Below, in pieces: positions 1-64,000 of a DNA stretch of 64,000 bases. Location: NCBI RefSeq assembly GCF_006152065.1, contig NZ_VDFW01000002.1, positions 310,001 through 374,000 of the forward strand, in the 5' to 3' direction. Position numbers and translations under genes: made by a program. The DNA comes from Amycolatopsis alkalitolerans. GTDB lineage: Bacteria; Actinomycetota; Actinomycetes; Mycobacteriales; Pseudonocardiaceae. Position 1 is the stretch's first letter. Each line of letters opens with the position of its first letter. The notes beneath the pieces are model-generated. The model was not told where the DNA came from, ran no database searches, and saw only the letters and a program-made list of their open reading frames with translations.

Positions 1-1028
1 TCGCGCTGACCGACGCCGTGTTCGCGCCGGTGCGCACCGAGCACGGCGTCTTCGTCACGCACGCCTACCCGTATTCGGGCGGGCGCAGCACCTTCCTGAT
101 CGAGACCGACGAGGACACCTGGCGTCGTGCCGGTTTCGACTCCTCGACCGAGGCTACGCCGGTCGACGCGTCCGACGAGAAGTCGTTGCGGTACCTGGAA
201 AACGTCTTCGCCGAGCAGCTGCGGGGCCGCCGGTTGATCGGCAACCGCACGCGCTGGCTGCGGTTCCGGACCGTGCGGTGCGACACCTGGTCGGCAGGGC
301 GCACGGTGCTACTCGGGGACGCCGCGCACACCGCGCACTTCTCGATCGGCTCCGGCACCAAGCTGGCGATGGAGGACGCGATCGGCCTCGTCGAGGCGCT
401 ACGGGAGGAACCGGATCGCGCCGCCGCTTTCGCGCGCTACGAGACCGTCCGCCGCCCCGCCGTCGAGCGCCTGCAGGAACTCGCACGCCGCAGCCGGCTG
501 TGGTGGGAGTCGTTCCCGTCGCGCCTGCACCTGCCGGTCGAGCGGCTGATGGTCGCCTACATGTCCCGCGCGGGCAACGTGCCGCTCGACCGGTTCGCCG
601 CCACCAGCCCCGATGTCGTCGGAGCCGCGCTCGAGCAGTTCGCCGGCGGCCCCGGTCCCGCCGACCCGGCCGCCGTCACCGACTGGGTCCTGCGGCACGG
701 GACCGGCCGCGGCGGCGGGAACCTCGTCACCATCGATGAGGCGCCGACCGACCCGTGGGACGGGACGGGGGACGCCGTGGTGGCGCGGGCGCGGCGCGCG
801 TTCGACGACGGAGCCGAAGGGTTCCTGTTCACCGGGCCGCCGGGCCGGTCGGCCCTGCTGACACGGCTGGACCTCGCCGAACGGGTCCGCACCGAGGTCG
901 GCGGCCCTGTCGTGGTGGAGGGGCCGGCCGCGCTTCGTGACGACCTCGCCGCCGGGCTGGTCAGCGGCCGTACCGACCTGGTGACGCTCGTCAACGACCC
1001 GGCCGGAAACCCTGGAAGGAACTCATGA
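1..1028 (+). CDS. FAD-dependent aryl-CoA-type monooxygenase, 3' part
   Basis: Partial gene: the frame is open to the left edge (codons in register from base 3), so the N-terminal dinucleotide-binding fold lies outside the window. The visible part carries the second FAD motif of class A flavoprotein hydroxylases (GDAAHTAHFSIGSGTKLAMED region, around bases 318-378), with the HFSIGSGT variant typical of the salicylyl-CoA/2-aminobenzoyl-CoA hydroxylase group. The last ~100 residues (VRTEVGGPVVVEGPAAL, then GRTDLVTLV) look like the final beta/alpha units of an Old Yellow Enzyme barrel, as if the reductase domain of a monooxygenase/reductase fusion had been cut down. Its stop overlaps the next ATG (ATGA), so the two are co-translated. 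Substrate is not known. Confidence 0.8.
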   Translation, partial: ALTDAVFAPVRTEHGVFVTHAYPYSGGRSTFLIETDEDTWRRAGFDSSTEATPVDASDEKSLRYLENVFAEQLRGRRLIGNRTRWLRFRTVRCDTWSAGRTVLLGDAAHTAHFSIGSGTKLAMEDAIGLVEALREEPDRAAAFARYETVRRPAVERLQELARRSRLWWESFPSRLHLPVERLMVAYMSRAGNVPLDRFAATSPDVVGAALEQFAGGPGPADPAAVTDWVLRHGTGRGGGNLVTIDEAPTDPWDGTGDAVVARARRAFDDGAEGFLFTGPPGRSALLTRLDLAERVRTEVGGPVVVEGPAALRDDLAAGLVSGRTDLVTLVNDPAGNPGRNS

Positions 1029-1771
1029 CCTCGCACCGGATCGGGCTCGTCGTGCCCAGCTCGAACGTGACCGTCGAGACCGAGATCCCGGCGCTGCTCG
1101 CGCGCCACGCCGAGGCCACGTTTTCGTTCCACTCCAGCCGGATGCGCATGCACCAGGTCTCGGCCGAAGAGCTGCGCGCGATGAACGCGCAGCGGGAGCG
1201 CTGTGTGGACGAGCTGGCCGACGCCGGCGTGGACGCGCTGCTCTACGCGTGCCTTGTCGCGTTGATGGCGCAGGGGCCCGGCGAGCACCGGCGCACCGAG
1301 GCCGCGGTGGCGCGGCAGCTGGCCGGGCGGAAGACGGCGGTCCTGTCGAGCGCGGGCGCGCTGGTCGAGGGTCTTACTGCTCTCGGTGCGCGGCGCATCG
1401 CACTCGTCACCCCGTACCTGCGCCCGCTGGCGAAGCAGGTCGTCGGCTACCTCGAGGCCGAAGGGTTCGAGGTGCTGGGCTGGGCGGCTCTCGAGGTCGG
1501 GGACAACGCCGAGGTCGGTTGCATTCCCGGTGACCGGGTCATGGCGGCCGCTCGCGGGCTGAACCTCGACGGGGCCGACGCGCTGGTGATCTCCGCGTGC
1601 GTGCAGATGCCCTCGCTCGACCTCGTCGCGCCCGCTGAAGCGGAGTTCGGGCTGCCCGTGCTGTCGGCGGCGACCGCCGGCGCCTATGCGCTGCTCCGCA
1701 GTCTCGGCCTGCCGCCGCGGCTTCCCGGTGCCGGGCGATTGCTCGCCGCACCTTTACCATCGCAGCTATGA
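1025..1771 (+). CDS. Maleate cis-trans isomerase-like protein (Asp/Glu racemase superfamily)
   Basis: 248 residues, usual size for maleate isomerase/arylmalonate decarboxylase relatives. The N-terminal PSSNVTVETEIP motif and two cysteines, one in YACLVALM (about residue 78) and one in SACVQMPS (about residue 192), match the paired catalytic cysteines of maleate isomerase. That reaction converts maleate to fumarate in nicotinate- or gentisate-type ring-cleavage pathways. Start is the ATG overlapping the upstream stop (ATGA); its own stop overlaps the TetR start. The same fold includes hydantoin racemase and arylmalonate decarboxylase, so the substrate is inferred only. Confidence 0.8.
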   Translation: MTSHRIGLVVPSSNVTVETEIPALLARHAEATFSFHSSRMRMHQVSAEELRAMNAQRERCVDELADAGVDALLYACLVALMAQGPGEHRRTEAAVARQLAGRKTAVLSSAGALVEGLTALGARRIALVTPYLRPLAKQVVGYLEAEGFEVLGWAALEVGDNAEVGCIPGDRVMAAARGLNLDGADALVISACVQMPSLDLVAPAEAEFGLPVLSAATAGAYALLRSLGLPPRLPGAGRLLAAPLPSQL

Positions 1772-2493
1772 GCGGCAAGAAGGCGGCGCGTGACACCGAG
1801 GCCAAGCCCGCGCGGATGAGCACGGCGCGGCGCGAGCTGGTGGAGAACGAGCTGTACGAGCACGCCACCCGGCTGTTCGCCGAACGCGGTTTCGCCGGCA
1901 CGAGCCTGCAGGACATCGCCGACGCGCTCGGCATCACGCGGCCGGCGCTCTACTACTACGTCAAAAGCAAGGACGAGCTGCTGGCCAAGCTGGTCACGGA
2001 GGTGACCAACGGGCCGCTGGACGAGCTTCGCGCACTGGTCGCGCGCAAGGAGCTGGACGCGGTCGCGAAGCTGCGCGGGGTCGTCGAGGTGATCGTGGCA
2101 CGCCGCACGAACCAGCCCGCCCGCTTCCGGTTGCTGATCCGCTCCGAGGCCGAACTGCCTGAGGAGCTGACCGCGGCCTACGACGACAGCCGCCGCGCGG
2201 TGCTCAAGACCATCGCCGGTGTGATCGAGGAAGGCGTGCGAGCGGGCCAGTTCCGGCCGGTGGACTCCCGCGTCGCGGCGCTGGGCGTGCTCGGCATGTG
2301 CAACTGGGTCGCGTGGTGGTTCCATCCCGGCGGGCGCGACACCGCCGAAGCCGTCATCGAGCAGCTCGCTGACATGGCCGTCGGCGCATTGCAGCGCCCG
2401 GACGGCCACGTTCTCGACGGGGGCGGGCCCACCGCGGCGCTGAAGATGCTGCGCCAGGACCTCGACCACCTGGAGCGCATCCTCGACATTTGA
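1768..2493 (+). CDS. TetR-family transcriptional regulator
   Basis: 241 residues. An N-terminal TetR helix-turn-helix spans about residues 15-60 (LFAERGFAGTSLQDIADALG, then ITRPALYYYVKSKDELL). The C-terminal ligand domain contains a WVAWWFHPGG stretch that is also present, nearly identical, in the TetR at 8363-9058, so the two are paralogues. ATG overlaps the upstream stop. The downstream intergenic region has two TCAAC/GTTGA palindromes (2503-2526) around a promoter-like -35 box, which are the best candidate operators; acyl-CoA ligands are common in this type of TetR but that is inference. Confidence 0.92.
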   Translation: MSGKKAARDTEAKPARMSTARRELVENELYEHATRLFAERGFAGTSLQDIADALGITRPALYYYVKSKDELLAKLVTEVTNGPLDELRALVARKELDAVAKLRGVVEVIVARRTNQPARFRLLIRSEAELPEELTAAYDDSRRAVLKTIAGVIEEGVRAGQFRPVDSRVAALGVLGMCNWVAWWFHPGGRDTAEAVIEQLADMAVGALQRPDGHVLDGGGPTAALKMLRQDLDHLERILDI

Positions 2494-2502
2494 GCACATT
2501 CG

Positions 2503-2540
2503 TCAAACTGTTGACTCAAACGTTGAATCGGGCGTACGGT
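2503..2540 (+). promoter_or_regulatory. Candidate promoter with two TCAAC/GTTGA operator palindromes
   Basis: TCAAACTGTTGA (2503-2514) and TCAAACGTTGA (2516-2526) are near-perfect adjacent inverted repeats. A -35-like TTGACT (2511-2516) lies across the first palindrome and a -10-like TACGGT (2535-2540) follows at 18 nt spacing. The same TCAAC-centre-GTTGA motif occurs at 9149-9159 upstream of the CoA-transferase operon, so the paralogous TetR proteins probably control both. Confidence 0.6.
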
Positions 2541-2578
2541 CGAAGTGTCCGCACGACCCGACGTCGAGGAGGCAGGAA

Positions 2579-3208
2579 ATGACCGAGCTGGAGCACCGGG
2601 TGCGGGGCGTCGACCATGTCGCGTTCCCGACCTTCGACCCGGCCGCCACGGTCCGCTTCTACCGGGACGTGCTGGGTTTCCCGGTCGTGCACTCGATCTG
2701 CGCGGCGGGCTGGGGGCCGGAGGACCATCCGGACTTCATCCACTTCTTCTTCGATATCGGCAACGAAGACCGGATCGCGTTCTTCTACTACTTCGGCACG
2801 AGCGCGGAGATCGGTGGCGCGCCCGGCGCGAAGGGCGATGCCTACGCGCGTTTCGGGCCGGAGGTCCCGGAGTTCTTCGTCCGGTCGCGCCATCTGGCGA
2901 TCCATGTCGAGGACGAGGCGGACCTGCTGGAGTACCGGCGCCGGCTCGACGCCAGTGACTGGCCGGTCGAGATGCAGATCCAGCACGAGACCATCGAGTC
3001 GATCTACACCCACGACCCGAACGGCTATATGTTCGAGATCACCCGCGCGATGCGGCCGGTGACCCCGCAGGAGGATCTCGACGCGAACCTCACGATCGAC
3101 GCGCTGCTCGACGTGGTCGCCGGAGCGGAGCCGACCTTCGGCAAGCTCCTGGCGCGTAAGGCAGAACTGATCGTGGAGCGCGCGGCCGAATGGGAGCCGG
3201 CGCGATGA
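2579..3208 (+). CDS. VOC-superfamily (glyoxalase/dioxygenase fold) protein
   Basis: 209 residues. N-terminal VDHVAFPTFD and later HLAIHVEDEADL and YMFEIT give the His, His and Glu positions expected of a metal-binding VOC domain. The module occupies about residues 8-160 and a short helical tail follows. It is preceded by AGGAGG-type SD (2569-2574) and is the first gene after the TetR-linked promoter at 2503-2540. VOC proteins include extradiol dioxygenases, isomerases and epimerases; a single module of this size does not say which. It overlaps the next ORF by ATGA. Confidence 0.8.
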   Translation: MTELEHRVRGVDHVAFPTFDPAATVRFYRDVLGFPVVHSICAAGWGPEDHPDFIHFFFDIGNEDRIAFFYYFGTSAEIGGAPGAKGDAYARFGPEVPEFFVRSRHLAIHVEDEADLLEYRRRLDASDWPVEMQIQHETIESIYTHDPNGYMFEITRAMRPVTPQEDLDANLTIDALLDVVAGAEPTFGKLLARKAELIVERAAEWEPAR

Positions 3209-3453
3209 CCGTGCTCTACGTTCTCGACGTCCCGGAGAACACCGCGGTCGCGAAGGTCGCCGCGGCGGATCCGGCGGTGACCGTCGGGAAGATCGGCCCG
3301 TACTTCGAGATCAGCGCGGCCGGCCCGATCGTGGTCGACCGGCGCGCGACCGGCTGCCGGCACGCCGTGTGGTACTCCGCGGTCGGCGGGGTCGCCCGCG
3401 ACAGCCGGATCACCCAGCACGACAAGGACGCGCTGCGAGTGGAGCCGGCGTGA
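3205..3453 (+). CDS. Small conserved-looking hypothetical protein
   Basis: 82 residues from the ATG at 3205, which overlaps the stop of the VOC gene (ATGA); an in-frame start at 3190 exists but would overlap more. I do not recognise the family. The sequence is soluble, without membrane segments, rich in Ala/Val, with a central GKIGPYFEISAAGPIVVDR stretch. Its stop overlaps the GTG of the hydrolase, so it is locked into the same operon and probably serves the same pathway. Confidence 0.6.
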   Translation: MTVLYVLDVPENTAVAKVAAADPAVTVGKIGPYFEISAAGPIVVDRRATGCRHAVWYSAVGGVARDSRITQHDKDALRVEPA

Positions 3454-4700
3454 CCGCGAGCGCCGCCCGCCTCGGCGCCGGCCGCTACCTCGCCGCCGGA
3501 GAACGTCCCGCGCAGGCTGCGGCGTCCGTGCACGAACTGACCACTTCGGACGGTGCCACGGTCCGCGGCGTGCTGTCGATGGCCCCGGGTGCCCGGACGG
3601 TCGTGTGCCTGATGCACCCGCGCCAGGACGTGACCCACCATCCGCTCGTCCCGCCGCTGCTGTGGGCCGGGGCGGCGGTGTGGACGCAGCACACGCGCTC
3701 GGTCAACAACGACCTGACGCTGGTGCACGAGCAGGCACTGCTGGACGTCGCCGCGGGCCTGGACTTCCTGCGGGAGCGTGGTTTCGACTCGATTGTCCTT
3801 CTTGGACACTCCGGTGGTGGCACACTCTACGCGTTCTACCTCGAGCAGGCCGGGCTCGCCCCGGCCGAGCGGGTCGCGACGACTCCCGGCGGTCGCCCGG
3901 TGCGGCTCGCGGAGGCGTCGATGCCGGGTGCGGACGGTGTGGTCTTCCTCGCCCCGCATCCCGGTCAGGGCAAGCTGCTGCTCGCCTGCATCGACCCGTC
4001 CGTCGCCGACGAGTCCGACCCGTTGTCGGTCGTACCCGAGCTGGATCCGTTCGACCCCGCCAACGGTTTCGCGGAGCCGCCGGGAAGTTCTTCCTACGGC
4101 GAAGAGTTCCTCCGGCGCTACCGGGCGGCGCAGCGCGACCGCGTCAGCCGCATCGACGCAGTGGCGCGCGAGTACCTCGGGCGGGCCGCGGAAGCCCGCG
4201 CCGCGTTCAAGGCTTCCGGTCACGCTTCGGACCGGCGGCGCTCGCTCGCGCCCCGGATCATCACGGTGTTCCGCACCGACGCCGATCCGCGCACCGTGGA
4301 CCTTTCGCTGGACCCGAGTGAGCGGCCGTCCGGTTCGCTGTTCGGCAGGCGGCCCGATCTGATCAACTACGGGCTGACCGGGTTCGGGCGGCTCACCACC
4401 CCCGAGGCGTGGTTGTCGACCTGGTCGGGGCTCAGCTCCAACGCCGACTTCGAGCGCTGCGCCCCGGGGGTCACGGTGCCGGGCCTGTTCGTCGAACTGA
4501 CCGGCGACCAGGCCGCCTTCCCCGCCGATTCGCGCCGCATGATCGAGGCTCTCGGAACGCGGGACCTCACCACGGCGAGAGTGCGCGGGCTGCATTTCGG
4601 CGCGCCCATCGCCGAAGGCGAGCCCTCGGGCAACGACCTCGCGGCGGCGGAGATCGCCGGCTGGCTGGCTGAGCGCTACGAACTGGCGCCGCCCGGCTGA
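3450..4700 (+). CDS. Alpha/beta-hydrolase family protein
   Basis: 416 residues from GTG 3450, chosen because it overlaps the previous stop (GTGA). The nucleophile elbow GHSGGGTLYAFY (about residue 120) follows a hydrophobic strand (SIVLLGHSGG), and a C-terminal RGLHFGAP could supply the catalytic His. The protein is longer than a minimal alpha/beta hydrolase, with a large insertion after the elbow. Hydrolysis of an ester, thioester or C-C bond is possible. The gene ends tail-to-tail with the AraC gene, with a 25 nt overlap of the coding ends. Confidence 0.75.
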   Translation: MTASAARLGAGRYLAAGERPAQAAASVHELTTSDGATVRGVLSMAPGARTVVCLMHPRQDVTHHPLVPPLLWAGAAVWTQHTRSVNNDLTLVHEQALLDVAAGLDFLRERGFDSIVLLGHSGGGTLYAFYLEQAGLAPAERVATTPGGRPVRLAEASMPGADGVVFLAPHPGQGKLLLACIDPSVADESDPLSVVPELDPFDPANGFAEPPGSSSYGEEFLRRYRAAQRDRVSRIDAVAREYLGRAAEARAAFKASGHASDRRRSLAPRIITVFRTDADPRTVDLSLDPSERPSGSLFGRRPDLINYGLTGFGRLTTPEAWLSTWSGLSSNADFERCAPGVTVPGLFVELTGDQAAFPADSRRMIEALGTRDLTTARVRGLHFGAPIAEGEPSGNDLAAAEIAGWLAERYELAPPG

Positions 4701-5653
4701 CGGCGCCGGAGTGTGGCGGCCGGGTTCGTCCCGTACTGGGTGCGGTAATGCCGTGCGAAACGTCCGTAGTTCGTGAAACCCCACCGGTGCGCCACGGCTT
4801 CGATGGTGGTGTGCGAGTGGTCGCCGCGTAGCAGGTCTTCGTGCGCGCGGCGCAGCCGCACCGAACGCAGGTGGGCCGCCGGGGTCGTGCCCAGTTCGGT
4901 CCGGAACACCTCCTGCAGCGTGCGGACGCTCACCGCGGCCGCCTTCGCCAGGTCCGGAATGGACGGTACGGCCTGGGCTTCCGCCGCGGCCAGCGCACGC
5001 CGCAGGATCCGGCTTTTCGCCGGGGACGGCACCGCCGTGTCGCGTCCCACCGCGCTGAGCACGCTGCCCAGCGCGAACCCCGAGAGGTGATCTGCCACGG
5101 GCCCGCTGGTCAGCGCGCCGCTCGGCCGCTGCATTTCCGCGGTGAGCAGGTGCATCACCCAGGCCAGCGCCCGCGCGCCGTCGTCGCGCAGGTCCACCGG
5201 GAGCGGCCCGGCGGACTCGTGCAGGACGTGCTCCGCCTCCAGCGGATGGTGCGCGGACACCACGGCGTTGTCGATGCGGAGTGTGGTCAGCCGGGTGTCC
5301 GGACCCCATTCCTCATACCGGAGGAAGGGACCGGGCGGCAAGAAGACCAGCGCGCCCGGGGACACCCGGAGCGTCTCGCGGCCGGCGCAGCTGATCGTGA
5401 CCCCGCCCCGCACCGGGCGGAGCACCACGCAGCAGGTCCGTGGCGACGGGGCTTCCAGCCGGATGTCACCGCTGATCCGGACCGCGCCGACATCGGCGTG
5501 CGGCAGGCGCGTGGTCGCCAGCCGGAGTTCGAGCCGTGCCGCTCGTCCCATCATGGTGAGCGAGTTGGGTGCGTAGGCCGCCTCCAGGATCGAACTGGCC
5601 TCGCCGGGATCGGTGATCGCGTGGCCCGGTCCTCGCGCGTCGAGGTGACCCAT
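4676..5653 (-). CDS. AraC-family transcriptional regulator
   Basis: 325 residues. A C-terminal AraC double helix-turn-helix occupies about residues 225-320 (SIPDLAKAAAVSVRTLQEVF and WGFTNYGRFARHYRTQYG). The N-terminal half matches the AraC-binding-like sensor with several beta strands (GALVFLPPGPFLRYEEW). It lies immediately downstream of the P450 operon on the same strand but has its own promoter (5662-5689). Likely controls the P450 operon or the hydrolase operon; the ligand is unknown. Confidence 0.9.
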   Translation of the reverse strand: MGHLDARGPGHAITDPGEASSILEAAYAPNSLTMMGRAARLELRLATTRLPHADVGAVRISGDIRLEAPSPRTCCVVLRPVRGGVTISCAGRETLRVSPGALVFLPPGPFLRYEEWGPDTRLTTLRIDNAVVSAHHPLEAEHVLHESAGPLPVDLRDDGARALAWVMHLLTAEMQRPSGALTSGPVADHLSGFALGSVLSAVGRDTAVPSPAKSRILRRALAAAEAQAVPSIPDLAKAAAVSVRTLQEVFRTELGTTPAAHLRSVRLRRAHEDLLRGDHSHTTIEAVAHRWGFTNYGRFARHYRTQYGTNPAATLRRRQPGGASS

Positions 5654-5657
5654 TTCA

Positions 5658-5689
5658 CTACAGTGTAGGATTGTCTACCGTTCTGTCAA
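5658..5689 (-). promoter_or_regulatory. Promoter of the AraC gene, near-leaderless, with palindrome at -10
   Basis: On the minus strand TTGACA (5689-5684) and TACACT (5667-5662) are separated by 16 nt, a near-consensus sigma-70-type promoter. The -10 box lies in a CTACA-G-TGTAG inverted repeat (5658-5668). Only 8 nt separate the -10 box from the ATG at 5653, so the transcript should be leaderless or nearly so. The palindrome is a plausible autoregulatory site. Confidence 0.6.
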
Positions 5690-5694
5690 CCCGT

Positions 5695-6867
5695 TCAGGC
5701 GAGTACCACCCGCAGGCTCGCCGGCCGCCGCATCATCGGCGCGCGGACCTTCTCCCAGCGGTAGGACTCCGCCAAGCGCAGCGAGGGATACACGCCGAGC
5801 AACGCGTCGATGGCGCACACGCTCTCCAGCCGGGCCAGCGGTGCGCCGATACACGTGTGGATACCGCGTCCGAAGGCCAGATGCGCCGAGGCGGCGTCGC
5901 GATCCAGCCGGAACTCCGCGGCGTCCGCACCCCAGGTCCGCTCGTCCCGGTTGGCCGACTGCAGGCTCACGAGCACCTTCGTCTCGGCGGGGATGACGGT
6001 GCCGCCGACGGAGTCGGCCCGGTTGGTGGTGCGCAGCACGAACTGCAGGGGGGTGTCGTGCCGGAGGCTTTCCTCCACGGCGTTCGGCACCTTGCTCCGG
6101 TCCCGCGCCAGCGCCTGCCATTGATCCGTGGCGAGCAAGGAGTGGACCGTGTTCAGGATCAGGCTTCGGGTGGTGGCGGTCGCCGCGAGAACCAGTTGCA
6201 TGAGGTGCGTGACGGCCTCCACCTCGCTGAGTTCCGCCTCGCCGTCCTGCGGATGCAGCAACCCGTCGATGGCGTCCCGCCGGGCCGGAGGCTCGGCGCG
6301 GCGTCGCTTCACCACCTCGGTGAGGGCCGCGATCATCTTCCCCATCTCCGGAAGGTCGATCAGCGGCTCGGGCATCCGCTCGGTGATCACGTCCGTACAG
6401 TTCTGCAGGTCCTGCCACACCGGTTCGGGCAGCCCCAGGAACGCGAACACCACCGACGACGGGATCGAGCGCGCGTACGACTCGTACAGGTCCACCTCAC
6501 CGGTGGGCGGTAACCCGGCCAGCGCCTTCGCCACAATGCGTTCCACCTCGGGCCGCAGCGCCCGCAACCGGGCCGGGGCGAACCAGCGCAGCAACCGGCG
6601 GCGCAGTTCGGTGTGCTCTGGCGGGTCGATCATCGTGATCAGTTGGGCGGGCAGTTCCAGTTCACCGTCGATCGCGAAGTTGCCGCGGTTCGAGTAGGTC
6701 TCGGGATGACCCAGCACGTGCTGGACGTCGTCGTCGGTGACGACGCAGGCCAGGCCGGGGCGCGGGAACGACACCGGGCATCGCGCCCTGGCGGCGCCCA
6801 GCGGCCCGTCGGGATCGTCGAGGTGCGCGGGGTCGAGCGGGTTGAACGGCGCGTGCTGGTCAGACAT
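5695..6867 (-). CDS. Cytochrome P450
   Basis: 390 residues from ATG 6867 (MSDQHAPFNPLDPAH); an upstream in-frame extension lies inside the reductase gene. The heme-ligand loop AFGRGIHTCIGAPLARLES supplies the thiolate Cys and the ExxR motif is present (EESLR). The I-helix reads VLAATATTRSLI: the two threonines are present but the acidic residue usually found before them is Ala. Soluble bacterial class I size. Start overlaps the 3' end of the ferredoxin reductase, so electron donor and P450 are co-expressed. Probably hydroxylates an upstream substrate of the aromatic pathway; substrate unknown. Confidence 0.93.
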   Translation of the reverse strand: MSDQHAPFNPLDPAHLDDPDGPLGAARARCPVSFPRPGLACVVTDDDVQHVLGHPETYSNRGNFAIDGELELPAQLITMIDPPEHTELRRRLLRWFAPARLRALRPEVERIVAKALAGLPPTGEVDLYESYARSIPSSVVFAFLGLPEPVWQDLQNCTDVITERMPEPLIDLPEMGKMIAALTEVVKRRRAEPPARRDAIDGLLHPQDGEAELSEVEAVTHLMQLVLAATATTRSLILNTVHSLLATDQWQALARDRSKVPNAVEESLRHDTPLQFVLRTTNRADSVGGTVIPAETKVLVSLQSANRDERTWGADAAEFRLDRDAASAHLAFGRGIHTCIGAPLARLESVCAIDALLGVYPSLRLAESYRWEKVRAPMMRRPASLRVVLA

Positions 6868-7984
6868 GACTGGTCTCCTCTGCTCGATCGTCGAGAGCGC
6901 GGCGGAGCCGCCGCAGGGGGATGGGGTGGTTGATCGCGGCGGTCGCCCCCGTCCAGGCCACGACCGCGGCGGCGCTGTCGAGGTCGCCGTCGATGACGCG
7001 GAGGCCGCCGCGCACGGGCAGCGCACCGAGGACCCGCACCGAAAGCCCGAACACCTCCGTCCAGAAGTAGCCGGGCGCGGGCGCCGGGGCGGGCATACCC
7101 AGGAGCGTGCGGGCCGCTCGCCGCCCGTCCGCGATCGCGGCCGACCAGTACGGGGTGCGGCTGGTCGACATGCGGACGTCCCCGGCCGCCACGACGTGCT
7201 CACCAACGCGTCCCGACCGGTCCGAGAGGACACTTCCGTTGGTATGCAAGGGAATTCCGGAACCGCGCAACCATTCGGCGGCGGGCTCGTCGCCGACGGC
7301 CTCGATGAGGAGATCGGCGGGGAGACGCCGTCCCGAACGCAGCCGGAACCCCCGCGCGGCGTCCTGATCTTCGGCGATACCGCCCGGTTCCAGAACGAAT
7401 GTCGCCCCCGCCTCGGCGAGTCGGCGGGAGACCAGCGCCGAAATCTCCTGTCCCAGCAGGCGCCGCAGCGGCGGCTCCCGGTCGATCACGGTCACGGCCG
7501 CCCCGTGCCGCACCGCCGCGGTGGCGAGTTCGAGGCCCAGAAAACCCGCGCCCACCACGACGACCTGGATGTCCGGGCGCAGCGCCGACGCGAGCGCGGT
7601 GGCGTCCTCGATCGTGCGGACCGTGAGCGCGCCGAACGCCGGTGGCAGGATGCGGCGTGGACGGCATCCGGTGGCGACGACCAGCCCGGCGTAGCGCAAC
7701 GACGCGGTCGCGCCCGTGGTGTCGCGAAAGGTCACGGTGCGGCGCCGAAGGTCCACCGCGGTCGCGGTAGTCCCAGGCCGGAACTCCACGCCCGCAGGCA
7801 GATCCGGGAGCGAGACCGCTCGCGCGTCGCCCGCGAGGAACTGTTTGGACAGGGCGGGACGGCTGTACGGCGGATGCGGCTCGGCCCCGAGCAGCACGAC
7901 GCGCCCTTCGTGCCCGAGCGCGACCAGTTCTTCGACGGCGCTCGTCCCGGCGGCTGACGCGCCGACCACCACGATCGGGCTCAT
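6860..7984 (-). CDS. NAD(P)H-dependent ferredoxin reductase (FAD)
   Basis: 374 residues from ATG 7984, which overlaps the ferredoxin stop (ATGA). The N-terminal FAD fold begins VVVGASAAGTSAVEEL, the NAD(P)H fold is VVVVGAGFLGLELATAA, and a third motif VVAAGDV is the FAD-contact GD. This is the putidaredoxin-reductase/rhodocoxin-reductase group, which passes electrons from NADH to the adjacent ferredoxin. Middle gene of a three-gene class I P450 electron-transfer operon transcribed leftward. Confidence 0.93.
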   Translation of the reverse strand: MSPIVVVGASAAGTSAVEELVALGHEGRVVLLGAEPHPPYSRPALSKQFLAGDARAVSLPDLPAGVEFRPGTTATAVDLRRRTVTFRDTTGATASLRYAGLVVATGCRPRRILPPAFGALTVRTIEDATALASALRPDIQVVVVGAGFLGLELATAAVRHGAAVTVIDREPPLRRLLGQEISALVSRRLAEAGATFVLEPGGIAEDQDAARGFRLRSGRRLPADLLIEAVGDEPAAEWLRGSGIPLHTNGSVLSDRSGRVGEHVVAAGDVRMSTSRTPYWSAAIADGRRAARTLLGMPAPAPAPGYFWTEVFGLSVRVLGALPVRGGLRVIDGDLDSAAAVVAWTGATAAINHPIPLRRLRRALDDRAEETSHV

Positions 7985-8196
7985 GAGCCGGATCGCGGTT
8001 CGAGACGCAGCGCCGCCACCGGGCATACGCGCACGGCCGCCCGCACGCCGGGCAATTCGTCGCCGGTCACCACGTCCTCGGTGATCGCCACGAGGTCGTC
8101 GTCCATGCGCAGGTGGCCGGGGGCCTCCTCGACGCACAGGCCGTGACCTTCGCAGCGCGCGAAATCCGCGGTCACCGTCCACATCCGGTCACCCAT
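7981..8196 (-). CDS. [3Fe-4S]-type ferredoxin
   Basis: 71 residues. Cluster ligands are in RCEGHGLCVEEAP and VRVCPVAAL; the second position of the usual CxxCxxC is replaced (CEGHGLC), as in [3Fe-4S] ferredoxins that serve actinobacterial P450s. First gene of the leftward operon with reductase and P450. Starts at ATG 8196; an internal ATG 12 nt downstream (MWTVTADF) is also possible. Divergent from the TetR at 8363. Confidence 0.92.
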   Translation of the reverse strand: MGDRMWTVTADFARCEGHGLCVEEAPGHLRMDDDLVAITEDVVTGDELPGVRAAVRVCPVAALRLEPRSGS

Positions 8197-8362
8197 GGGG
8201 CCTCCTTGCCCGTCGTTCGGCGAACAAGGCTACGAACTCGCGGCGCCCGGGGGCGGACCGTTCGCGCAGAGTTCCGGACGGATCGCGCACCGGCCCGCTT
8301 CGGGTCTCCGGTCCGTCCGGGCTAACGTGGCTTACGACCAGTCGAGAAGGGTGAGGTTCGTC

Positions 8363-9058
8363 GTGACGGGTGGTGCCTCGCGCCGGCAGTTGGTGGAGAA
8401 CGAGCTGCTCGACCGTGCCGCGGCGCTGTTCGCCGAGCGGGGTTTCGAGGGCACGACGCTCAAGGACATCGCCGAAGCCATCGGCATCACCCGCCCGTCC
8501 CTTTACCACTACATCAAGAGCAAGGACGATCTGCTCGGCATGCTCGTGGCTGGCTTGACCGAGACCGCGGCCGCCGAGCTGGCCGAGATGGAAGCGAGTG
8601 ACCTGAGCTGGTCGGAGCGGCTGTCCCGGGCCGTGCGGTCGGTGACCCTGCGGATCTGCGCGCATCCGTCCCGGTTCCGGTTGCTCGATCGCAGTGAGCA
8701 CATCCTGCCCGAGTCCTTCCAGCGCAGGCATCAGGCGGGGAAGCGGGAGATCCTCACCCATCTGAGTGCGATCATCGACGGTGGCGTCAAAAGCGGTGAG
8801 TTCTGGCCGACGGACGTGCGCGTCGCGGCGTTTTCGATCCTGGGCTCCTGTAACTGGGTGGCCTGGTGGTTCCGTCCCGACGCCCGTGGCGCGGACCCGC
8901 AGGCAGTGGCGGACCAGTTGGCCGTGATGGCGCTGCGCTCGGTGGCGCGCACCGATCGGGCGTCCTCTCCGGCCGGGCCGAGGGCCGCGCTCGCGGCCAT
9001 TCGCGCCGACCTCGAGTACGTCGAGCGGCATCTGCCGGCCGAAGACAGCTCTTCCTGA
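8363..9058 (+). CDS. TetR-family transcriptional regulator (paralogue of 1768-2493)
   Basis: 231 residues from GTG 8363, chosen because GAGAAGGGTGAGG lies at SD distance upstream; GTG 8351 is an alternative. The HTH spans about residues 10-50 (LFAERGFEGTTLKDIAEAIG, ITRPSLYHYIKSKDDLL), and WVAWWFRPDA matches the other TetR. Divergent from the ferredoxin operon across 166 nt and followed by a 20 bp palindromic terminator and the promoter of the CoA-transferase operon, which it most likely represses. Confidence 0.92.
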   Translation: MTGGASRRQLVENELLDRAAALFAERGFEGTTLKDIAEAIGITRPSLYHYIKSKDDLLGMLVAGLTETAAAELAEMEASDLSWSERLSRAVRSVTLRICAHPSRFRLLDRSEHILPESFQRRHQAGKREILTHLSAIIDGGVKSGEFWPTDVRVAAFSILGSCNWVAWWFRPDARGADPQAVADQLAVMALRSVARTDRASSPAGPRAALAAIRADLEYVERHLPAEDSSS

Positions 9059-9076
9059 TCCGCACGCCCTGATTCA

Positions 9077-9096
9077 CGCGACCCGGCCGGGTCGCG
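9077..9096 (+). terminator. Perfect 20 bp GC palindrome after TetR
   Basis: CGCGACCCGG followed directly by its reverse complement forms a strong hairpin 18 nt after the TetR stop, followed by CCTTTCG. Probably the terminator of the TetR transcript; the T-run is weak, as often in actinomycetes. Confidence 0.55.
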
Positions 9097-9112
9097 CCTT
9101 TCGTGCTGCGCC

Positions 9113-9177
9113 TTGACAGCCGGAGCAGGCGTTATCTACAGTCCCGACTCAACAGTTGATTAAACGACTCAAGAGTC
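9113..9177 (+). promoter_or_regulatory. Promoter and operator of the CoA-transferase operon
   Basis: TTGACA (9113-9118) is followed by an AT-richer TATCTACAGT stretch (9133-9142) that offers a -10. Downstream lie the palindrome TCAACAGTTGA (9149-9159) and a second inverted repeat GACTC-AA-GAGTC (9166-9177) just before the SD (CGGAGG) of the ATG at 9187. The TCAAC palindrome is shared with 2503-2526. Confidence 0.6.
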
Positions 9178-9186
9178 GGAGGCGCG

Positions 9187-9995
9187 ATGGACAAGGTTGT
9201 CCCGCTCGGCGAGATGGCAGCCGCCGTCGAGCCGCACTCCCTGGTCTCCTTCGGGGGCGGGGGAATGCTGCGCAAGCCGATGGCGGCCGTCGCGGCGCTC
9301 GCGCTGCGGCGGACACCGGTGCGGCTGGCGGTTTTCCTCGGTGGTCCCGATGTAGACCTGATGCTGGGCGCGGGCGCGGTCGAGCAGCTGCAGTTCGCCT
9401 ACGTCGGTTTCGACGCGCTTGGCCTGTCGCCGAACTTTCGCCGGGCACGGGAGTCCGAGGGGCTGCCGGTCGTCGAGTGGACCGAAGCCATGTTCATCGC
9501 CGGGGTCGAGGCCGCGACCCGGCGGGTTCCGTTCATGCCGACGGTGAGCGGTCCCGGGGTGGACGTGATGGACGTGCCGGGAACCCCGTTCCGGCGGTTC
9601 GCCTGCCCGCTCACCGGCGAAGAGCTGACGGCCGTTCCGGCGATCAGGCCGGACGTGCTTTTCCTGCACGCAGGCGAAGCCGACCGCGAAGGCAACGTCC
9701 GCATCACCGGTGACGGTTTCCTCGATCCTCAGCTCGCGCGAGCGGCATCCACGGTCTTCGTGACCGCCGACCGGGTCGTCGACCAGCTCGGCGAAACCAT
9801 CACCGAGCACGAGACGACCATTTCCGCCTGTGGGTCACCGGTGTCGCCGAGGTTCCGCGCGGGTGCGGGTTCACCGCGTCCTTTCCGGACTGGCCGCTCG
9901 ACTACGCCGCCGCTACCGACTACGCAAGCCACTGCCGTGACCGCGACTGGCTGCGCGAGCACGCGGGAATCCTCGCCCAGGGAGCGGCGCGATGA
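9187..9995 (+). pseudogene. CoA-transferase family I alpha subunit (IpdA-like), frameshifted near the 3' end
   Basis: Starts MDKVVPLGEMAAAVEPHSLVSFGGGG, the N-terminal pattern of glutaconate-CoA-transferase/IpdA alpha subunits. Homology runs to about base 9828 (EHETTISA). It then continues in another frame as LWVTGVAEVPRGCGF and ends at the TGA at 9993-9995, which overlaps the beta-subunit ATG at 9992. The change needs one extra base near 9823-9830, so this is either a real one-base deletion or a sequencing error. In the uncorrected frame the protein runs on to about 10338 with an unrelated tail that would overlap the beta gene. EWTE near residue 97-100 is in the region where IpdA has its key Glu. 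With the beta subunit this would be a ring-opening hydrolase or CoA transferase. Confidence 0.8.
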
Positions 9996-10837
9996 CCGGG
10001 TTCACCGTCGAGGAGCAGGTGATCAGCGTGCTGGCGCAGATCTACCGCGGCGAGGTCATCGCCGCCGCGGCGACGGTCTCCGCCGATATCGCCGCCCGGC
10101 TCGCGAAAGCCTTGTATGCGCCCGAAATCGTGCTGATGGCTGGCGGCAGCATGGCCGGATTCGACTGCGCGCCCACCGCGAAAGGGCTCAACGACGAGTG
10201 GATTTCGTCCGCCACCGCGGTCCGCGGGTCGGACTGGATCGAGACGTTCGATCTCATCTCGGCGGGCAAGTACGCGATCTGCATGGGACCGGTGCAGGTC
10301 GATCGCACGGGTTCCTGCAATATCTCCGTGCTCGGTGACTGGGAGCGGCCGAAGGTCGCGATGATCGGTTCGCGCGGTATCCCCGACGACCTGGTCCGGC
10401 TGTCCGAGCTGACCTTCCACGTGCGCAGGCACACACCGCGTGCGCTGGTCGAACGGGTCGATTTCCGCTGCGGTCTCGGTTTCGGGCCCGATCGCGACCG
10501 GCTCGGTCTCACCATGGGCGAACCGCGGATGCTGGTGACGGACCTCGGCGTGTTCGACTTCGACCGCGACGGCGCCGGGATGCGGGTGCGGTCGCTGCAC
10601 CCCGGAGTGAGCTTCGGGGACGTCGTGAAGGCCACCGGCTTCGAACTGCTACCGCCGCGAGGCGCCGTCCCCGTCACGCCGCCGCCGACCGAGGAGGAGC
10701 TGTACTGGATCCGTGAACGCCTCGACCCGCTGGGCGTTCGCCGGCTCGACAGCCCCGAACCGCCGCCCGGGCTGCTCGCCGAACTGGCGGAGCGGGAGCG
10801 GTCGCTGTGGACCACGCCTGCCGGAGGCGCGCGATGA
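9992..10837 (+). CDS. CoA-transferase family I beta subunit (IpdB-like)
   Basis: 281 residues. Matches the beta subunit of the glutaconate CoA-transferase/IpdAB family (TVEEQVISVLAQIYRGEV, then IGSRGIPDDLVRL). The place of the transferase SENG-type catalytic Glu reads VLMAGGSMAGFD, with no Glu. IpdB of the steroid pathway also lacks it and works with IpdA as a hydrolase that opens a cyclic beta-diketone CoA ester. Loss of the Glu therefore argues for hydrolytic ring opening rather than CoA transfer (inference). Start overlaps the corrected stop of the alpha gene; stop overlaps the acyl-CoA dehydrogenase ATG. Confidence 0.87.
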   Translation: MTGFTVEEQVISVLAQIYRGEVIAAAATVSADIAARLAKALYAPEIVLMAGGSMAGFDCAPTAKGLNDEWISSATAVRGSDWIETFDLISAGKYAICMGPVQVDRTGSCNISVLGDWERPKVAMIGSRGIPDDLVRLSELTFHVRRHTPRALVERVDFRCGLGFGPDRDRLGLTMGEPRMLVTDLGVFDFDRDGAGMRVRSLHPGVSFGDVVKATGFELLPPRGAVPVTPPPTEEELYWIRERLDPLGVRRLDSPEPPPGLLAELAERERSLWTTPAGGAR

Positions 10838-12144
10838 GCTGGGACTTCAGCACCGATCCCGAGACGGAAGCCGAGCTTGCCTGGATCCGGGACTTCATCG
10901 ACACCAAAGCCATCCCGCTGGAGGCCCTCGAGCTGCCGGTCCGAGAGTTCGACCGGGCGGCCGCGCCGCTGATCGACGAGGTGAAGGCGCGCGGTCTGTG
11001 GGCCGCCCACCTCGGCCCCGAGCATGGCGGGACGGGCCGCGGACAGCTGCGGCTCGCCCTGATGAACGAGATCGTCGGGCGGTCCCGCGTCGGGCCGACG
11101 CTGTTCGGCACCGCGCCGCCGGACTCCGGCAATCTCGAACTGCTCGCCCCCCACGCCACCCCCGCGCAGCGCACCCGGTATTTCCTGCCACTGCTGGAAG
11201 GTTCCGTGCGCTCGTCGGTCGCGATGACCGAACCCGGCGCCGGTGCCGACCCGACTTTGCTCAGCACCCGGCTGGAGCGCCACGGGAACGGCTGGGTCCT
11301 CAATGGACACAAGTGGTTCGCCACGAATGCGTCACTCGCCGATTTCCTGCTCGTGCTGGCGGTGTCCGATCCGGACGCGCATCCGAAGCACCGGGCAACC
11401 GTGGTGATCGTGGACCGGGACGCCCTCGGGGTCGACGTCCGCCGTGACATCCCGTCGATGGAGGACCCCGAGCCCCGCCCGGCGCAGATCGAGAACCATT
11501 GCGAGATCACGTTCACCGACGTCGCGCTCCCCGCCGACGCCGTGCTCGGTGAACCGGGCCGGGGGTTCGCGATGATGCAGGAGCGGCTCGGCCCTGCCCG
11601 CGTGCACCACTGCATGCGCTGGATCGGGCAGGCCCAGCGGGCGCTCGACATGCTCTGCGAGCGCGCCACCTATCGCTACTCGCACGGGTCCACGCTCGCG
11701 GACAAGCAGACCGTGCAGAACTGGATAGCCGATTCGGCCGCCGAGATCGCCGCCGCGCGCCTGCTCACCCTGCACGCGGCGTGGCGGATCGACACGGTCG
11801 GGTCGAAGGCGGCGCGCGAGGACATCGCCCTGATCAAGTTCTACGGCGCGAAGGTCCTGCACGACGTCATCGACCGGGCCGTGCAGGCCCACGGGTCGCT
11901 CGGCTTCTCGGCCGACCTGCCGCTGGAAGCGATGTACCGCCGGGCCAGGGCGGCCCGGATCTACGACGGGCCCGACGAGGTGCATCGCCAGAGCGCCGCG
12001 CGACTGATCCTGCGCGGGTTCACACCGCCCGCGGACGGGATCCCCGCCGAACACCTGCCCACCCGCCGGCAGGCCGCCCGCGAACAGTTCGCCCACCTCC
12101 TGTCAGATCGAAAGGTTGCCGATGACGTCATCCGTTCGCTATGA
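10834..12144 (+). CDS. Acyl-CoA dehydrogenase (large ACAD11-type)
   Basis: 436 residues from the ATG overlapping the beta-subunit stop. N-terminal helices, then the FAD/substrate strand motif VAMTEPGAGADPT (about residue 130) and LNGHKWFATNAS, and the C-terminal DGPDEVHRQSAAR characteristic of the family. FAD-dependent alpha,beta-desaturation of an acyl-CoA. Embedded between the ring-opening-like CoA-transferase pair and the crotonase, so likely acts on a ring-opened or alicyclic acyl-CoA. Overlaps the next gene by 23 nt. Confidence 0.92.
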   Translation: MSWDFSTDPETEAELAWIRDFIDTKAIPLEALELPVREFDRAAAPLIDEVKARGLWAAHLGPEHGGTGRGQLRLALMNEIVGRSRVGPTLFGTAPPDSGNLELLAPHATPAQRTRYFLPLLEGSVRSSVAMTEPGAGADPTLLSTRLERHGNGWVLNGHKWFATNASLADFLLVLAVSDPDAHPKHRATVVIVDRDALGVDVRRDIPSMEDPEPRPAQIENHCEITFTDVALPADAVLGEPGRGFAMMQERLGPARVHHCMRWIGQAQRALDMLCERATYRYSHGSTLADKQTVQNWIADSAAEIAAARLLTLHAAWRIDTVGSKAAREDIALIKFYGAKVLHDVIDRAVQAHGSLGFSADLPLEAMYRRARAARIYDGPDEVHRQSAARLILRGFTPPADGIPAEHLPTRRQAAREQFAHLLSDRKVADDVIRSL

Positions 12145-13030
12145 GATCCCCGAACCCGGGATCTGTGTGATCACGTTGGCCCGGCCGGACAAACGCAACG
12201 CGCAGGACGTCCGGATGACCTACGAGCTCAACGAAGCCTTCGACCGCGCCGCACGCGACGACACGGTCAAGGTGATCGTGCTGGCCGGTGACGGCCCGCA
12301 CTTCTCGGCCGGGCACGACCTGAAAGACGTTGTCTGGCACGAGGAATTCGATCAGGTCGGCACGTGGGGCGGGTTCGGCGAGCCGGGCGCCGAGGGCTGG
12401 GTCGCCCGCGAAGAGGAGATCTACCTCGAGATGTGCGCCCGGTGGCGCGCCATCCCGAAGCCGACGATCGCCGCGGTGCACGGCAGGACCATCGGCGGCG
12501 GGCTGATGCTTGCCTGGGTGTGCGACCTGATCGTCGCGGCGGACGACGCGACGTTCGCCGACCCGGTGGTCTCGATGGGCATCTGCGGTGTCGAATGGTT
12601 CGTGCACCCGTGGGAACTCGGGCCGCGCAAAGCCAAGGAACTCCTGTACACGGCCGATTCCTGGACCGCCGACGAGGCCTATCGCCTCGGTATGGTCAAC
12701 CACGTCGTGCCGCGCGACGGGCTGACCGGGTTCACCCTCGCGCTCGCCCGCAAGATCGCGGCGAAGCCGATGTTCGGCCTGCGGCTGACCAAACAAGCCG
12801 TCAACCAGGCTGTTGACGCGCAGGGCCAGCCGACCGCGATCCGGTCCGCGTTCACGCTGCACCAGCTGGCGCACACGCACAACCTCGAGCGTTACGGGAT
12901 CTGCCTCGACCCGTCGGGCATCCCGCCCGCGCTGCAGGAGTCGTTCCCCTCCACCGAACCAGATGACGAGCTGCGGGTGAAACGACGCGCTGCCCGCGCC
13001 GCGACCTCCGACGGAAAGGCGAAATCATGA
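12122..13030 (+). CDS. Crotonase-superfamily protein lacking both hydratase glutamates
   Basis: 302 residues from ATG 12122. Oxyanion-hole segments are present: DGPHFSAGHDLKD and GRTIGGGLMLAWVCDLIVAA. The position of Glu144 of rat enoyl-CoA hydratase (GGG-x-E-LA) reads Met (GGGLMLA), and that of Glu164 (PE) reads FADPVVSMG. So the fold and CoA site are kept but the acid/base pair for water addition is missing. It may be a hydrolase, isomerase or ring-opening crotonase, or a non-hydratase partner. ATGA overlap with HyuA. Confidence 0.85.
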   Translation: MTSSVRYEIPEPGICVITLARPDKRNAQDVRMTYELNEAFDRAARDDTVKVIVLAGDGPHFSAGHDLKDVVWHEEFDQVGTWGGFGEPGAEGWVAREEEIYLEMCARWRAIPKPTIAAVHGRTIGGGLMLAWVCDLIVAADDATFADPVVSMGICGVEWFVHPWELGPRKAKELLYTADSWTADEAYRLGMVNHVVPRDGLTGFTLALARKIAAKPMFGLRLTKQAVNQAVDAQGQPTAIRSAFTLHQLAHTHNLERYGICLDPSGIPPALQESFPSTEPDDELRVKRRAARAATSDGKAKS

Positions 13031-15144
13031 GCTACGTGATCGGCGTCGACGTCGGCGGAACGTTCACCGACGCGGTCGCCTCCCGCGACGACGGCACGAT
13101 GATCTCGACGAAGACCCCCTCGACACCCCCGAACTACGCGGACGGCGTGCTGCAGGTGCTCGAGGGACTGGCCGACCGCGCCGGGGTCAGCCTGCCGGAG
13201 CTGCTGGCGGACACCTCCTACATCGCGCACGGTACGACCTCGACGCTCAACGCGCTCGTGATCGGGGACGTCGGCAAGGTCGGCTGGCTGACCACCGTCG
13301 GCCACCGTGACTCGATCTACATCATGAACGTCGTCGGCCGCTACGCCGGCAACAGCCCGGAGCAGATCCAGGACATCCTCGCCACCCGCAAACCGGCGCC
13401 GCTGGTGCCCAAACGCCGGGCGAAGGAGGTCGTCGAGCGGATCGACTACAAGGGCAGCGTCGTGGTACCGCTCGACGAAGACCAGGCGCGGCAAGCAATC
13501 CGGGAGCTGCTTGACGAGGATGTCGACGCGATCGCCGTGTCGCTGCTGTGGTCGTTCCGCAACTCCGCCCACGAGCGGCGGCTGCGGGAGCTCATCCACG
13601 AGCAGGCGCCCGAGATGTACGTGACGCTGTCCAGCGAGCTCTCGCCGCGGATGCGCGAGTTCTCCCGCAACGCGACCACGATCATGAGCACCCAGGTGGG
13701 CCCGACGCTCGCCCGCTACCTGGAGCCGCTGACGGATCGGTTGCGGGACAACGGGTTGCGCGGTCCGCTGCTGATCATGCAGGGGACCGGCGGCACGCTC
13801 GCCGCGCACGAGGCGCCGAAGACGGCGATCACGACGGTGGGCTCCGTGCTCACCGGCGGGGTGACCGGGGCGACCCGGCTGGCGGGGCAACTCGGGCATC
13901 GCAACGTCATCTGCACCGACGTCGGCGGGACGACCTTCCTCGTCGGGCTCATCGTCGATGGCGAACCGCTGCAGACCACCACCGCGGTGATCAACCAGCA
14001 CGAGATCGACGTCCCGATGCTCAAGGTGCAGGCGATCGGCAGCGGCGGCGGTGCCATCGCGTGGGTGGACGCCGGCGGCAACCTGCGGATCGGCCCGCGC
14101 AGCGCGCAGGCCGTGCCGGGGCCGGCCTGCTACGACAAGGGCGGCACCGAGCCCACCGTCACCGACGCCGATCTGGTGCTGGGCATCCTCAACCCGGACA
14201 ACTTCCTGGGCGGCCGCACCAAACTCAACGTGGCACGCGCCCGCGAGGCCATCGACAGGCACGTCGCCACCCGGCTGGGACTGAGCATCGAGGACGCCGC
14301 CGCCGCGATCTTCGCCGTGCAGAACGCCCAGACCTCGGACCTGGTGCGCAAGGTCGTGGTCGAATCGGGTGAGGACCCGCGCCACTTCGTCGCCTACGCC
14401 TTCGGCGGCGCCGGGCCGGTGCACTGCTTCGCCTACGGTGCCGACCTGGGCGTGAAGTCCACCGTCGTGCCACTCGGCCCGTCGGCGGCGGCGTTCTCCG
14501 CCTACGGGCTGGCCGCCAGCAACGTGGCCGTCGTCAAGGAGGTCTCCAAGCCCGCCACTTTCCCGGTGCCCGCCGACGAGGTCACGAAGACCTTCGAGGA
14601 ACTCGAAGCCGAGGCCCGCACGGCACTGGAGCAGCAGGGCGTCGAACTGGTCGACATCGTGCTGCGGCGCGAGGTCGACGTGCGCTACACCATGCAGCTG
14701 GCCGAACTGCCGACCCCGGTGCCGTCCGGGACGGTGACGGACGCCGACCTGAAGGGCGTCCTCGGGGAGTTCGAGGCGCGCTATCACCGCACCTTCGGGG
14801 AGGGCACCGGCTACGGCGACGCCGGCTTCCAGTTCATCACCTACCGCGTGCACGCGACCGGCGTGCTCCCGTCCCAGGTTGTCCTGCCCGAGGCCGGTCC
14901 CGCGGCCGGACAGTCCATTGAGGACGCCCTGACCGGACGGCGGCCGGTCCTGCTCGATCCGGCCCGCGGGTTCGAGGACACCCCCATCTACGACTACCTC
15001 CGCCTCGCGCCGGGGCACCGGATCACCGGTCCGGCGATCGTCGAGGTCCCGACCACGACCGTCACGATCTCGCGCCGCGACACCGCCGAGATCGACCGGT
15101 TCGGCAACCTCGTTCTGCACCACACCACCAAGGAGGACGCGTGA
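13027..15144 (+). CDS. HyuA-type ATP-dependent hydantoinase/carboxylase subunit (copy 1)
   Basis: 705 residues, standard length for HyuA/acetone-carboxylase beta. The N-terminal ATPase motif GVDVGGTFTDAV and the second one CTDVGGTTFLVGL mark the ASKHA-type nucleotide fold, and VPGPACYDKGGTEPTVTDADL is the family signature. Works with HyuB. The family couples ATP hydrolysis to lactam opening (N-methylhydantoinase, 5-oxoprolinase, IaaCE) or to ketone carboxylation (acetone and acetophenone carboxylases). A diverged second copy is at 24410-26527. Stop overlaps a 25-codon ORF. Confidence 0.92.
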   Translation: MSYVIGVDVGGTFTDAVASRDDGTMISTKTPSTPPNYADGVLQVLEGLADRAGVSLPELLADTSYIAHGTTSTLNALVIGDVGKVGWLTTVGHRDSIYIMNVVGRYAGNSPEQIQDILATRKPAPLVPKRRAKEVVERIDYKGSVVVPLDEDQARQAIRELLDEDVDAIAVSLLWSFRNSAHERRLRELIHEQAPEMYVTLSSELSPRMREFSRNATTIMSTQVGPTLARYLEPLTDRLRDNGLRGPLLIMQGTGGTLAAHEAPKTAITTVGSVLTGGVTGATRLAGQLGHRNVICTDVGGTTFLVGLIVDGEPLQTTTAVINQHEIDVPMLKVQAIGSGGGAIAWVDAGGNLRIGPRSAQAVPGPACYDKGGTEPTVTDADLVLGILNPDNFLGGRTKLNVARAREAIDRHVATRLGLSIEDAAAAIFAVQNAQTSDLVRKVVVESGEDPRHFVAYAFGGAGPVHCFAYGADLGVKSTVVPLGPSAAAFSAYGLAASNVAVVKEVSKPATFPVPADEVTKTFEELEAEARTALEQQGVELVDIVLRREVDVRYTMQLAELPTPVPSGTVTDADLKGVLGEFEARYHRTFGEGTGYGDAGFQFITYRVHATGVLPSQVVLPEAGPAAGQSIEDALTGRRPVLLDPARGFEDTPIYDYLRLAPGHRITGPAIVEVPTTTVTISRRDTAEIDRFGNLVLHHTTKEDA

Positions 15145-15218
15145 GCGACAATCGCGCAGCCCCGCTCATGCGGTCCGACCGGGTGCGGGTGTCCCGCAAA
15201 ACACAGGAGGACGCGTGA
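15141..15218 (+). CDS. 25-residue ORF bridging hyuA and hyuB (copy 1)
   Basis: GTG 15141 overlaps the HyuA stop and its TGA (15216-15218) overlaps the HyuB GTG at 15215. Both junctions carry the identical 16 bp direct repeat AGGAGGACGCGTGAGC (15131-15146 and 15205-15220), each with an SD and start codon. The peptide (MSDNRAAPLMRSDRVRVSRK, then TQEDA) has no match I know. The second hyuA/hyuB pair has a direct ATGA overlap and no such spacer, so this looks like a 74 bp insertion or duplication that kept coupling. Confidence 0.4.
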   Translation: MSDNRAAPLMRSDRVRVSRKTQEDA

Positions 15219-17518
15219 GCAGCCCGATTCCCGGAGCCGAGGTCTACCACAGCCGCCCCGTGGACCCGGAACAACTCCGCGTGAGCGTGCCGGCCAGCCT
15301 GCGGCTGCACACCGTCGGCCAGGACGCCATCGACAATCTGGACCCGCTCACCTATGAAGTGATCCGGCACCGGCTCTGGTCGATCACCGACGAGATGGGC
15401 GAGACGCTCAAGCGCATGTCCGGCTCGGTGGTGGTCACCGAGGCCAACGACTTCGACTTCGCCCTGTGTGACGAGGTCGGCCAGGAGGTGCAGATCGGGC
15501 TCTACAACACCTTCCTGTCCGCGTCGCTGGACCTGGCCGTCTACTGGACGCTGCAACATCGCGCGGACAACCCGGGCATCAACGAGGGCGACATGTTCCT
15601 CTGCAACGATCCCTGGGTCGGCGGTGGGCTGCACCAGAACGACGCCACCGTGTTCGCGCCGTTCTTCTTCGACGGCGAGCTTTTCGGCTGGTCCTCGGCC
15701 GTGGCGCACCAGCTCGACGTCGGCGGTGTCGCGCCCGGTTCCTGGACCCCGCGCGCCCAGGACGTGTTCTGGGAGTCGCTGCCCACCCCGCCCATCAAAG
15801 TGGTGCGGGACAACGTGTTGCAGCGCGACGTGGCGGACATGTGGACGCGCCGCTCCCGCACGCCGATGCTGGTCTCGCTCGACCTGCGGGCGAAGGTCGG
15901 GGCGAACCACACCGCGCAGGCCCGGCTGCGTCGGTTGCTCGAAACCTACGGGCCCGACACGGTCAAGGCCGTCATGAAGCGGATCATGGACGACGCGGAG
16001 CAGCGGCTGCGCGCGAAGCTGCGGGAACTTCCCGACGGCACCTGGCACGCCACCGGCTACCAGGAACACTCCGGCCAGGGCGACCGCGGCCTGTACAAGA
16101 TCGTGCTGGCGATGACCAAATCCGGCGATCGGCTGACGTTCGATTTCCGCGGTACCGCGGCACAAACCGGCATGATCAACTGTCCCTATTCCGGTGTGCG
16201 GGCCGGCATCATGTCCGCGCTGCTGCCGGTGCTGGCCGGCGACATCCCCTGGGCCGGCGGCGGCCTGATGCGCTGCTTCGACATCATCGCCGAAGAGGGC
16301 ACGATGATCAACGCGTCGTTCCCCGCCGCGGTCGGCAAGGGCCCCGTCGGCCCCGCGTGGGCGGCGGGCAACCTCGTCAACGAGTGCCTCGCCAAGATGC
16401 TCGATGCCCGCCCGCATGCCCGCAAGTCCGTGCAGTCGGTGTGCGGCGGCACCTTCGACATGGTCGCCCTCGCGGGCCTCGACCAGCGGCAGTACCCGTT
16501 CGTCTCGCTGGTGATGGACGCGATGGCGGGTGGCTACGGCGCCGGGGTCGACCGGGACGGCGTCGACACCGGCGGGGCGTTCGTCATTCCCATGGGCCGT
16601 GCGCCCGATGCCGAGATGACCGAGTTCACTTCGCCGGTGCTGCTGTTGTGGCGTCGCGAGGAGACGGACTCCGGGGGCCCCGGCGCCCAGCGGGGCGGTG
16701 TCAGCGGGTCCGTTTGCCTTGTCCCGCATGACACACCGGCCCCGCTGGCCGGGGTGTTCTCCGGCACGGGTAAGGCGACAACGCAGAACGCCGGCCTGGC
16801 CGGTGGGTATCCGGGCAACACCCAGCTCGACATCGTGCTGCGCGGCAGTGATGTGCTCGGTACGCTCGCCGCCGGCCGGGTTCCCCGCAGCCTCGACGAG
16901 ATCACGGCCACCCGCGATGTCATGGGCGGTGAGGTCGAAACCTTCATCGGCCTCGAAGACGCGGTGTACGTGCATTGGCAGAGTGGTGGCGGCTACGGCG
17001 ACCCGCTGCACCGCGACCCGGCCGCCGTGGCCGAGGACGTGCGCGAGGCGAAGGTCTCCGAGCGGGCGGCGCACGAGATCTACGGCGTCGTCCTGAACCC
17101 CGACGGCGCCGCGGATGTGGACGCGACTCGGCGCCAGCGGGAACAGCTGTCGGCCGCGCGCCGCAGCGCGGCGGGCATCACGGAGGCCCGTGGGCGCCGT
17201 GCGGACGTGACGGGCGCGGAGACCTTGGACGTGAACCAGGCGCTGGTCGACGGGCAGACCGTCGTCTGCCGTCACTGCGGCACCGGACTGGGCACGCTGG
17301 GGGAACCGTATCTTGCCGCGCTGCCCCGGATCGAGGCCGAACCGGCCGCCGCGGGGCCGCACGTCTGGCCGGACTCGGCGACCTACATCGACGAGCGGGT
17401 CGTCTTCCGGCAGGCGTTCTGCCCCGGCTGCGCGACCGCGCTGCTGAGCCAGGTCGTGCCCGCCGATCACCCGATGCCCGCCGACAGTTTCGGGGCCGGG
17501 AGCGGAAATGACCGCTGA
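15215..17518 (+). CDS. HyuB-type subunit with fused C-terminal zinc domain (copy 1)
   Basis: 767 residues. The HyuB body starts LDPLTYEVIRHRLWSITDEM and includes GDMFLCNDPWVGGGLHQND and GYPGNTQLDI. The last ~110 residues have two cysteine pairs, CRHCG and FCPGCA, separated by about 65 residues, with YIDERVVFRQAFCPGC between. This resembles the small zinc-binding gamma subunit of acetone carboxylase, here fused to HyuB. That favours a ketone carboxylase over a simple lactamase, but the link rests on motif resemblance only. Overlaps the ligase start by 11 nt. Confidence 0.9.
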   Translation: MSSPIPGAEVYHSRPVDPEQLRVSVPASLRLHTVGQDAIDNLDPLTYEVIRHRLWSITDEMGETLKRMSGSVVVTEANDFDFALCDEVGQEVQIGLYNTFLSASLDLAVYWTLQHRADNPGINEGDMFLCNDPWVGGGLHQNDATVFAPFFFDGELFGWSSAVAHQLDVGGVAPGSWTPRAQDVFWESLPTPPIKVVRDNVLQRDVADMWTRRSRTPMLVSLDLRAKVGANHTAQARLRRLLETYGPDTVKAVMKRIMDDAEQRLRAKLRELPDGTWHATGYQEHSGQGDRGLYKIVLAMTKSGDRLTFDFRGTAAQTGMINCPYSGVRAGIMSALLPVLAGDIPWAGGGLMRCFDIIAEEGTMINASFPAAVGKGPVGPAWAAGNLVNECLAKMLDARPHARKSVQSVCGGTFDMVALAGLDQRQYPFVSLVMDAMAGGYGAGVDRDGVDTGGAFVIPMGRAPDAEMTEFTSPVLLLWRREETDSGGPGAQRGGVSGSVCLVPHDTPAPLAGVFSGTGKATTQNAGLAGGYPGNTQLDIVLRGSDVLGTLAAGRVPRSLDEITATRDVMGGEVETFIGLEDAVYVHWQSGGGYGDPLHRDPAAVAEDVREAKVSERAAHEIYGVVLNPDGAADVDATRRQREQLSAARRSAAGITEARGRRADVTGAETLDVNQALVDGQTVVCRHCGTGLGTLGEPYLAALPRIEAEPAAAGPHVWPDSATYIDERVVFRQAFCPGCATALLSQVVPADHPMPADSFGAGSGNDR

Positions 17519-19136
17519 GCGGCCGTTTCCGCACCACGCCGAGGCTCTCGCCGCGCGCTACCGGGCGGCCGGCGCCTGGGGCAGGACCACGATCGGCGCG
17601 GAGCTGAGCGCCACCGCCACGCGTTTCCCCGAGCGCGTGGCGGTGGTGGACGGCGACCGGCGGATCACCTACGCGCAGCTCGACCGGCAGGCCACCGCCA
17701 TCGCGTGCGGCCTGCTGGACCGCGGGCTGTGCCCGGGTGACGCCGTGGTCGTGCAGTCCGCCAATGTCGTGGAGACACTCGTCGCGTTCTACGGCCTGCT
17801 CAAGGCCGCGCTGGTGCCGGTGTGCTCGTTGCCGCAGCACCGCAGGCGTGAGGTCGGTGACCTCGTCGCGCTCACCGGTGCCCGCGCCCATCTGATCCAG
17901 GCGGACTGGCCGCGAGCCGACCTTCCCGCGCTGGCGGCCGATCTCGCCGGGGCTCACGAGAGCCTCCGGCTCACGATCACGACGCGGGGGAGCGCGCGCG
18001 GGGGTGTCGCGCTGGACGAACTCCTCGCGCATCCGCCCGGGCCCTTGCCCGAGCCGCACAGCGAAGATCTGGCCGCACTGCAGCTGTCCGGCGGCACCAC
18101 GGGCACGCCGAAACTCATTCCCCGGCTGCACTGCGACTACCTGTGCAACGCGCGAGCCTGGGCGGACCGGTGGGGCTGGGACGAGCGGACCGTGGCCATG
18201 CACGCCCTGCCGGTCATGCACAACGCCGGCGTCGCACTGTGCGTCCTGCCTGCCCTGCTCACGGGCGCGACCGTCGTACTGGCGCCGCGGGCGGACGCCG
18301 AAGTCATCGCCGGTTTCGTCGAACGCGAACGGGTCACCGACATGGTCGCCAACGCCACCGTCGCCTACCGGCTGCTCGAATCGGACGCGGCGCGCTCGGC
18401 CGATCTGAGTTCGCTGGCCCGCCTGAGCGTCGGTCCGCAAACCCCCGAATACGCGGCCCGGCTGGAAGCAGAGCTCGGCATCCGCGCGCTCGGCGTGTTC
18501 GGCATGGGCGAGGGAATGATCATGTGCACCCCGTGGGACGCACCGGCGGACACCCGCCGTACCACGGTCGGCACGCCGATCCACCCGCTCGACGAGGTGC
18601 GCATCCTCGACGACGAACTGGCCGAGGTGACCCCGGGCGAGATCGGGGAGCTGGCCTGCCGCGGCCCCTACACCATTCCCGGCTACTACGCCGCGGACGA
18701 GCACAACGCGGTCGCGTTCACCCCGGACGGTTTCTTCCGCACGGGAGACCTCGCACGCGCTCACGACATCGACGGCACGATCTTCTACTCGATCGAGGGG
18801 CGCATCAAGGACAACGTCAACCGGGGCGGCGAGAAGATCCACGCGGACGAGCTGGAGCGGCTCCTGGTGACCCACCCCGCCGTCGCCGAGGTCGCCGTCG
18901 TCGGCATGCCCGACCCGGAGCTGGGCGAGCGGGTCTGCGCCTATGTCGTGCCCCGCGGGGACGCTCCGACACTGGCCGACCTGGCCGATTTCCTTCTCCG
19001 GCAAGGGGTCGCGAAGTTCAAGCTCCCCGAGCGGGTCGAAGTGCGCTCGGACCTTCCGGTCACGAGCGTCCGGAAGGTCTCGAAGAAGCACCTGCGCGAG
19101 GACATCGCGGCGAAACTCGCTCAGGAGCGGCAATGA
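17508..19136 (+). CDS. Aryl-CoA/aryl-acid ligase (DhbE/SdgA-type AMP-binding, copy 1)
   Basis: 542 residues. AMP-binding core LSGGTTGTPKLIPRLH, the HN motif LPVMHNAG, GMGEGMIM and the C-terminal lysine motif VRKVSKKHL are all present. The HN pair and the GMxEG loop are those of 2,3-dihydroxybenzoate-AMP ligases and salicylyl-CoA synthetase, enzymes that recognise ortho-substituted benzoates. Predicted reaction: ATP + aryl acid + CoA to aryl-CoA. A second copy is at 28833-30506. Stop overlaps the next ATG. Confidence 0.9.
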   Translation: MTAERPFPHHAEALAARYRAAGAWGRTTIGAELSATATRFPERVAVVDGDRRITYAQLDRQATAIACGLLDRGLCPGDAVVVQSANVVETLVAFYGLLKAALVPVCSLPQHRRREVGDLVALTGARAHLIQADWPRADLPALAADLAGAHESLRLTITTRGSARGGVALDELLAHPPGPLPEPHSEDLAALQLSGGTTGTPKLIPRLHCDYLCNARAWADRWGWDERTVAMHALPVMHNAGVALCVLPALLTGATVVLAPRADAEVIAGFVERERVTDMVANATVAYRLLESDAARSADLSSLARLSVGPQTPEYAARLEAELGIRALGVFGMGEGMIMCTPWDAPADTRRTTVGTPIHPLDEVRILDDELAEVTPGEIGELACRGPYTIPGYYAADEHNAVAFTPDGFFRTGDLARAHDIDGTIFYSIEGRIKDNVNRGGEKIHADELERLLVTHPAVAEVAVVGMPDPELGERVCAYVVPRGDAPTLADLADFLLRQGVAKFKLPERVEVRSDLPVTSVRKVSKKHLREDIAAKLAQERQ

Positions 19137-20149
19137 GCACGGCGACCCTGCCCGTGGACCGGCTCGCTTCCTGGCTCGAGCCGCGGGTCCCGGATCTCGA
19201 GCTGCCGCTCACCTCGACCCTGATCGCGGGTGGCCGGTCCAACCTCACCTACCGGGTCAGCGACGCGGCGGGCCACCGGTTCGCGCTGCGCCGCCCGCCC
19301 GGCCTGATCGAGGTCGAAGGCGCACACGACGTCGCCAGGGAGTTCCGGATCCAGCAGGCCCTGTCCCGGCGGTCGGGCGTCCGGGTCGCCGCGCAGATCG
19401 CCTTCTGCGAGGACGAAAACGTGATCGGGGCGCCGTTCTCGGTGATGGAGTTCGTCGACGGCAGCATCGTGCGTGACGCCGCGAGCGCGGCGACGCTGGA
19501 CGAACGCGCCCGGCGCGGGGCGGGCCACGCCCTCGTCGGCGAACTCGTCGAGCTGCACCGCCCCTCGCCCGCCGAGCTGGGGCTCGCCGATCTCGGCCGG
19601 CCCGAGGGATATCTGAGCCGGCAGCTGCGCCGGTGGTCGGCCCAGATCCACGGCGAGTCCGCCACCACGACCCTGCTCACCGAGGGGCATCTGCGGCTCA
19701 CCCACCGGCTGCCGCGCCAGCAGCGCACCGCCTTGCTGCACGGCGACTTCCGGCTCGACAACGTGATCCTCTCCCGTGCCGGTGACGTTCGCGCGGTCCT
19801 CGACTGGGAACTGTCCACTCAGGGCGATCCGCTGGCCGACCTCGGGTGGTTGCTGCTCTACTGGCAACCGGAAGACCGGCCGGCCAAGGTCCTGCCACGA
19901 GGGAGCGAGCTTCCCGGCTTCCCCACGGCAGCGGAGCTCACCGCGCGTTACGCCACCGGAACCGGGCTCGATCTCACCGAACTGCCTTACTACATCGCGT
20001 TCGCGGCCTGGCGCCTGGCGGTCATCACCCTGGGCGTCGCGGCTCGCTATCGCGGCGGCGGGCGGGCCGGTTCCGACCTCGCCGTCGACGAGCTGACCGC
20101 CGACGCCGGCGTGCTGGCCGAGCATGCCCTGACCCTGCTGGACGCCTGA
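19133..20149 (+). CDS. APH/ACAD10-type phosphotransferase family protein
   Basis: 338 residues from the ATG overlapping the ligase stop. Kinase-like fold with the catalytic-loop motif LLHGDFRLDNVI and metal motif VLDWELSTQGDP. Proteins of this type sit in beta-oxidation operons (the kinase domain of human ACAD10/11 phosphorylates 4-hydroxyacyl-CoAs) rather than conferring drug resistance. The neighbourhood of ligase, thiolase and acyl-CoA dehydrogenase supports a role in acyl-CoA breakdown. Confidence 0.88.
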   Translation: MSTATLPVDRLASWLEPRVPDLELPLTSTLIAGGRSNLTYRVSDAAGHRFALRRPPGLIEVEGAHDVAREFRIQQALSRRSGVRVAAQIAFCEDENVIGAPFSVMEFVDGSIVRDAASAATLDERARRGAGHALVGELVELHRPSPAELGLADLGRPEGYLSRQLRRWSAQIHGESATTTLLTEGHLRLTHRLPRQQRTALLHGDFRLDNVILSRAGDVRAVLDWELSTQGDPLADLGWLLLYWQPEDRPAKVLPRGSELPGFPTAAELTARYATGTGLDLTELPYYIAFAAWRLAVITLGVAARYRGGGRAGSDLAVDELTADAGVLAEHALTLLDA

Positions 20150-20167
20150 GCCGAGGAGGCCCGTCAC

Positions 20168-21487
20168 ATGCCCGACGCCGTCATCGTGTCGACCGCCCGT
20201 TCGCCGGTCGGTCGTGCGGTCAAGGGATCACTCGCCGCGATGCGCCCGGACGACCTCGCCGCCGCGATGGTCTCCGCGGCCCTGGACAAGGTCCCGGCGC
20301 TCGACCCCGCACACATCGACGATCTGCTGCTCGGCTGCGGCTGCCCCGGCGGTGAACAGGGCCACAACATGGCGCGTGCCGTCTCTGTCCTGTTACTAAT
20401 CCGGCCAAAAGTAGGCGGACACCGAGCACTACGTAACCGTTGCCACGCAAGCCGGATAGCCGTGACTGTGGTCGGATTAGTAACGAACGGCACAGTAGGA
20501 CTGGACACGGTCCCGGGGGCCACCGTCACCCGCTACTGCGCGTCCAGCCTGCAGACCCTGCGCATGGCCTGTCACGCCGTCAAAGCAGGCGAAGGCTCGG
20601 CGTTCGTGGCCGCGGGCGTCGAAACCGTCAGCCGCTACGACAAGGGCAACAGCGATTCCTTGCCGGACACCATGAACCCGAAGTTCGACTACGCTCGCGA
20701 CCGCACCGCGCGTGCCGCCGACGGCGGTGTCGAATGGCGCGATCCCCGCGAGACCGGCGAACTGCCCGACATCTACATCGCCATGGGGCAGACGGCGGAG
20801 AACGTCGCACAGCGCTACGGGGTGAGCCGGGAGGACCAGGACGAGTTCGCCTGCCGCAGCCAGCACCGCGCGCAGGAAGCCATCGCGAGCGGCTTCTGGG
20901 AGCGGGAGATCACCCCGGTCCGCACGCCGGACGGTGAGCTGGTGTCCCGCGACGACGGACCCCGACCGAATGTCACCCTCGAGGGACTGGCTGGGCTCAA
21001 ACCGGTCTTCCGGCCGGACGGCACGGTGACCGCGGGCAACTGCTGCCCGCTCAACGACGGCGCCGCGGCGCTCGTGGTCATGAGCGGCACACGGGCCCGC
21101 GAGCTCGGGCTGGCGCCACTGGCCCGCGTGCTCGCCACCGGCGTGTCCGGGCTGAGCCCCGAGATCATGGGCGCCGGCCCGGTCCAGGCCTCGGCGAACG
21201 CGCTCGCCCACGCCGGGATGACCATGGCGCAGATCGATCTCGTCGAGATCAACGAAGCCTTCGCCGCGCAGGTCCTCGCGTCACAACGGGAACTCGGGAT
21301 CGACCTGGAGCGGCTCAACGTCAACGGCGGGGCGATCGCGGTCGGGCATCCGTTCGGGATGACCGGGGCGCGCCTGGTCACCACGATGATCAACTCGTTG
21401 CGGTGGCACGACAAGCAGACCGGCCTGGTGACCATGTGCGTCGGCGGGGGACAGGGCATGGCCGTCGTACTGGAGCGGCTGTCGTGA
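20168..21487 (+). CDS. Thiolase (acetyl-CoA acyltransferase) carrying an in-frame insertion
   Basis: 439 residues, about 35 longer than usual. Catalytic Cys in VTRYCASSLQT, His in GGAIAVGHPFGMTG and the second Cys in TMCVGGGQGMAVV are all present. Between ARAVSVL and LDTVPGATV is a stretch (bases ~20392-20496) with no thiolase counterpart, derived from a palindromic element (20392-20484). The frame stays open, but the insertion lies just before the catalytic-Cys segment and may impair folding. Expected reaction: thiolytic cleavage of a 3-ketoacyl-CoA, such as an aroylacetyl-CoA or a ring-opened acyl-CoA. SD GAGGAGG precedes the ATG; stop overlaps the OYE start (GTGA). Confidence 0.88.
   Translation: MPDAVIVSTARSPVGRAVKGSLAAMRPDDLAAAMVSAALDKVPALDPAHIDDLLLGCGCPGGEQGHNMARAVSVLLLIRPKVGGHRALRNRCHASRIAVTVVGLVTNGTVGLDTVPGATVTRYCASSLQTLRMACHAVKAGEGSAFVAAGVETVSRYDKGNSDSLPDTMNPKFDYARDRTARAADGGVEWRDPRETGELPDIYIAMGQTAENVAQRYGVSREDQDEFACRSQHRAQEAIASGFWEREITPVRTPDGELVSRDDGPRPNVTLEGLAGLKPVFRPDGTVTAGNCCPLNDGAAALVVMSGTRARELGLAPLARVLATGVSGLSPEIMGAGPVQASANALAHAGMTMAQIDLVEINEAFAAQVLASQRELGIDLERLNVNGGAIAVGHPFGMTGARLVTTMINSLRWHDKQTGLVTMCVGGGQGMAVVLERLS
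20392..20484. mobile_element. 93 bp MITE-like palindromic insertion inside the thiolase gene
   Basis: Ends are a perfect 12 bp inverted repeat: GTTACTAATCCG (20392-20403) and CGGATTAGTAAC (20473-20484), extendable imperfectly inward to about 18 bp. The length is a multiple of three and carries no stop in the host frame. Composition is more AT-rich than the flanking gene. I see no obvious target duplication. Comparison with the thiolase family indicates about 100 extra bases, so the insertion may include some flanking bases to the right. Confidence 0.6.
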
Positions 21488-22593
21488 AACTGTTCTCACC
21501 CCTGCGGCTACGGGAACTCGAGCTGAAGAACCGGGTGTGGCTGGCGCCGATGTGCCAGTACAGCGTCGAATCCCGCGACGGCGTCCCGGCGGACTGGCAC
21601 TTGGTGCATCTCGGTGCCCGCGCGGCCGGAGGGTTCGGACTCGTCCTGACCGAAGCCACGGCCGTCCTCCCGGAAGGACGGATCAGCCCGCAGGACACCG
21701 GTCTGTGGAACGACGCCCAGCAGTCCGCCTGGGCCCGGATCACCGCCTTCGCCCACAGCCAGCACACCGCGATCGGCGTGCAGCTCGCGCACGCGGGACG
21801 CAAGGCGTCCACCTGGGCGCTCGCGCTCCGCCGGGCCGGGACGATCCCCGCGGCCCAAGGCGGCTGGCCCCCGGTGGGCCCGTCGCCGGTGGCTCTCGAC
21901 GGTCTCGACACTCCCCGCGAGATGACCCGGGACGACATCACCGACACCGTGCGGGCCTTCGCCGCCGCCGCGGCTCGCGCCGACCGTGCGGGCTTCGACG
22001 TCGTCGAACTGCATGCGGCACACGGCTATCTGATCCACCAATTCCTTTCGCCGCTGTCGAACTTCCGCACCGACGACTACAGCGGATCGTTCGACAACCG
22101 GACCAGGCTGCTGGTCGAGATCGTCGAGGCCGTCCGCAAGGAATGGCCCGGCCACAAACCACTTTTCGTGCGGTTGTCGGCGACCGAATGGGTGGACGGC
22201 GGCTGGACGGTCGAGGACACCGCCGAACTCGCCGCACGGATCCAGCCCCTCGGCGTCGATCTGATCGATGTCTCGTCCGGGGGAGTGGTGGCGCCCGGTC
22301 GCATCACCGTCGGCCCCGGATACCAGGTTCCGTTCGCGCGGCAGGTGCGTGCCGCTGCCGGGATTCCCACCGGCGCGGTCGGCTTGATCACCGAACCGGA
22401 ACAAGCGGAGGGCATCCTCGCCGACGGCTCCGCGGACGCGGTCCTGCTGGCTCGCGCGGCGCTGCGCGAGCCCTCATGGCCATTGCGGGCGGCCCACGTC
22501 TTCGGCATCGCGCGCGACGAGACGCCCTATCCCACCCAGTACCTGAAGGGGGCGTGGCCGGTGACACGTGCCACGAGAACGGAGGACCGATGA
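21484..22593 (+). CDS. Old Yellow Enzyme-family FMN oxidoreductase (YqjM-like / ACMR reductase-like)
   Basis: 369 residues from GTG 21484, overlapping the thiolase stop. FMN and active-site motifs: LAPMCQYS near the N-terminus, LHAAHGYLIHQFLSPLSN with the His-x-x-His pair, and a C-terminal phosphate-binding region IPTGAVGLITEPEQAEGIL. Equivalent to the C-terminal half of the 2-aminobenzoyl-CoA monooxygenase/reductase fusion, which reduces the hydroxylated ring. The matching monooxygenase half is two genes downstream (23162-24292). Overlaps the next ATG. Confidence 0.9.
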   Translation: MKLFSPLRLRELELKNRVWLAPMCQYSVESRDGVPADWHLVHLGARAAGGFGLVLTEATAVLPEGRISPQDTGLWNDAQQSAWARITAFAHSQHTAIGVQLAHAGRKASTWALALRRAGTIPAAQGGWPPVGPSPVALDGLDTPREMTRDDITDTVRAFAAAAARADRAGFDVVELHAAHGYLIHQFLSPLSNFRTDDYSGSFDNRTRLLVEIVEAVRKEWPGHKPLFVRLSATEWVDGGWTVEDTAELAARIQPLGVDLIDVSSGGVVAPGRITVGPGYQVPFARQVRAAAGIPTGAVGLITEPEQAEGILADGSADAVLLARAALREPSWPLRAAHVFGIARDETPYPTQYLKGAWPVTRATRTEDR

Positions 22594-23165
22594 CATCAGT
22601 CGGAATCGTCTACCACAGCGGCTTCGGCCACACCGCCGCATTGGCGCGTGCGGTCGCCGAAGGAGTCGTAACCGTGCCAGGAACCAGCGCGCGCATGGTC
22701 TTCGCGGAGGACGCCGCCGGTGACCCGCACCAGCTTGACGGCTATGACGCGCTCGTACTGGGGTGCCCCACCTATATGGCTGGGCCGTCCGCCGGGTTCA
22801 AGGAGTTCATGGACGCGACGTCGGGGATCTGGCTGAAGCAAGGGTGGAAGGACAAACTCGCGGCCGGCTTCACCAACTCCGGTGGGTACAGCGGCGACAA
22901 ACTCAACACGCTCGTCCAGTTGATGCTGTTCGCGATGCAGCACGGGATGGTGTGGGTCGGTTTGGGTTTGCCAGACGGCGGCAGCACCTCCGCCTCGGCC
23001 GGCTTGAATCGATTGGGCTCCTACGCGGGCGCGATGGCGAAATCCGATGTCGATCTCGGAATGGACGGAACGCCGGAAAGCGACGTGGCGACGGCCGAAG
23101 CACTTGGCCGCCGGGTCGCACTCGCAGCGCTTCGCTGGCGGGTCTCAGAGAGGGTTGAGAAATGA
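22590..23165 (+). CDS. Flavodoxin/WrbA-like NAD(P)H:quinone oxidoreductase family protein
   Basis: 191 residues from ATG 22590. Flavodoxin-type FMN phosphate loop YHSGFGHTAALA and the second FMN loop CPTYMAGPSAGFKEFMD, then FTNSGGYSGDKLNT, as in NAD(P)H-dependent flavoproteins of the WrbA type. May supply reduced flavin or remove quinones for the two flanking flavoenzymes. Coupled by ATGA on both sides. Confidence 0.88.
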   Translation: MTSVGIVYHSGFGHTAALARAVAEGVVTVPGTSARMVFAEDAAGDPHQLDGYDALVLGCPTYMAGPSAGFKEFMDATSGIWLKQGWKDKLAAGFTNSGGYSGDKLNTLVQLMLFAMQHGMVWVGLGLPDGGSTSASAGLNRLGSYAGAMAKSDVDLGMDGTPESDVATAEALGRRVALAALRWRVSERVEK

Positions 23166-24292
23166 AGGTCTTGGTAGTCGGTGGGGGGCCGGGTGGGCTC
23201 TTTTTCGGGATCCTGCTCAAGCGCGCGAGGCCGGATATCGCGGTGCACGTCGTGGAGCAGAATCCCGCGGACGCGACCTACGGATGGGGAATCGGGCTGA
23301 CGGACTCCGCGCTCGACGCCCTGCGACCCTCAGCCCCCGAGGTCGTTTCCGATCTGTCCGATGGCGCCGATGTCACCGACGAGATGGAATTCACGCTCGA
23401 CGGCAAGTCGTTGCGAGTGCACGCGTCCACCTTTTATCGCGTCGCGCGCATCGTCCTGCTGGAAAAGCTCCAGCAGTGGGGACGAGCGGCGGGCGTGACA
23501 TTCGCGCACAACGAACGAGTCGAAACGAGTGACGAGCTGGCGGGCTGGGACCTCGTCGTCGGCGCGGACGGTGTCAACAGCCGGGTTCGCGAGATGTTTT
23601 CCGAGGTGTTCAAGCCGGATATCAGCTATGGGAACAACTGGTTCGCGTGGTACGGGACAGCCCAGCTGTTCGGGACCCCGTCGCTGATTTTCCTGAATCG
23701 TCCTGAGGGGGTCTTCGTCGGCCACGCCTCCCAGTACTCGCCCGACCGGAGCAATTTTCTGGTGGAGTTGTCCCCGGAGGCGTACTACGGCGCGCGCTTC
23801 GACACTCTCGGCGAAGAGGCATCGCGGCTACGTTGTGAAGAGATCTTCGCCGAGTCCCTGCACGGCGGTCGTCTCTACACCAACAAGTCGCTCTGGTTTC
23901 AACCGAAGTTCGTCCGGTGCGCGGGATCGTGGAGCCACGACAACGTGACGTTGCTCGGGGACGCGCTGCACACCGTCCATCCTTCCCTGGGGTCGGGAAC
24001 ACGTTTCGCCATGCGTGATGCCGTATACCTGGTGGACGCTCTCGTCTCCGCCAGCTGGGACGTACCGGCGGCGTTCCGCTCGTACGAGGAGAGCCGCCGT
24101 GACGTCGCGGAAGCCTTCCAGCGGGCCGCCGTCCGCAGCATCGGCTGGTACGAACGGCTCCAGGACCGGCCGCCCCGCGATCTCGCCAAGATGACGCTGG
24201 AGTACGTCATGCGGACCGGCCGGGTGCGCTACGAGGAGTTCCGGCGCAGGAATCCCGAGATGATGAGCGCATACGAGACGCCGCAGCCCTGA
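23162..24292 (+). CDS. FAD-dependent aryl-CoA monooxygenase (ACMR/salicylyl-CoA hydroxylase N-half)
   Basis: 376 residues. N-terminal FAD fold VLVVGGGPGGLFFGILLKRA, then VGADGVNSRVR (DG motif) and LLGDALHTVHPSLGSGTRFAM (GD motif). The N-terminal pattern, including the GWGIGLTDSAL stretch and HPSLGSGT loop, is that of the monooxygenase half of 2-aminobenzoyl-CoA monooxygenase/reductase and salicylyl-CoA 5-hydroxylase. It stops where those fusions continue into an OYE domain, which is encoded separately at 21484-22593. Last gene of the 9.2-24.3 kb operon. Confidence 0.9.
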   Translation: MKVLVVGGGPGGLFFGILLKRARPDIAVHVVEQNPADATYGWGIGLTDSALDALRPSAPEVVSDLSDGADVTDEMEFTLDGKSLRVHASTFYRVARIVLLEKLQQWGRAAGVTFAHNERVETSDELAGWDLVVGADGVNSRVREMFSEVFKPDISYGNNWFAWYGTAQLFGTPSLIFLNRPEGVFVGHASQYSPDRSNFLVELSPEAYYGARFDTLGEEASRLRCEEIFAESLHGGRLYTNKSLWFQPKFVRCAGSWSHDNVTLLGDALHTVHPSLGSGTRFAMRDAVYLVDALVSASWDVPAAFRSYEESRRDVAEAFQRAAVRSIGWYERLQDRPPRDLAKMTLEYVMRTGRVRYEEFRRRNPEMMSAYETPQP

Positions 24293-24312
24293 CACCCGGC
24301 CAGGCACACCGC

Positions 24313-24340
24313 TTGACATGTTGTCGGTGACGTTTAAGAA
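24313..24340 (+). promoter_or_regulatory. Candidate promoter of the second HyuA/HyuB/ligase operon
   Basis: TTGACA (24313-24318) and TAAGAA (24335-24340) spaced by 16 nt, 70 nt upstream of the HyuA2 start. The only intergenic gap over 100 nt in this part of the block, so HyuA2 probably begins a separate transcript. No TCAAC-type palindrome is seen here. Confidence 0.55.
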
Positions 24341-24409
24341 TCGACGAGTCCGTCAAGTCGGGAGTGGTGACTCCCCTTCGCCCGAGCGCGCACGAAGGAG
24401 TGCACTGCC

Positions 24410-26527
24410 ATGGCCTATGTGATCGGAGTCGACGTCGGTGGCACGTTCACCGACGCCGTGCTCGACGACAACGAGGGCACGCTCATCGCGGCCAAGTCGC
24501 CGTCTTCACCCCCGGACTACTCCGTCGGCGTCGTCGACGCCCTCGATGCCCTGGCCGGGCAGCTGGACCTCAGCCTGGAGGACATGCTCGCCGACACCCA
24601 CCACATCGCGCACGGGACGACTTCGTCGCTGAACGCGCTGGTGACCGGCAACGTGCCGGCGGTCGGGTTCCTCACCACGGCGGGCCACCGGGACTCGCTC
24701 TACATCATGAACGTCGAGGGGCGCTATCTGGGTCGTTCTCCGGACCAGCTGCAGAACGTGATGGGGCAGACGAAGACACACGCCCTCCTGCCCAAGAAAC
24801 GCGCGCTCGAAGTGATCGAGCGCATCGACCGGGACGGCAACGTCGTCGTTCCCCTGAACGAGGACGCCGCACGCGACGCGATCCGCGCGCTCGTGGCCGA
24901 CGGCGTCGCCGCGATCGCGGTCTCGTTGCTGTGGTCGTTCCGCAATCCCGTCCACGAGCGCCGGCTCCGGGAGCTGGTCCACGAGATCGATCCGGTCGTG
25001 TTCGTCAGCCTCTCCAGCGAGGTCAGCCCGCGCATCCGGGAGTTCTCGCGCAGTGCCACCACGATCATGAGCGCACAGATCGGCCCCGGCCTGCGCGACT
25101 ATCTCGGCGAGCTGGAGACCAAGCTGCGCGACCACAAGCTCGCCGGCCCCCTGCTGGTGATGCAGAGCAACGGCGGCGCCATCGCGGCCGCCGAAGCGCC
25201 GCGAGGCGCGATCAGCACGGTGGGCTCGGTGCTTACCGGTGGTGTGGTCGGCGCGCTGTCCCTAGGACGGCAACTGGGCCACCGCAACATCATCGCCACG
25301 GACGTGGGCGGCACGACGTTCCTCGCCGGACTGATCGTCGACGGCGAGCCGGTGCGCGCCACGACCACCATCATCAATCACCATCCGATCAATGTGCCCA
25401 GCCTGGAGGTCCACGCCATCGGATCCGGTGGCGGCGCGATCGCCTGGGTGGACCCCGGTGGAAACCTCCACATCGGACCGCGCAGCGCCCAGGCGGTGCC
25501 CGGTCCGGCGTGCTACGGCCAGGGGGGCACCGAACCCACCAACACCGACGCCAATCTGGTTCTGGGCATCCTCCCCGAGAGCGGGCTTCTCGGCGGGAAG
25601 AAGAAGCTCTCCATGGAGCTCGCCCGCGAGGCGATCCGGACCCGCATCGCTGAGCCATTGGGGTTGAGCGTGGAGGACGCCGCGTCCGCCATCTACGCCG
25701 TGCAGAACGCACAGACCGGTGACCTCCTGCGCAAGACGGTCGTCGAGGCCGGGCACGATCCGCGGAACTTCATCGTGTACGCCTTCGGCGGATCCGGCCC
25801 GGCGCACTGTGCCGGCTACGCCGCCGAAGTCGGAGTGAAGCAGGTCGTGGTCCCGCTGGGCCAGGTCGCCTCTGCCTTCTCGGCCTACGGACTCGCTTCC
25901 TCCGACGTCGTGCTGGCCACCGAGCTCTCCGTGCCGAGCGCGATCCCGCTGGACCCGGAGAAGGTGCGCAAGAGTTTCGAGGAGCTCGAGGCACAGGTCC
26001 GCGAGGCGCTCGCGCGCCAGGGGCTCTCCTTCACCTCGATCGGAATCGAGCGCGAGATCGACATGCGGTTCACCGCCCAGCTGGCCGAGATCGCCGTGCC
26101 GGTAGCGGGCGACGCCATGGACCAGCCCGGTCTCGACGCCGCCGCGACCTGGTTCGAGCGCAAGTATGCCGAGCTGTACGGCGAGGGCACGGGCTTCCGC
26201 GGCGCGGGCATCCAGGCGATCACGTTCCGGGTGCGCGCCACGGGTGTCCTGCCGTTTTCACCCGAGCTGCCCGGCATCGGCGTCGCGGGCTCGAGCGACG
26301 CCTCGGCGGCCCGCACGGGGACGAGGCCGGTCTGCCTTGACGGGGCGACCGGTTACGTCGATACCGGCGTCTACGACTACCGCAAGCTCGCCCGCGGCCA
26401 CGTCATCCCCGGCCCCGCCATCATCGAGGTCCCCACAACGACCGTCGTCGTGCCGCACGGCGCCACCGGGACGATCGATCACCTCGGCAACCTCACCATC
26501 GCCGCCAGCCAGGAGCAGCCACGATGA
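24410..26527 (+). CDS. HyuA-type ATP-dependent hydantoinase/carboxylase subunit (copy 2)
   Basis: 705 residues, same length and domain order as copy 1 (13027-15144): GVDVGGTFTDAV, ATDVGGTTFLAGL, VPGPACYGQGGTEPTNTDANL. The two copies are similar throughout but differ at many positions, so this is an old duplication or independent acquisition rather than a recent tandem copy. SD-like GAAGGAG precedes the ATG. ATGA overlap with HyuB2. Confidence 0.92.
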   Translation: MAYVIGVDVGGTFTDAVLDDNEGTLIAAKSPSSPPDYSVGVVDALDALAGQLDLSLEDMLADTHHIAHGTTSSLNALVTGNVPAVGFLTTAGHRDSLYIMNVEGRYLGRSPDQLQNVMGQTKTHALLPKKRALEVIERIDRDGNVVVPLNEDAARDAIRALVADGVAAIAVSLLWSFRNPVHERRLRELVHEIDPVVFVSLSSEVSPRIREFSRSATTIMSAQIGPGLRDYLGELETKLRDHKLAGPLLVMQSNGGAIAAAEAPRGAISTVGSVLTGGVVGALSLGRQLGHRNIIATDVGGTTFLAGLIVDGEPVRATTTIINHHPINVPSLEVHAIGSGGGAIAWVDPGGNLHIGPRSAQAVPGPACYGQGGTEPTNTDANLVLGILPESGLLGGKKKLSMELAREAIRTRIAEPLGLSVEDAASAIYAVQNAQTGDLLRKTVVEAGHDPRNFIVYAFGGSGPAHCAGYAAEVGVKQVVVPLGQVASAFSAYGLASSDVVLATELSVPSAIPLDPEKVRKSFEELEAQVREALARQGLSFTSIGIEREIDMRFTAQLAEIAVPVAGDAMDQPGLDAAATWFERKYAELYGEGTGFRGAGIQAITFRVRATGVLPFSPELPGIGVAGSSDASAARTGTRPVCLDGATGYVDTGVYDYRKLARGHVIPGPAIIEVPTTTVVVPHGATGTIDHLGNLTIAASQEQPR

Positions 26528-28836
26528 CCATGCACATTCCCGGTTCGGCCGCGTTCGCCAGCCGTCCCATCGACCCGCTCCGGTTCGCCGGCCAGTTGCC
26601 GGACTCCCCGCCGCGGCACACCGTGACCGATGAGCAGATCGAGGCACTGGACCCGCTCACCTACGAGGTGATCCGGCACCGCCTGTGGTCGGTCACCGAC
26701 GAGATGGGCGAAACCCTCAAACGCATGTCCGGCTCGCCGGTCGTCACGGACGCCAACGACTTCGACTTCGCGATCAGCGACGAGCTCGGCCAGGAAGTCC
26801 AGGTCGGCCTCTACAACACGATGCTGGCCGGTGCGGTCGATCTGGCGATCTACTGGACCCTGCGGAACCGCACCGTTCGCGAGGGCGACATGTTCCTGTG
26901 CAACGACCCGTGGGTCGGCGGGGGTCTGCACCAGAACGACGTCATCGTCTTCCAGCCCATCTTCGTCGACGGGCGGCTCTTCGCGTGGACCAGCGCGGTA
27001 TGCCATGAGCCCGACCTGGGCGGTGTCGGACTCGGCTCCTTCGACCCCGCGGCACAGGACGTCTTCTCCGAGGCGGTTCCCACCCCGCCGGTGCGTGTCG
27101 TCCGCGATTTCGAGCTCCAGGAGGACATCGCCGACCTGTGGATCCGCCGCTCCCGGGTGCCGCTGCTGGTCGGGCTCGACCTGCGCGCCAAGGTCGGCGC
27201 GAACACAGTGGGCCGCAACCGGCTCGAGGCGGTCGTCGAACAGTACGGCGCCGACACCGTCAAGGCCGTCATGAAGCGCATGATGAACGACGCCGAACAG
27301 CGGCTGCGCGACAAGCTCCGCCGCGTTCCCGACGGCACCTGGCACGCCACCGGCTATCAGGACCAGGCGCGCGAAGGCGACCGCGGAGTCCACAAGATCA
27401 CCGTCGCGATGACGAAAAAAGGGGACCACCTCACCTTCGACTTCACCGGTACCGATCCGCAAGCCGGCGTCATCAACTGCACCTACGCCGGTATGCGCGG
27501 GGGCGCCATGCTCGCGCTCCTGCCCGTGCTCGCGCATGACATCCCGTGGTCCGCCGGTGGCCTGCTGCGCTGCTTCGACATCGTCTCGGAGGAAGGGACG
27601 CTCAACAACGCCACCTTCCCCGCCGCGGTCAGCCGGGGCCCGATCGGCCCGGCGTGGCTGACCGGATCGCTGATCGCGGAATGCCTCTCGCAGATGCTCG
27701 ACCGGACCGTCGAGTTCGGCGACAGCGTTCAGGCCAGCTGCTGCGGCACGCACGACACCGCGGTCCTGGCCGGCGTCGACGCCCGCGGCGGCGAACCGGC
27801 CCCCTTCATCAACATCGTGATGGACGTGATGGCCGCCGGTTACGGCGCGCGCCCGCGGCAGGACGGGATGGACACCGGCGGCCTCAACTGCATCCCGATG
27901 GGCCGGATCCCCGACGTGGAAATGGTCGAGTACCTCTACCCGCTGATGACGCTGTGGCGCCGCGAGGAACCCGACTCGGGCGGTCCGGGCCGGCATCGCG
28001 GTGGCGTCAGCGGCTCCAGCGCCATGATCCCTTACGGCACGGGCACGCCCATGGGGCTGGTCGTGGCCTCCTCCGGCAAGGGGGTCGCCCAGAACAACGG
28101 CCTGGCCGGTGGTTACCCCGGCAACACCGCCATCGGGATCGTGGCCCGCGGCTCCAGCGTCAAGGCCGCCTTCCGGTCCGGCATCCTCCCGACCACGTTG
28201 GAGATCGTCGCCGGCACCCAGGAGTTGCGCGCCTGCTACGACACCTCCTATCTGGCCCCGGACGACGTCCTCTACCTGAACTGGCAGGGCGGCGGCGGGT
28301 ATGGCGACCCGGTGCTGCGCGAACCGTCCGCCGTCCTGGCCGACTACCACGCGGGCAAGGTCACGGCGGACGGGTCGGCGGAGACCTACGGCGTCGTACT
28401 GTCCGGTGACACCGTCGACGAGGCGGCGACCGGGCGCCGGCGTGCCGAGATCCGCCGGCACCGCGCCACCCAGGCCACCATTCCGGCCGGGGAGCCGCGG
28501 ACCGTGGATCTCGCTACCGCGGTCCGGCTGGACGACAACCTGGCCGAGGTCAGGGCAGGCGGCGGCCTCGTGGTGGCCTGCCGCCATTGCGGCCGTCAGC
28601 TGGGCGATGCGCGCACGGACGCCACCCTGGCGCTGGCCAGGCTCGACGGGCCCGCCCGCGCTGCCGGTCCGCAGGTCACCGCCGACCCGGCCACCTACCT
28701 CGATGACGAGGTGGTGTTCCGCCAGCTCTTCTGCCCGGGTTGCTGGACGGCCGTCTACTCCGGCCTGGTGCCCGCCGACCACCCCGACCACGCCCTCGAC
28801 ATCGGCCGGCTGATGCCGAGCAGCGCATCCCGATGA
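26524..28836 (+). CDS. HyuB-type subunit with fused C-terminal zinc domain (copy 2)
   Basis: 770 residues. Same architecture as 15215-17518: LDPLTYEVIRHRLWSVTDEM, GDMFLCNDPWVGGGLHQND, and the C-terminal CRHCG and FCPGCW cysteine pairs with DEVVFRQLFCPGC. The paired Cys motifs are conserved between copies, so the zinc domain is under selection. Start ATG overlaps the HyuA2 stop; ATG 26530 is an alternative. Stop overlaps the ligase ATG. Confidence 0.9.
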   Translation: MTMHIPGSAAFASRPIDPLRFAGQLPDSPPRHTVTDEQIEALDPLTYEVIRHRLWSVTDEMGETLKRMSGSPVVTDANDFDFAISDELGQEVQVGLYNTMLAGAVDLAIYWTLRNRTVREGDMFLCNDPWVGGGLHQNDVIVFQPIFVDGRLFAWTSAVCHEPDLGGVGLGSFDPAAQDVFSEAVPTPPVRVVRDFELQEDIADLWIRRSRVPLLVGLDLRAKVGANTVGRNRLEAVVEQYGADTVKAVMKRMMNDAEQRLRDKLRRVPDGTWHATGYQDQAREGDRGVHKITVAMTKKGDHLTFDFTGTDPQAGVINCTYAGMRGGAMLALLPVLAHDIPWSAGGLLRCFDIVSEEGTLNNATFPAAVSRGPIGPAWLTGSLIAECLSQMLDRTVEFGDSVQASCCGTHDTAVLAGVDARGGEPAPFINIVMDVMAAGYGARPRQDGMDTGGLNCIPMGRIPDVEMVEYLYPLMTLWRREEPDSGGPGRHRGGVSGSSAMIPYGTGTPMGLVVASSGKGVAQNNGLAGGYPGNTAIGIVARGSSVKAAFRSGILPTTLEIVAGTQELRACYDTSYLAPDDVLYLNWQGGGGYGDPVLREPSAVLADYHAGKVTADGSAETYGVVLSGDTVDEAATGRRRAEIRRHRATQATIPAGEPRTVDLATAVRLDDNLAEVRAGGGLVVACRHCGRQLGDARTDATLALARLDGPARAAGPQVTADPATYLDDEVVFRQLFCPGCWTAVYSGLVPADHPDHALDIGRLMPSSASR

Positions 28837-30506
28837 GCCACTCGGACTGGGACGGGCGCCTGGTGAGCGTTCCGGCCGAGCGGGCGGCGCGCTACCGTGC
28901 GACCGGCGAGTGGAGCGACGCTCCCACCAGCCGGCGGCTCCACGAGGTCGCAACCCGGTTTCCCCGGCGGCCGGCGGTCATCACCGCCGAGGGCGAGCTC
29001 AGCTACGCGGACCTCGACGCGCGCACCGACCAGATCGCCGCCGGGCTGATCGACCTCGGGTTCCGGCGGCTGGACCCGGTGCTGTTCCAGGTGACCAACC
29101 GCATGGCGACGGTCCTGGCGTGGTACGGATGCCTCAAGGCCGGGCTGGTGCCGGTCGCCACCTTGGCGGCGCACCGGATGCACGAGATCGGCCACGTCAG
29201 CCGGGCGGTGGGGGCGGTCGGCCACCTGGTCGAACGAGGCCTCGGCTTCGACCTCGCCGGATTCGCCCGCGAGGTCGCCGCGGGCCACCCCACACTGCGC
29301 CATGTCCTGACCATCGGCGGAGATCCGGAGCCAGGCGCGCCGGCCCGGATCGAGGACGTCGGCGCGTCCATCGACTCCGGCCGCGCCCGTGCCGTGGTCG
29401 AGGCCGTGGAACAGGCCACGGATCCGCTGGACGTCGCGGTCTTCCAGCTCTCCGGCGGCACCACCGGGGTGCCCAAGGTGATTCCCCGCATCCACGCCGA
29501 GTACTGGAACAACGCCCTGTTCTACGCCCGTCACCTCGGCTGGGACGAGCACAGCCGGGTCGCGCACCTGATCCCGCTGGTCCACAACGCGGGCATCTCG
29601 TGCGCCCTGCACGCGGCCCACTCCGTCGGGGCGTGCCTGCTGCTCGCCACACCCGATGCCCGCCGGGCCTTCGCGCTCATGGCCGAGCACGGCGCCACGG
29701 AGGCCCTGTTCGGCCACGGCCACTACCAGGCGCTGCTGCGGCCGGAGTTCGACCGGGCACGGCGCGCCTTGCGCCGCTCGGTGCTCTCCGGCGCCAAGGT
29801 CAGCCCCGAGCTCTTCGCGCGCGTCGACGACGGGCAGAGCCGGTGGGCCGGCCAGATGTTCGGCATGTCGGAGGGGTTGTTCACGGTCAGCCCCCTGGAC
29901 TCGCCCGCGGAAGCGCGGCAGACCACCGTCGGCGTACCGATCGCGCCGAGCGACGAAGTGCGGATCCTCGATCTGTCCTCAGAGGACGAATTGCCGGCCG
30001 GTGAGGTCGGCGAACTCTGCTGCCGCGGCCCCTACACGATCGCGGGCTACTTCGACGCACCCGCACACAACGCGACCGCGTTCACCTCGGACGGCTTCTA
30101 CCGGACCGGGGACCTGGCCGCGATCCGCCTTGCCGGAGGGCGCCGTCACGTCGTCATCGAGGGGCGCATCAAGGACCTGATCAATCGCGGCGGCGAGAAG
30201 ATCAACGCCGAGGAGGTCGAGATGCTGCTGGCGCGCCACGACCGCATCACCGCGGCGGCGGTCGTCGCCATGCCCGACGCACGGCTCGGTGAGAAGACCT
30301 GTGCGTATCTCGTCTCCACCGACGAGACCCGGCTCAGCCTCACCGAGATCCAGCATCACCTCGAAGGCCTGGGAGTCGCGAAGTTCAAATGGCCGGAGCG
30401 GCTGGAGTGGGTGCCCGCCTTGCCCCGGACCACTGTCGGCAAGGTCGACAAGAAACACCTGCGTGCCGAGGTCGCCGCCAAGGTCACCGAGCGGGCCGCC
30501 GGCTGA
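28833..30506 (+). CDS. Aryl-CoA/aryl-acid ligase (DhbE/SdgA-type AMP-binding, copy 2)
   Basis: 557 residues. LSGGTTGVPKVIPRIH, the HN pair in LIPLVHNAG, GMSEGLFTV and the catalytic lysine motif VGKVDKKHL. Same subfamily as 17508-19136 but clearly diverged in the aryl pocket region (HNAGISCALH versus HNAGVALCVL), so the two may activate different ortho-substituted aryl acids. Last intact gene of cassette 2; a chimeric fragment follows. Confidence 0.9.
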   Translation: MSHSDWDGRLVSVPAERAARYRATGEWSDAPTSRRLHEVATRFPRRPAVITAEGELSYADLDARTDQIAAGLIDLGFRRLDPVLFQVTNRMATVLAWYGCLKAGLVPVATLAAHRMHEIGHVSRAVGAVGHLVERGLGFDLAGFAREVAAGHPTLRHVLTIGGDPEPGAPARIEDVGASIDSGRARAVVEAVEQATDPLDVAVFQLSGGTTGVPKVIPRIHAEYWNNALFYARHLGWDEHSRVAHLIPLVHNAGISCALHAAHSVGACLLLATPDARRAFALMAEHGATEALFGHGHYQALLRPEFDRARRALRRSVLSGAKVSPELFARVDDGQSRWAGQMFGMSEGLFTVSPLDSPAEARQTTVGVPIAPSDEVRILDLSSEDELPAGEVGELCCRGPYTIAGYFDAPAHNATAFTSDGFYRTGDLAAIRLAGGRRHVVIEGRIKDLINRGGEKINAEEVEMLLARHDRITAAAVVAMPDARLGEKTCAYLVSTDETRLSLTEIQHHLEGLGVAKFKWPERLEWVPALPRTTVGKVDKKHLRAEVAAKVTERAAG

Positions 30507-30669
30507 CTGGCGCAGGTACCTCCTGTCTTCACCCTGTACTGGCTGCCCGGAGTCGCGAACCGGGCTCCTCGTGGACGGGGGAACCCGGGTCTGGCCACCG
30601 TGTCGTGGACGTTGCAGAGTGAGCGTTACATACAGAGCTGGCGCCAGGCACGCTGTCCACCACGGTCTC

Positions 30670-31197
30670 ATGCGCTGCTTCGAGATCGTCACCGACGAGG
30701 ACACCATCACCAACGCCTCGTTCCCGGCCGGCGCGCGTCCCGGCGCCACCGGCCTCGGTCACCTCGTCCTGGCCAGTCCCAAGCTCGACGAACTCCGCGA
30801 ACTCTACGAGTCCGTGCTCGAGTTCCGGCTGACCGACTATCGCGCTCCCGGCCTGTACTTCCTCCGCTGCAACGCGACCCACCACAGCATCGCGCTCGCG
30901 CACGCGGAGACACCGTCGATCCACCACCTCGAGATCGAGCACGGTTCGATCGACGATGTCGGACGGGCTCACGACCGGGCCCGGGCCAACGGCGTACCGA
31001 TCTCCATCAGCCTCGGCCGGCATATGAACGACAAGGCGATTTCTTTCTACGTCAGGAATCCCAGCGGGTTCCACCTCGAGATCGGGTGCGGCGGCATCGA
31101 GGTGACCGACGGCTGGGTTCCGCACGATTTCGGGGTATCGGACGTCTGGGGTCATCACCATGCCGAGGCCAATCCCTTCGCTTCCCCCGCATCGTGA
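30670..31197 (+). pseudogene. Chimera: short HyuB fragment joined to C-terminal half of an extradiol dioxygenase
   Basis: The open frame from ATG 30670 reads MRCFEIVTDEDTITNASFPAG, which aligns with the HyuB segment GLMRCFDIIAEEGTMINASFPA and not with any dioxygenase. It then continues as the C-terminal VOC domain of a BphC-type extradiol dioxygenase: GLGHLVLAS, CNATHHSIALA, SIHHLEIEH, SLGRHMNDKAISFYV, GFHLEIGCGG. The metal ligands of this domain (two His and a Glu) are all there, but the N-terminal domain is missing. Probably a recombination scar; 175 residues if translated. Confidence 0.75.
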
Positions 31198-31424
31198 TGA
31201 GCAACCCTTATCCCGGCGCTGCCCGAGGCGCCGAGGAGGAAGCCGAAGATCAGGGGCGAGACGACGCCGGCGAGGCGGGCGAAGCTGCTCGTCAGCGTTT
31301 TCCTGGGAAGCCGCCGCCACCGCTCTGACCGGCGAGCCCGCTGCGCGGCGGTGAACTGCTTCACCACCACCATGAGTTGTCCGGCGAGGGTGCCCAGCCA
31401 GGTCAGTCCAATCAGGACGGTCAA
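31155..31424 (-). other. Possible remnant of a membrane protein
   Basis: Minus-strand frame with two hydrophobic stretches (LTVLIGLTWLGTLAGQLMVV and LAGVVSPLIFGFLLGASGS) separated by an Arg-rich loop. It could be the tail of a transporter. It overlaps the end of the dioxygenase fragment and lies downstream of the broken monooxygenase on the same strand. I do not recognise the family. The rest of 31198-31554 shows nothing I can name. Confidence 0.25.
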
Positions 31425-31554
31425 GCCGTCGAGCCGGAACCACCAGGCCAGTACTGTCGGGGCGCCCGTGAACGTTCAGGGCTGCCTACGCCCTTCTCCC
31501 GTCGCACCCCGCCGCTGATCGAGGCCCTGGTTGAGGGACCGGTTTCTGTCGACC

Positions 31555-32761
31555 TCATCTCTCGGCGGGTATGGCGTCGGGATCGGGAGGTGGGGTCCAG
31601 GCGTAGGTGTCCGCACTGGAGCGCAGGTACCGCCGGGCTGGAATGAGGCTCACCAGAGCGTTGCGGAACGCCGCCGCGGCTGGGTGGCTCCACGCCGCTA
31701 TGCGGCCGATGCGGGCGGACTCGCGTACCAGGCGCTGGGTGCGGGGGCGGCGCGCGTGGTCGTAGCGTCGGAGGGCGGCGTCGATGTCCGGTTCACGGGC
31801 GAAGCCGGCGAGGGTGGCCGCGTCCTCAAGTGCCAGGCAGGCGCCCTGACCAAGGTCGGGAGTCATGGCGTGCGCCGCGTCGCCCAGCAGCGCGACCCGG
31901 TTGGCGACGTAGGTTGGCAGCGGTTGGCGCAGGTAGTAGATGTCGTGGCGCAGCACCGCAGCCGGCGGGGTGGCGGCGAGCAACTCGGGGATGGGCCGAT
32001 GCCAGTCCCGGTACCGCGTCTGGAGGCCGGCGAGCTCGTCGTCGGTGTGTGTGCCCGCGGGGGCCGACGCCGCGGCGAACCAGTATGTCCGCCCGTCGGT
32101 GAGAGGGACGATGCCGAACCGCTGGCCGCGGCCCCACGTTTCGGTCACCGCGTGCTGTTCCAGAGCTGCTGCTCGTTCGGCGGGGACGATCCCGCGCCAG
32201 ACGACGTAGCCGGCATAGGCGGGGCCGGGGTAGGCGGGAAGCAGCGTCGTGCGGATGGTGCTGTGGAGACCGTCGGCGGCGACCACCAGGTCGGCTGTCA
32301 CTTCGGCGGTGGCCGTTGACTCGCCGTCCGGCCGTTCGTACGTCACGGTCGCGCGGCCGTCGGGCCGTTGCGCGATGTTGAGCACCCGGTGCCCGGTCCG
32401 CAGCTCGGCGTCCTGCACGGAGTCGGTGAGCAGCTGGTGCAGGTCGGCACGGTGCAAGGCGAACGCCGGGACTCCGAACATGGCCTCCAGGGCGTCAAGG
32501 CGGGTGTGCATGATCCATCGCCCGCCTGACACGGATGCCGGCGGCGCCTTGGGCCATCGCGCGGTCGTGAAGCGCACCGCCTAGCCCCAGGGCGTCCAGC
32601 GCCCGTACCGCGTTGGGCGCGAGCGTGATTCCCGCGCCCAGCGGGCGGAGTTCGGGCGCCTGTTCGAGCACCTGCACCCCCCACCCCGCCCGGATCAACC
32701 CGCGCGCCACCGCGAGTCCGCCGATGCCTCCGCCCACGACCACCGCCGACAGCTGCCCCAT
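31555..32761 (-). pseudogene. FAD-dependent monooxygenase (salicylate/3-hydroxybenzoate hydroxylase type), frameshifted
   Basis: Two overlapping frames together make one ~400-residue protein. The N-terminal part (ATG 32761: AVVVGGGIGGLAVARGLIRA, then AMAQGAAGIRV) runs out at about 32530, and homology resumes in another frame as SGGRWIMHTRLDALEAMFG. It continues through VVAADGLHSTIR and LLGDAAHAMTPDLGQGACL to the stop at 31555. One base gained or two lost near 32525-32540 explains the break. NADH-dependent aromatic hydroxylation would be the ancestral role. Divergent neighbour is a TetR on the same strand. Confidence 0.82.
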
Positions 32762-32863
32762 CCCTTTCTCCTCACTGCGAATCTCTGTGTCCGTATACGG
32801 GGGTCAGGAGGCGAGGCCGCGGCGACCGGAGGCTCCAATCGCCTGGCGGCCGGCTCGTGCCGG

Positions 32864-33508
32864 TCACCGGGGGAGCAGTTGGTCGATGAGCGTCTGCGTC
32901 AGCCAATGCTCGTAGCGCTTCGCTGACCAGCCACGGTCCTCCACGAGGAGCTGGAACACCTCGGGGGACATGAGTGCGTGGATGAGGTCGGCTGCGTCGC
33001 GTTCGCGGACTCCCGGTCGCAGCGCGCCGGCGCGGGCAAGGGCACGGGCGATCTGCCGCTGCCCGGCGCCGCGGGATTCCGTCCGCTCCGCGACCAGAGC
33101 GGCCGCGTCCCGGTCGGCTGCGGCAGCGCCGACCAGAACGCGGTACAGCGGTGCGGTCCTGACGTTCGTCTCCCGGCAGATCGCGGCGAACCCGGCGAGC
33201 TGCTTGGCCGGATCGGGTTCCCGGAGCAGGGCCTGCGCGGCCGGCTGGTCCACCAGCGCGCCCGCACCTGCCGCACCGGTGACGGCGGTGTCGATCAGTG
33301 CGGTGAGGATGCCGATCTTGGAGGAGAACAGCCGGTACACGGTCGCCGGGGGAACGTCGGAACGCTCGCTGATCATCTCCACGGTGGTGGCCGGGTAGCC
33401 GCGCTCGACGAACAGGGCGCGGGCCGCCTGGACCACCGCCGCGCGTGCCAGCCGGGTTCGGGCCTGCCGCCCTGTTCCCGGCCTGCCGGCGTCGGTCTCT
33501 GGTCGCAT
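32864..33508 (-). CDS. TetR-family transcriptional regulator
   Basis: 214 residues from ATG 33508 (MRPETDAGRPG); an upstream extension would run through the operator region. HTH: ARALFVERGYPATTVEMISE, then SDVPPATVYRLFSSKIGIL. The promoter region shared with the divergent methyltransferase gene carries a perfect 12 bp inverted repeat (33586-33620), the obvious binding site. Likely represses the 33626-36486 gene set and itself. Confidence 0.92.
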   Translation of the reverse strand: MRPETDAGRPGTGRQARTRLARAAVVQAARALFVERGYPATTVEMISERSDVPPATVYRLFSSKIGILTALIDTAVTGAAGAGALVDQPAAQALLREPDPAKQLAGFAAICRETNVRTAPLYRVLVGAAAADRDAAALVAERTESRGAGQRQIARALARAGALRPGVRERDAADLIHALMSPEVFQLLVEDRGWSAKRYEHWLTQTLIDQLLPR

Positions 33509-33585
33509 GGTGATCAGGCCGTCTCGCACTCGGTGGCTACGGCGCCGGGACCGTCCATGCTCGGCTCGGCGATGTTCATACAGAT

Positions 33586-33620
33586 GAGAGTAGCACTCTT
33601 GAAATGACAGTGCTACTCTC
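33586..33620. promoter_or_regulatory. Perfect palindromic operator between divergent TetR and methyltransferase genes
   Basis: GAGAGTAGCACT (33586-33597) and AGTGCTACTCTC (33609-33620) are exact reverse complements, separated by 11 nt, and end 5 nt before the ATG at 33626. Size and symmetry fit a TetR dimer site. Its position so close to the start codon suggests a short leader and direct occlusion of transcription. Confidence 0.8.
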
Positions 33621-33625
33621 AAAGA

Positions 33626-34162
33626 ATGCGCAGGTCACTCGCTGCAGTCGTCGCCGTAGGGTGGGGGGTTGCTGTCGGCGGGACGTTCGGGTGCCTGCTG
33701 CCATACCTGCTGGGTTACTGGACGGTCCGCTGGTCGGCGCCCTTCGGCCTGATCCCGATCGTCGTCGGCGCGGTCCTGATCGGTCTCGGTGTGGTCCCGA
33801 TCGTGCAGGCGTTCGTCGCGTTCGTTCGCGCCGGCGGCACTCCAGTACCCGCCGCGTCGCCACCCCGGCTGGTGGTGAGTGGTCTCTACCGGTACGTGCG
33901 TAACCCGATCTATGTCGGCTTCCTGGTCGTGCTGCTCGGCGAGGCGTTGCTGTTCGGATCCGTGCGGATCGTCGGATACACCGCCATCGCCTGGTGCGTC
34001 AGCGCCGCGGCGGTCCTGTTCTACGAACAGCCTCGGCTGGCCCGCCGGTTCGGCACCGAATACGAGCGGTACCGGCACGCGGTGCCGGCCTGGTTGCCCC
34101 GGCTTCGTCGCTTGACCCTCCCGGAACACGCCGTCACGTCGCGCAGGGTCAGCGATCGGTAA
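33626..34162 (+). CDS. Isoprenylcysteine carboxyl methyltransferase-family membrane protein
   Basis: 178 residues with about four hydrophobic segments (AAVVAVGWGVAVGGTFGCLL, LIPIVVGAVLIGLGVVPIV, GFLVVLLGEALLFGS, IAWCVSAAAVLFYE). The SAM-site motif of ICMT/PEMT-type methyltransferases is present: GLYRYVRNPIYVGFL, with E and RRFGTEYERYRHAVPAWLP near the end. Membrane-bound methyl transfer; substrate unknown. First gene after the TetR operator. Confidence 0.85.
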   Translation: MRRSLAAVVAVGWGVAVGGTFGCLLPYLLGYWTVRWSAPFGLIPIVVGAVLIGLGVVPIVQAFVAFVRAGGTPVPAASPPRLVVSGLYRYVRNPIYVGFLVVLLGEALLFGSVRIVGYTAIAWCVSAAAVLFYEQPRLARRFGTEYERYRHAVPAWLPRLRRLTLPEHAVTSRRVSDR

Positions 34163-34185
34163 ACCGCATACGGAGAGGAGTGGTC

Positions 34186-34839
34186 ATGGCCCGCATCACA
34201 CCGGTCTCGTCGGCGGACGCGAGACTGAGCATCAAGATCGTCTACTGGTTTGTCAGGCGCGGCTTGGCCAAGGCCGCCGGCAGGAACGTGACGCAGGTGA
34301 TCCAGCCGCTGCAGATGTACGCACACCTGCCGAAGTTGTTCAAAGGCTACGTCAAGCTGGAACGGGCCACGGCCTCTCTCCACACTCTCAGCCCGCGTCT
34401 GCACGCACTGGCCGAGCTCAAGGCCGCCACCGTGACCCAATGTGAATACTGCATCGACCTGGGCTCGGTGATCGCCCACCAGTGGGGGCTCACCGACGCC
34501 GAGCTGCTCGCGCTGCCCGAATACCAGTCCAGCCCGCTGTTCTCCGATCAGGACAAGCTCGTCCTCGACTACGCCGTCGCGATGAGCCACACGCCCGTCG
34601 AGGTGACCGACGCTCTTTTCGGCCGGCTCCGACAGCACTTCACCGACGCTCAGATCGTGGAACTTACCCACCACATCGCTCTGGAGAGCATGCGCGGACG
34701 GTTCAACCTCGCTCTCGGCATCGGCTCCTCCGGGCTCAGCGACGGCATGGTCTGTGCGGTACCGGTGCGGCACTCCGCACCGAACAAGCCCGCGAGCCCG
34801 CCGGCCGGCCTGGCCGCGCGCAACGACCCGCATCAATGA
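34186..34839 (+). CDS. Carboxymuconolactone decarboxylase/AhpD-like protein
   Basis: 217 residues from ATG 34186, preceded by GGAGAGGAG. Helical CMD domain with the CxxC redox pair in VTQCEYCIDLGSVIAHQWG (about residue 85) and LTHHIALESMRGRFN. AhpD-like proteins of this type are peroxidase-linked disulfide reductases or decarboxylases. TetR-controlled with the methyltransferase upstream; stop overlaps a possible start of the next gene. Confidence 0.88.
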   Translation: MARITPVSSADARLSIKIVYWFVRRGLAKAAGRNVTQVIQPLQMYAHLPKLFKGYVKLERATASLHTLSPRLHALAELKAATVTQCEYCIDLGSVIAHQWGLTDAELLALPEYQSSPLFSDQDKLVLDYAVAMSHTPVEVTDALFGRLRQHFTDAQIVELTHHIALESMRGRFNLALGIGSSGLSDGMVCAVPVRHSAPNKPASPPAGLAARNDPHQ

Positions 34840-34862
34840 TCCAGTGGAGGGTGGAAAATCGG

Positions 34863-35333
34863 ATGGACACACACGGGAGAAAGCGGACCGTCGCCGCTCC
34901 GCGGCTGACCGCGGCCCTGGGCCTGCTGCTCGCGGTAGGTGTGCTCGCCCAGGGCCTGACCGCCGGCGCGTTCCTGCAGGGTGACGGCCAATGGCACCCA
35001 TGGCACGAGGCACTGGGCGATGCGCTCGTGCTGCCCCCGCTGATCAGCCTGGTGGTCGCGCTCGCCCTGTTCCGGCGACAACCCGACACGCCGTCGGTTC
35101 TCGCGACCCGGATCGTCCTGCTCGCGCTCGTCGTCATCGCGATCGGCGCCGGGCACGCCGGGAAAAGCATGCTAGTCGTGCACATTCCCACCGCTATCGC
35201 CGTAGTCGGAATCGCGGTGCGGCAGGCCACCGGCTTCGCGCGAATCGCCGAACCGCAAAGTGGCCAACCGGCACGAAGCGGATACCCGGATCCCGAAGAG
35301 CGTTCACCGAGCGAGACCAAGCGCCGCGGCTAG
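34863..35333 (+). CDS. Small integral membrane protein of unknown function
   Basis: 156 residues from ATG 34863; a start at 34836 that overlaps the previous stop is also in frame. Four hydrophobic segments: LTAALGLLLAVGVLAQGLTA, ALVLPPLISLVVALALF, ATRIVLLALVVIAIGAG and VVHIPTAIAVVGIAV, followed by a Pro/Ser-rich hydrophilic tail. No family recognised. Part of the TetR-linked gene set. Confidence 0.65.
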   Translation: MDTHGRKRTVAAPRLTAALGLLLAVGVLAQGLTAGAFLQGDGQWHPWHEALGDALVLPPLISLVVALALFRRQPDTPSVLATRIVLLALVVIAIGAGHAGKSMLVVHIPTAIAVVGIAVRQATGFARIAEPQSGQPARSGYPDPEERSPSETKRRG

Positions 35334-35351
35334 TAGAAGGAGGTGCCAGCG

Positions 35352-35714
35352 ATGGCCGAATCCGTGACCGGGCCCACCGGAGTCGACATGAGGGTTACCT
35401 TGATCAACGCCTTCACCGTCCCCGACCTGGAATCTGAACGCTTCCTGCGCCGGTGGCGGGAAAACGCCCGAATCATGGCCGCTCAGCCAGGATTCGTCCG
35501 GGCCCGCATGTATCGTGCGCTGGATGACGGGACCGAGTTCCCTTTCGTCAACGTGGCCGAATGGGAGAATCAGGCCGCGTTCGATCGGGCCACGGCGAAC
35601 CCGGAATGGCTGGCCTCCGTGCAGCGGGCGGTGAACGACCCTGATTTGCACCTGACCTCCCGGCCGGCGGTCTATCGGCTCAGCGTCGACGTCAGCCCCG
35701 GTGGCGAATTGTGA
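35352..35714 (+). CDS. ABM-type (antibiotic biosynthesis monooxygenase fold) protein
   Basis: 120 residues from ATG 35352 with GGAGG SD at 35339-35343. Dimeric ferredoxin-like barrel pattern: MRVTLINAFTVPDLESERF, RWRENARIMAAQPGFVRARM, FVNVAEWENQAAFDRATANP. These small proteins oxidise quinols or degrade heme, or act as structural partners. Sits between the membrane protein and the truncated amidohydrolase. Confidence 0.85.
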   Translation: MAESVTGPTGVDMRVTLINAFTVPDLESERFLRRWRENARIMAAQPGFVRARMYRALDDGTEFPFVNVAEWENQAAFDRATANPEWLASVQRAVNDPDLHLTSRPAVYRLSVDVSPGGEL

Positions 35715-35763
35715 CCGCGCCGCGCAACGTGGTACGGCACGATCGAAACGGGGGTGTGCTCCG

Positions 35764-36486
35764 ATGAATCCTGACGTCGCCGGTGCGATCGACCTGCACC
35801 ACCATTTCGTACCCCGCGAGTACGCCGCGGCACTCCACAAGCTCGGCATCTCGGAAGGACTTGGGGTGAAGCTCCCGAAGTGGAGTGCCCGCAAGTCGCT
35901 GGACGTAATGGACGCCAACGGAATCGCGACGGCGATCCTGTCGATATCGGCGCCGGGGGTGTATTTCCCGGCCATGGATCCGGACGGCCGGACCGCGCGG
36001 CAGCTCGCCCGGGAAATGAACGAGGCGGCCGCGCGGCTGATCCGGGAGCACCCGGGGCGGTTCGGCGGATTCGCCACCCTCCCCGTGCCGGATGTGGACG
36101 CCAGCCTCTCCGAGATCGACTACGCCTTCAACGAACTTCGCCTCGACGGTGTGCTCCTCTTGTCGAACTACGCCGGCTACTACCTCCGGTTCAAGGACAA
36201 CGTCCTCCCGGAAGGCCCAGACCACTTCCTGGGCACCTTCCACTACGACACCGCGCTGTCGGCATCGCCGCACTGCTTCGCCTCCCTGACCACCCTGGTC
36301 GACAGCTCCCATATCGTGTTCGGCACCGACTACGTCTTCGCGACTCCCGCGGCGGTCCCGCTCACGGTCACCGGCATCAGCGACTACCCCCACTTCACGG
36401 CCGAAGACCGACGGCAAATCGCCTCCGGCAACGCCCGCCGGCTATTCCCCCGCCTGTCAGAGTCCGTTCCTGAACCTACGTCGTGA
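35764..36486 (+). pseudogene. ACMSD-type amidohydrolase with internal deletion, ended by an IS
   Basis: 240 residues instead of the ~320-340 usual for amidohydrolase_2 decarboxylases/hydrolases. The start AIDLHHHFVP (metal ligands) and end FGTDYVFATPAAVPLT are intact. LLLSNYAGYYL runs straight into RFKDNVLPEGPDHF and FHYDTALSA, missing the middle third that holds the barrel histidine (VFVHP region). The last codons (SESVPEPTS and the stop) lie in the inverted repeat of the IS at 36460-37468, so the natural C-terminus is gone too. Probably inactive. Confidence 0.78.
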
Positions 36487-37468
36487 GTCGGCGGGTGGTG
36501 ATGCGAATCATGCTCCAGCGGACCATCGCCTCGTGATGTTTGGGTAGGCGTTCGTAGTCACGGACACAGCGACGGTGGCCGGTGATCCAGGCCAGCGTTC
36601 GTTCCACTACCCACCGTCGGGGCAGGACCTGAAACCCGATGGTGTCATCGGACCGCTTCACGATCGTGACGGCGATCTTCACGGTGTTTCTCGCCCAGTC
36701 CAGTAGCTTTCCGGAGTAGCCGCCGTCGGCCCAGATCAGCCGGACGCGGTGGCAGGAGGCCGCCAGCAAGCTCAACAGTGGGCGAGCACCGTCCCGGTCT
36801 TGTACCGATGCCGCAGTCACCAGAACGCAGAGCAGCAAACCGAGGGTGTCCACCGCGATATGCCGTTTCCGGCCATTGATCTTCTTGCCCGCGTCGTAGC
36901 CTCGGCTCGACCGCGCGACGGTTTCGGCGGCCTTCACTGACTGGGAATCGATGATTGCCGCCGTAGGTTTGGCTGTGCGACCTTCCGCGAGGCGGACTCG
37001 GTCCCGCAACCCATCCAATACGTCTTGAGTCACGCCGACGGCTTCCCAGGCGGCGAAGTAGTTGTAGACCGTGGACCAGGGCGGGAAGTCCGACGGCAGG
37101 GCTCGCCATTTGATGCCGTTGTCGACCACGTAGAAGATCGCGTCCACGATGCGGCGGCGGCAATGCGTTTCCCGGCGGCCGCCCTTGCCCGCCAGCCAGG
37201 CCGGGTTCGGCAACAACGGATCGATCATTGCCCATTGGGCATCAGTGGTATCCGACGGGTAGCGACGGGCACGGCCCTGATCAGCGGCTTGGTGGAACGG
37301 GGCCAGACGGCAACATGCCCCGCCCGGCACGACCTCACCGGGGAGATACGGCACGATAACAACGGAACTCCTGGTGGAACGGCGCTTCAGCACCGCTCGA
37401 TCTACCAGGAGTTCCTTCATAACCAGCGTCGACACGCCCAGCCAAGATCAGTTCAGGAACAGGCACTC
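36460..37468 (-). mobile_element. IS5-family insertion sequence (about 1.0 kb)
   Basis: Bounded by imperfect inverted repeats sharing GTTCCTGAAC (36466-36475) and GTTCAGGAAC (37451-37460), with GAGT-type outer bases (36460-36463; ACTC 37465-37468). Contains one transposase gene. No clean target duplication is visible. It interrupts the 3' end of the amidohydrolase gene. Confidence 0.75.
36476..37435 (-). CDS. IS5-family DDE transposase
   Basis: Up to 319 residues; the conserved protein begins near RYPSDTTDAQWAMIDPLLP, so a later start (for example GTG 37330) is likely. The catalytic triad is visible as IIDSQSVKAA (D), WADGGYSGKLLDW (D) and WVVERTLAWI (E), with HRRCVRDYERLP after it. The ORF appears intact, so the element may be active. 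Confidence 0.88.
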   Translation of the reverse strand: MSTLVMKELLVDRAVLKRRSTRSSVVIVPYLPGEVVPGGACCRLAPFHQAADQGRARRYPSDTTDAQWAMIDPLLPNPAWLAGKGGRRETHCRRRIVDAIFYVVDNGIKWRALPSDFPPWSTVYNYFAAWEAVGVTQDVLDGLRDRVRLAEGRTAKPTAAIIDSQSVKAAETVARSSRGYDAGKKINGRKRHIAVDTLGLLLCVLVTAASVQDRDGARPLLSLLAASCHRVRLIWADGGYSGKLLDWARNTVKIAVTIVKRSDDTIGFQVLPRRWVVERTLAWITGHRRCVRDYERLPKHHEAMVRWSMIRITTRRLTT

Positions 37469-37835
37469 AGAGACGAGCGCACCGCGGTACGACCGAGCGT
37501 GATCGAGCAAACCCCATCTTCCCCGGGCCGGACGGAGCGCCGTACTTCCCGGACTTCTTCGAGGCCGAAGTCGGCAGGCTCACCGTCTTCGTCCAAGACT
37601 GCCGCACCATTGCCGCTTCCGGGCGGGCCGGCGCGTTCGATCTGCCCGCCGCCGGTACGAGCAGCGATGTCGTAGACGCCGCAGAACACCGGGCTGCGGT
37701 GGGGGAACTGGCCGGCCAGAAGCGGCATGACGTCGTCGGATCGGGCTCGTGGCCGACGGGCCGTGCTCCCCGAAATCACCGACGGCCTGCCGATGAAGAT
37801 CATCGGCAGGCCGTCTGAGCTGGGAAAACACGCTG
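37469..37835. other. Gene-poor stretch right of the IS, ending in a long hairpin
   Basis: One plus-strand frame (about 37505-37660) reads like decayed coding sequence (NPIFPGPDGAPYFPDFFEAE) without a start I can trust, and I cannot assign a family. The right end carries the hairpin at 37781-37815. Probably remnant DNA displaced by the IS. Confidence 0.4.
37781..37815 (-). terminator. Perfect 16 bp stem, 3 nt loop hairpin downstream of tRNA-Val(CAC)
   Basis: GACGGCCTGCCGATGA (37781-37796) pairs exactly with TCATCGGCAGGCCGTC (37800-37815). It lies just downstream of the leftward tRNA gene; on the + strand side GCTGGGAAAAC follows. Likely transcription terminator for the tRNA. Confidence 0.65.
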
Positions 37836-37907
37836 TGGGCGATACTGGGATCGAACCAGTGACCTCTTCGGTGTGAACGAAGCGCTCTCCCGCTGAGCTA
37901 ATCGCCC
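37836..37907 (-). tRNA. tRNA-Val (anticodon CAC)
   Basis: Read on the minus strand: acceptor GGGCGAT pairs with ATCGCCC, D-arm GCTCAGCGGGAGAGC, anticodon arm CTTCG-TTCACAC-CGAAG with anticodon CAC, T-arm CTGG-TTCGATC-CCAG. 3' CCA is not encoded. Reads GUG valine codons. Confidence 0.96.
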
Positions 37908-38289
37908 CCGTGCGGTACGAGTAGAAACTCTAGCGGACGTCCTTCCGGCTCTGACAAACGGGTGGTCTTACCCGGGCACGGTCCGCGCACGAGCCCGTAC
38001 GCTGCGAACAACCGGGTGGTAGCGAGGGCCGTTTCGGGGAGTAGCGAGCCATGTCACCTGCGACATCGAAGACGTAACGCTGTCGTTTCGCGACTGAACC
38101 GAGCAGTATGTACGGGTGGACGATCACAGGACCGGACGCGGGGCGCAGGACGAAGGTGAAGATTGACCTAGCCGACCGATGAACTCGTCTGGGTGATGTC
38201 GCGTCAAATAGAGAGCGAATCAGGCCGCTGCGGCGTCACACAGGTGTAGACGGCCTGGCGGGCCGTGGAGGGAGACGAAAGGTAAGACC
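37908..38289. other. Intergenic region between divergent tRNA-Val and ssgB
   Basis: 382 nt with no supportable gene. It must hold the promoters of the leftward tRNA and rightward ssgB. GGAGGGAGACG (38267-38277) is the ssgB ribosome-binding region. I see no clear sigma-70 boxes, as expected for a developmentally controlled gene. Confidence 0.5.
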
Positions 38290-38715
38290 ATGCGTAACGA
38301 TCACGTGACGCTCCGCTCGACGGCGGTGTTCGACCTGCTCGCGCCCCGTACGCCGGCGGTGCCGGTCAAGGTGGAGCTGCGCTACGACACGCGCGACCCG
38401 TATGCCGTCGTGGCCGCGTTCCGCACCGGCCGCGCGGGCTGGGTCGAGTGGGTTTACGCGCGCGACCTGCTTGCCGACGGCCTGCTGGCGGACGCCGGCG
38501 ACGGGGACGTCCGCATCCGGCCGTCGGTCGAGGATCCGGAGTCCGTGCTGATCGAGCTGAACTCGCCGTCGGGGCACGCCATGTTCGAGGCCTCGGCGCA
38601 GGAGCTGGCCGATTTCCTCGATCGCACCTACGACGTCGTGCTTCCCGGCAACGAACACCTGTGGGTCGACGTGGACGACGCCCTGACCCACCTGATCCCG
38701 AACGATCTGGGCTGA
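38290..38715 (+). CDS. ssgB: SsgB, SsgA-like sporulation/cell-division protein
   Basis: 141 residues. Matches SsgA-like proteins throughout: VFDLLAPRTPAVPVKVELRY, DPYAVVAAF, VEWVYARDLLADGL, SPSGHAMFEASAQELADFLD. SsgB recruits FtsZ to septum sites during sporulation-specific division in filamentous actinomycetes and is the conserved SALP found also in non-Streptomyces genera. Next to a tRNA cluster, so this is chromosomal core. Confidence 0.95.
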   Translation: MRNDHVTLRSTAVFDLLAPRTPAVPVKVELRYDTRDPYAVVAAFRTGRAGWVEWVYARDLLADGLLADAGDGDVRIRPSVEDPESVLIELNSPSGHAMFEASAQELADFLDRTYDVVLPGNEHLWVDVDDALTHLIPNDLG

Positions 38716-38823
38716 TGACGCCCTGCGATCGAAACACCCACCCCCCTGTGACGTGGCATCCCGGGTCCGATATGGTTTTCACACCACGGCGACGGAGGAG
38801 CGAATGCTCTCGTCGCGGGCAAC

Positions 38824-38896
38824 GCGGACGTAGCGCAGCTGGTAGCGCATCACCTTGCCAAGGTGAGGGTCGCGGGTTCGAATCCCGTCGTCCGCT
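38824..38896 (+). tRNA. tRNA-Gly (anticodon GCC)
   Basis: Acceptor GCGGACG/CGTCCGC, anticodon arm CACCTTGCCAAGGTG with anticodon GCC, T-loop GGGTTCGAATCCC. Start of a three-tRNA cluster downstream of ssgB. Confidence 0.97.
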
Positions 38897-38924
38897 CGGA
38901 GAGAGGCCTTCTCGGGCCTGTCGC

Positions 38925-38995
38925 GGTGGAGTGGCCGAGAGGCGAGGCAACGGCCTGCAAAGCCGTGTACACGGGTTCGAATCCCGTCTCCACCT
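38925..38995 (+). tRNA. tRNA-Cys (anticodon GCA)
   Basis: Acceptor GGTGGAG/CTCCACC, anticodon arm CGGCCTGCAAAGCCG with anticodon GCA, T-arm CGGGTTCGAATCCCG. Second tRNA of the cluster; only one base separates it from tRNA-Val. Confidence 0.97.
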
Positions 38996-38996
38996 C

Positions 38997-39071
38997 GCGC
39001 GATTAGCTCAGCGGGAGAGCGCTACCTTGACACGGTAGAGGTCACTGGTTCGATCCCAGTATCGCGCACCA
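38997..39071 (+). tRNA. tRNA-Val (anticodon GAC)
   Basis: Acceptor GCGCGAT/ATCGCGC, anticodon arm CTACCTTGACACGGTAG with anticodon GAC, T-arm CTGGTTCGATCCCAG, with 3' ACCA encoded. The 3' end faces an integrase remnant 14 nt away, so it is the likely attachment site of a lost integrative element. Confidence 0.97.
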
Positions 39072-39085
39072 CGTGTTTTCGCAGG

Positions 39086-39335
39086 TCAGACAGCCTGTCG
39101 GCGATCTTCGTCGGCGGGCTGCTGGTGTGTTCGGGGAGCAGTTTGGGAGCACGGGGTGGTGAACACTTTTCGTTTTCCTAAGTGTTCAGCCCATGTCCAG
39201 GTGCCGAACTGCTCCCAGCGGGCTTGTAGGGCGGCCAGCATGGCTTGGGTCATCGCGGGGGTGACGTGCGAGTAGGTGTCGGCGACGTCCTTGCCCTTAT
39301 GCCCGAGTCGCTGGTACTGCAGTACCCGGTCGACC
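39086..39335 (-). pseudogene. Tyrosine recombinase/integrase, C-terminal remnant
   Basis: The minus-strand frame reads YQRLGHKGKDVADTYSHVTP followed by AMTQAMLAALQARWEQF, the end of a phage-type integrase with the LGH motif and the DTYSHV catalytic tyrosine. Everything upstream of the LGH box is replaced by unrelated sequence at about 39335. Convergent with and adjacent to tRNA-Val(GAC), the usual place for an integrase next to its attachment site. Confidence 0.75.
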
Positions 39336-39337
39336 GT

Positions 39338-39473
39338 CGGCGTCCCACTTCTGGACACCGCGCCCGACTCTCGGGGCATCAGGCTGACTCCTGTCGGCGA
39401 GACCTTCGCCAAGGACGTACTCCCGATCCTGGCCATGCTCGACAGAACCGGCAACGGCGACAATAGTTTCTGA
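39338..39473 (+). pseudogene. LysR-type regulator fragment (HTH segment)
   Basis: Plus-strand frame PLLDTAPDSRGIRLTPVGET, then FAKDVLPILAML, corresponds to the end of the LysR winged helix and start of the linker (usual form PLFDR-x-RGVRLTPAGE). It begins at the point where the integrase fragment ends and is followed by a stop at 39473. A recombination scrap, not a gene. Confidence 0.6.
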
Positions 39474-39776
39474 GGCCCGAGGCCATATCGAGCACCACCG
39501 CCCGGTGGGCCGTGGACTGTCTGCCGGTTCTGATGGTCGGCACTCACCGGCTCGGTCGGGGTTATTCCGGCTCGGGGTGCCACGCCGACAAGTGGCGGCC
39601 TGGCACCCCGAGCGGTGCGTCCACCATTGGTACGGAAGAAATTTCCCGTCGAGCGTGACCACGACACGATCGCCGGCCGGGTCATGGACGCGCTGGACAT
39701 CCAGCTGGCGCCGCCGCCTGTTGACCTGTTGGCGTTACCATCGCTGGAACACGGCTGGTGTCAGCGCGCAGCGGTG
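39474..39776. other. Region without recognisable genes between LysR scrap and oxidoreductase
   Basis: 303 nt. CGGGGTGCCACGCCGAC and GTGGCGGCCTGGCACCCCG (about 39573-39611) could form a hairpin. No convincing reading frame or known domain is visible on either strand. Confidence 0.4.
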
Positions 39777-40748
39777 CTACGAGGTCAACAAGATCTTGCC
39801 GAAGGCGGTGCCCTTTTCCATGCTGCGGTGCGCGTCGCCGGCTTCGCGGAGTGGAACGGTCTGGCCGATGACCGGCCGGACGCAGCCACGCTCGACGAGC
39901 GGCCACAGGTTCTTCTGTACCTCCGCAACGATACGGCCCTTCTCCGGCACCGGTTGGGGTCGCAGCGCGATGGAGGCGATGCCAGCTCGTTTGCGCATCA
40001 GCGTGCCGATGTCCAGTTCGCCGGTGAGCCCGCCTTGGAAGCCGATGATCACCAGCCGGCCGCCGGTGGCGAGCGCGTCGAGGTTGCGGTCTAGGTAGGA
40101 CGCTCCCATGTTGTCCAGGATCACGTTCGCACCGTCGGTTACATTGTGTAGCTCGGTGACGAAGTCCTGGTCGCGATAGTTGATGAGGATGTCGGCGCCG
40201 AGTCGCCGACACTGCTCAAGCCGTTCGGCCGATCCGGCGGTGACCGCGATGGTCGCGCCGAGTGCCTTGCCTACCTGGATGGCGTGGGTGCCAATGCCGC
40301 CCCCGCCGCCGTGCACCAGCAGCACCTCGCCACCACGCAGGCCCGCGCTCATCACCGCGGTGGCCCACACGGTGCAGGCAGCCTCGGGCAGGGCAGCGGC
40401 GGCCACCAGGCCCACACCGTCCGGGACGGGCAGCAGTTGCGGAGCGGGCACCACGACCTGCTCGGCGTAGCCGCCGCCGGCGAGCAACACGCACACCTGG
40501 TCGCCGACCTGCCAGCCGTCGACATTCTCGCCGAGTTCGGTGATCGTGCCCGAGCATTCCAGGCCGAGGATCTCACTCGCCCCGGCCGGCGGCGGATAGA
40601 GGCCCTGGCGTTGCAGCACATCCGCCCGGTTCACCGCGGTGGCGGTGACGCGGACCAGCACCTCGCCGGCGCCCGGCCGCGGGTCCGGCACCTCGGTCCA
40701 GTCCAAAACATCAGGGCCGCCGGATCCGCGGATCGTGATCGCGTGCAC
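39777..40748 (-). CDS. NAD(P)H:quinone oxidoreductase, zinc-less MDR family (PIG3-like)
   Basis: 323 residues from GTG 40748 (HAITIRGSGGPDVLDW). Motifs: NRADVLQRQGLYPPPAGAS, ALPEAACTVWATA, and the NADPH fold VHGGGGGIGTHAIQVGKALG. Characteristic of PIG3/TP53I3-type quinone reductases. Divergent from nothing obvious; sits 90 nt downstream of the LysR gene on the same strand. Confidence 0.92.
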   Translation of the reverse strand: MHAITIRGSGGPDVLDWTEVPDPRPGAGEVLVRVTATAVNRADVLQRQGLYPPPAGASEILGLECSGTITELGENVDGWQVGDQVCVLLAGGGYAEQVVVPAPQLLPVPDGVGLVAAAALPEAACTVWATAVMSAGLRGGEVLLVHGGGGGIGTHAIQVGKALGATIAVTAGSAERLEQCRRLGADILINYRDQDFVTELHNVTDGANVILDNMGASYLDRNLDALATGGRLVIIGFQGGLTGELDIGTLMRKRAGIASIALRPQPVPEKGRIVAEVQKNLWPLVERGCVRPVIGQTVPLREAGDAHRSMEKGTAFGKILLTS

Positions 40749-40838
40749 GGAATCTCCTTGACTTGACGGGTTTTCGGGTCGAGTCCAGTCCACCCGGAAA
40801 CGTCGCCCCGACCAAGGCGTGATTCGCGTCCGCTGCGA

Positions 40839-41717
40839 TCAGGAATCGTGATCGCAGGCGCGCAGCAGCTCGTCCAGACACCAGGGCGGGTTGGTCTCGG
40901 ACACGGCGAGCAGTGTCGTCATGGTTATCGGCGTAACCGTGGCGCGGAACGTCACCCGGGGTGCCACCAGCCGGCGCACCTGCGACTCGTAAACGACGGT
41001 CCATATGTCGGTGCTGCTGCCGATCATGGCCAGCGTGTCTTGCAGGCTGGTGGACGGTGGGCCGAACACCGGGGCGAACCCTGCCGATCGGCAGGAGGAG
41101 ACCATCAGGTCGTACAGCGGCCCGTTACGGGTACGGTCGGCCAGCCGCAACGGCATGTCCGCCAGGTCGGCGAGCGCGACCACGTCAGCCTCGGCCAGCG
41201 GATGCTCGGCGGGCAACGCGATGGTGAGTCGGTCCTGCCACAGCGGGATCAACCGCAGTTCGGGGCTGTCCGTCACGCCCCGGACGAACGTGGCGTCCAT
41301 CGCGTGCACCCGGACCTGGTCCAGCCTCGTCTGAGTGGCGGCCGACACCAACTCCACGCTCACCCGTGGGACGAGGGCGGTCAGCTGGTCCAGTACTCGG
41401 TCCAGGTGCTCGCCGAGGCCATTGCTGGTGCCCAGCCGCAGCACGGTGGACCGCTTGGCGACGAGCTTGGCGATCACGGCCCTCGCCCGGTTCTCGGCGG
41501 CGAGCACGGCACGCGCGTCGGGCAGGAACAGCTGGCCCGCGGCGGTGAGCCGAACCGTCCGTGGTGAACGGTCGAACAGCTCCACCCCCAGTTCCCGCTC
41601 CAGCTTGCGGATCTGCTGGCTCACCGCGGCCTGCACGATGTGCAGCCGCTGCGCGGCCCGCCCGAAGTGCAGTTCCTCCGCGACCGTCACGAAGTACCGC
41701 AGTTGACGAAGTTCCAT
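40839..41717 (-). CDS. LysR-family transcriptional regulator
   Basis: 292 residues. N-terminal winged HTH MELRQLRYFVTVAEELHFGR with QAAVSQQIRKLERELG and SPRTVRLTAAGQLF, then a periplasmic-binding-type effector domain. Divergent from the tautomerase gene at 41841 across a GATC-type inverted repeat, the standard arrangement for LysR control of an aromatic pathway gene. Confidence 0.94.
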   Translation of the reverse strand: MELRQLRYFVTVAEELHFGRAAQRLHIVQAAVSQQIRKLERELGVELFDRSPRTVRLTAAGQLFLPDARAVLAAENRARAVIAKLVAKRSTVLRLGTSNGLGEHLDRVLDQLTALVPRVSVELVSAATQTRLDQVRVHAMDATFVRGVTDSPELRLIPLWQDRLTIALPAEHPLAEADVVALADLADMPLRLADRTRNGPLYDLMVSSCRSAGFAPVFGPPSTSLQDTLAMIGSSTDIWTVVYESQVRRLVAPRVTFRATVTPITMTTLLAVSETNPPWCLDELLRACDHDS

Positions 41718-41732
41718 CAGCCCAGTATCCGC

Positions 41733-41751
41733 CGATCACAATCTCTGATCG
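41733..41751. promoter_or_regulatory. Inverted repeat between LysR and tautomerase genes
   Basis: CGATCA (41733-41738) and TGATCG (41746-41751) are exact reverse complements with 7 nt between; 15 nt upstream of the LysR start. A plausible LysR binding site (family preference T-N11-A fits within it). Confidence 0.5.
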
Positions 41752-41840
41752 CAGCAGGCGCGGACTGCTTCTTGGTCGCGCCGGGATTCTCCTGTGGACT
41801 GCACTCGGCCCAAAACCCGTCCAATACAAGGAAGAATGAC

Positions 41841-42023
41841 ATGCCGATCGTGACCATTCAGCAAGGACCGCGCGCCGTCGAGCTCAAACGGGAGTTGGTC
41901 AAGCAGATCACCGACGCGTTCGTCAACGCGTACGCGATCCCGGCCGAGACCGTGCAGGTGTGGATTCACGAGATCCCCACCGACAGCTGGGGCTCCGCCG
42001 GGAAGCTGACCGCGGACAAGTGA
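41841..42023 (+). CDS. 4-Oxalocrotonate tautomerase family protein
   Basis: 60 residues, the usual size of 4-OT. The start MPIVTIQQGP leaves Pro as the first residue after Met removal, the catalytic base of the family, and RELVKQITDAF is the conserved helix. Start ATG 41841 follows AAGGAAG at SD distance. Converts enol to keto isomers in meta-cleavage pathways. Divergent LysR probably controls it. Confidence 0.93.
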   Translation: MPIVTIQQGPRAVELKRELVKQITDAFVNAYAIPAETVQVWIHEIPTDSWGSAGKLTADK

Positions 42024-42032
42024 TCGCGGCCC

Positions 42033-42061
42033 GTGGCGCCCGCCCCTGCGGCGGGCGCCAC
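42033..42061. terminator. Bidirectional terminator hairpin
   Basis: GTGGCGCCCGCC (42033-42044) and GGCGGGCGCCAC (42050-42061) form a perfect 12 bp stem with 5 nt loop, between the convergent tautomerase and aminotransferase genes. Confidence 0.75.
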
Positions 42062-42111
42062 GACGGAAGCTGCGAGAAGACAATGCCGCGCCCTGGGATG
42101 AGTATCGGCGG

Positions 42112-43271
42112 TCAGTTCGCCGCGAATTCCGCGAGCCGGTCGAGCGCGGCCTCGAGCACGGGCACGTCGACCGCGTAGCTGAGGCGAATATGGTCAGGCG
42201 CGCCGAAGCCGCTGCCGGGTACGAGTCCGACCCCGGTGTCGGCGAGCAGCTGCGCGCAGAATTCGTCCGAGGTCTGGCACTGGTCGCCGAGCAGTTCGGC
42301 GACGTTCGGGAAGAGGTAGAACGCACCGGCCGGCACGGCGCAGCGGACCCCGGAGATCGACGCCAGCCGATGGTGGGCGAGGTCACGACGGGGGCGGTAG
42401 GACTTGATTTCGGCCCACGGCACGGAGTCCATGGCGCCGATGGCGGCGTACTGTGCGACGATCGAGACGTTCGAGGTCGCCTGGCCCTGGAGGCGCCGGA
42501 TGAGTTGCGTGATCGCCTGCGGCGCGGCCGTGTAGCCGACTCGCCAGCCGGTCATGGCGCAGCTATTGGACACCCCGTTGACGATGACGGTTCGGTCTTG
42601 GAGTTCCGGGCCGAGCGAGGCGATGCTGGGCACGGGGCTGTCGCCGTAGTGGAAGTACTCGTAGATCAGGTCCTCGACCACGTACAGATCGTGTCGGAGC
42701 ACCACTTCGGCGAGAGCTTCCAGTTCCGGCTTGCTGTAGGTGGCGCCGGTCGGGTTCGCCGGGCTGTTCAGCACGACCGCTTTCGTCTGCGGGGTCACCA
42801 CGGTCTCCAGCAGGTCGGCGGTCAGCGTGAAGCCTTCGCCGGTGGGCGCGATGACGGGCTCGGCACCGGTGAGACGTACCTGTTCCGGGTAGGTCACCCA
42901 GTACGGCGCGGGCACGATCACCTCGTCCCGTTCACCGCACAGGGCCAGGAAGGCGTTGAAGAGGGCGTGCTTGGCACCGTTCGCCACCACGATGTCGCCA
43001 GGGGCGTAGTCCAGATCGTTGTCCTCGGCCAGTTTGCGCTGGATCCGTTCCCGGAGCTCAGGGATGCCGGTGACATCGGTGTAGCGGTTACGTCCTTCCT
43101 CGATCGTTTTGCGCGCGTACTCGCGAGCCAGTTCGGGCATCGGGAAGTCGGGTTCACCGACGGAGAGGTTCAGCACTTCCTCACCTGCCACCTTGCGGGC
43201 GCCGAGCTGCGCGTTGAGCGAGAGGGTCGGCGAGGGGCGGGTCGCTGCGGCCCGAGCGAAAGGGGTTTCAT
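42112..43271 (-). pseudogene. Class I/II aminotransferase with N-terminal frameshift and no PLP lysine
   Basis: Longest open frame (42112-43191) starts late at MAGEEVLNLSVGEPDFP. The missing beginning (FARAAATRPSPTLSLNAQLG) is in frame upstream but separated by a one-base frameshift from the ATG at 43271, which overlaps the MFS stop (ATGA). AspAT-type motifs follow: LNSPANPTGATYSKPEL and VVEDLIYEYFHYG. The PLP-lysine motif reads VNGVSNSCAMTGWRVGY, where the family has SK, so the Schiff-base Lys is Asn (AAT codon at about 42572). Two independent defects argue for a dead aminotransferase. Confidence 0.85.
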
Positions 43272-44563
43272 GTCAGTGGCTTTCCCTTGGTCTCAGGGGT
43301 CAAGAGCGTGGTGATCAGGCCGATGGCGACCAGCAAGACGAGGTAAACGGAGAACAGCCAGTCCAGCTGGTGCGCATGCAGCCAGGTCAGCACGTAGGGG
43401 GCGGTGCCGCCGAAGATCGCGACCATCACCGAGTACGGGACGCCGACCCCGGAGGCGCGTACCTCGGTGGGGAACAGTTCGGCGAAGTAGGCGGGCATGA
43501 TCCCGACGAACGCGCCGAGGAAGAAGAGCGCGACGCCCATGAGCAGGCCCAGCCTGAGCGCCGAATCGTTGATCAGCGCCATCAACGGGAATGACAGCAC
43601 CAGGAACGCGATGCCGTAGGCGATGAAGATCGGTTTGCGGCCGAACCGGTCAGACAGCTTGCCCCACAACGGCAACGTGATCATGAAGAACGCGTTCGCC
43701 GCCACGGTGGCCCACAGCCCAGAGGTCGCGTCGACACCCTTGGCGCTGATGGCGAAACCGGAAATTCCGACCGCCCAGATGTAGTAGACGACCGTGACAC
43801 CCGCGGTGAGCCCGAGGATACGGACCAAGCTCGTCTTGTTGCGCCCCAAGGCACGCAGCAAATCGCGCGTGCTGCGGGTGCTCGTGCCTTCGGTGTAGAC
43901 GTCAGTCTCCTTCAGCGTGCGCCGCAGGTACAGACCGACCAGTCCGAGCCCACCGCCGATCAGGAATGGCACCCGCCAGGCCCAGTCCCGCAGCGCCTGT
44001 TCGCCGAACAGGCTGGATCCGGCCGCGCCGATCAGCGACGCCAGAACGATTCCAGCGGTGACCGAAATGTACAGGCTGGTTGACCACAGACCCCGGCGCG
44101 CGGTCGGTGCGATCTCCGCGACATAGGTGTAGGAGGCGGCGATCTCCCCACCGTGCGCGAGACCTTGCAGCAGACGGGCCAGCAGGAGAATGATGGCGGC
44201 GCCCACGCCGATCGCGGCGTGGGTCGGGGTGACGGCGATGACGAGACTCCCTGCCGCCATTGTGACCATGGACGTGGTGAGGGAGAACCGGCGGCCTCGC
44301 CGGTCAGCCAGCCAGCCGAAGAAGAAGCCTCCCAGCGGTCGCATCAGGAAACCTACTGCGAATACGGCCAGAGTGGACAGCAGCGCGCTGGTGGCATTGC
44401 CGCCGACGAAGAACTGCTTGGCGAAGAACGGCGCGAAGATGGCGTAGACGCTCCAGTCGTACCACTCGAGCGTGTTGCCGATCCCCGCCCCGAACAAGGT
44501 GCGGATCGTGCCGGGCGCGGTGCCCGCTGGCGCCGTCACTGGCGCCTGGTTGGGAGCCGTCAT
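43268..44563 (-). CDS. MFS transporter, metabolite:H+ symporter (MHS) family
   Basis: 431 residues with about 12 membrane helices. MHS signatures: GIGNTLEWYDWSVYAIFAPF near the start, the loop motif GWLADRRGRR, and the second-half repeat GKLSDRFGRKP. The family carries citrate, dicarboxylates and aromatic acids. In an operon with a TcuA-like dehydrogenase, so tricarballylate or a related polycarboxylate is possible. Ends overlapping the aminotransferase start. Confidence 0.93.
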   Translation of the reverse strand: MTAPNQAPVTAPAGTAPGTIRTLFGAGIGNTLEWYDWSVYAIFAPFFAKQFFVGGNATSALLSTLAVFAVGFLMRPLGGFFFGWLADRRGRRFSLTTSMVTMAAGSLVIAVTPTHAAIGVGAAIILLLARLLQGLAHGGEIAASYTYVAEIAPTARRGLWSTSLYISVTAGIVLASLIGAAGSSLFGEQALRDWAWRVPFLIGGGLGLVGLYLRRTLKETDVYTEGTSTRSTRDLLRALGRNKTSLVRILGLTAGVTVVYYIWAVGISGFAISAKGVDATSGLWATVAANAFFMITLPLWGKLSDRFGRKPIFIAYGIAFLVLSFPLMALINDSALRLGLLMGVALFFLGAFVGIMPAYFAELFPTEVRASGVGVPYSVMVAIFGGTAPYVLTWLHAHQLDWLFSVYLVLLVAIGLITTLLTPETKGKPLT

Positions 44564-44581
44564 GGGTCCTCCAGAAAACGG

Positions 44582-45958
44582 TCAGGCCGTGGCGGCCGCG
44601 ATGCCGGCCACGCGCCCGAACACCATGCCCCGCAACACGGACGTGCCGCCGGGATACTTGTCGTAGTAGATACCGGTGCACTCGCCCGCCGCGTACAAAC
44701 CGGGGATCGGAGCGCCCTGTTCACTGATCACCCGGGCTTCCGGGTCGGTCTCCAGGCCACCGAAGGTGAACACGATTGCGCACGCAACCGGGTAGGCCAG
44801 CAGCGGCGCCTCGTCGATCGGCAAAGCCCAGTTGCTCTTCGGCGGCGTGAGCCCCTCGGTGTGCTTGCCATCAGGCCGGCGCCAGTCGAACTCACCATCC
44901 ACAACGGACTTGTTGTACGCGGTGATGGTCTCGGCCAGCCGGTCCGCCGGCAGCCCGAGTGCCGAAGCGAGCTCAGCCAGACTGCCGGCGGTGATGGGCT
45001 TGCGGCTGGTCAGCACGCCTCGCTCGCGGTCGGCCACCCGCTCGAACTTGCGGTCGGTGATGAAGTAGGCGGTGCCACCCGGTTGCGACCACACTGCCCG
45101 TGCGGTGCTTTCGTAGGTTTCGTCGACGGTGCCGCGACCCTCGTCGATGAACCGTTCCCCGTCCTTGTTGACCAGGATGCCGTAGGGAAACACCATGACT
45201 AGCGCTTCGGGATTGTCGGCGCGCGGGTCGACCGGTTCGGCGTGAAAGCTGTCCCACTGCCCGCTACGCCGGGCACCGGCTTGCAGCGCCATGCGGATAC
45301 CCTCGCCCTTGTTTAGGGCGACACCGGGTGCGATCGGGATGAGCGTGCTGACGTCTCCCGGCAGCTCGTCAGCCAGCGCCGCCGGGTCGCCCTCGAACCC
45401 GCCGGACGCGAGGACCACCGCCCGTGCGGGCAGCACCTGCTCGCCGTCGGGACCAGTAACGACCACTCCCGTGACCCGGCCGTCCGCAGCGGTCACCAGA
45501 CTCCGCGCGGTCGTGTGATAGCGAAACTCGACCCCGAGTTTCTCCGCGACCGGACGGAGAGTGTTCAACAGTGCTTCGCCACCGCCATGTGGCTGCAGCC
45601 GCGGCCGGTTGCTGTTGACGAAATAGGTCGGGAAGCGCCGGAAGCGTACGCCGTGGCGCTGAATCCACTCCATTGTCTCGGGCAACCGATCGACAAGTGT
45701 CTCGATGTACTCCTTGGAAGTGCGATCGCCGGAGAATCCGACGACCTCCTCCACGAACGACTCGCTGGGCTCGTACACGTCGTCCAGGCGCAGGTACGCC
45801 GAGGTCCATTTGGTGTTGCCGCCCGCATCCAGCGGACCGGCCCGGTCCACCAGTACGACGGAGCCGCCTTGCTCGGCGGCCGAGACGGCAGCCGACAGGC
45901 CCGCGATACCCGCTCCAACCACCACGACGGGACTCGGCGACGATGCCGATGTTGTCAT
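44582..45958 (-). CDS. FAD-dependent dehydrogenase, TcuA/fumarate-reductase flavoprotein type
   Basis: 458 residues from ATG 45958. N-terminal FAD fold VVVVGAGIAGLSAAVSAAEQ, GGNTKWTSAYLR, AVVLASGGFEGDP, and C-terminal FGGLETDPEARVI with GLYAAGECTG. Closest pattern to soluble fumarate-reductase flavoproteins such as tricarballylate dehydrogenase, which makes cis-aconitate. 22 nt downstream of the aldehyde dehydrogenase and 18 nt upstream of the MHS transporter gene. Confidence 0.88.
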   Translation of the reverse strand: MTTSASSPSPVVVVGAGIAGLSAAVSAAEQGGSVVLVDRAGPLDAGGNTKWTSAYLRLDDVYEPSESFVEEVVGFSGDRTSKEYIETLVDRLPETMEWIQRHGVRFRRFPTYFVNSNRPRLQPHGGGEALLNTLRPVAEKLGVEFRYHTTARSLVTAADGRVTGVVVTGPDGEQVLPARAVVLASGGFEGDPAALADELPGDVSTLIPIAPGVALNKGEGIRMALQAGARRSGQWDSFHAEPVDPRADNPEALVMVFPYGILVNKDGERFIDEGRGTVDETYESTARAVWSQPGGTAYFITDRKFERVADRERGVLTSRKPITAGSLAELASALGLPADRLAETITAYNKSVVDGEFDWRRPDGKHTEGLTPPKSNWALPIDEAPLLAYPVACAIVFTFGGLETDPEARVISEQGAPIPGLYAAGECTGIYYDKYPGGTSVLRGMVFGRVAGIAAATA

Positions 45959-45980
45959 GCTCTTCTCCTTGGACGGCGCG

Positions 45981-47498
45981 TCAGGCGCGGGGGTTGAAGG
46001 GGTCCTTGACGCCCTGGCCGGTGTCCACCCAGACGCTCTTTTCCTCGGTGTACTCGCGCAGCGCATCGGCGCCGTTCTCGCGGCCAAGACCGCTTTGCTT
46101 GTAGCCGCCGAATGGGGTGGCGTATGAGGTCTTGCGGTAGTTGTTGATCCACACCGTGCCAGCGCGCAGCCGACTCGCGACCCGGTGGGCCCGCTGCACG
46201 TTTCCAGTCCATATTCCGGCGGCCAGACCGAACTGGGTCTCGTTGGCGATGCGCACGGCCTCGTCCTCGTCGTGGAACCGGATGAGTGAGGCGATGGGAC
46301 CGAAGACCTCCTCCTGCGCGATCCGCATGTCGTTGGTGACATCGGCGAACACGGTGGGCCGGACGAACAGGCCATCGGGGAAACCGTCTACCTCCGCCCG
46401 CGTACCTCCGGCGACCAGCCGCGCCCCGTCGGACTTGGCGATGTCGATGTAGGAGAGCACCTTCTCGAACTGCGGGCGGCACGCGACTGTGCCCATCTCG
46501 CTGGCCGGGTTCTGCGGGTCACCGACCTTGATCGCCTCGGCGCGCCGCACGAACTCCTCCACCACCTGGTCGTACATGGTGTCCTGCACCAGGATGCGGG
46601 AGCCGGCCATGCAGGTTTGGCCGCTGGCGCCGAAGATCCCCGCGACCAGGCCGTTGATTGCGCTGGTGAGGTCGGCGTCGCTGAAGACGATGTTGGGCGA
46701 CTTGCCACCCAGCTCCAGCGACACCCGCTTGAGCGTCTTGCCGGCCTGGGAAGCGATCGCCTGCCCCGTGGCGGTCGAGCCGGTGAAGGCGATCTTGTCC
46801 ACGCCAGGGTGCCCGGTCAGTGCGCTGCCCGAGGGGCTGCCCAGGCCGGTGACGACGTTGAACACGCCCGGTGGCAGCCCGGCCTCGGCTGCAAGCTCGG
46901 CGAAGCGGATCGCCGACACCGGAGTCACCTCCGACGGCTTCGCGATCACGGTGTTGCCCGCGGCAAGGGCCGGACCGAGCTTCCACACCAGCAGCAGCAG
47001 CGGCGAGTTCCACGGAGTGATCGCAGCGACCACACCAAGCGGCTCTCGCACGGTGTAGTTGAGCATTTGCTTGACGTGCAACGGATTGGTGCTGCCGGTC
47101 GGCATCTGCGCCAGCCCGGCATAGTAGTTGAAGTACTCGGGCATGAGCTTGGCCTGCCCGACCATCTCACGGATCAGCTTGCCGTTCTCGTTGACCTGTA
47201 GCTGGGCGATTTCCTCGGCGTTGTCGGCGATCGCCTCGCCGAAGCGGATCAGGAATTTCGCGCGGTCGGCCGCGCGGTAGCCGAGCCAGTCACCTTCCTC
47301 GAACGCCGAGCGGGCGGACTCCACCGCCATGTCGACATCCTTCACCGACGCGTTCGGCACCTGGGCCCAAACCTTGCCGGTCGCGGGATTCACGACGTCG
47401 AGATACTCGCCGTCCACCGGGGCGATCTGCTGATTGCCGATGAACAGGCCATAGCGAGTGACACCGGCCACGGAGGTGCCCGGCAGCGACTGGGACAT
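45981..47498 (-). CDS. NAD(P)-dependent aldehyde dehydrogenase
   Basis: 505 residues from ATG 47498. Catalytic Glu in LELGGKSPNI, nucleophile Cys in FGASGQTCMAGSR, cofactor loop FTGSTATGQAI, and ITPWNSPLLLLVWKLGPALA. Full-length family member with no visible defect. First gene of the leftward operon, divergent from the GntR gene. Confidence 0.95.
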   Translation of the reverse strand: MSQSLPGTSVAGVTRYGLFIGNQQIAPVDGEYLDVVNPATGKVWAQVPNASVKDVDMAVESARSAFEEGDWLGYRAADRAKFLIRFGEAIADNAEEIAQLQVNENGKLIREMVGQAKLMPEYFNYYAGLAQMPTGSTNPLHVKQMLNYTVREPLGVVAAITPWNSPLLLLVWKLGPALAAGNTVIAKPSEVTPVSAIRFAELAAEAGLPPGVFNVVTGLGSPSGSALTGHPGVDKIAFTGSTATGQAIASQAGKTLKRVSLELGGKSPNIVFSDADLTSAINGLVAGIFGASGQTCMAGSRILVQDTMYDQVVEEFVRRAEAIKVGDPQNPASEMGTVACRPQFEKVLSYIDIAKSDGARLVAGGTRAEVDGFPDGLFVRPTVFADVTNDMRIAQEEVFGPIASLIRFHDEDEAVRIANETQFGLAAGIWTGNVQRAHRVASRLRAGTVWINNYRKTSYATPFGGYKQSGLGRENGADALREYTEEKSVWVDTGQGVKDPFNPRA

Positions 47499-47540
47499 GG
47501 TGCGCCTTTCTCGTCGTCGATGACGGCGCTGACGATAGAT

Positions 47541-47576
47541 TATTGTCCCACAATATGTCAATCCGAATGTATTGAC
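47541..47576. promoter_or_regulatory. GntR-type operators overlapping the ALDH promoter
   Basis: TATTGT-CCC-ACAATA (47541-47555) is a perfect inverted repeat matching the FadR-subfamily TTGT-N3-ACAA pattern. A second repeat GTCAAT-N8-ATTGAC spans 47557-47576. On the minus strand TTGACA (47561-47556) is a -35 box for ALDH, and the first palindrome fills the spacer to a -10-like TCTATC, so a bound repressor would block RNA polymerase. Confidence 0.72.
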
Positions 47577-47654
47577 CTGCATATATGTCCAAACGGAGCT
47601 AAGATCTCGGCATCGGTTTTTGACCTACAATCGGGCAACAAGTAGGCTAGCGCC

Positions 47655-48302
47655 GTGAAGGTGATCCATGCGGCGGCCCCGGTCCGTGCCCAGACGGTCG
47701 ACACCATCCGGGCCGAGATCATCAGCGGTGCGCTCAAACCCGGACAGCGGCTCGTCGAACGCGAACTGTGCGAGCAACTGGACGTGTCACGCAACACCAT
47801 CCGTGAGGCCTGCCGCCAGCTGGAAGCCGAGGGTTTCCTCGTCATCCCGCCCCATAAAGGCCCGACCGTCGCTCAGCTCAGCGACGATGAAGCTCGCGCG
47901 ATCTACGAGGTGCGCGAAGCCTTGGAATGCTTCGCCGTGCGACTGTTCGTCGAACGGGCTTCCGACGAGATGCTGAACCGGCTAAAGGACACGCTCGCCA
48001 AGCTCAAGGCAGCGCACCAATCCGGCCGGGTCTCGCGCATGCTCAGCACGAAGAACAGGTTCTACGACGCGCTGTACTCCGGGGCCGGAAACGACGTTTT
48101 GCACGCACAGGCCCGGCTCCTGCACGGCAGGCTAGCCCAGCTGCGCGCCCGTTCACTGGAACATCAGGGCCGTCCGCAGTCCAGCATCGAGGAGATCGAG
48201 GAAGTCGTGGAACACATCGCCGCACGGGACGCGGACAGAGCGAGCGAGCTATGGCGGGACCACATCCGCAACGCTGCGGCCACAGCGCTGGCCCCGATCT
48301 GA
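47655..48302 (+). CDS. GntR/FadR-family transcriptional regulator (FCD)
   Basis: 215 residues from GTG 47655. N-terminal winged HTH: IISGALKPGQRLVERELCEQ, LDVSRNTIREACRQLEAEGF. C-terminal all-helical FCD effector domain. Divergent from the ALDH/TcuA-like/MFS/aminotransferase operon with palindromes between, so almost certainly its local regulator, releasing DNA on binding a pathway acid. Confidence 0.94.
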   Translation: MKVIHAAAPVRAQTVDTIRAEIISGALKPGQRLVERELCEQLDVSRNTIREACRQLEAEGFLVIPPHKGPTVAQLSDDEARAIYEVREALECFAVRLFVERASDEMLNRLKDTLAKLKAAHQSGRVSRMLSTKNRFYDALYSGAGNDVLHAQARLLHGRLAQLRARSLEHQGRPQSSIEEIEEVVEHIAARDADRASELWRDHIRNAAATALAPI

Positions 48303-48723
48303 CCGAACGTCCTATCGGGACACAGGAAGTCTCGGACTTCAAGACAACAGCGGCGCAAGCGCGCCGAGCAGTACCAACGTTGTGCCGCCGCACCAGTCCG
48401 CGTCCGCATCGGGCACAGGGAATACCGGGTTGAGGGCCGTGAACAACTCATCGAACCGGTCTCTGCTGGAGGTCGCCGGCGACGACTGCGAATCACCGGT
48501 CATGTTCAGGGAAGGCACCCAGTCGACGAGCGAGTCGACCCGGCGGCGGAGGCGTGTCGACGCTCACGATTTTCATGGGCGCCGACACAAGCATCTCCCG
48601 ACGACGAAACGTCAAACAAGTCCTGAGACCACACAGCACGCTTTCCGTGATGGGCCCCGGGTCTTGCGTGCCCGGCCGGGTGGTTGATCATGTCCGCGGT
48701 GTGTTGATCTTGATCTTGTTTCG
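48303..48723. other. Gene-free stretch between GntR and ISL3 remnant
   Basis: 421 nt with short frames only; none resembles a known protein. It may include the left end of the ISL3-type element (ACCACACAGCACGC to GGTTGATCATG), but I cannot place its inverted repeat. Confidence 0.4.
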
Positions 48724-49220
48724 GTGCTGTGGCCGCATCTGGCTCGGGTACGGATCGAGGCGGTGTCGGCTGCTGGCGGTGCGGTGCAGATCCGGGCCAG
48801 GACCAGGAGCGCTTCGGCGGCGTGTTCAGGGTGCGGGTCGGTGTCCGAGCGGGTGCACAGTCGCTACGAGCGCCGCCTGTCCGACACCGCGTCGGCGGGC
48901 CGTGAGGTGCTGATTCGGCTGACTGTCCGCCGGTTGTTCTGCGACAACGCCGACTGCGCGAAGACGACCTTCGCCGAGCAGGTGCCCGGCCTGGCCGCGC
49001 GCTATGCCCGGCGCACCACGGTTTTGGAGCGAGTGCTGTGCGCGGTCGGGTTGGCGTTGGGCGGTCGGGCTGGGGCACGGTTGACCTGGCACCTGGCGGC
49101 GTCGGTGAGCCGGATGACCTTGGTGCGCATGGTGCGGGCGCAATCGGATCCCGACCGGCCGACGCCGCGCGTGCTGGGGGTGGATGACTTCGCCCTGCGC
49201 CGCGGCCACCGCTTCGGGGT
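48724..49220 (+). pseudogene. ISL3-family transposase, truncated
   Basis: GTG 48724 opens WPHLARVRIEAVSAAGGAVQ, then the ISL3 zinc-binding N-terminus with SACSGCGSVSERVHSRYERR and RLFCDNADCAKTTFAEQVPG. Homology reaches the first catalytic aspartates (VLGVDDFALRRGHRFG) and then ends near 49220. The other two-thirds, with the remaining DDE residues, are absent, so the element cannot move itself. Confidence 0.82.
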
Positions 49221-49488
49221 CAGCCCCCCGCAAAACGATCGTGCCGGATCCATGCACCACCACAACCTCGCCGGTTGTCGACCGACACCCATCCGGAAAG
49301 CACGCTGTTCGCGGCCACCACAGTGGTATCGACTACCCCTTTGGTCACCCCGGTCGAGTCCGGACCGAGCAGCACCCTGATAGTTGTACTGAAACATGAT
49401 TGTAAGCATAATTAGATACCTGTGCAGACGCGGGGGTCTGCCCAGGAGCGGGATTGACGGCTACCGATGACGATAGTGAGGGTTTCTT
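49221..49488. other. Unassigned stretch between ISL3 remnant and FAH gene
   Basis: 268 nt. One plus frame (about 49280-49401) reads like a protein tail (STLFAATTVVSTTPLVTPVE, then SGPSSTLIVVLKHD) and ends with a stop. No start or family can be named. The right part should hold the promoter of the FAH gene. Confidence 0.3.
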
Positions 49489-50475
49489 GTGAAGCTGGTG
49501 TGTTATACCTCGGAGGCGGGTGCACCGCGTCTGGGTGTCGTCATCGACGACGAGGTTCACGATGCCTCGCGGCTGCTCGGTGGTCAGGTGATCCGGGACG
49601 TGCAGGAGCTGCTGGAGCTCGGGGACAAGGCTGACCGCCTGCGTGACGTCGTCTCGTCCGACCGAGCCCGCCGTGCGTCGGCTCCGGTGGCCGAGCCGAT
49701 GTTGATGTCACCGGTGCTCAGGCCGCCGAACATCCGCGACCACATCGCCTTCGAAGAGCACGCGACCAGGAACTTCACCCGTGAGCTTGCCCCGGTCTGG
49801 TACCGGCGGCCGATTCACTACTACAGCAACACTGCCCGATTGGTCGGGCATGACGGGCCTGTGGTGACCCCCGCGACGGAGCGGCTGGACTACGAGCTCG
49901 AGATCGCCGCGGTCATCGGGCGTGAAGTCTCCGACGCCACCGCCGATGACGCCCTTTCCGCCATCTTCGGCTTCACCATCTTCAACGACTGGAGCGCACG
50001 GGACCTGCAGCCCGACGAAATGGCTTACGGTCTGGGCCCGTCGAAGGGCAAGGACTTCGCGAGTTCTGTCGGGCCGGCCGTGGTGACCGCCGACGAGCTG
50101 GCAGCGCACCTGCGTGAAGGCGTGCTGCACCTGACGTGCGTGGTGCGTGTCAACGGGCAGACCTGGGCTGAGAGCAACTCGAAGAATCAGTACCACTCGT
50201 GGACCACCATGATCGTCCACGCTTCGCAGGACAGCCGGCTGCTTCCGGGAGATCTGCTGGCCAGCGGCACTGTGGGCGGATGCTCGATCGGTGAAGCCAT
50301 CCGGCTCGGCAAACCGGCGCACTACCTCGAGCCAGGCGACGTCGTGGAGCTGGAGGTGGAGGGAATCGGCGTGCTCCGCAACACTATTCGGGAGCCGGTA
50401 GCACCCGTCGCACGCCGGCCGTTCAGGGCGCACGAGCTGCCCCCGATGCCGCAGCCGATCAAGCACGACGCCTGA
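49489..50475 (+). CDS. Fumarylacetoacetate hydrolase-family protein
   Basis: 328 residues from GTG 49489. FAH core: FEEHATRNF, the metal-binding ELDYELEIAAVIGREV-type Glu pair (LDYELEIAAVIG), FNDWSARDLQ (Asp) and GPSKGKDFASSVGP, SGTVGGCSIGEA. The family hydrolyses beta-diketone acids such as fumarylpyruvate or acylpyruvates, or acts as oxaloacetate decarboxylase. It could complete ring degradation started elsewhere in the window. Converges on the E2 gene across a strong hairpin. Confidence 0.92.
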   Translation: MKLVCYTSEAGAPRLGVVIDDEVHDASRLLGGQVIRDVQELLELGDKADRLRDVVSSDRARRASAPVAEPMLMSPVLRPPNIRDHIAFEEHATRNFTRELAPVWYRRPIHYYSNTARLVGHDGPVVTPATERLDYELEIAAVIGREVSDATADDALSAIFGFTIFNDWSARDLQPDEMAYGLGPSKGKDFASSVGPAVVTADELAAHLREGVLHLTCVVRVNGQTWAESNSKNQYHSWTTMIVHASQDSRLLPGDLLASGTVGGCSIGEAIRLGKPAHYLEPGDVVELEVEGIGVLRNTIREPVAPVARRPFRAHELPPMPQPIKHDA

Positions 50476-50481
50476 TCGCCG

Positions 50482-50524
50482 GATGGCGCGGCCGCGATGC
50501 TCCGAGCATCGCGGCCGCGCCATC
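50482..50524. terminator. Very strong bidirectional terminator
   Basis: 21 nt arms (50482-50502 and 50504-50524), exact reverse complements, separated by one base. Each arm begins or ends with GATGGCGCGGCCGCG. Located between the convergent FAH and E2 genes. Confidence 0.82.
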
Positions 50525-50536
50525 CCGAGATCGCGG

Positions 50537-51700
50537 CTACGGCTTGAGGTCGGCTTCGAACTGCGCTTCCTCGAGCCGCTTCCGCACGACGGTGAGGAAC
50601 CGGCCAGCGGCATGCCGATCGACCCGCCGCGCGTGTGCGATCAGAGAAATGGTGCTCACCGAGCTGATCGTGATGGTGTCCTCGCCTCGCGGCCCCTCGA
50701 CGATCCTTGGCCGTTTCACGACCGCGCCCATACCGAGACTCGCGGTTTGGTCCTCGCGCAACGCGGGTGTGTCGACGAGCACCCCTGCGTCCCCTTCGAC
50801 CGCCGCTATCGAGAACGTCGCGGCCGCGGTCGTGGTCGCTCCCGAGCCTGTTGCCGCCGCCCGGGCCAGCCCCGCGACGTTGAGCCGGTCGGCGTACTCG
50901 ACCACGACGCCGTCAGTATGGCCATCCGTGGCGATGCCCAGGTTGATCGGCCCCGATGCGGCCGGGGCAAGCGCGGGCACTTTCCGCACGGCATCGACGA
51001 CCGCCTGGGCCAGGAACGCGAGAATGGTCAGATCCACGCTTTCCCTCGCGGCGAAGCCCGGCCCGAACCGGTCGCGGAGTGATACCAGCCTCGTGACGTC
51101 GACTTCCTGCTGGAGGATGATCACCGACCCGGCCACCGAGGTCGGCGCGGGTGGCGGTTGCCCGGCGCCGGTGACCGTTTGCCGTGCGGCCGGCGCTTGC
51201 CGGACGCCGGTGGGCACCGCCCGCGGAGCGTGCGCCGGTTTGCTCAGTGGACCGGGCTGCCAGGGCTCGGCCCCCGCGGCCGCGAGGACGTCCTGTTTCC
51301 GGATCCGGCCGCCCGGCCCGCCTCCCCGCAACATGTGCAGCGCGATACCGTGTTCTCGCGCCAAGGCCCGCACCTCGGGCGTTGCGAGCACGACGGTCCC
51401 GCTGTTGCCGGCTGCCGGTCGTGTCGGTTGCGGGGGCGGCGCCGCCTGTTCGACAGCGCAGGCTCCCTCGGCGACGACGGCGAGGTCGCCGCCGACCGCG
51501 ACGGTTTCGTCCTGACCGGCGATGATCTTCTCGATGACGCCCGTAACCGGGCTGGGGATCTCGGTGTCGACCTTGTCTGTCGCGACCTCGAGCAACGGCT
51601 CGCCTTCTTCGACGAGGTCACCCTCCTTCTTGAGCCACTGCAAGATCGTGCCTTGGGTGACACTCTCGCCGAGGGCAGGCATCTGAACCTGGACAGACAT
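50537..51700 (-). CDS. 2-Oxoacid/acetoin dehydrogenase E2 acyltransferase with degenerate active site
   Basis: 387 residues from ATG 51700. Lipoyl domain with the lipoyl-lysine motif VATDKVDTEIPSP (about residue 42), a Pro/Ala linker, peripheral-subunit-binding domain TPEVRALAREHGIALHMLRG, and a catalytic domain about 200 residues long. The E2 catalytic motif DHRxxDG near the C-terminus reads AHARRVDRHAAGRFL, so the His and Gly are not in place. May be structural, a lipoyl carrier, or dying. The E1 genes lie 5 kb away at 56612-58641, and no E3 gene is in the window. Confidence 0.86.
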   Translation of the reverse strand: MSVQVQMPALGESVTQGTILQWLKKEGDLVEEGEPLLEVATDKVDTEIPSPVTGVIEKIIAGQDETVAVGGDLAVVAEGACAVEQAAPPPQPTRPAAGNSGTVVLATPEVRALAREHGIALHMLRGGGPGGRIRKQDVLAAAGAEPWQPGPLSKPAHAPRAVPTGVRQAPAARQTVTGAGQPPPAPTSVAGSVIILQQEVDVTRLVSLRDRFGPGFAARESVDLTILAFLAQAVVDAVRKVPALAPAASGPINLGIATDGHTDGVVVEYADRLNVAGLARAAATGSGATTTAAATFSIAAVEGDAGVLVDTPALREDQTASLGMGAVVKRPRIVEGPRGEDTITISSVSTISLIAHARRVDRHAAGRFLTVVRKRLEEAQFEADLKP

Positions 51701-52036
51701 GGGTCGTTCGTGCTCCTTCGCTAGGGTCGTCGCCCATGGACGCCGGGCCCGTGCCGGAGCCGGAGTCCGGTGATCGATGAACAACCAGGCAACCCTGTTG
51801 CGGAACGAGACGACGCGGGCCGTACCGGACGCCGTGCTCCGTTGGACCCCATCGCTCCGCCCCGCTGATGCTCGCCTTGCTCCAGAAGATTATGAACAGG
51901 TGAGTCTTGTGTCAACTGACGCGCTTGACGAATGCAGAGGTTTATCAACAGTTGCGAGGCCGGCCCTTCTGGTGTTTCTATTATGTTTCTCGTTTCACGG
52001 CTGCTCGGTACCGGTCACCGCCAGAAGGGACGAAGC
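51701..52036. other. Intergenic region with degenerate operator upstream of the MFS remnant
   Basis: 336 nt without a supportable gene. It contains TGTCAACTGACGCGCTTGACGAA-type sequence at 51911-51933, which matches 17 of 23 bases of the operator at 56154-56176. TCAACAGTTG at 51946-51955 matches ten bases of the TetR-linked palindrome at 9149-9159. Confidence 0.5.
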
Positions 52037-52524
52037 ATGACATCGTCGTCGGAACTGGCGCCGGGGACGCGCCGCCGCGCACTGGCTGCCGGTGCGATCG
52101 GCAATTTCGTCGAGTGGCACGACTTCGTCGTCTACGGTTCGCTTGCCAGTGCGATCGCGTTCGCGCTGCGGCCGGTTGGTGGTTCATCTTCGGGCAGGCG
52201 ATCCTCGGGGTGTTCGTCGGGGCGAGCAACGCGCCGCTCGCGGTGCTCTGCATCGAGTTGTTCGCTGCCAGAGTCCGGTTTGCTACCGGTGCGATCGGCC
52301 AGGCCCTCGACGCCGGGCTCATCGGTGGTTCGAGGCCTCTGGTGGCCACCGCCCTGATCGCCGCGACCGGCCTGGCGCTCGCGCCGGCCTACTACCTCGT
52401 CGTTTTCGTTGTGCTCGCGCTGATCATCATGGCCGCACTGGTTCCCGAGACCAGGGGCGCCGATCTGGCGAGCGGCGAGGTCGCGCTCGGCGCCAGCAAG
52501 ATCACTCGTAATACTGTTGCCTGA
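52037..52524 (+). pseudogene. MHS-type MFS transporter with large internal deletion and frameshift
   Basis: ATG 52037 opens with an MHS N-terminus (ALAAGAIGNFVEWHDFVVYG, SLASAIAFAL). At about 52160 it passes, out of frame, into the last helices of the same family (FIFGQAILGVFVGASNAPLA, YYLVVFVVLALIIMAALVPE). Helices 2-8 are missing, so it is dead. SDR follows 17 nt later. Confidence 0.82.
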
Positions 52525-52541
52525 AATTGGGAGGAAATGAC

Positions 52542-53354
52542 GTGGGCTCGCTGGACGGGAAGGTCGCGTTCATCACCGGCGCTGCTCGGGGCCAGGGCCG
52601 TAGTCACGCCGTGCGGCTCGCCGCGGAAGGGGCTGACATCCTCGCCGTCGACATCTGCGCCCAGCTGGATTCCGTGCCTTATCCGATGGCCACGCCGGAA
52701 GACCTGGAGACGACAGCCTTGGAGGTCGAAGCTCTGGGACGGCGGGTCTGGACCGCGATCGCGGACGTGCGCGACTTCGACGCCCTCGGCAAGGCGATGG
52801 CCGAGGGGCTCGACCGGCTCGGATCGGTCGACATCGTGCTGGTCAACGCGGGGATCGCGCCGATGTCGGTCAACGATCACCAGGATGCGTGGCAGGACGT
52901 CATCGACGTCAACCTGACCGGCGTGCAGAACACCCTTCGCTTGGTCGCGCCCGTGCTGGTCGCCCAGGGACGCGGTGGCGCGATCGTCATTACCAGCTCG
53001 ACGATGGGCCTCGCGGGCGTGGGCACCGACAAGCCGGGCGCGCTGGCCTACACCGCATCCAAGCACGGCGTCGTCGGTCTGATGCGGGCGTACGCCAACT
53101 TCCTCGCCCCGCACAGTATCCGGGTCAACACGGTGCATCCGGCCGGAGTCGGCACCACGATGGTGCTCAACCCCGCCATGGAGGAGTACCTGCAGTCCGT
53201 CGGCACGCGATCCGGCGGCGGAAACGCACTGCCGGTCGACATGGTCGAGCCGATCGACGTCTCGAGCGCCGTGGCCTGGCTGGTTTCCGACGCGGCGCGC
53301 TACGTCACGGGGGTCACGCTGCCGGTCGACGCCGGGTACCTCAACCGCCGCTAG
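52542..53354 (+). CDS. Short-chain dehydrogenase, mycofactocin-coupled type
   Basis: 270 residues from GTG 52542 with SD GGGAGG at 52529-52534. Rossmann motif FITGAARGQGRSHAVRLA, catalytic Ser-Tyr-Lys in ITSSTMGLAG and YTASKHG, and the insertion typical of mycofactocin-dependent SDRs after the second strand (YPMATPEDLETTALEVEALG). Oxidises an alcohol with tightly bound NAD. The stop TAG uses two bases of the IS target site plus the first base of the IS. Confidence 0.92.
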   Translation: MGSLDGKVAFITGAARGQGRSHAVRLAAEGADILAVDICAQLDSVPYPMATPEDLETTALEVEALGRRVWTAIADVRDFDALGKAMAEGLDRLGSVDIVLVNAGIAPMSVNDHQDAWQDVIDVNLTGVQNTLRLVAPVLVAQGRGGAIVITSSTMGLAGVGTDKPGALAYTASKHGVVGLMRAYANFLAPHSIRVNTVHPAGVGTTMVLNPAMEEYLQSVGTRSGGGNALPVDMVEPIDVSSAVAWLVSDAARYVTGVTLPVDAGYLNRR

Positions 53355-54292
53355 GGCCTGTTTCATAAGTTGATCAAGGTTTGAGATGATCTTGATCCGT
53401 GGCGCGTGGTGATCTGACCAACGAGCAGTGGGCGAAGCCGGAACCGTTGCTGCCCGAGGGTAAGAAGTCTGGCAGGCCGCCGAAGCATGCGAAACGGACG
53501 CTGATTGACGGGATCCGGTTTCGGGTTCGGACTGGGGTGCCGTGGCGGGATCTGCCGGAGCGTTATGGCCCGTGGGAGACGGTGTATGGCCTGTTCCGGC
53601 GCTGGCAGCGGGATGGCACGTGGAAGAGGATTCTGACTGCGTTGCAGGCGGACGCGGACGCTGCGGGCCTGATCACCTGGGATGTCAGCGTGGACTACAC
53701 GGTCGCTCGTGCGCATCAGCACGCCGCCGGTGCGCGTCAAAAGGGGATCTCCAGAAGGAATCTCCAGGCGGGGTCGAGGTCGAACCGGACAATCACGGGC
53801 TGGGCCGCTCCCGCGGAGGATTGACGACCAAGACTCACCTGGCGGTCGAGCAGGGGCAGAAGCCCTTGTCGATCGTGATCACCGCTGGCCAACGAGGTGA
53901 CTCGCCCCAGTTTCAGGTGGTGCTCGACCGTATCCGGGTGCCCCGGCCCGGTCGCGGCCGACCGCGATTCCGCCCGGACCGGGTGCTCGGCGACAAAGCT
54001 TACGGGTCCCGCGCCAACCGAGCCTACCTGCGCAGGCACGGTATCCGTTGCACCATCCCGGACAAGGCCGACCAGGTCCGCCACCGCAAGAAGAAGGGAT
54101 CACGCGGAGGACGGCCACCTGCATTCGACAAAGAGATCTACAAGCAACGGCACGCTGTCGAGTGCGGAATCAACCGCCTCAAACGCAACCGAGCCGTCGC
54201 CACCAGATACGACAAGCTCGCCGTCCGCTACGAAGCCACGGTCACCATCGCAGCGATCAACGAGTGGCTCCCAAAACTTTCGAAACAGACCC
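53354..54292 (+). mobile_element. IS5-family (IS427-group) insertion sequence, apparently intact
   Basis: 939 bp with terminal inverted repeats GGGCCTGTTTCATAAGTT (53354-53371) and AACTTTCGAAACAGACCC (54275-54292), 15 of 18 matching. Flanked by a TA duplication (53352-53353 and 54293-54294). Two overlapping frames are joined by a -1 frameshift signal. Inserted precisely in the stop codon of the SDR gene. Confidence 0.88.
53399..53824 (+). CDS. IS427-group transposase, frame A (DNA-binding part)
   Basis: 141 residues: [60 protein letters not shown] (first catalytic Asp). The full transposase is made by -1 frameshifting at A_AAG_GGG (53740-53746) into frame B. Confidence 0.88.
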
Positions 54293-54302
54293 TAGCAGGC
54301 CG
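53740..54302 (+). CDS. IS427-group transposase, frame B (catalytic part, reached by -1 frameshift)
   Basis: After the slip the frame reads [20 protein letters not shown], then [40 protein letters not shown] (second Asp) and [20 protein letters not shown] (Glu). Fusing A and B gives a complete DDE transposase. Heptamer A_AAG_GGG is in the correct zero frame (Gln-Lys-Gly). Confidence 0.85.
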
Positions 54303-54323
54303 GGCCCGGCTGTTCGGCGCTTG

Positions 54324-55979
54324 TCACGCCGGCGGTTTCATCATCGCGGTCACCTCGGCCTCGGCACGGGCAAGTGCGGCATCGCGGCTCAGGTCCTCGG
54401 TGGCCGACTTGATGAGCCGGGTCGTTCCCCGGGTCAGGTCGTCGCGGTAGCGCTCGTCGGTGATGTCGTAGTTGAGGTTCTTGACGTAGACCCGCAGCCG
54501 TTCGCGCAGCTCCGGGTCCTGGTCGCCCGAATCGAGCACCTGCGGCAGAAACGTGGCGCGCACGAGGAGCCCGTGCGCGACCTTGCGGGCGCGCTCACCG
54601 CGCAGGCCGATCAGGGTCTCGCGCGGCGAGCAACGGATGAGATGGTCCTTCCACCAGTCGAACACGTTCGGCGGTTCGACGGTCGCCACCTCGACATACG
54701 GGCGTTCAAGGACTCGGGCGAGCGTTTCGACTGCCAGCTCGAGATAGGAGGTTCGTTCCTTGCGGGCGAGTTGCTCGACGAAATTGCTGAGCTCGTACCG
54801 GGCCCGGTCCATCGAGAAGCAGTAGCGGCGGATCCCGTGGATCGAGTCGTCGAACAACCCGTACTCGAAGTTGAAGATCCGGAACGGGCTCTTCGCCGAG
54901 CGGTGCAGCGCGGAGCGCACGGCCTCGGAGCCCTTCTCGAACTGCCATGGTGGTACCGCATGGCGGTGTCCGGCGAGCAGCTCGGACAGGACCGGCCCGC
55001 CGTGATAGCTCTGCGGGAGCACGGCGCCGGGAGACGCGGCGTAGGTGATGCTGACGCCATCGGCCTGTGCCTGCCGCATGAACCGGTTGCACCCCAGGTA
55101 GACCAATGGTGCCGTGTACCGGGTGACGGCGGGGGAGACGAGCTCGTCGGCGTGGAACGCGGCGTCGAACAGGCGCCGCACCCAGTCTTCCCCCCACACC
55201 TCCTCGGCGCAGCGGGCGATCTGCTCGCCGTACCGGGATTCCTCACGTTGGATCCGGGCGCCGACCGTGGCGGCGCCGAGCAGGCCGAGAATCGCGGCGG
55301 AGGCCGTGTCGAACCCGGCGCTCCCGTCACTGGAGCGGATGAGCAGCTCCATGCCGTCCAGCAAGTGCCCGAACCCGTGGTCGGTGTCGACCGCCACGGC
55401 GGGGCGCAGGCCGGCCAGCATCTGCACGCCGGCGCGGGTGAACTCCTGCTGGCGACCTTCCGTGCCCATCGCGGCGACCAGGAACTCGCGCAGTACCCGC
55501 GCCGCGTCCTCGTCGTGCCGCGGCCCCGGACCTTCCTCGATCGCGGCCGAGATCGCTTCGGCTGTCTCCGCCAGCTCGGGGGTCTCGCGAAGCAGTTCGA
55601 GGAAGCTCGCCAGCTGCGGCCGGAACCCGGTGGAGACGGGTTCGGCCCGCCACCGGTTGGCGGCGACGGAGATTTCCGCGAGCGAAACCAGTGGTGCGCG
55701 CCGGCCGTTGCCCTCGGTCGCGGGATACGGGCTGAGTACGCCCTTTCGCACCCACTGGTTGACGGCCTGCCTGCTGACGCCGACCGAGCGTGCGGCCTCG
55801 GCCTGCGACACGAGGTCGGTGGGTTTCTCCGCGTGTGCCGTGCCCATCCGCAACCGCTCCGCAGCCCGTTCGAGCGCCCGGATCAGGTCACCGCGCGGAA
55901 CCGCGCCGGCTTCTCCCAGCGCGAGCGCGAGCTGCTCGAGCGACAGTGAGATGGACAGTTCGGAGTTCCCAGTCATCAC
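54324..55979 (-). CDS. Large HTH-containing regulator of unknown family
   Basis: 551 residues. N-terminal region has a helical stretch and then a MerR/excisionase-like HTH ([30 protein letters not shown]; about residues 58-95). The remaining 450 residues are all new to me: Ala/Glu-rich helices, [39 protein letters not shown], and no membrane segment or known ligand domain. Two copies of a palindrome lie upstream (55987-56007, 56154-56174), the first overlapping its promoter, the second that of the divergent E1 operon, so it is probably an autoregulated repressor or activator of that operon. Confidence 0.75.
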
Positions 55980-55986
55980 AACCTCT

Positions 55987-56007
55987 CGTCAAGTAAGTCA
56001 CTTGACG
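55987..56007. promoter_or_regulatory. Operator palindrome 1 for the HTH regulator
   Basis: CGTCAAGT-N5-ACTTGACG, perfect 8 bp arms, 8 nt upstream of the regulator's ATG (55979). Same arms as site 2. Confidence 0.8.
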
Positions 56008-56153
56008 GCGTCTACTTGTGTTAGTCGAATCTACCGCACGCCGGCGGCGACGCACCCCCAGTGGTTGGGACCATGGCCCGTGCAGGCATGGAACCTCCCG
56101 TCCACTCCGGCGTGGGGGCGGAGTGCTCTCACCGTGCGCCCAAAATAGCTTTT

Positions 56154-56197
56154 CGTCAAGTGTGTCACTTGACGAAATGTGATGACGGATCTACGGT
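56154..56197 (+). promoter_or_regulatory. Operator palindrome 2 and promoter of the E1 operon
   Basis: CGTCAAGT-N5-ACTTGACG (56154-56174; symmetry extends to TTT/AAA at 56151-56177). The right arm supplies a -35 box TTGACG (56169-56174), and TACGGT (56192-56197) follows at 17 nt. A bound regulator would cover the -35. Distance between the two palindrome centres is 167 bp, compatible with looping. Confidence 0.78.
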
Positions 56198-56242
56198 CTT
56201 GCTTGCCGCACCCCACACGTTCCGAACTCCAACGGGGGAGTC

Positions 56243-56563
56243 ATGGTCGTTGCCGACGTTCACGCCGCCGTACAGCTTGCTCGTGATGTCGCCGAGCTCA
56301 TACCCGCCCCGCCAAGTTCGCTCCGCGACGACGAGGCCAGTCACCAGATATGGGCTGAGGTCATGGTGAACGCGGCGAATGGCCTGGCCGCCGCCTATCG
56401 AGAGCGCCCGCACGTGCTGGAGGCCGCCATCGGGCCGGCGCTCGAAGTCGGTGTCAACCCGCCGTGGCGGGTGCTGTTGATCCTCGCGCTGACACGGCTC
56501 GGCGGGGTCACGCACGAGCTGACCCCGCTCGCCAGGCGGTCGCGGAAGCGGGCCATCGGCTGA
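56243..56563 (+). CDS. Small hypothetical protein, first gene of the E1 operon
   Basis: 106 residues from ATG 56243, preceded by GGGGGAG. Helical, soluble: MVVADVHAAVQLARDVAELI, then a region GPALEVGVNPPWRVLLILAL. No family recognised. Being the promoter-proximal gene under the palindromic operator, it may be a regulator partner or accessory protein. Confidence 0.6.
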   Translation: MVVADVHAAVQLARDVAELIPAPPSSLRDDEASHQIWAEVMVNAANGLAAAYRERPHVLEAAIGPALEVGVNPPWRVLLILALTRLGGVTHELTPLARRSRKRAIG

Positions 56564-56611
56564 TGACCTCCCCGGATTCCGGCCGTGGCACAGCAGAATG
56601 GGAAGGTTGAG

Positions 56612-57631
56612 ATGAACGAGGGAAACGGCGCCGGATCGATGCCGGCCGATCCGCGCGCCATCTACGAGACGATGGCCACGATCTCCGTGGGCGAGGCGGC
56701 GACGGTGGGTGCCGTCCGCGCTGGGCGCCTCAACGCGGCTGTGTACCCGGTGCGCGGACTGGAGGGCGTCTGTGCGGCGCTGGGCGACGTGCTCGAGCCG
56801 ACCGACTACCTGGTCTCGACGTACCGGAACCTCGGGGACGCCGTGGCCAAGGGCGTCGAGCTGCGCCGCGTCATCGCGGAATCCTACGGGCGCAAGCTCG
56901 GGACCAGCAAAGGCAAGGGCGGTCCGATGCATCTTGTGGACGTCCACGCCGGGCTGATGGCGACCAGCGGGATCGTCGGCGGTGGGGTACCCATCGCGGT
57001 CGGCCTGGCCCTCGCGGCGCAGCTCGACGGTGAGGGGCAGATCGCCGCCACCACGTTCGGCGACGGCGCCACCTCCATCGGCGCTTACCACGAGGCGATG
57101 AACCTCGCGGCGCTCTGGAACCTGCCGATCGTGTTCGTGTGCCAGAACAACCAGTGGGGCGAGCACACCGCGCTCGTCGACTACGCCGGCAACCCCGATC
57201 TGTCGGAACGGGCCCGTAGCTACGGTATGCACAGCGTGGCGGTCGACGGCTTCGATGTGCCGGCGACGTGGCGCGCGCTCCGGGATGCGGCGGACCACGC
57301 GCGTTCCGGTGCGGGACCCGCGTTCGTGGAGGCCATCACCTACCGGCTCGGTCCGCACTCGGCAGCGTCCGACCGGGGATACATGCCCAAGCAGGACTTC
57401 GACGCCGCGATGGAGCGCGACCCCACGCCGGCGTTCCGCAAGCAGCTCCTCGAGTCCGGCACGGCGACCGCCGGGGAACTGGACCGCATCGACGCGCGCG
57501 TCCACACGCTGGTCGAGGACGCGATGCAGGCGGCGATCGACTCGCCACCACAGACCGACGACGAGCTGTTCACCGACGTGTTCGCCGATCCCGCCGCCAT
57601 CCCCGCCACGAAATGGAAGGCCCGCGCATGA
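56612..57631 (+). CDS. TPP-dependent acetoin/2-oxoacid dehydrogenase E1 alpha
   Basis: 339 residues from ATG 56612 with GGAAGG SD. TPP motif GDGATSIGAYHEAMNLAALW, then LPIVFVCQNNQWGEHT; also GGPMHLVDVHAGLMATSG. The size and GKGGPMH pattern fit AcoA-type E1 alpha. With E1 beta forms the alpha2beta2 decarboxylating enzyme that feeds a lipoyl-E2. ATGA overlap with E1 beta. Confidence 0.92.
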   Translation: MNEGNGAGSMPADPRAIYETMATISVGEAATVGAVRAGRLNAAVYPVRGLEGVCAALGDVLEPTDYLVSTYRNLGDAVAKGVELRRVIAESYGRKLGTSKGKGGPMHLVDVHAGLMATSGIVGGGVPIAVGLALAAQLDGEGQIAATTFGDGATSIGAYHEAMNLAALWNLPIVFVCQNNQWGEHTALVDYAGNPDLSERARSYGMHSVAVDGFDVPATWRALRDAADHARSGAGPAFVEAITYRLGPHSAASDRGYMPKQDFDAAMERDPTPAFRKQLLESGTATAGELDRIDARVHTLVEDAMQAAIDSPPQTDDELFTDVFADPAAIPATKWKARA

Positions 57632-58641
57632 CCGCCGCCCAGCTGGTCGCCGGCACATCCGCCACGACCGAGGAGATGAACTGCCAGCAAGCGGTGCGCT
57701 CCGCGATGGGGCTGGCGCTCGAAGCCGACCCGCGGGTGCTGGTCCTCGGCGAGGACGTCGCCGATCCCCCCGGCGGCGTCATCGGTACCACCAAAGGGCT
57801 CTCGACGCGGTTCGGGCCGAACCGGGTGCGTGCGACGCCGATCGCCGAACAGGCGATCATCGGCGCCGCCATCGGCGCCTCACTCGCGGGCTACCGGCCC
57901 ATCGCCGAGATCATGTTCTGCGACTTCCTGGCGGTCTGCGCGGACCAGATCGCGAACCACGCGGCGAAGTTGCGGTACATGTCCGGCGGCGAGACGAACG
58001 TGCCCATCACGATCACGACCTTCGTGGCGGGCGGCCGGTTCGGCGCCCAGCACACGCAGTCGCTCGAGGCTTGGTTCATGCACACGCCGGGCATGAAGGT
58101 CGTCATGCCGTCGAACCCGATGGATGCCAAGGGGTTGCTCGCCAGCTGTATCGCCGACGATGATCCCTGCCTGTTCGTGCAGCCGCTGGCGTTGATGTTC
58201 GCGCCGAAGCAGGAAGTGCCGGTCGGCGAGTACGCCGTGCCACTCGGCAAGGCGTCCGTCGTGCGGCAGGGAAACGACGTCACGATCGTGTCATACGGGG
58301 TGCAGGTCCCGCAGGCCCTCGCCGCGGCGGAGGAGCTGAAGGCCGAGGGAGTCAGCGCGGAGGTGATCGATCTGCGCAGCCTGGTCCCGCTGGACATGCC
58401 GACGGTGCTGGAGTCGGTCGCACGAACCCGCCGGGTCGTGATCACTCATGGCGCCACGGAGTTCTGCGGCCCTGGCGCCGAGATCGCCACCCAGATCTAC
58501 GACGAGCTGTTCGGCGAACTCGCCGCGCCCGTCGCGCGGGTGGCCGCGCCGTACGCGCCCATGCCGTTCGCCCCCGACATGAGCTATTTGCCGATGGGGG
58601 CGGACATCGCGTCGTCGGCGCGGGCCCTGTTCGCGAAGTAG
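57628..58641 (+). CDS. TPP-dependent acetoin/2-oxoacid dehydrogenase E1 beta
   Basis: 337 residues from the ATG overlapping the E1 alpha stop. Transketolase-type pyrimidine domain with LGEDVADPPGGVIGTTKGLS, RATPIAEQAIIGAAIGASLA and EIMFCDFLAVCADQIANHAA, then a C-terminal domain with VTIVSYGVQVPQALAAAEEL. AcoB-like length. Partner E2 is at 50537-51700 on the other strand, beyond an IS. Confidence 0.92.
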   Translation: MTAAQLVAGTSATTEEMNCQQAVRSAMGLALEADPRVLVLGEDVADPPGGVIGTTKGLSTRFGPNRVRATPIAEQAIIGAAIGASLAGYRPIAEIMFCDFLAVCADQIANHAAKLRYMSGGETNVPITITTFVAGGRFGAQHTQSLEAWFMHTPGMKVVMPSNPMDAKGLLASCIADDDPCLFVQPLALMFAPKQEVPVGEYAVPLGKASVVRQGNDVTIVSYGVQVPQALAAAEELKAEGVSAEVIDLRSLVPLDMPTVLESVARTRRVVITHGATEFCGPGAEIATQIYDELFGELAAPVARVAAPYAPMPFAPDMSYLPMGADIASSARALFAK

Positions 58642-58658
58642 CAGGCGGAGGCGATCGG

Positions 58659-58745
58659 ATGAGCGCGCTCGAGGGCCAGGTGAGGGGGCTCGATGACGTC
58701 CGCGCCGTGCGGCGGGTACTCAGCGGCGAGGACGACGCGCGATGA
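58659..58745 (+). CDS. Possible 28-residue ORF
   Basis: ATG 58659 follows GCGGAGG at ideal distance and reads MSALEGQVRGLDDVRAVRRV, then LSGEDDAR. Its stop overlaps the next ATG (58742), giving coupling. No homologue known; may be a real leader-type gene or a chance frame. Confidence 0.35.
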   Translation: MSALEGQVRGLDDVRAVRRVLSGEDDAR

Positions 58746-59283
58746 CAGCCGATCCGGCCACGACGACGGAGCCAGGCGTCGACCAGGCGCCGCGGTGCGC
58801 CGGCTGGTCGACGAGCAGCAGATCCTCGCGCCGCTGACCCGCTACACGCATCTCTGCGACGCGCGCGACGGCACCGCCTGGGAGATCTTCAGCGAGGACG
58901 GCACCGACGATCACAACCTGTTCGGGCAGGCCATCCACGGCTGGGACGCGATCGAGTCGATGTTCGCGCGGTCGTCGGAGAACCTGGAGGCCACCGCGCA
59001 TTTCATCAGCAACACCGAGATCGAAGTGGACGGCGACCGGGCCAAGACCAGGACGTACGCGCAATGCTGGACGTGGCTTCGTTTCTCGGGGGACAAGGGC
59101 GCGGTCCGGCCGTGCGACTACGTGTTCGTCGGCGTGTACAACGACGATCTGGTGCGGACGGCGGACGGCTGGCGCATCTCTTACCGGCGGACGACCCCGC
59201 TCGGCACGGGCGCACTGGGCCTTGGCGAAGGGAACGAGACCTACTTTGCGGCCTACGCCGCCGGGGTCGCGCGGGCGTTGTGA
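58742..59283 (+). pseudogene. NTF2/SnoaL-like protein, probably frameshifted near the start
   Basis: ATG 58742 (ATGA-coupled) gives MTADPATTTEPGVDQA. One missing base near 58787 would carry it into VRRLVDEQQILAPLTRYTHL and the rest of an NTF2-like domain (ending TYFAAYAAGVARAL). As sequenced, the domain could only start at GTG 58795 (162 residues). Conserved pocket stretch DGTAWEIFSEDGTDDHNLFG and WRISYRRTTPLG. Such proteins are dehydratase or isomerase-like accessory enzymes in catabolic operons. Confidence 0.72.
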
Positions 59284-59300
59284 CGAGCGGCCCAATAATG

Positions 59301-59328
59301 TTGATAGCCGAGCTAATAATGATATTCT
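59301..59328 (+). promoter_or_regulatory. Candidate promoter of the crotonase/CaiB/BVMO operon
   Basis: TTGATA (59301-59306) and TATTCT (59323-59328) with 16 nt spacing in a strikingly AT-rich stretch (59291-59330) of otherwise GC-rich DNA. Direct repeats AATAATG at about 59294 and 59315 flank the -35. Confidence 0.55.
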
Positions 59329-59370
59329 GAACACTACTGGACGTCCGGCCACGGTACGAGGAGCCTTTCC

Positions 59371-60150
59371 ATGCAGCCAGCAGATCCGGTACTGGTCGAG
59401 ACCACCGGCGGTGTCGGTGTGCTCACGCTCAACGAACCGGATCGGCGGAACCCGCTCAGTCCGGCGGTCGTCGACGCCCTCACCCAGTCGCTGCGCCGGC
59501 TCGCCGACGACGGCACGTGCCGGGCGGTCGTCCTCCGGGGCGCGGGGCGCGGGTTCTGTGCCGGCGCCGACCTCACCCGGATGCGAGCGGCATCGGCGCT
59601 CGAGGACCGGGACGAGTACAACGCCATCCTCATGTTGAACAAGACCTTGTGGGGGTACCGGAAACCGACGGTCGCCGCGGTGCACGGCTTCGCCCTCGGC
59701 GCGGGCTGCAACCTCATGAACTGGTGTGACGTGGCCATCGTGGAGGACGATGTCCGCCTCGGATTCCCCGAGGTGATCGCCGGCGTGCCGTCCGCGACGG
59801 TGATCCCGACCCTGCTTCGCACCGTGGGCCGCAAGGCGACGATGGAGTTCGTGCTCTCCGGCGCGAAGATCGATCCCGCCAGGGCCGAGCGGCTGGGCCT
59901 GGTCAACCGGGTCGTCGGCCGGGGTGAGGCGTTCGGTGCCGCGATGGAGTTCGCCGGGACCGTGGCCGCGCACGACCCGTCCGCGGTGCAGCTCACCAAG
60001 GACATCGTGCGGGCAGTGAGCGACATGAGCTACGAGCAGGGCATCGAGTACGCCAAGGAGGTGCGGGTCGTCGCGCGCATGGCGCCGGACTTCGGCGTGC
60101 GGATCCGGCAGGGCGGCACGCCCGACACCGCCGGGGTGAGCCGGCCGTGA
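59371..60150 (+). CDS. Enoyl-CoA hydratase/isomerase family protein
   Basis: 259 residues. Crotonase motifs RGFCAGADLTRM (oxyanion hole) and HGFALGAGCNLMNWCDVAIV, then LGFPEVIAGVPSATV. The residue at Glu164 is kept (FPEV), but that at Glu144 is Asn (GCNLM), so one of the two hydratase glutamates is missing, as in some isomerases. Stop overlaps the CaiB GTG. Confidence 0.9.
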   Translation: MQPADPVLVETTGGVGVLTLNEPDRRNPLSPAVVDALTQSLRRLADDGTCRAVVLRGAGRGFCAGADLTRMRAASALEDRDEYNAILMLNKTLWGYRKPTVAAVHGFALGAGCNLMNWCDVAIVEDDVRLGFPEVIAGVPSATVIPTLLRTVGRKATMEFVLSGAKIDPARAERLGLVNRVVGRGEAFGAAMEFAGTVAAHDPSAVQLTKDIVRAVSDMSYEQGIEYAKEVRVVARMAPDFGVRIRQGGTPDTAGVSRP

Positions 60151-61364
60151 CCCGCCCACTGCAGGACGTGCGGGTTCTCGACCTCACCACGGTGCTCGCC
60201 GGTCCGCTGTGTTCGATGATGCTCGGCGACGCCGGAGCCGACGTGATCAAGGTCGAGCCGCCGGGCGGCGACCCGTCCCGCCGGATGGGGCCGCCGTTCT
60301 GGGGGGGCGAGGGCGCCGAGTTCCTGGCGCTCAACCGCAACAAGCGTTCGATGGTGCTGAACCTCAAGAAGGATGAGGACCGGCGGACCTTTCTCGAGCT
60401 GTGCGAGTCCGCGGACGTCCTGGTGGAGAACTACCGCACCGGGGTGACCGCGCGCCTGGGCATCGGCTACGAGGAGATCTCCCGGATCAACCCCCGTATC
60501 GTCTACTGCTCGATCTCCGGTTTCGGCCGAACCGGGCCCCGCAGCGACCAGCCCGCGTACGACGCGATCATGCAGGCGTTCACCGGCATGATGGCCAGCA
60601 CGGGCACGCCAGGCGGAGAGCCGGTCCGCGCGAACGTCTCCATCTGCGACATCGGCGCGGCCATGTACGCCAACCAGGCCATCCTGCTGGCCCTGGCCGC
60701 CCGTGCGCGGACCGGACAGGGTCAGTACGTCGAGGCGTCGATGTTCGAGACGCAGATCGCCTGGCTGCTGTATCGGGCGGTCGGCTACTTCGCGACAGGC
60801 ACGGCGCCGGCGCGGAAACTCGGGTCAGCGGCCCCGCATGTCGTTCCCTACGAGGCGTTCCCGGTCAAGGACGGCTACGTGATCGCCGGGGCCCTCAACG
60901 ACGGGTTGTTCCGCCGCATGATGGACGCGATGTGCCTTGGCGAGCTGGGGACCGATCCGCGCTTCGCGGAAAACCCGAAGCGGGTCGCGAACCGGCAGGA
61001 GCTCAAGGCCCTGCTCGACCGGCGATTCCAGGAGGAGACCACCGAGTACTGGGTCGCCACGTTCACCGAGCACGGCATCCCGCACAGCCCGCTGAACTCC
61101 GTCGAGGACGTGCTGAACGATCCGCAGACCGAGGCGAGGCAGATGATCGTGGAGATGGACCACGCGAAGCTGGGCGCGATCAAGATGCCCGGACCGGCGA
61201 TCACGTTGTCCGGCACCCCCTGCCGCGCCGAACTGCCGCCGCCCGGCCTCGGCGAGCACCAGGCCGCGATCATCGACGCGCTCGGCGAGACCGGGACCTG
61301 GCCGGCGCGGACGTACCTCGATCCGGATCTCCTCAGCGCGCACGGGGACGGTGCGCATGGCTGA
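60147..61364 (+). CDS. CaiB/BaiF CoA-transferase family III protein
   Basis: 405 residues from GTG 60147. N-terminal VRVLDLTTVLAGPLCSMMLG with ADVIKVEPPGGDPSRRM, and the catalytic Asp in VSICDIGAAMYANQA. Family III CoA transferases move CoA between acids via an aspartyl thioester. With flanking crotonases and thiolase this points to acid activation in a beta-oxidation-like path. Confidence 0.94.
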   Translation: MTRPLQDVRVLDLTTVLAGPLCSMMLGDAGADVIKVEPPGGDPSRRMGPPFWGGEGAEFLALNRNKRSMVLNLKKDEDRRTFLELCESADVLVENYRTGVTARLGIGYEEISRINPRIVYCSISGFGRTGPRSDQPAYDAIMQAFTGMMASTGTPGGEPVRANVSICDIGAAMYANQAILLALAARARTGQGQYVEASMFETQIAWLLYRAVGYFATGTAPARKLGSAAPHVVPYEAFPVKDGYVIAGALNDGLFRRMMDAMCLGELGTDPRFAENPKRVANRQELKALLDRRFQEETTEYWVATFTEHGIPHSPLNSVEDVLNDPQTEARQMIVEMDHAKLGAIKMPGPAITLSGTPCRAELPPPGLGEHQAAIIDALGETGTWPARTYLDPDLLSAHGDGAHG

Positions 61365-62100
61365 GCTGGTCAACGTATCGGCGGACGCCGCAACCAGGGT
61401 CGGCGTCGTGACGATGTGCGGGGCGCCGAACAACTACCTCAACCGTTCCGTCCTGGACGCGGTGCTCGACGGCCTGCGCACGCTGGACGACGATCCTCGC
61501 TGCGACGCGATCGTGCTGGTCGCGGAAGGGAAGCACTTCTGCGCGGGGCGGGACTTCACGGCACCTCGCGGTCCGGGCGACGACTCGGCGAGCGTCTACC
61601 GGACTGCCGCGTCGTTGTTCGACATCGCGACGCCGTGGCTCGCGGCCGTGCGGGGAGGTGCGATCGGCGCGGGATTCGGTCTCGCGCTCGCCGCGGATTT
61701 CCGGGTCTGCGCCGCCGACGCGTATTTCTGGCCGAACTTCGTCACACTCGGCCTGCACCACGGCTTCGGGACGACGGTGACCCTCCCTCGGCTGGTGGGG
61801 CCGCAGCGCGCCGCTCGCATGCTGATGAGCGGGGCGAAGATCGGCGTGGGCACGGAAGCCGCGACGGGTTTGACCGACGCGGTCGTGCCGACGGACGAAC
61901 TCGTGTCCGCGGCAGTCGCCTTCGCCGAGGAATTCGCCCGGAATCCGGCACCCGCGGTGCGCGCCGTCCGGGCGACGATGCGGGCGGGACTTCGGGACCA
62001 GTTCGCCGCTGCGGCCGAGCACGAATCAACCGAGCAGAGCCGGCTCACCAACGCCAAGAAGACCACCACAGAGTCCGGGAATCAGGAGAAGCGGGCATGA
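61357..62100 (+). CDS. Crotonase-superfamily protein lacking both hydratase glutamates
   Basis: 247 residues from ATG 61357; GTG 61351 also in frame. Oxyanion segments KHFCAGRDFTAP and RGGAIGAGFGLALAADFRVC; positions of Glu144 and Glu164 read Leu (GFGLALA) and Asn (WPNFVTLG). A distinct HHGFGTTVTLPRLVG follows. Not a classical hydratase. Stop overlaps the BVMO ATG. Confidence 0.87.
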   Translation: MAELVNVSADAATRVGVVTMCGAPNNYLNRSVLDAVLDGLRTLDDDPRCDAIVLVAEGKHFCAGRDFTAPRGPGDDSASVYRTAASLFDIATPWLAAVRGGAIGAGFGLALAADFRVCAADAYFWPNFVTLGLHHGFGTTVTLPRLVGPQRAARMLMSGAKIGVGTEAATGLTDAVVPTDELVSAAVAFAEEFARNPAPAVRAVRATMRAGLRDQFAAAAEHESTEQSRLTNAKKTTTESGNQEKRA

Positions 62101-63560
62101 GCCGACTACGGATGGGCATCGTCGGTGCCGGAATGGCCGGGTTGTATGCGGCGTACCGGTTGCGCGAGCAGGGCCATGACGTCATGGTCTTCGAGAAGGA
62201 CTCCGACGTCGGCGGTACCTGGCACGTCAACGACTATCCGGGTCTGCATGTCGACGTCATCACGCGCAGCTACGAGTTCGCCGAGATGCGCAGCAGCGCC
62301 TGGTCCCGCCGCTACGCGCCGGGCGTGGAGGTCGGCGCGTACCTGAAGTCGTTCACGCGCGAGAAGGACCTGTATCCGCTGATCCGGCTCGGCACCGAGG
62401 TCACCGGCACCACGTGGCGCGGCGACGCCTGGGAGGTCGTCACCGCGGACGGGTCGGCGCACGTGTTCGACGCCGTGCTCGTGGCGACGGGTTTCCTGCG
62501 TGTCCCGAAGATGCCGCGCTTCCCGGGCCTGGACGGCTTTCAGGGGCCGGCGTTCCATTCGTCGCGGTGGGATCACTCGGTGTCTCTCGACGGCAAGCGG
62601 ATCGGCGTGATCGGCACCGGGTCCAGCGGCATCCAGATCGTCAGCGAACTGGGCAAGCGCGGCCACGACGTGGTGCACTTCATCCGCACTCCGCAATGGA
62701 TTCAGATCAAGGAGAATCCCCCAATCTCCTGGCTGGAGAAGGTGCTGCTGTGTGTTCCGGCGACGGCGAAATACTGGGACCGGCGCATGCAGCGGCTCCG
62801 GGTCAGGACCGAGGGCCCCGAGACGTGGCGGCTGGAGCCCGGAGCCGACCGCAACGCGGCGAACCAGCGGTTCCTCGACATGCTGGAGCGGGAGATCCCG
62901 GACCCCGTCCTGCGGAAGCGGCTCACCCCGGCGGAACCCCTCGGCTGCAAGCGCATCCCCAAGTCGCCCGACTACTACCAGGTGCTGCAGCGGCCCAACG
63001 TGCGGCCGGTGTTCGGCCCGGTCGGCGGCGTCGAGCCCGACGGGATCGTCGATGCGGACGGCACCAAGCACCCCGTTGATGTCCTCGTGCTGGCGACCGG
63101 CTTCGACACGCACGCGTACATGCGGCCCCTGCGGATCACCGGTGCGAACGGCGTGACGATCGACGAGCTGTGGCGGGACTCGGTGTTCTCCTACCGCGGG
63201 GTCGGCCTTCCGCAGATGCCGAACCTGTTCCTGCTTAACGGTCCGTTCGCACCGATCAACTCATTGGCGATCCCGCTGTGCCTGCGGGACGAGGTCGGCT
63301 ACCTGCTCAGGCTGCTGGATGTCATCGGGCGCGAGGGCAAGCCGATGGCGCCGACCCGCGCGGCGACCGAGCGTTTCGTACAGACCATCCGCGACCGGCT
63401 GCCGAACACCACCTATTCGTTGTGCGACAACTGGTACACCGACGCGAGCGGCACCCAGGTCATCTGGCCGTTCACCCGCGCCGAGCACGGCCGCCAGTAC
63501 GACGAGCTGAACCTGGACGACTTCGAGACCTTCGGACTGCCAGTCAAGGCGTTGCGCTGA
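62097..63560 (+). CDS. Baeyer-Villiger-type flavin monooxygenase
   Basis: 487 residues from ATG 62097. First Rossmann fold GIVGAGMAGLYAAYRL, the BVMO fingerprint FxGxxxHxxxW as FQGPAFHSSRWD (about residue 155), second fold IGVIGTGSSGIQIVSEL, and ATGFDTHAYM near the C-terminus. Type I BVMOs use NADPH to turn ketones into esters or lactones. A ketone monooxygenase fits a pathway that later uses CoA esters. Followed 28 nt later by the thiolase. Confidence 0.92.
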   Translation: MSRLRMGIVGAGMAGLYAAYRLREQGHDVMVFEKDSDVGGTWHVNDYPGLHVDVITRSYEFAEMRSSAWSRRYAPGVEVGAYLKSFTREKDLYPLIRLGTEVTGTTWRGDAWEVVTADGSAHVFDAVLVATGFLRVPKMPRFPGLDGFQGPAFHSSRWDHSVSLDGKRIGVIGTGSSGIQIVSELGKRGHDVVHFIRTPQWIQIKENPPISWLEKVLLCVPATAKYWDRRMQRLRVRTEGPETWRLEPGADRNAANQRFLDMLEREIPDPVLRKRLTPAEPLGCKRIPKSPDYYQVLQRPNVRPVFGPVGGVEPDGIVDADGTKHPVDVLVLATGFDTHAYMRPLRITGANGVTIDELWRDSVFSYRGVGLPQMPNLFLLNGPFAPINSLAIPLCLRDEVGYLLRLLDVIGREGKPMAPTRAATERFVQTIRDRLPNTTYSLCDNWYTDASGTQVIWPFTRAEHGRQYDELNLDDFETFGLPVKALR

Positions 63561-63588
63561 ACCGGCACGAGCACAGGGAGGAGACGAC

Positions 63589-64000
63589 GTGGACGACGCG
63601 GTGATCTGCGAGCCGTTGCGCACCCCAGTTGGCGGATTCGGCGGGACCCTTCGCGACGTCGCGCCGCATGAGCTGGCCGCGACCGTGATCCGGGCACTGC
63701 TCGATCGCACGAACCTGGCCCCGGCAGCGGTCGACGACGTGCTGCTCGGCAACTGCTACCCGACCATGGACGCCCCCGCGATCGGCCGGGTGGCCGCGCT
63801 CGACGCGGGGCTGCCGGTGACCGCCTCCGGGCTGCAGATCGACCGCCGGTGCGGGTCCGGGCTGCAGGCCGTGCTGTACGCGGCCATGCAGGTCCAGACC
63901 GGCGTCAGCGAGCTCGTGCTGGCCGGCGGCGCGGAATCGATGTCCAACGCGCCCTTCTACTCCACGAGCATGCGCTGGGGGGTGAAATCCGGTCCGGGCG
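63589..64000 (+). CDS. Thiolase (acetyl-CoA acyltransferase), 5' part
   Basis: GTG 63589 with GGGAGGAG SD. Opens DAVICEPLRTPVGGFGGTLR, and has the catalytic Cys segment IDRRCGSGLQAVLYAAM at about residue 88 and LVLAGGAESMSNAPFYST. Runs off the right edge. Unlike the thiolase at 20168 there is no insertion before the active site. Confidence 0.94.
   Translation, partial: MDDAVICEPLRTPVGGFGGTLRDVAPHELAATVIRALLDRTNLAPAAVDDVLLGNCYPTMDAPAIGRVAALDAGLPVTASGLQIDRRCGSGLQAVLYAAMQVQTGVSELVLAGGAESMSNAPFYSTSMRWGVKSGPG

Follow-up and report, generated by a model that had tools for sequence, protein, structure and literature searches.

A twelve-gene operon of Amycolatopsis alkalitolerans and its possible role in the aerobic, CoA-dependent degradation of ortho-substituted aromatics

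The locus and its relatives

The DNA analysed here (the window) is a stretch of 64,000 nucleotides from Amycolatopsis alkalitolerans (assembly GCF_006152065.1, contig NZ_VDFW01000002.1, positions 310,001 to 374,000, forward strand). The host is a soil actinobacterium. Twelve genes lie on a single strand between 9187 and 24292, in the order IpdA-IpdB-ACAD-ECH-HyuA-HyuB-ligase-kinase-thiolase-OYE-WrbA-FMO (Table 1), with neighbouring genes coupled and overlaps mostly of 4 bases. Gene families, order and strand as first proposed in the initial annotation were each matched by Pfam and NCBIfam, but its gene list had overlooked the kinase gene, which sits between ligase and thiolase, and a frame break in ipdA. 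This single break, near 9825 in the A. alkalitolerans assembly, is seen from the relatives, which align to ipdA in frame 1 over 9187-9825 and in frame 3 from 9825 onward, so that the end of the open reading frame at 10338 is not the true end of the gene.

Table 1. Features of the window on and around the type B operon
Feature	Position	Strand	Evidence or remark
FMO2, 3′ part (type A)	1..1028	+	start ~480 bases before the window; C-terminal tail like OYE barrel end
Rest of type A: Asp/Glu-racemase-family (Amdase), TetR, VOC protein, alpha/beta hydrolase-like 443-aa protein	1025..4700	+	
AraC regulator, P450, ferredoxin-reductase protein	4676..8182	-	divergent
TetR regulator	8195..9058	+	PF17932/PF00440; directly upstream of ipdA
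IpdA-like alpha subunit, predicted ring-opening hydrolase	9187..9995	+	best PDB match 6co6_A, E 4.7e-25
IpdB-like beta subunit	9992..10837	+	best PDB match 6con_B, E 2.4e-30
ACAD11/LvaC-type acyl-CoA dehydrogenase	10834..12144	+	R251, H259, R262, D378
Crotonase/enoyl-CoA hydratase	12122..13030	+	PRK08290 subfamily, over cut-off
HyuA1, ATP-dependent subunit	13027..15144	+	DVGGTFTD, DVGGTTFLVG motifs
HyuB1 with C-terminal ApcB/AcxC-like zinc domain	15215..17518	+	CxxC...CPxC, ~aa 676-767
Aryl-CoA ligase 1, salicylate/DHB-AMP-ligase type	17508..19136	+	LPVMHN motif
4-hydroxyacyl-CoA kinase-type protein (ACAD10/11 kinase domain, LvaA-like)	19133..20149	+	PF01636 (APH)
Thiolase	20168..21487	+	PRK07851 family, over cut-off
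OYE-family ene-reductase	21484..22593	+	outside fused monooxygenase/reductase clade
WrbA/flavodoxin-like quinone reductase	22590..23165	+	family match
FAD monooxygenase FMO1	23162..24292	+	homologous to hydroxylase half of salicylyl-CoA 5-hydroxylase/2-aminobenzoyl-CoA monooxygenase
HyuA2 (type A)	24410..26527	+	73-77% identity in 12 type A loci
HyuB2 with zinc domain (type A)	26524..28836	+	67-73% identity in 12 type A loci
Aryl-CoA ligase 2 (type A)	28833..30506	+	IPLVHN motif

The identical order of all 12 genes is found in Amycolatopsis acidicola and Pseudonocardia kujensis, both of the other genomes with FMO1 at >70% identity, which together with the window make up type B (3 of 3 genomes). 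Judging from this common order, the grouping of the genes is more than chance; gene content, order, family membership and key residues of type B are read directly from the DNA. In both relatives ipdA is intact, and the TetR gene upstream of it is kept (90% identity in A. acidicola, 71% in P. kujensis), whilst the divergent AraC/P450/ferredoxin-reductase block is kept in A. acidicola and was not seen in the part of P. kujensis compared. The 12 genes include no ring-cleaving dioxygenase, no 4-oxo reductase and no 3-hydroxyacyl-CoA dehydrogenase; a short-chain dehydrogenase (SDR) lies directly downstream of the operon in A. acidicola and a Zn-dependent alcohol dehydrogenase (ADH) downstream in P. 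kujensis. Context counts throughout rest on open reading frames of at least 100 codons whose third-position GC is not low, and on the best of any overlapping matches.

A single operon had been drawn from 9187 to 30506, which holds for 9187-24292 but not for the cassette at 24410-30506. Since neither A. acidicola nor P. kujensis shows the latter in the ~10 kb that follow FMO1, and it matches another cluster, the type B operon should end at 24292. The second HyuA/HyuB/ligase cassette is thus present as described, but on sequence grounds it is part of a separate, commoner cluster (type A), whose remaining genes are located at and just before window positions 1-4700; the two cassettes represent two clusters. 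A plasmid search gave no sign of a mobile type B operon, IpdB matches reaching at most 37% among the matches listed and the best FMO1 match 48%. The three plasmid records examined, of 158 with an FMO1 match, were all type A/C-like; of two further stretches with IpdB and HyuB matches, one was a cluster of steroid type and the other came from a record with no annotated genes.

HyuAB, its zinc domain and the ligases

The fusion of HyuB with a zinc domain, recognized from the start, is borne out by a profile built from 14 C-termini out of the 19 HyuB proteins listed, which in the PDB matches the acetophenone carboxylase beta subunit best (E 4.8e-4); as a single sequence, the domain hits PF08882 at E 0.0099, below its cut-off, and the ApcB model at E 0.17. 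Both HyuB proteins of the window carry it, and both Cys pairs occur in 18 of the 19 proteins, the exception being the HyuB of locus L118 (same clade, 60% identical, 663 aa), which has no zinc domain. The core scores of HyuA and HyuB do not separate carboxylases from lactamases (Pfam/NCBIfam-type models, PDB matches); the carboxylase reading gains weight from the ApcB-like domain. HyuAB with its fused domain would catalyze an ATP-dependent reaction, most likely a carboxylation as in acetone or acetophenone carboxylase, with an aryl ketone, a phenol or a cyclic amide, for instance of the 2-oxindole type, among the candidate substrate classes.

With acetone carboxylase (AcxABC), and with ApcABCDE and its benzoylacetate-CoA ligase, the operon shares a HyuA-like ATPase, a HyuB-like subunit and a zinc subunit, and the logic of ligase plus thiolase is common to it and to the Apc pathway as far as the available text of PMC4729919 describes the latter. 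It differs in that the zinc subunit is fused to HyuB, the ligase is DhbE-type, and no equivalent of ApcA or ApcE is seen: the 12 genes fall in families other than the five-subunit set, with no match to the ApcE model and no second HyuA-like gene, HyuA2 following with its own HyuB2. The acetovanillone (Hpe) pathway of Rhodococcus rhodochrous GD02, also actinobacterial, carboxylates a hydroxyphenyl ketone, as the operon may do, but uses a biotin-dependent carboxylase and a separate phenol kinase, according to the accessible portion of PMC9618137.

The nearest solved relative of ligase 1 is a salicylate-AMP ligase, and the DhbE-type NCBIfam equivalog cut-off is not reached (418 vs 724 bits). An HN motif, presumably a sign of the ligase type, is present in both ligases of the window and in at least one copy in each of the 14 type A/B loci scanned. 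Relative and motif together favour an ortho-hydroxy acid as substrate, and the ligase would form the CoA ester of an ortho-hydroxyaryl acid.

HyuAB could instead be an ATP-dependent hydrolase of cyclic amides or imides (as caprolactamase, N-methylhydantoinase or IaaCE), yielding an ortho-aminoaryl acid when it opens a lactam or an isatin-like ring, with the rest of the operon acting on an anthraniloyl-type CoA. HyuA1 scores higher against caprolactamase CapA (498 bits) than against ApcC (411 bits), and in the PDB it matches N-methylhydantoinase and ApcC equally; the best PDB match of HyuB1 is, by a hair, 6yra_B, which with 6yra_A forms the nearest hydantoinase/caprolactamase-like pair; the available part of PMC4539516 has homologues of the FMO acting on 2-aminobenzoyl-CoA; and the HyuB of L118 does without the zinc domain. 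Against this stand the zinc domain on both HyuB proteins of the window, for which 6yra_B (581 aa, matched over 3-578) has no room, and the ligase type, which indicates an ortho-hydroxy acid. We regard this alternative as unlikely, albeit with an appreciable chance of being right.

Carboxylation of a phenol by HyuAB, at the ring position ortho to the hydroxyl, giving a salicylate for activation by the salicylate-type ligase and making thiolysis unnecessary, is improbable, even though the zinc domain supports a carboxylase here as well. An argument for it comes from type A, where HyuAB and a ligase-2 homologue occur together in 12 of 12 loci, the HN motif is kept in all 12, a salicylyl-CoA-hydroxylase-like FMO2 is found in 11, and a thiolase homologue (E<=1e-15) in only one of the 12 stretches; these loci come from 18 stretches picked among 39 listed matches, partly because an FMO match lay nearby, so that 12 of 18 is no frequency. 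However, the type B operon does have a thiolase, that of type A may sit elsewhere in those genomes, and we know of no precedent for ring carboxylation in the HyuAB family.

Hydroxylation, ring opening and the lower part

FMO1 aligns with residues 1-382 of PRK08255 (E 1.9e-85). The ‘split monooxygenase/reductase’ of the initial annotation stands in so far as the genes are separate, but not as a split by descent in the case of the OYE, whose position outside the fused OYE clade (support 100/99) rules it out as the split-off half of a fused enzyme; not being of that clade, it could also act elsewhere than in the dearomatisation proposed below. The clade that holds FMO1 (9 rows, 100/100) contains no fused row, yet the fused FMO rows do not themselves group as one clade, and FMO1 may therefore have had a fused ancestor. 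In the same tree the long branches of type A and of types B/C may have attracted each other, and support for the clade uniting them is only 92/61. Pieces found by tblastn with <220 aligned residues were left out of the trees, which is why locus L166 has no OYE row.

The type A enzyme, for its part, may have lost its reductase half, as the C-terminal tail of FMO2 (105-177 aa in 12 of 12 proteins compared) looks like the last part of an OYE barrel (hhalign probability 73%, E 3e-5). The ten best hmmsearch matches of the tail are genuine OYEs, with a shuffled sequence in eleventh place; the tail has no Pfam match above the cut-off, and a hotdog thioesterase is unsupported (E 0.11 against one thioesterase).

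Known 2-aminobenzoyl-CoA monooxygenase/reductase systems (Azoarcus evansii, Arthrobacter Rue61a) and salicylyl-CoA 5-hydroxylase (PRK08255) share with the operon an aryl-CoA ligase, a FAD hydroxylase, OYE-type reduction, an ACAD and a crotonase, and a dearomatised oxo-cyclohexene-carboxyl-CoA is common to the known 2-aminobenzoyl-CoA pathway and to our model. The known enzyme, however, is one fused chain, whereas the operon has a separate FMO and an OYE of another clade. What follows dearomatisation in that pathway is given only as ‘beta-oxidation’ in the available text of PMC4539516. For anthranilate-grown Arthrobacter, the accessible part of PMC3534580 reports a C7H8O4 acid in the form of its CoA ester, which may be cyclohexanedione-carboxyl-CoA and is a precedent for the intermediate expected here. 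None of 21 fused-enzyme loci (20 chosen from 49 genomes with a match, plus the organism's own locus L070) has IpdAB, the kinase or HyuAB within stretches of 11-20 kb at E 1e-6, so IpdAB ring opening is not a general solution for the fused-enzyme family, and IpdAB is rejected as its general partner.

IpdB is 95% and 86% identical in the two relatives. By PDB matches, both subunits are closer to 6co6/6con than to glutaconate CoA-transferase, which IpdB matches only at E 2.7e-18. We take 6co6, 6coj and 6con to be IpdAB, the PDB table labelling them CoA-transferase (6co6: probable). Glu100 of IpdA aligns with the Glu of 6co6 that gives way to Ala in the 6coj variant, and which we assume to be catalytic; it is kept in 3 of 3 species. 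The position of the essential CoA-transferase Glu is occupied by Gly51 of IpdB, counted on the PDB alignment, within an AGGSM kept in all three species. The available text of PMC5380842 likewise places Gly57 of IpdB, with which Gly51 aligns, at the site of the essential CoA-transferase beta-Glu. The IpdAB-like pair first noticed in this operon is upheld, both by its nearest structures and by these residues. The steroid ring C/D module of IpdAB, the COCHEA-CoA hydrolase (with EchA20, FadA6 and FadD3), has the same residue signature; unlike steroid IpdAB, the operon's pair is predicted to act on a ring derived from an aromatic CoA ester. The genome's other IpdA/IpdB (cluster L205) are 41%/33% identical to those of the operon, and the crotonases of the two clusters 56%.

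In the ACAD, R251, H259, R262 and D378 align with R626, H634, R637 and D753 of ACAD11 (whose chain numbering in the alignment is one lower than in PMC12440821) and are conserved in all three genomes of type B; R626, H634, R637 and the catalytic Asp753 are reported for the 4-phosphoacyl-CoA chemistry of ACAD10/11 and LvaC in the available part of that paper. PDB matches of the kinase are 9o56, 3dxp and ACAD11 (E 3e-37), and the Asp of its motif HGDFRLDN at 203 is the putative counterpart of ACAD11 D220. The joint presence of kinase and ACAD11-type dehydrogenase, neither recognised as such in the initial annotation, suggests a 4-hydroxyacyl-CoA intermediate. This resembles levulinate LvaAC and mammalian ACAD10/11, from which the operon differs in having separate genes within an aromatic-degradation operon and, as predicted substrate, a 4-hydroxy dicarboxylic acyl-CoA. 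A second kinase-ACAD pair lies side by side elsewhere in the A. alkalitolerans genome (L204).

An alternative of low probability is that the IpdAB-like pair is an ordinary CoA-transferase, that kinase and ACAD serve an unrelated 4-hydroxy acid, and that the degradation genes of the operon are only loosely assembled. In its favour, every member is from a broad family and the pair also matches PF01144 (CoA_trans); against it, the order is kept in three genomes, start and stop codons are coupled, the CoA-transferase Glu is lost and the IpdA Glu is present.

The proposed pathway and its meaning

Our preferred reading, tentative and somewhat short of an even chance, sees in the genes at 9187-24292 an aerobic, CoA-dependent route for the breakdown of an aromatic with an ortho substituent, most likely a hydroxyl, with hydrolytic opening and a levulinate-type lower part; all its substrates and the order of its reactions are what we infer from the genes. 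If an aryl ketone is carboxylated and activated, the thiolase would cut the beta-keto ester to salicyloyl-CoA and acetyl-CoA. FMO1 would then introduce a hydroxyl group into the aryl-CoA, para to its ortho substituent, WrbA would hold the product in the reduced state, and the OYE would dearomatise it to 2,5-dioxocyclohexane-carboxyl-CoA, a cyclic beta-keto thioester whose C1-C2 bond the IpdAB-like pair would hydrolyse to 4-oxopimeloyl-CoA. The 4-oxo group would block beta-oxidation and might be removed as in levulinate breakdown, through reduction by the SDR or ADH adjoining the operon in the two relatives, phosphorylation of the resulting 4-hydroxy group by the kinase and elimination by the ACAD11/LvaC-type enzyme, with crotonase and thiolase finishing to acetyl-CoA and glutaryl-CoA. 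The initial proposal of a CoA-bound ortho-substituted aromatic that is hydroxylated, reduced, opened by an IpdAB-like pair and beta-oxidised with no dioxygenase is, to this extent, supported by the sequence.

A wider conjecture, which we consider very doubtful, makes HyuAB-zinc an aerobic, biotin-free, ATP-dependent ortho-carboxylase of phenols, the salicylate being trapped as its CoA ester, with type A hydroxylating this ester and cleaving it oxygenolytically (gentisate-like), and type B opening the same kind of ring through OYE and IpdAB and ending with levulinate-type phosphorylation.

We found no open-licence paper joining any two of the themes aminobenzoyl-CoA, levulinate and IpdAB. If our preferred pathway is correct, it would give a concrete answer, for one lineage, to how the ring is opened after monooxygenase/reductase action, namely by hydrolysis with an IpdAB-type enzyme and subsequent phosphorylation of a 4-hydroxyacyl-CoA. 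The range of IpdAB would then reach beyond steroids to aromatics, ACAD10/11-LvaAC chemistry would gain a place in the catabolism of aromatics, and nature would offer a HyuB-type subunit and a carboxylase zinc subunit joined in one chain, with three genomes of the same gene order, two of them with intact ipdA, as material.

Two interleaved clusters

The operon is real, conserved and coherent, and its twelve genes follow a TetR gene in an actinobacterial genome of 6.78 Mb, the window being positions 310001-374000 of contig C12. Neighbouring genes overlap by four bases at seven of the 11 junctions, the others being overlaps of 11 and 23 bases and gaps of 18 and 70, although these counts depend on the start codons that we picked. 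Among the four-base overlaps we scored the junction between ipdA and ipdB, placing the end of ipdA at 9992-9995 as in its relatives; the raw first-frame ORF would overlap ipdB by 347 bases. The ipdA frame is broken once, near 9825: the stretch 9187-9825 matches the intact IpdA proteins of Amycolatopsis acidicola (269 aa) and Pseudonocardia kujensis (265 aa) in one frame, and the sequence beyond it matches them in another. The break could be either a real mutation or an assembly fault.

Features of the two clusters, with positions in the window (negative values lie upstream of it)
Feature	Position	Strand	Remark
Type B operon, twelve genes in order: IpdA-like, IpdB-like, ACAD, crotonase, HyuA1, HyuB1, AMP ligase, APH-type kinase, thiolase, OYE, WrbA-like, FMO1	9187-24292	+	
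Kinase gene	19133-20149	+	between ligase and thiolase
Type A: HyuA2, HyuB2, ligase 2	24410-30506	+	117-base gap after FMO1
Type A, rest: FMO2, Amdase-family, TetR, VOC, 443-aa protein	about -480 to 4700		G000:C12 from 309520
FMO2 C-terminal tail	627-1028		133 aa

The initial annotation lacked the kinase gene and described one operon with a second HyuA/HyuB/ligase cassette. This stands for the first twelve genes; the second cassette, on the same strand, is part of a different cluster (type A), in which HyuA2- and HyuB2-type genes accompany a ligase-2 homologue in 12 of the 18 stretches that we chose around HyuB homologues. Each of the following occurs in 11 of these 12: FMO2 (exception L117), an Asp/Glu-racemase-family protein (L123), TetR (L113), and, with L112 as the exception for both, a VOC protein and a 443-aa alpha/beta-hydrolase-like protein, for which no Pfam match exceeds the cut-off. 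The remaining six stretches have HyuAB and no FMO2-type FMO. As the second cassette is of type A and the rest of its cluster lies before the operon, two clusters are interleaved in the window; HyuA, HyuB and ligase of type A lie 20 kb from the remaining type A genes here and sit in one cluster with them in the 12 type A stretches.

The twelve-gene operon (type B) keeps an identical order from IpdA to FMO1 in all three genomes that have it, with TetR upstream in each. Compared with the window, FMO1 is 83% identical in A. acidicola and 74% in P. kujensis, and IpdB, directly upstream there too, 95% and 86%. Their flanks vary: downstream of FMO1, A. acidicola has a short-chain dehydrogenase gene and P. 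kujensis one for a zinc alcohol dehydrogenase, and among the three genomes divergent P450 and ferredoxin-reductase genes are found in the window and A. acidicola only. Our scan of genome contigs with a two-sequence FMO1 alignment, relying on two short patterns that may miss members, gave eight loci, two of type B and six of a type C, with TetR, VOC, the 443-aa protein, WrbA, an FMO1-like protein, a ligase and a weak P450 match; no HyuAB was seen in these six. Apart from these, genome G564 has the nearest FMO1 relative among the matches listed for 200 family genomes, its type C copy (52%); the remaining listed matches are 32-40% identical. With a cut-off of E<=1e-120, 28 of the 200 family genomes and two of 396 phylum genomes have a HyuB homologue, the window's own genome being counted in both. 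A fourth HyuAB context is seen in L108 and L114, where HyuAB of the zinc-fused clade adjoins an aromatic-ring hydroxylase with a Rng_hyd_C domain and an alpha/beta hydrolase; no ligase homologue was seen in either stretch.

Predicted ring opening and the 4-oxo group

The best PDB match of IpdA is 6co6_A (E 4.7e-25; glutaconate CoA-transferase 1.3e-12), and that of IpdB is 6con_B (2.4e-30, against 2.7e-18 for glutaconate CoA-transferase). We take 6co6, 6coj and 6con to be IpdAB structures, labelled CoA-transferases in the match table. IpdA Glu100, kept in all three species, aligns with the position occupied by Glu in 6co6 and by Ala in 6coj. According to PMC5380842, the essential glutamate of CoA-transferases is Gly57 in IpdB, and Gly51 of the operon IpdB, likewise kept in all three species, aligns with it. 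A second IpdAB pair in the same genome (L205), 41% and 33% identical to that of the operon, lies beside a thiolase, ACADs, a ligase and a crotonase that shares 56% identity with the operon crotonase; this locus resembles a steroid ring C/D cluster.

On chemical grounds, 2,5-dioxocyclohexane-carboxyl-CoA would be hydrolysed between C1 and C2 to 4-oxopimeloyl-CoA, the 4-oxo group of which would halt beta-oxidation, the same block as that met with levulinate. The ACAD of the operon has R251, H259, R262 and D378 at the sites of R626, H634, R637 and the catalytic Asp753 of ACAD11 (PMC12440821), in all three type B species. In the PDB it matches 4hr3 (E 1e-70) and ACAD11 (5e-66) best, the next protein following at 4e-41. 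The kinase matches ACAD11 at 3e-37, behind two bacterial structures. Of the independent hints at a 4-oxo acyl-CoA as the ring-opening product, kinase and ACAD signature together are the strongest. For anthranilate-grown Arthrobacter, PMC3534580 reports the CoA ester of an acid of formula C7H8O4, possibly cyclohexanedione-carboxyl-CoA.

The monooxygenase/reductase pair

In the model of the bifunctional salicylyl-CoA 5-hydroxylase, FMO1 matches residues 1-382 and OYE residues 391-756, both far under the cut-off; OYE scores nearly as well with the model of the NADPH dehydrogenase NamA. In the FMO tree (43 rows) FMO1 and type C share a clade (100/100) that contains no fused row. The fused rows do not come out as a single clade, and the node joining types A, B and C has only 92/61 support, with a long-branch warning. 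In the OYE tree (47 rows) the operon OYE falls among free-standing OYEs, and the fused domains form a clade of their own (100/99). Given these placements, FMO1 and OYE are thus a putative functional analogue of the fused enzyme, and descent from a split fusion is not supported. The FMO2 tail (105-177 aa in 11 relatives) resembles a degenerate OYE-barrel end, which suggests that the type A FMO may have lost the reductase half of a fused monooxygenase/reductase. None of the 21 fused-enzyme loci has homologues of IpdA, IpdB, the kinase or HyuAB within the stretches read. The window's genome itself also encodes a fused monooxygenase/reductase, together with a ligase, an ACAD, a crotonase and a PaaX regulator (L070, G000:C2).

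HyuAB, the ligases and the routes

The cores of HyuA and HyuB match carboxylases and lactamases alike, in family models and in the PDB, and are ambiguous. The C-terminal domain of HyuB1 and HyuB2 carries CxxC and CPxC and is missing in one of 19 HyuB proteins (L118, G237:C1:3403001-3423000; 663 aa, 60% identical to HyuB1). A profile of this C-terminus, built from 14 of the 19, has the acetophenone carboxylase beta subunit as its top PDB match (E 4.8e-4; next 0.23). As single sequences, HyuB1 gives weak matches (PF08882, E 0.0099; ApcB, E 0.17) and HyuB2 matches neither. Acetone carboxylase, made up of one HyuA-like protein, one HyuB-like protein and a zinc domain, has the same composition as HyuA1 with the zinc-fused HyuB1.

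The nearest relative of ligase 1 is salicylate-AMP ligase (E 2.8e-116), and the motif [LI]PxxHN, the Asn of which presumably contacts an ortho hydroxyl, occurs at least once in both window ligases and in all 14 scanned type A and B loci. This kinship and the HN motif would favour, not strongly, an ortho-hydroxy acid over anthranilate as ligase substrate. As the motif is in none of the six type C loci (L126-L131, without HyuAB), type C may act on different acids from types A and B, as this distribution suggests. On a plasmid of Variovorax paradoxus VAI-C (L208), a ligase, a thioesterase, an FMO, a VOC protein, an alpha/beta hydrolase and an Asp/Glu racemase are clustered, and Caballeronia sp. 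NK8 (L207) has a similar gene set; five proteins of these clusters have window homologues, 40-53% identical, and HyuAB matches neither cluster. These gene sets suggest that types A and C may serve a gentisate-to-maleate-to-fumarate route, as opposed to a reductive and hydrolytic one in type B.

In conclusion, the type B operon combines known enzyme families in a new way and does not represent a new kind of enzyme, and the predicted pathway below the CoA ester is, as far as sequence comparison goes, well supported.
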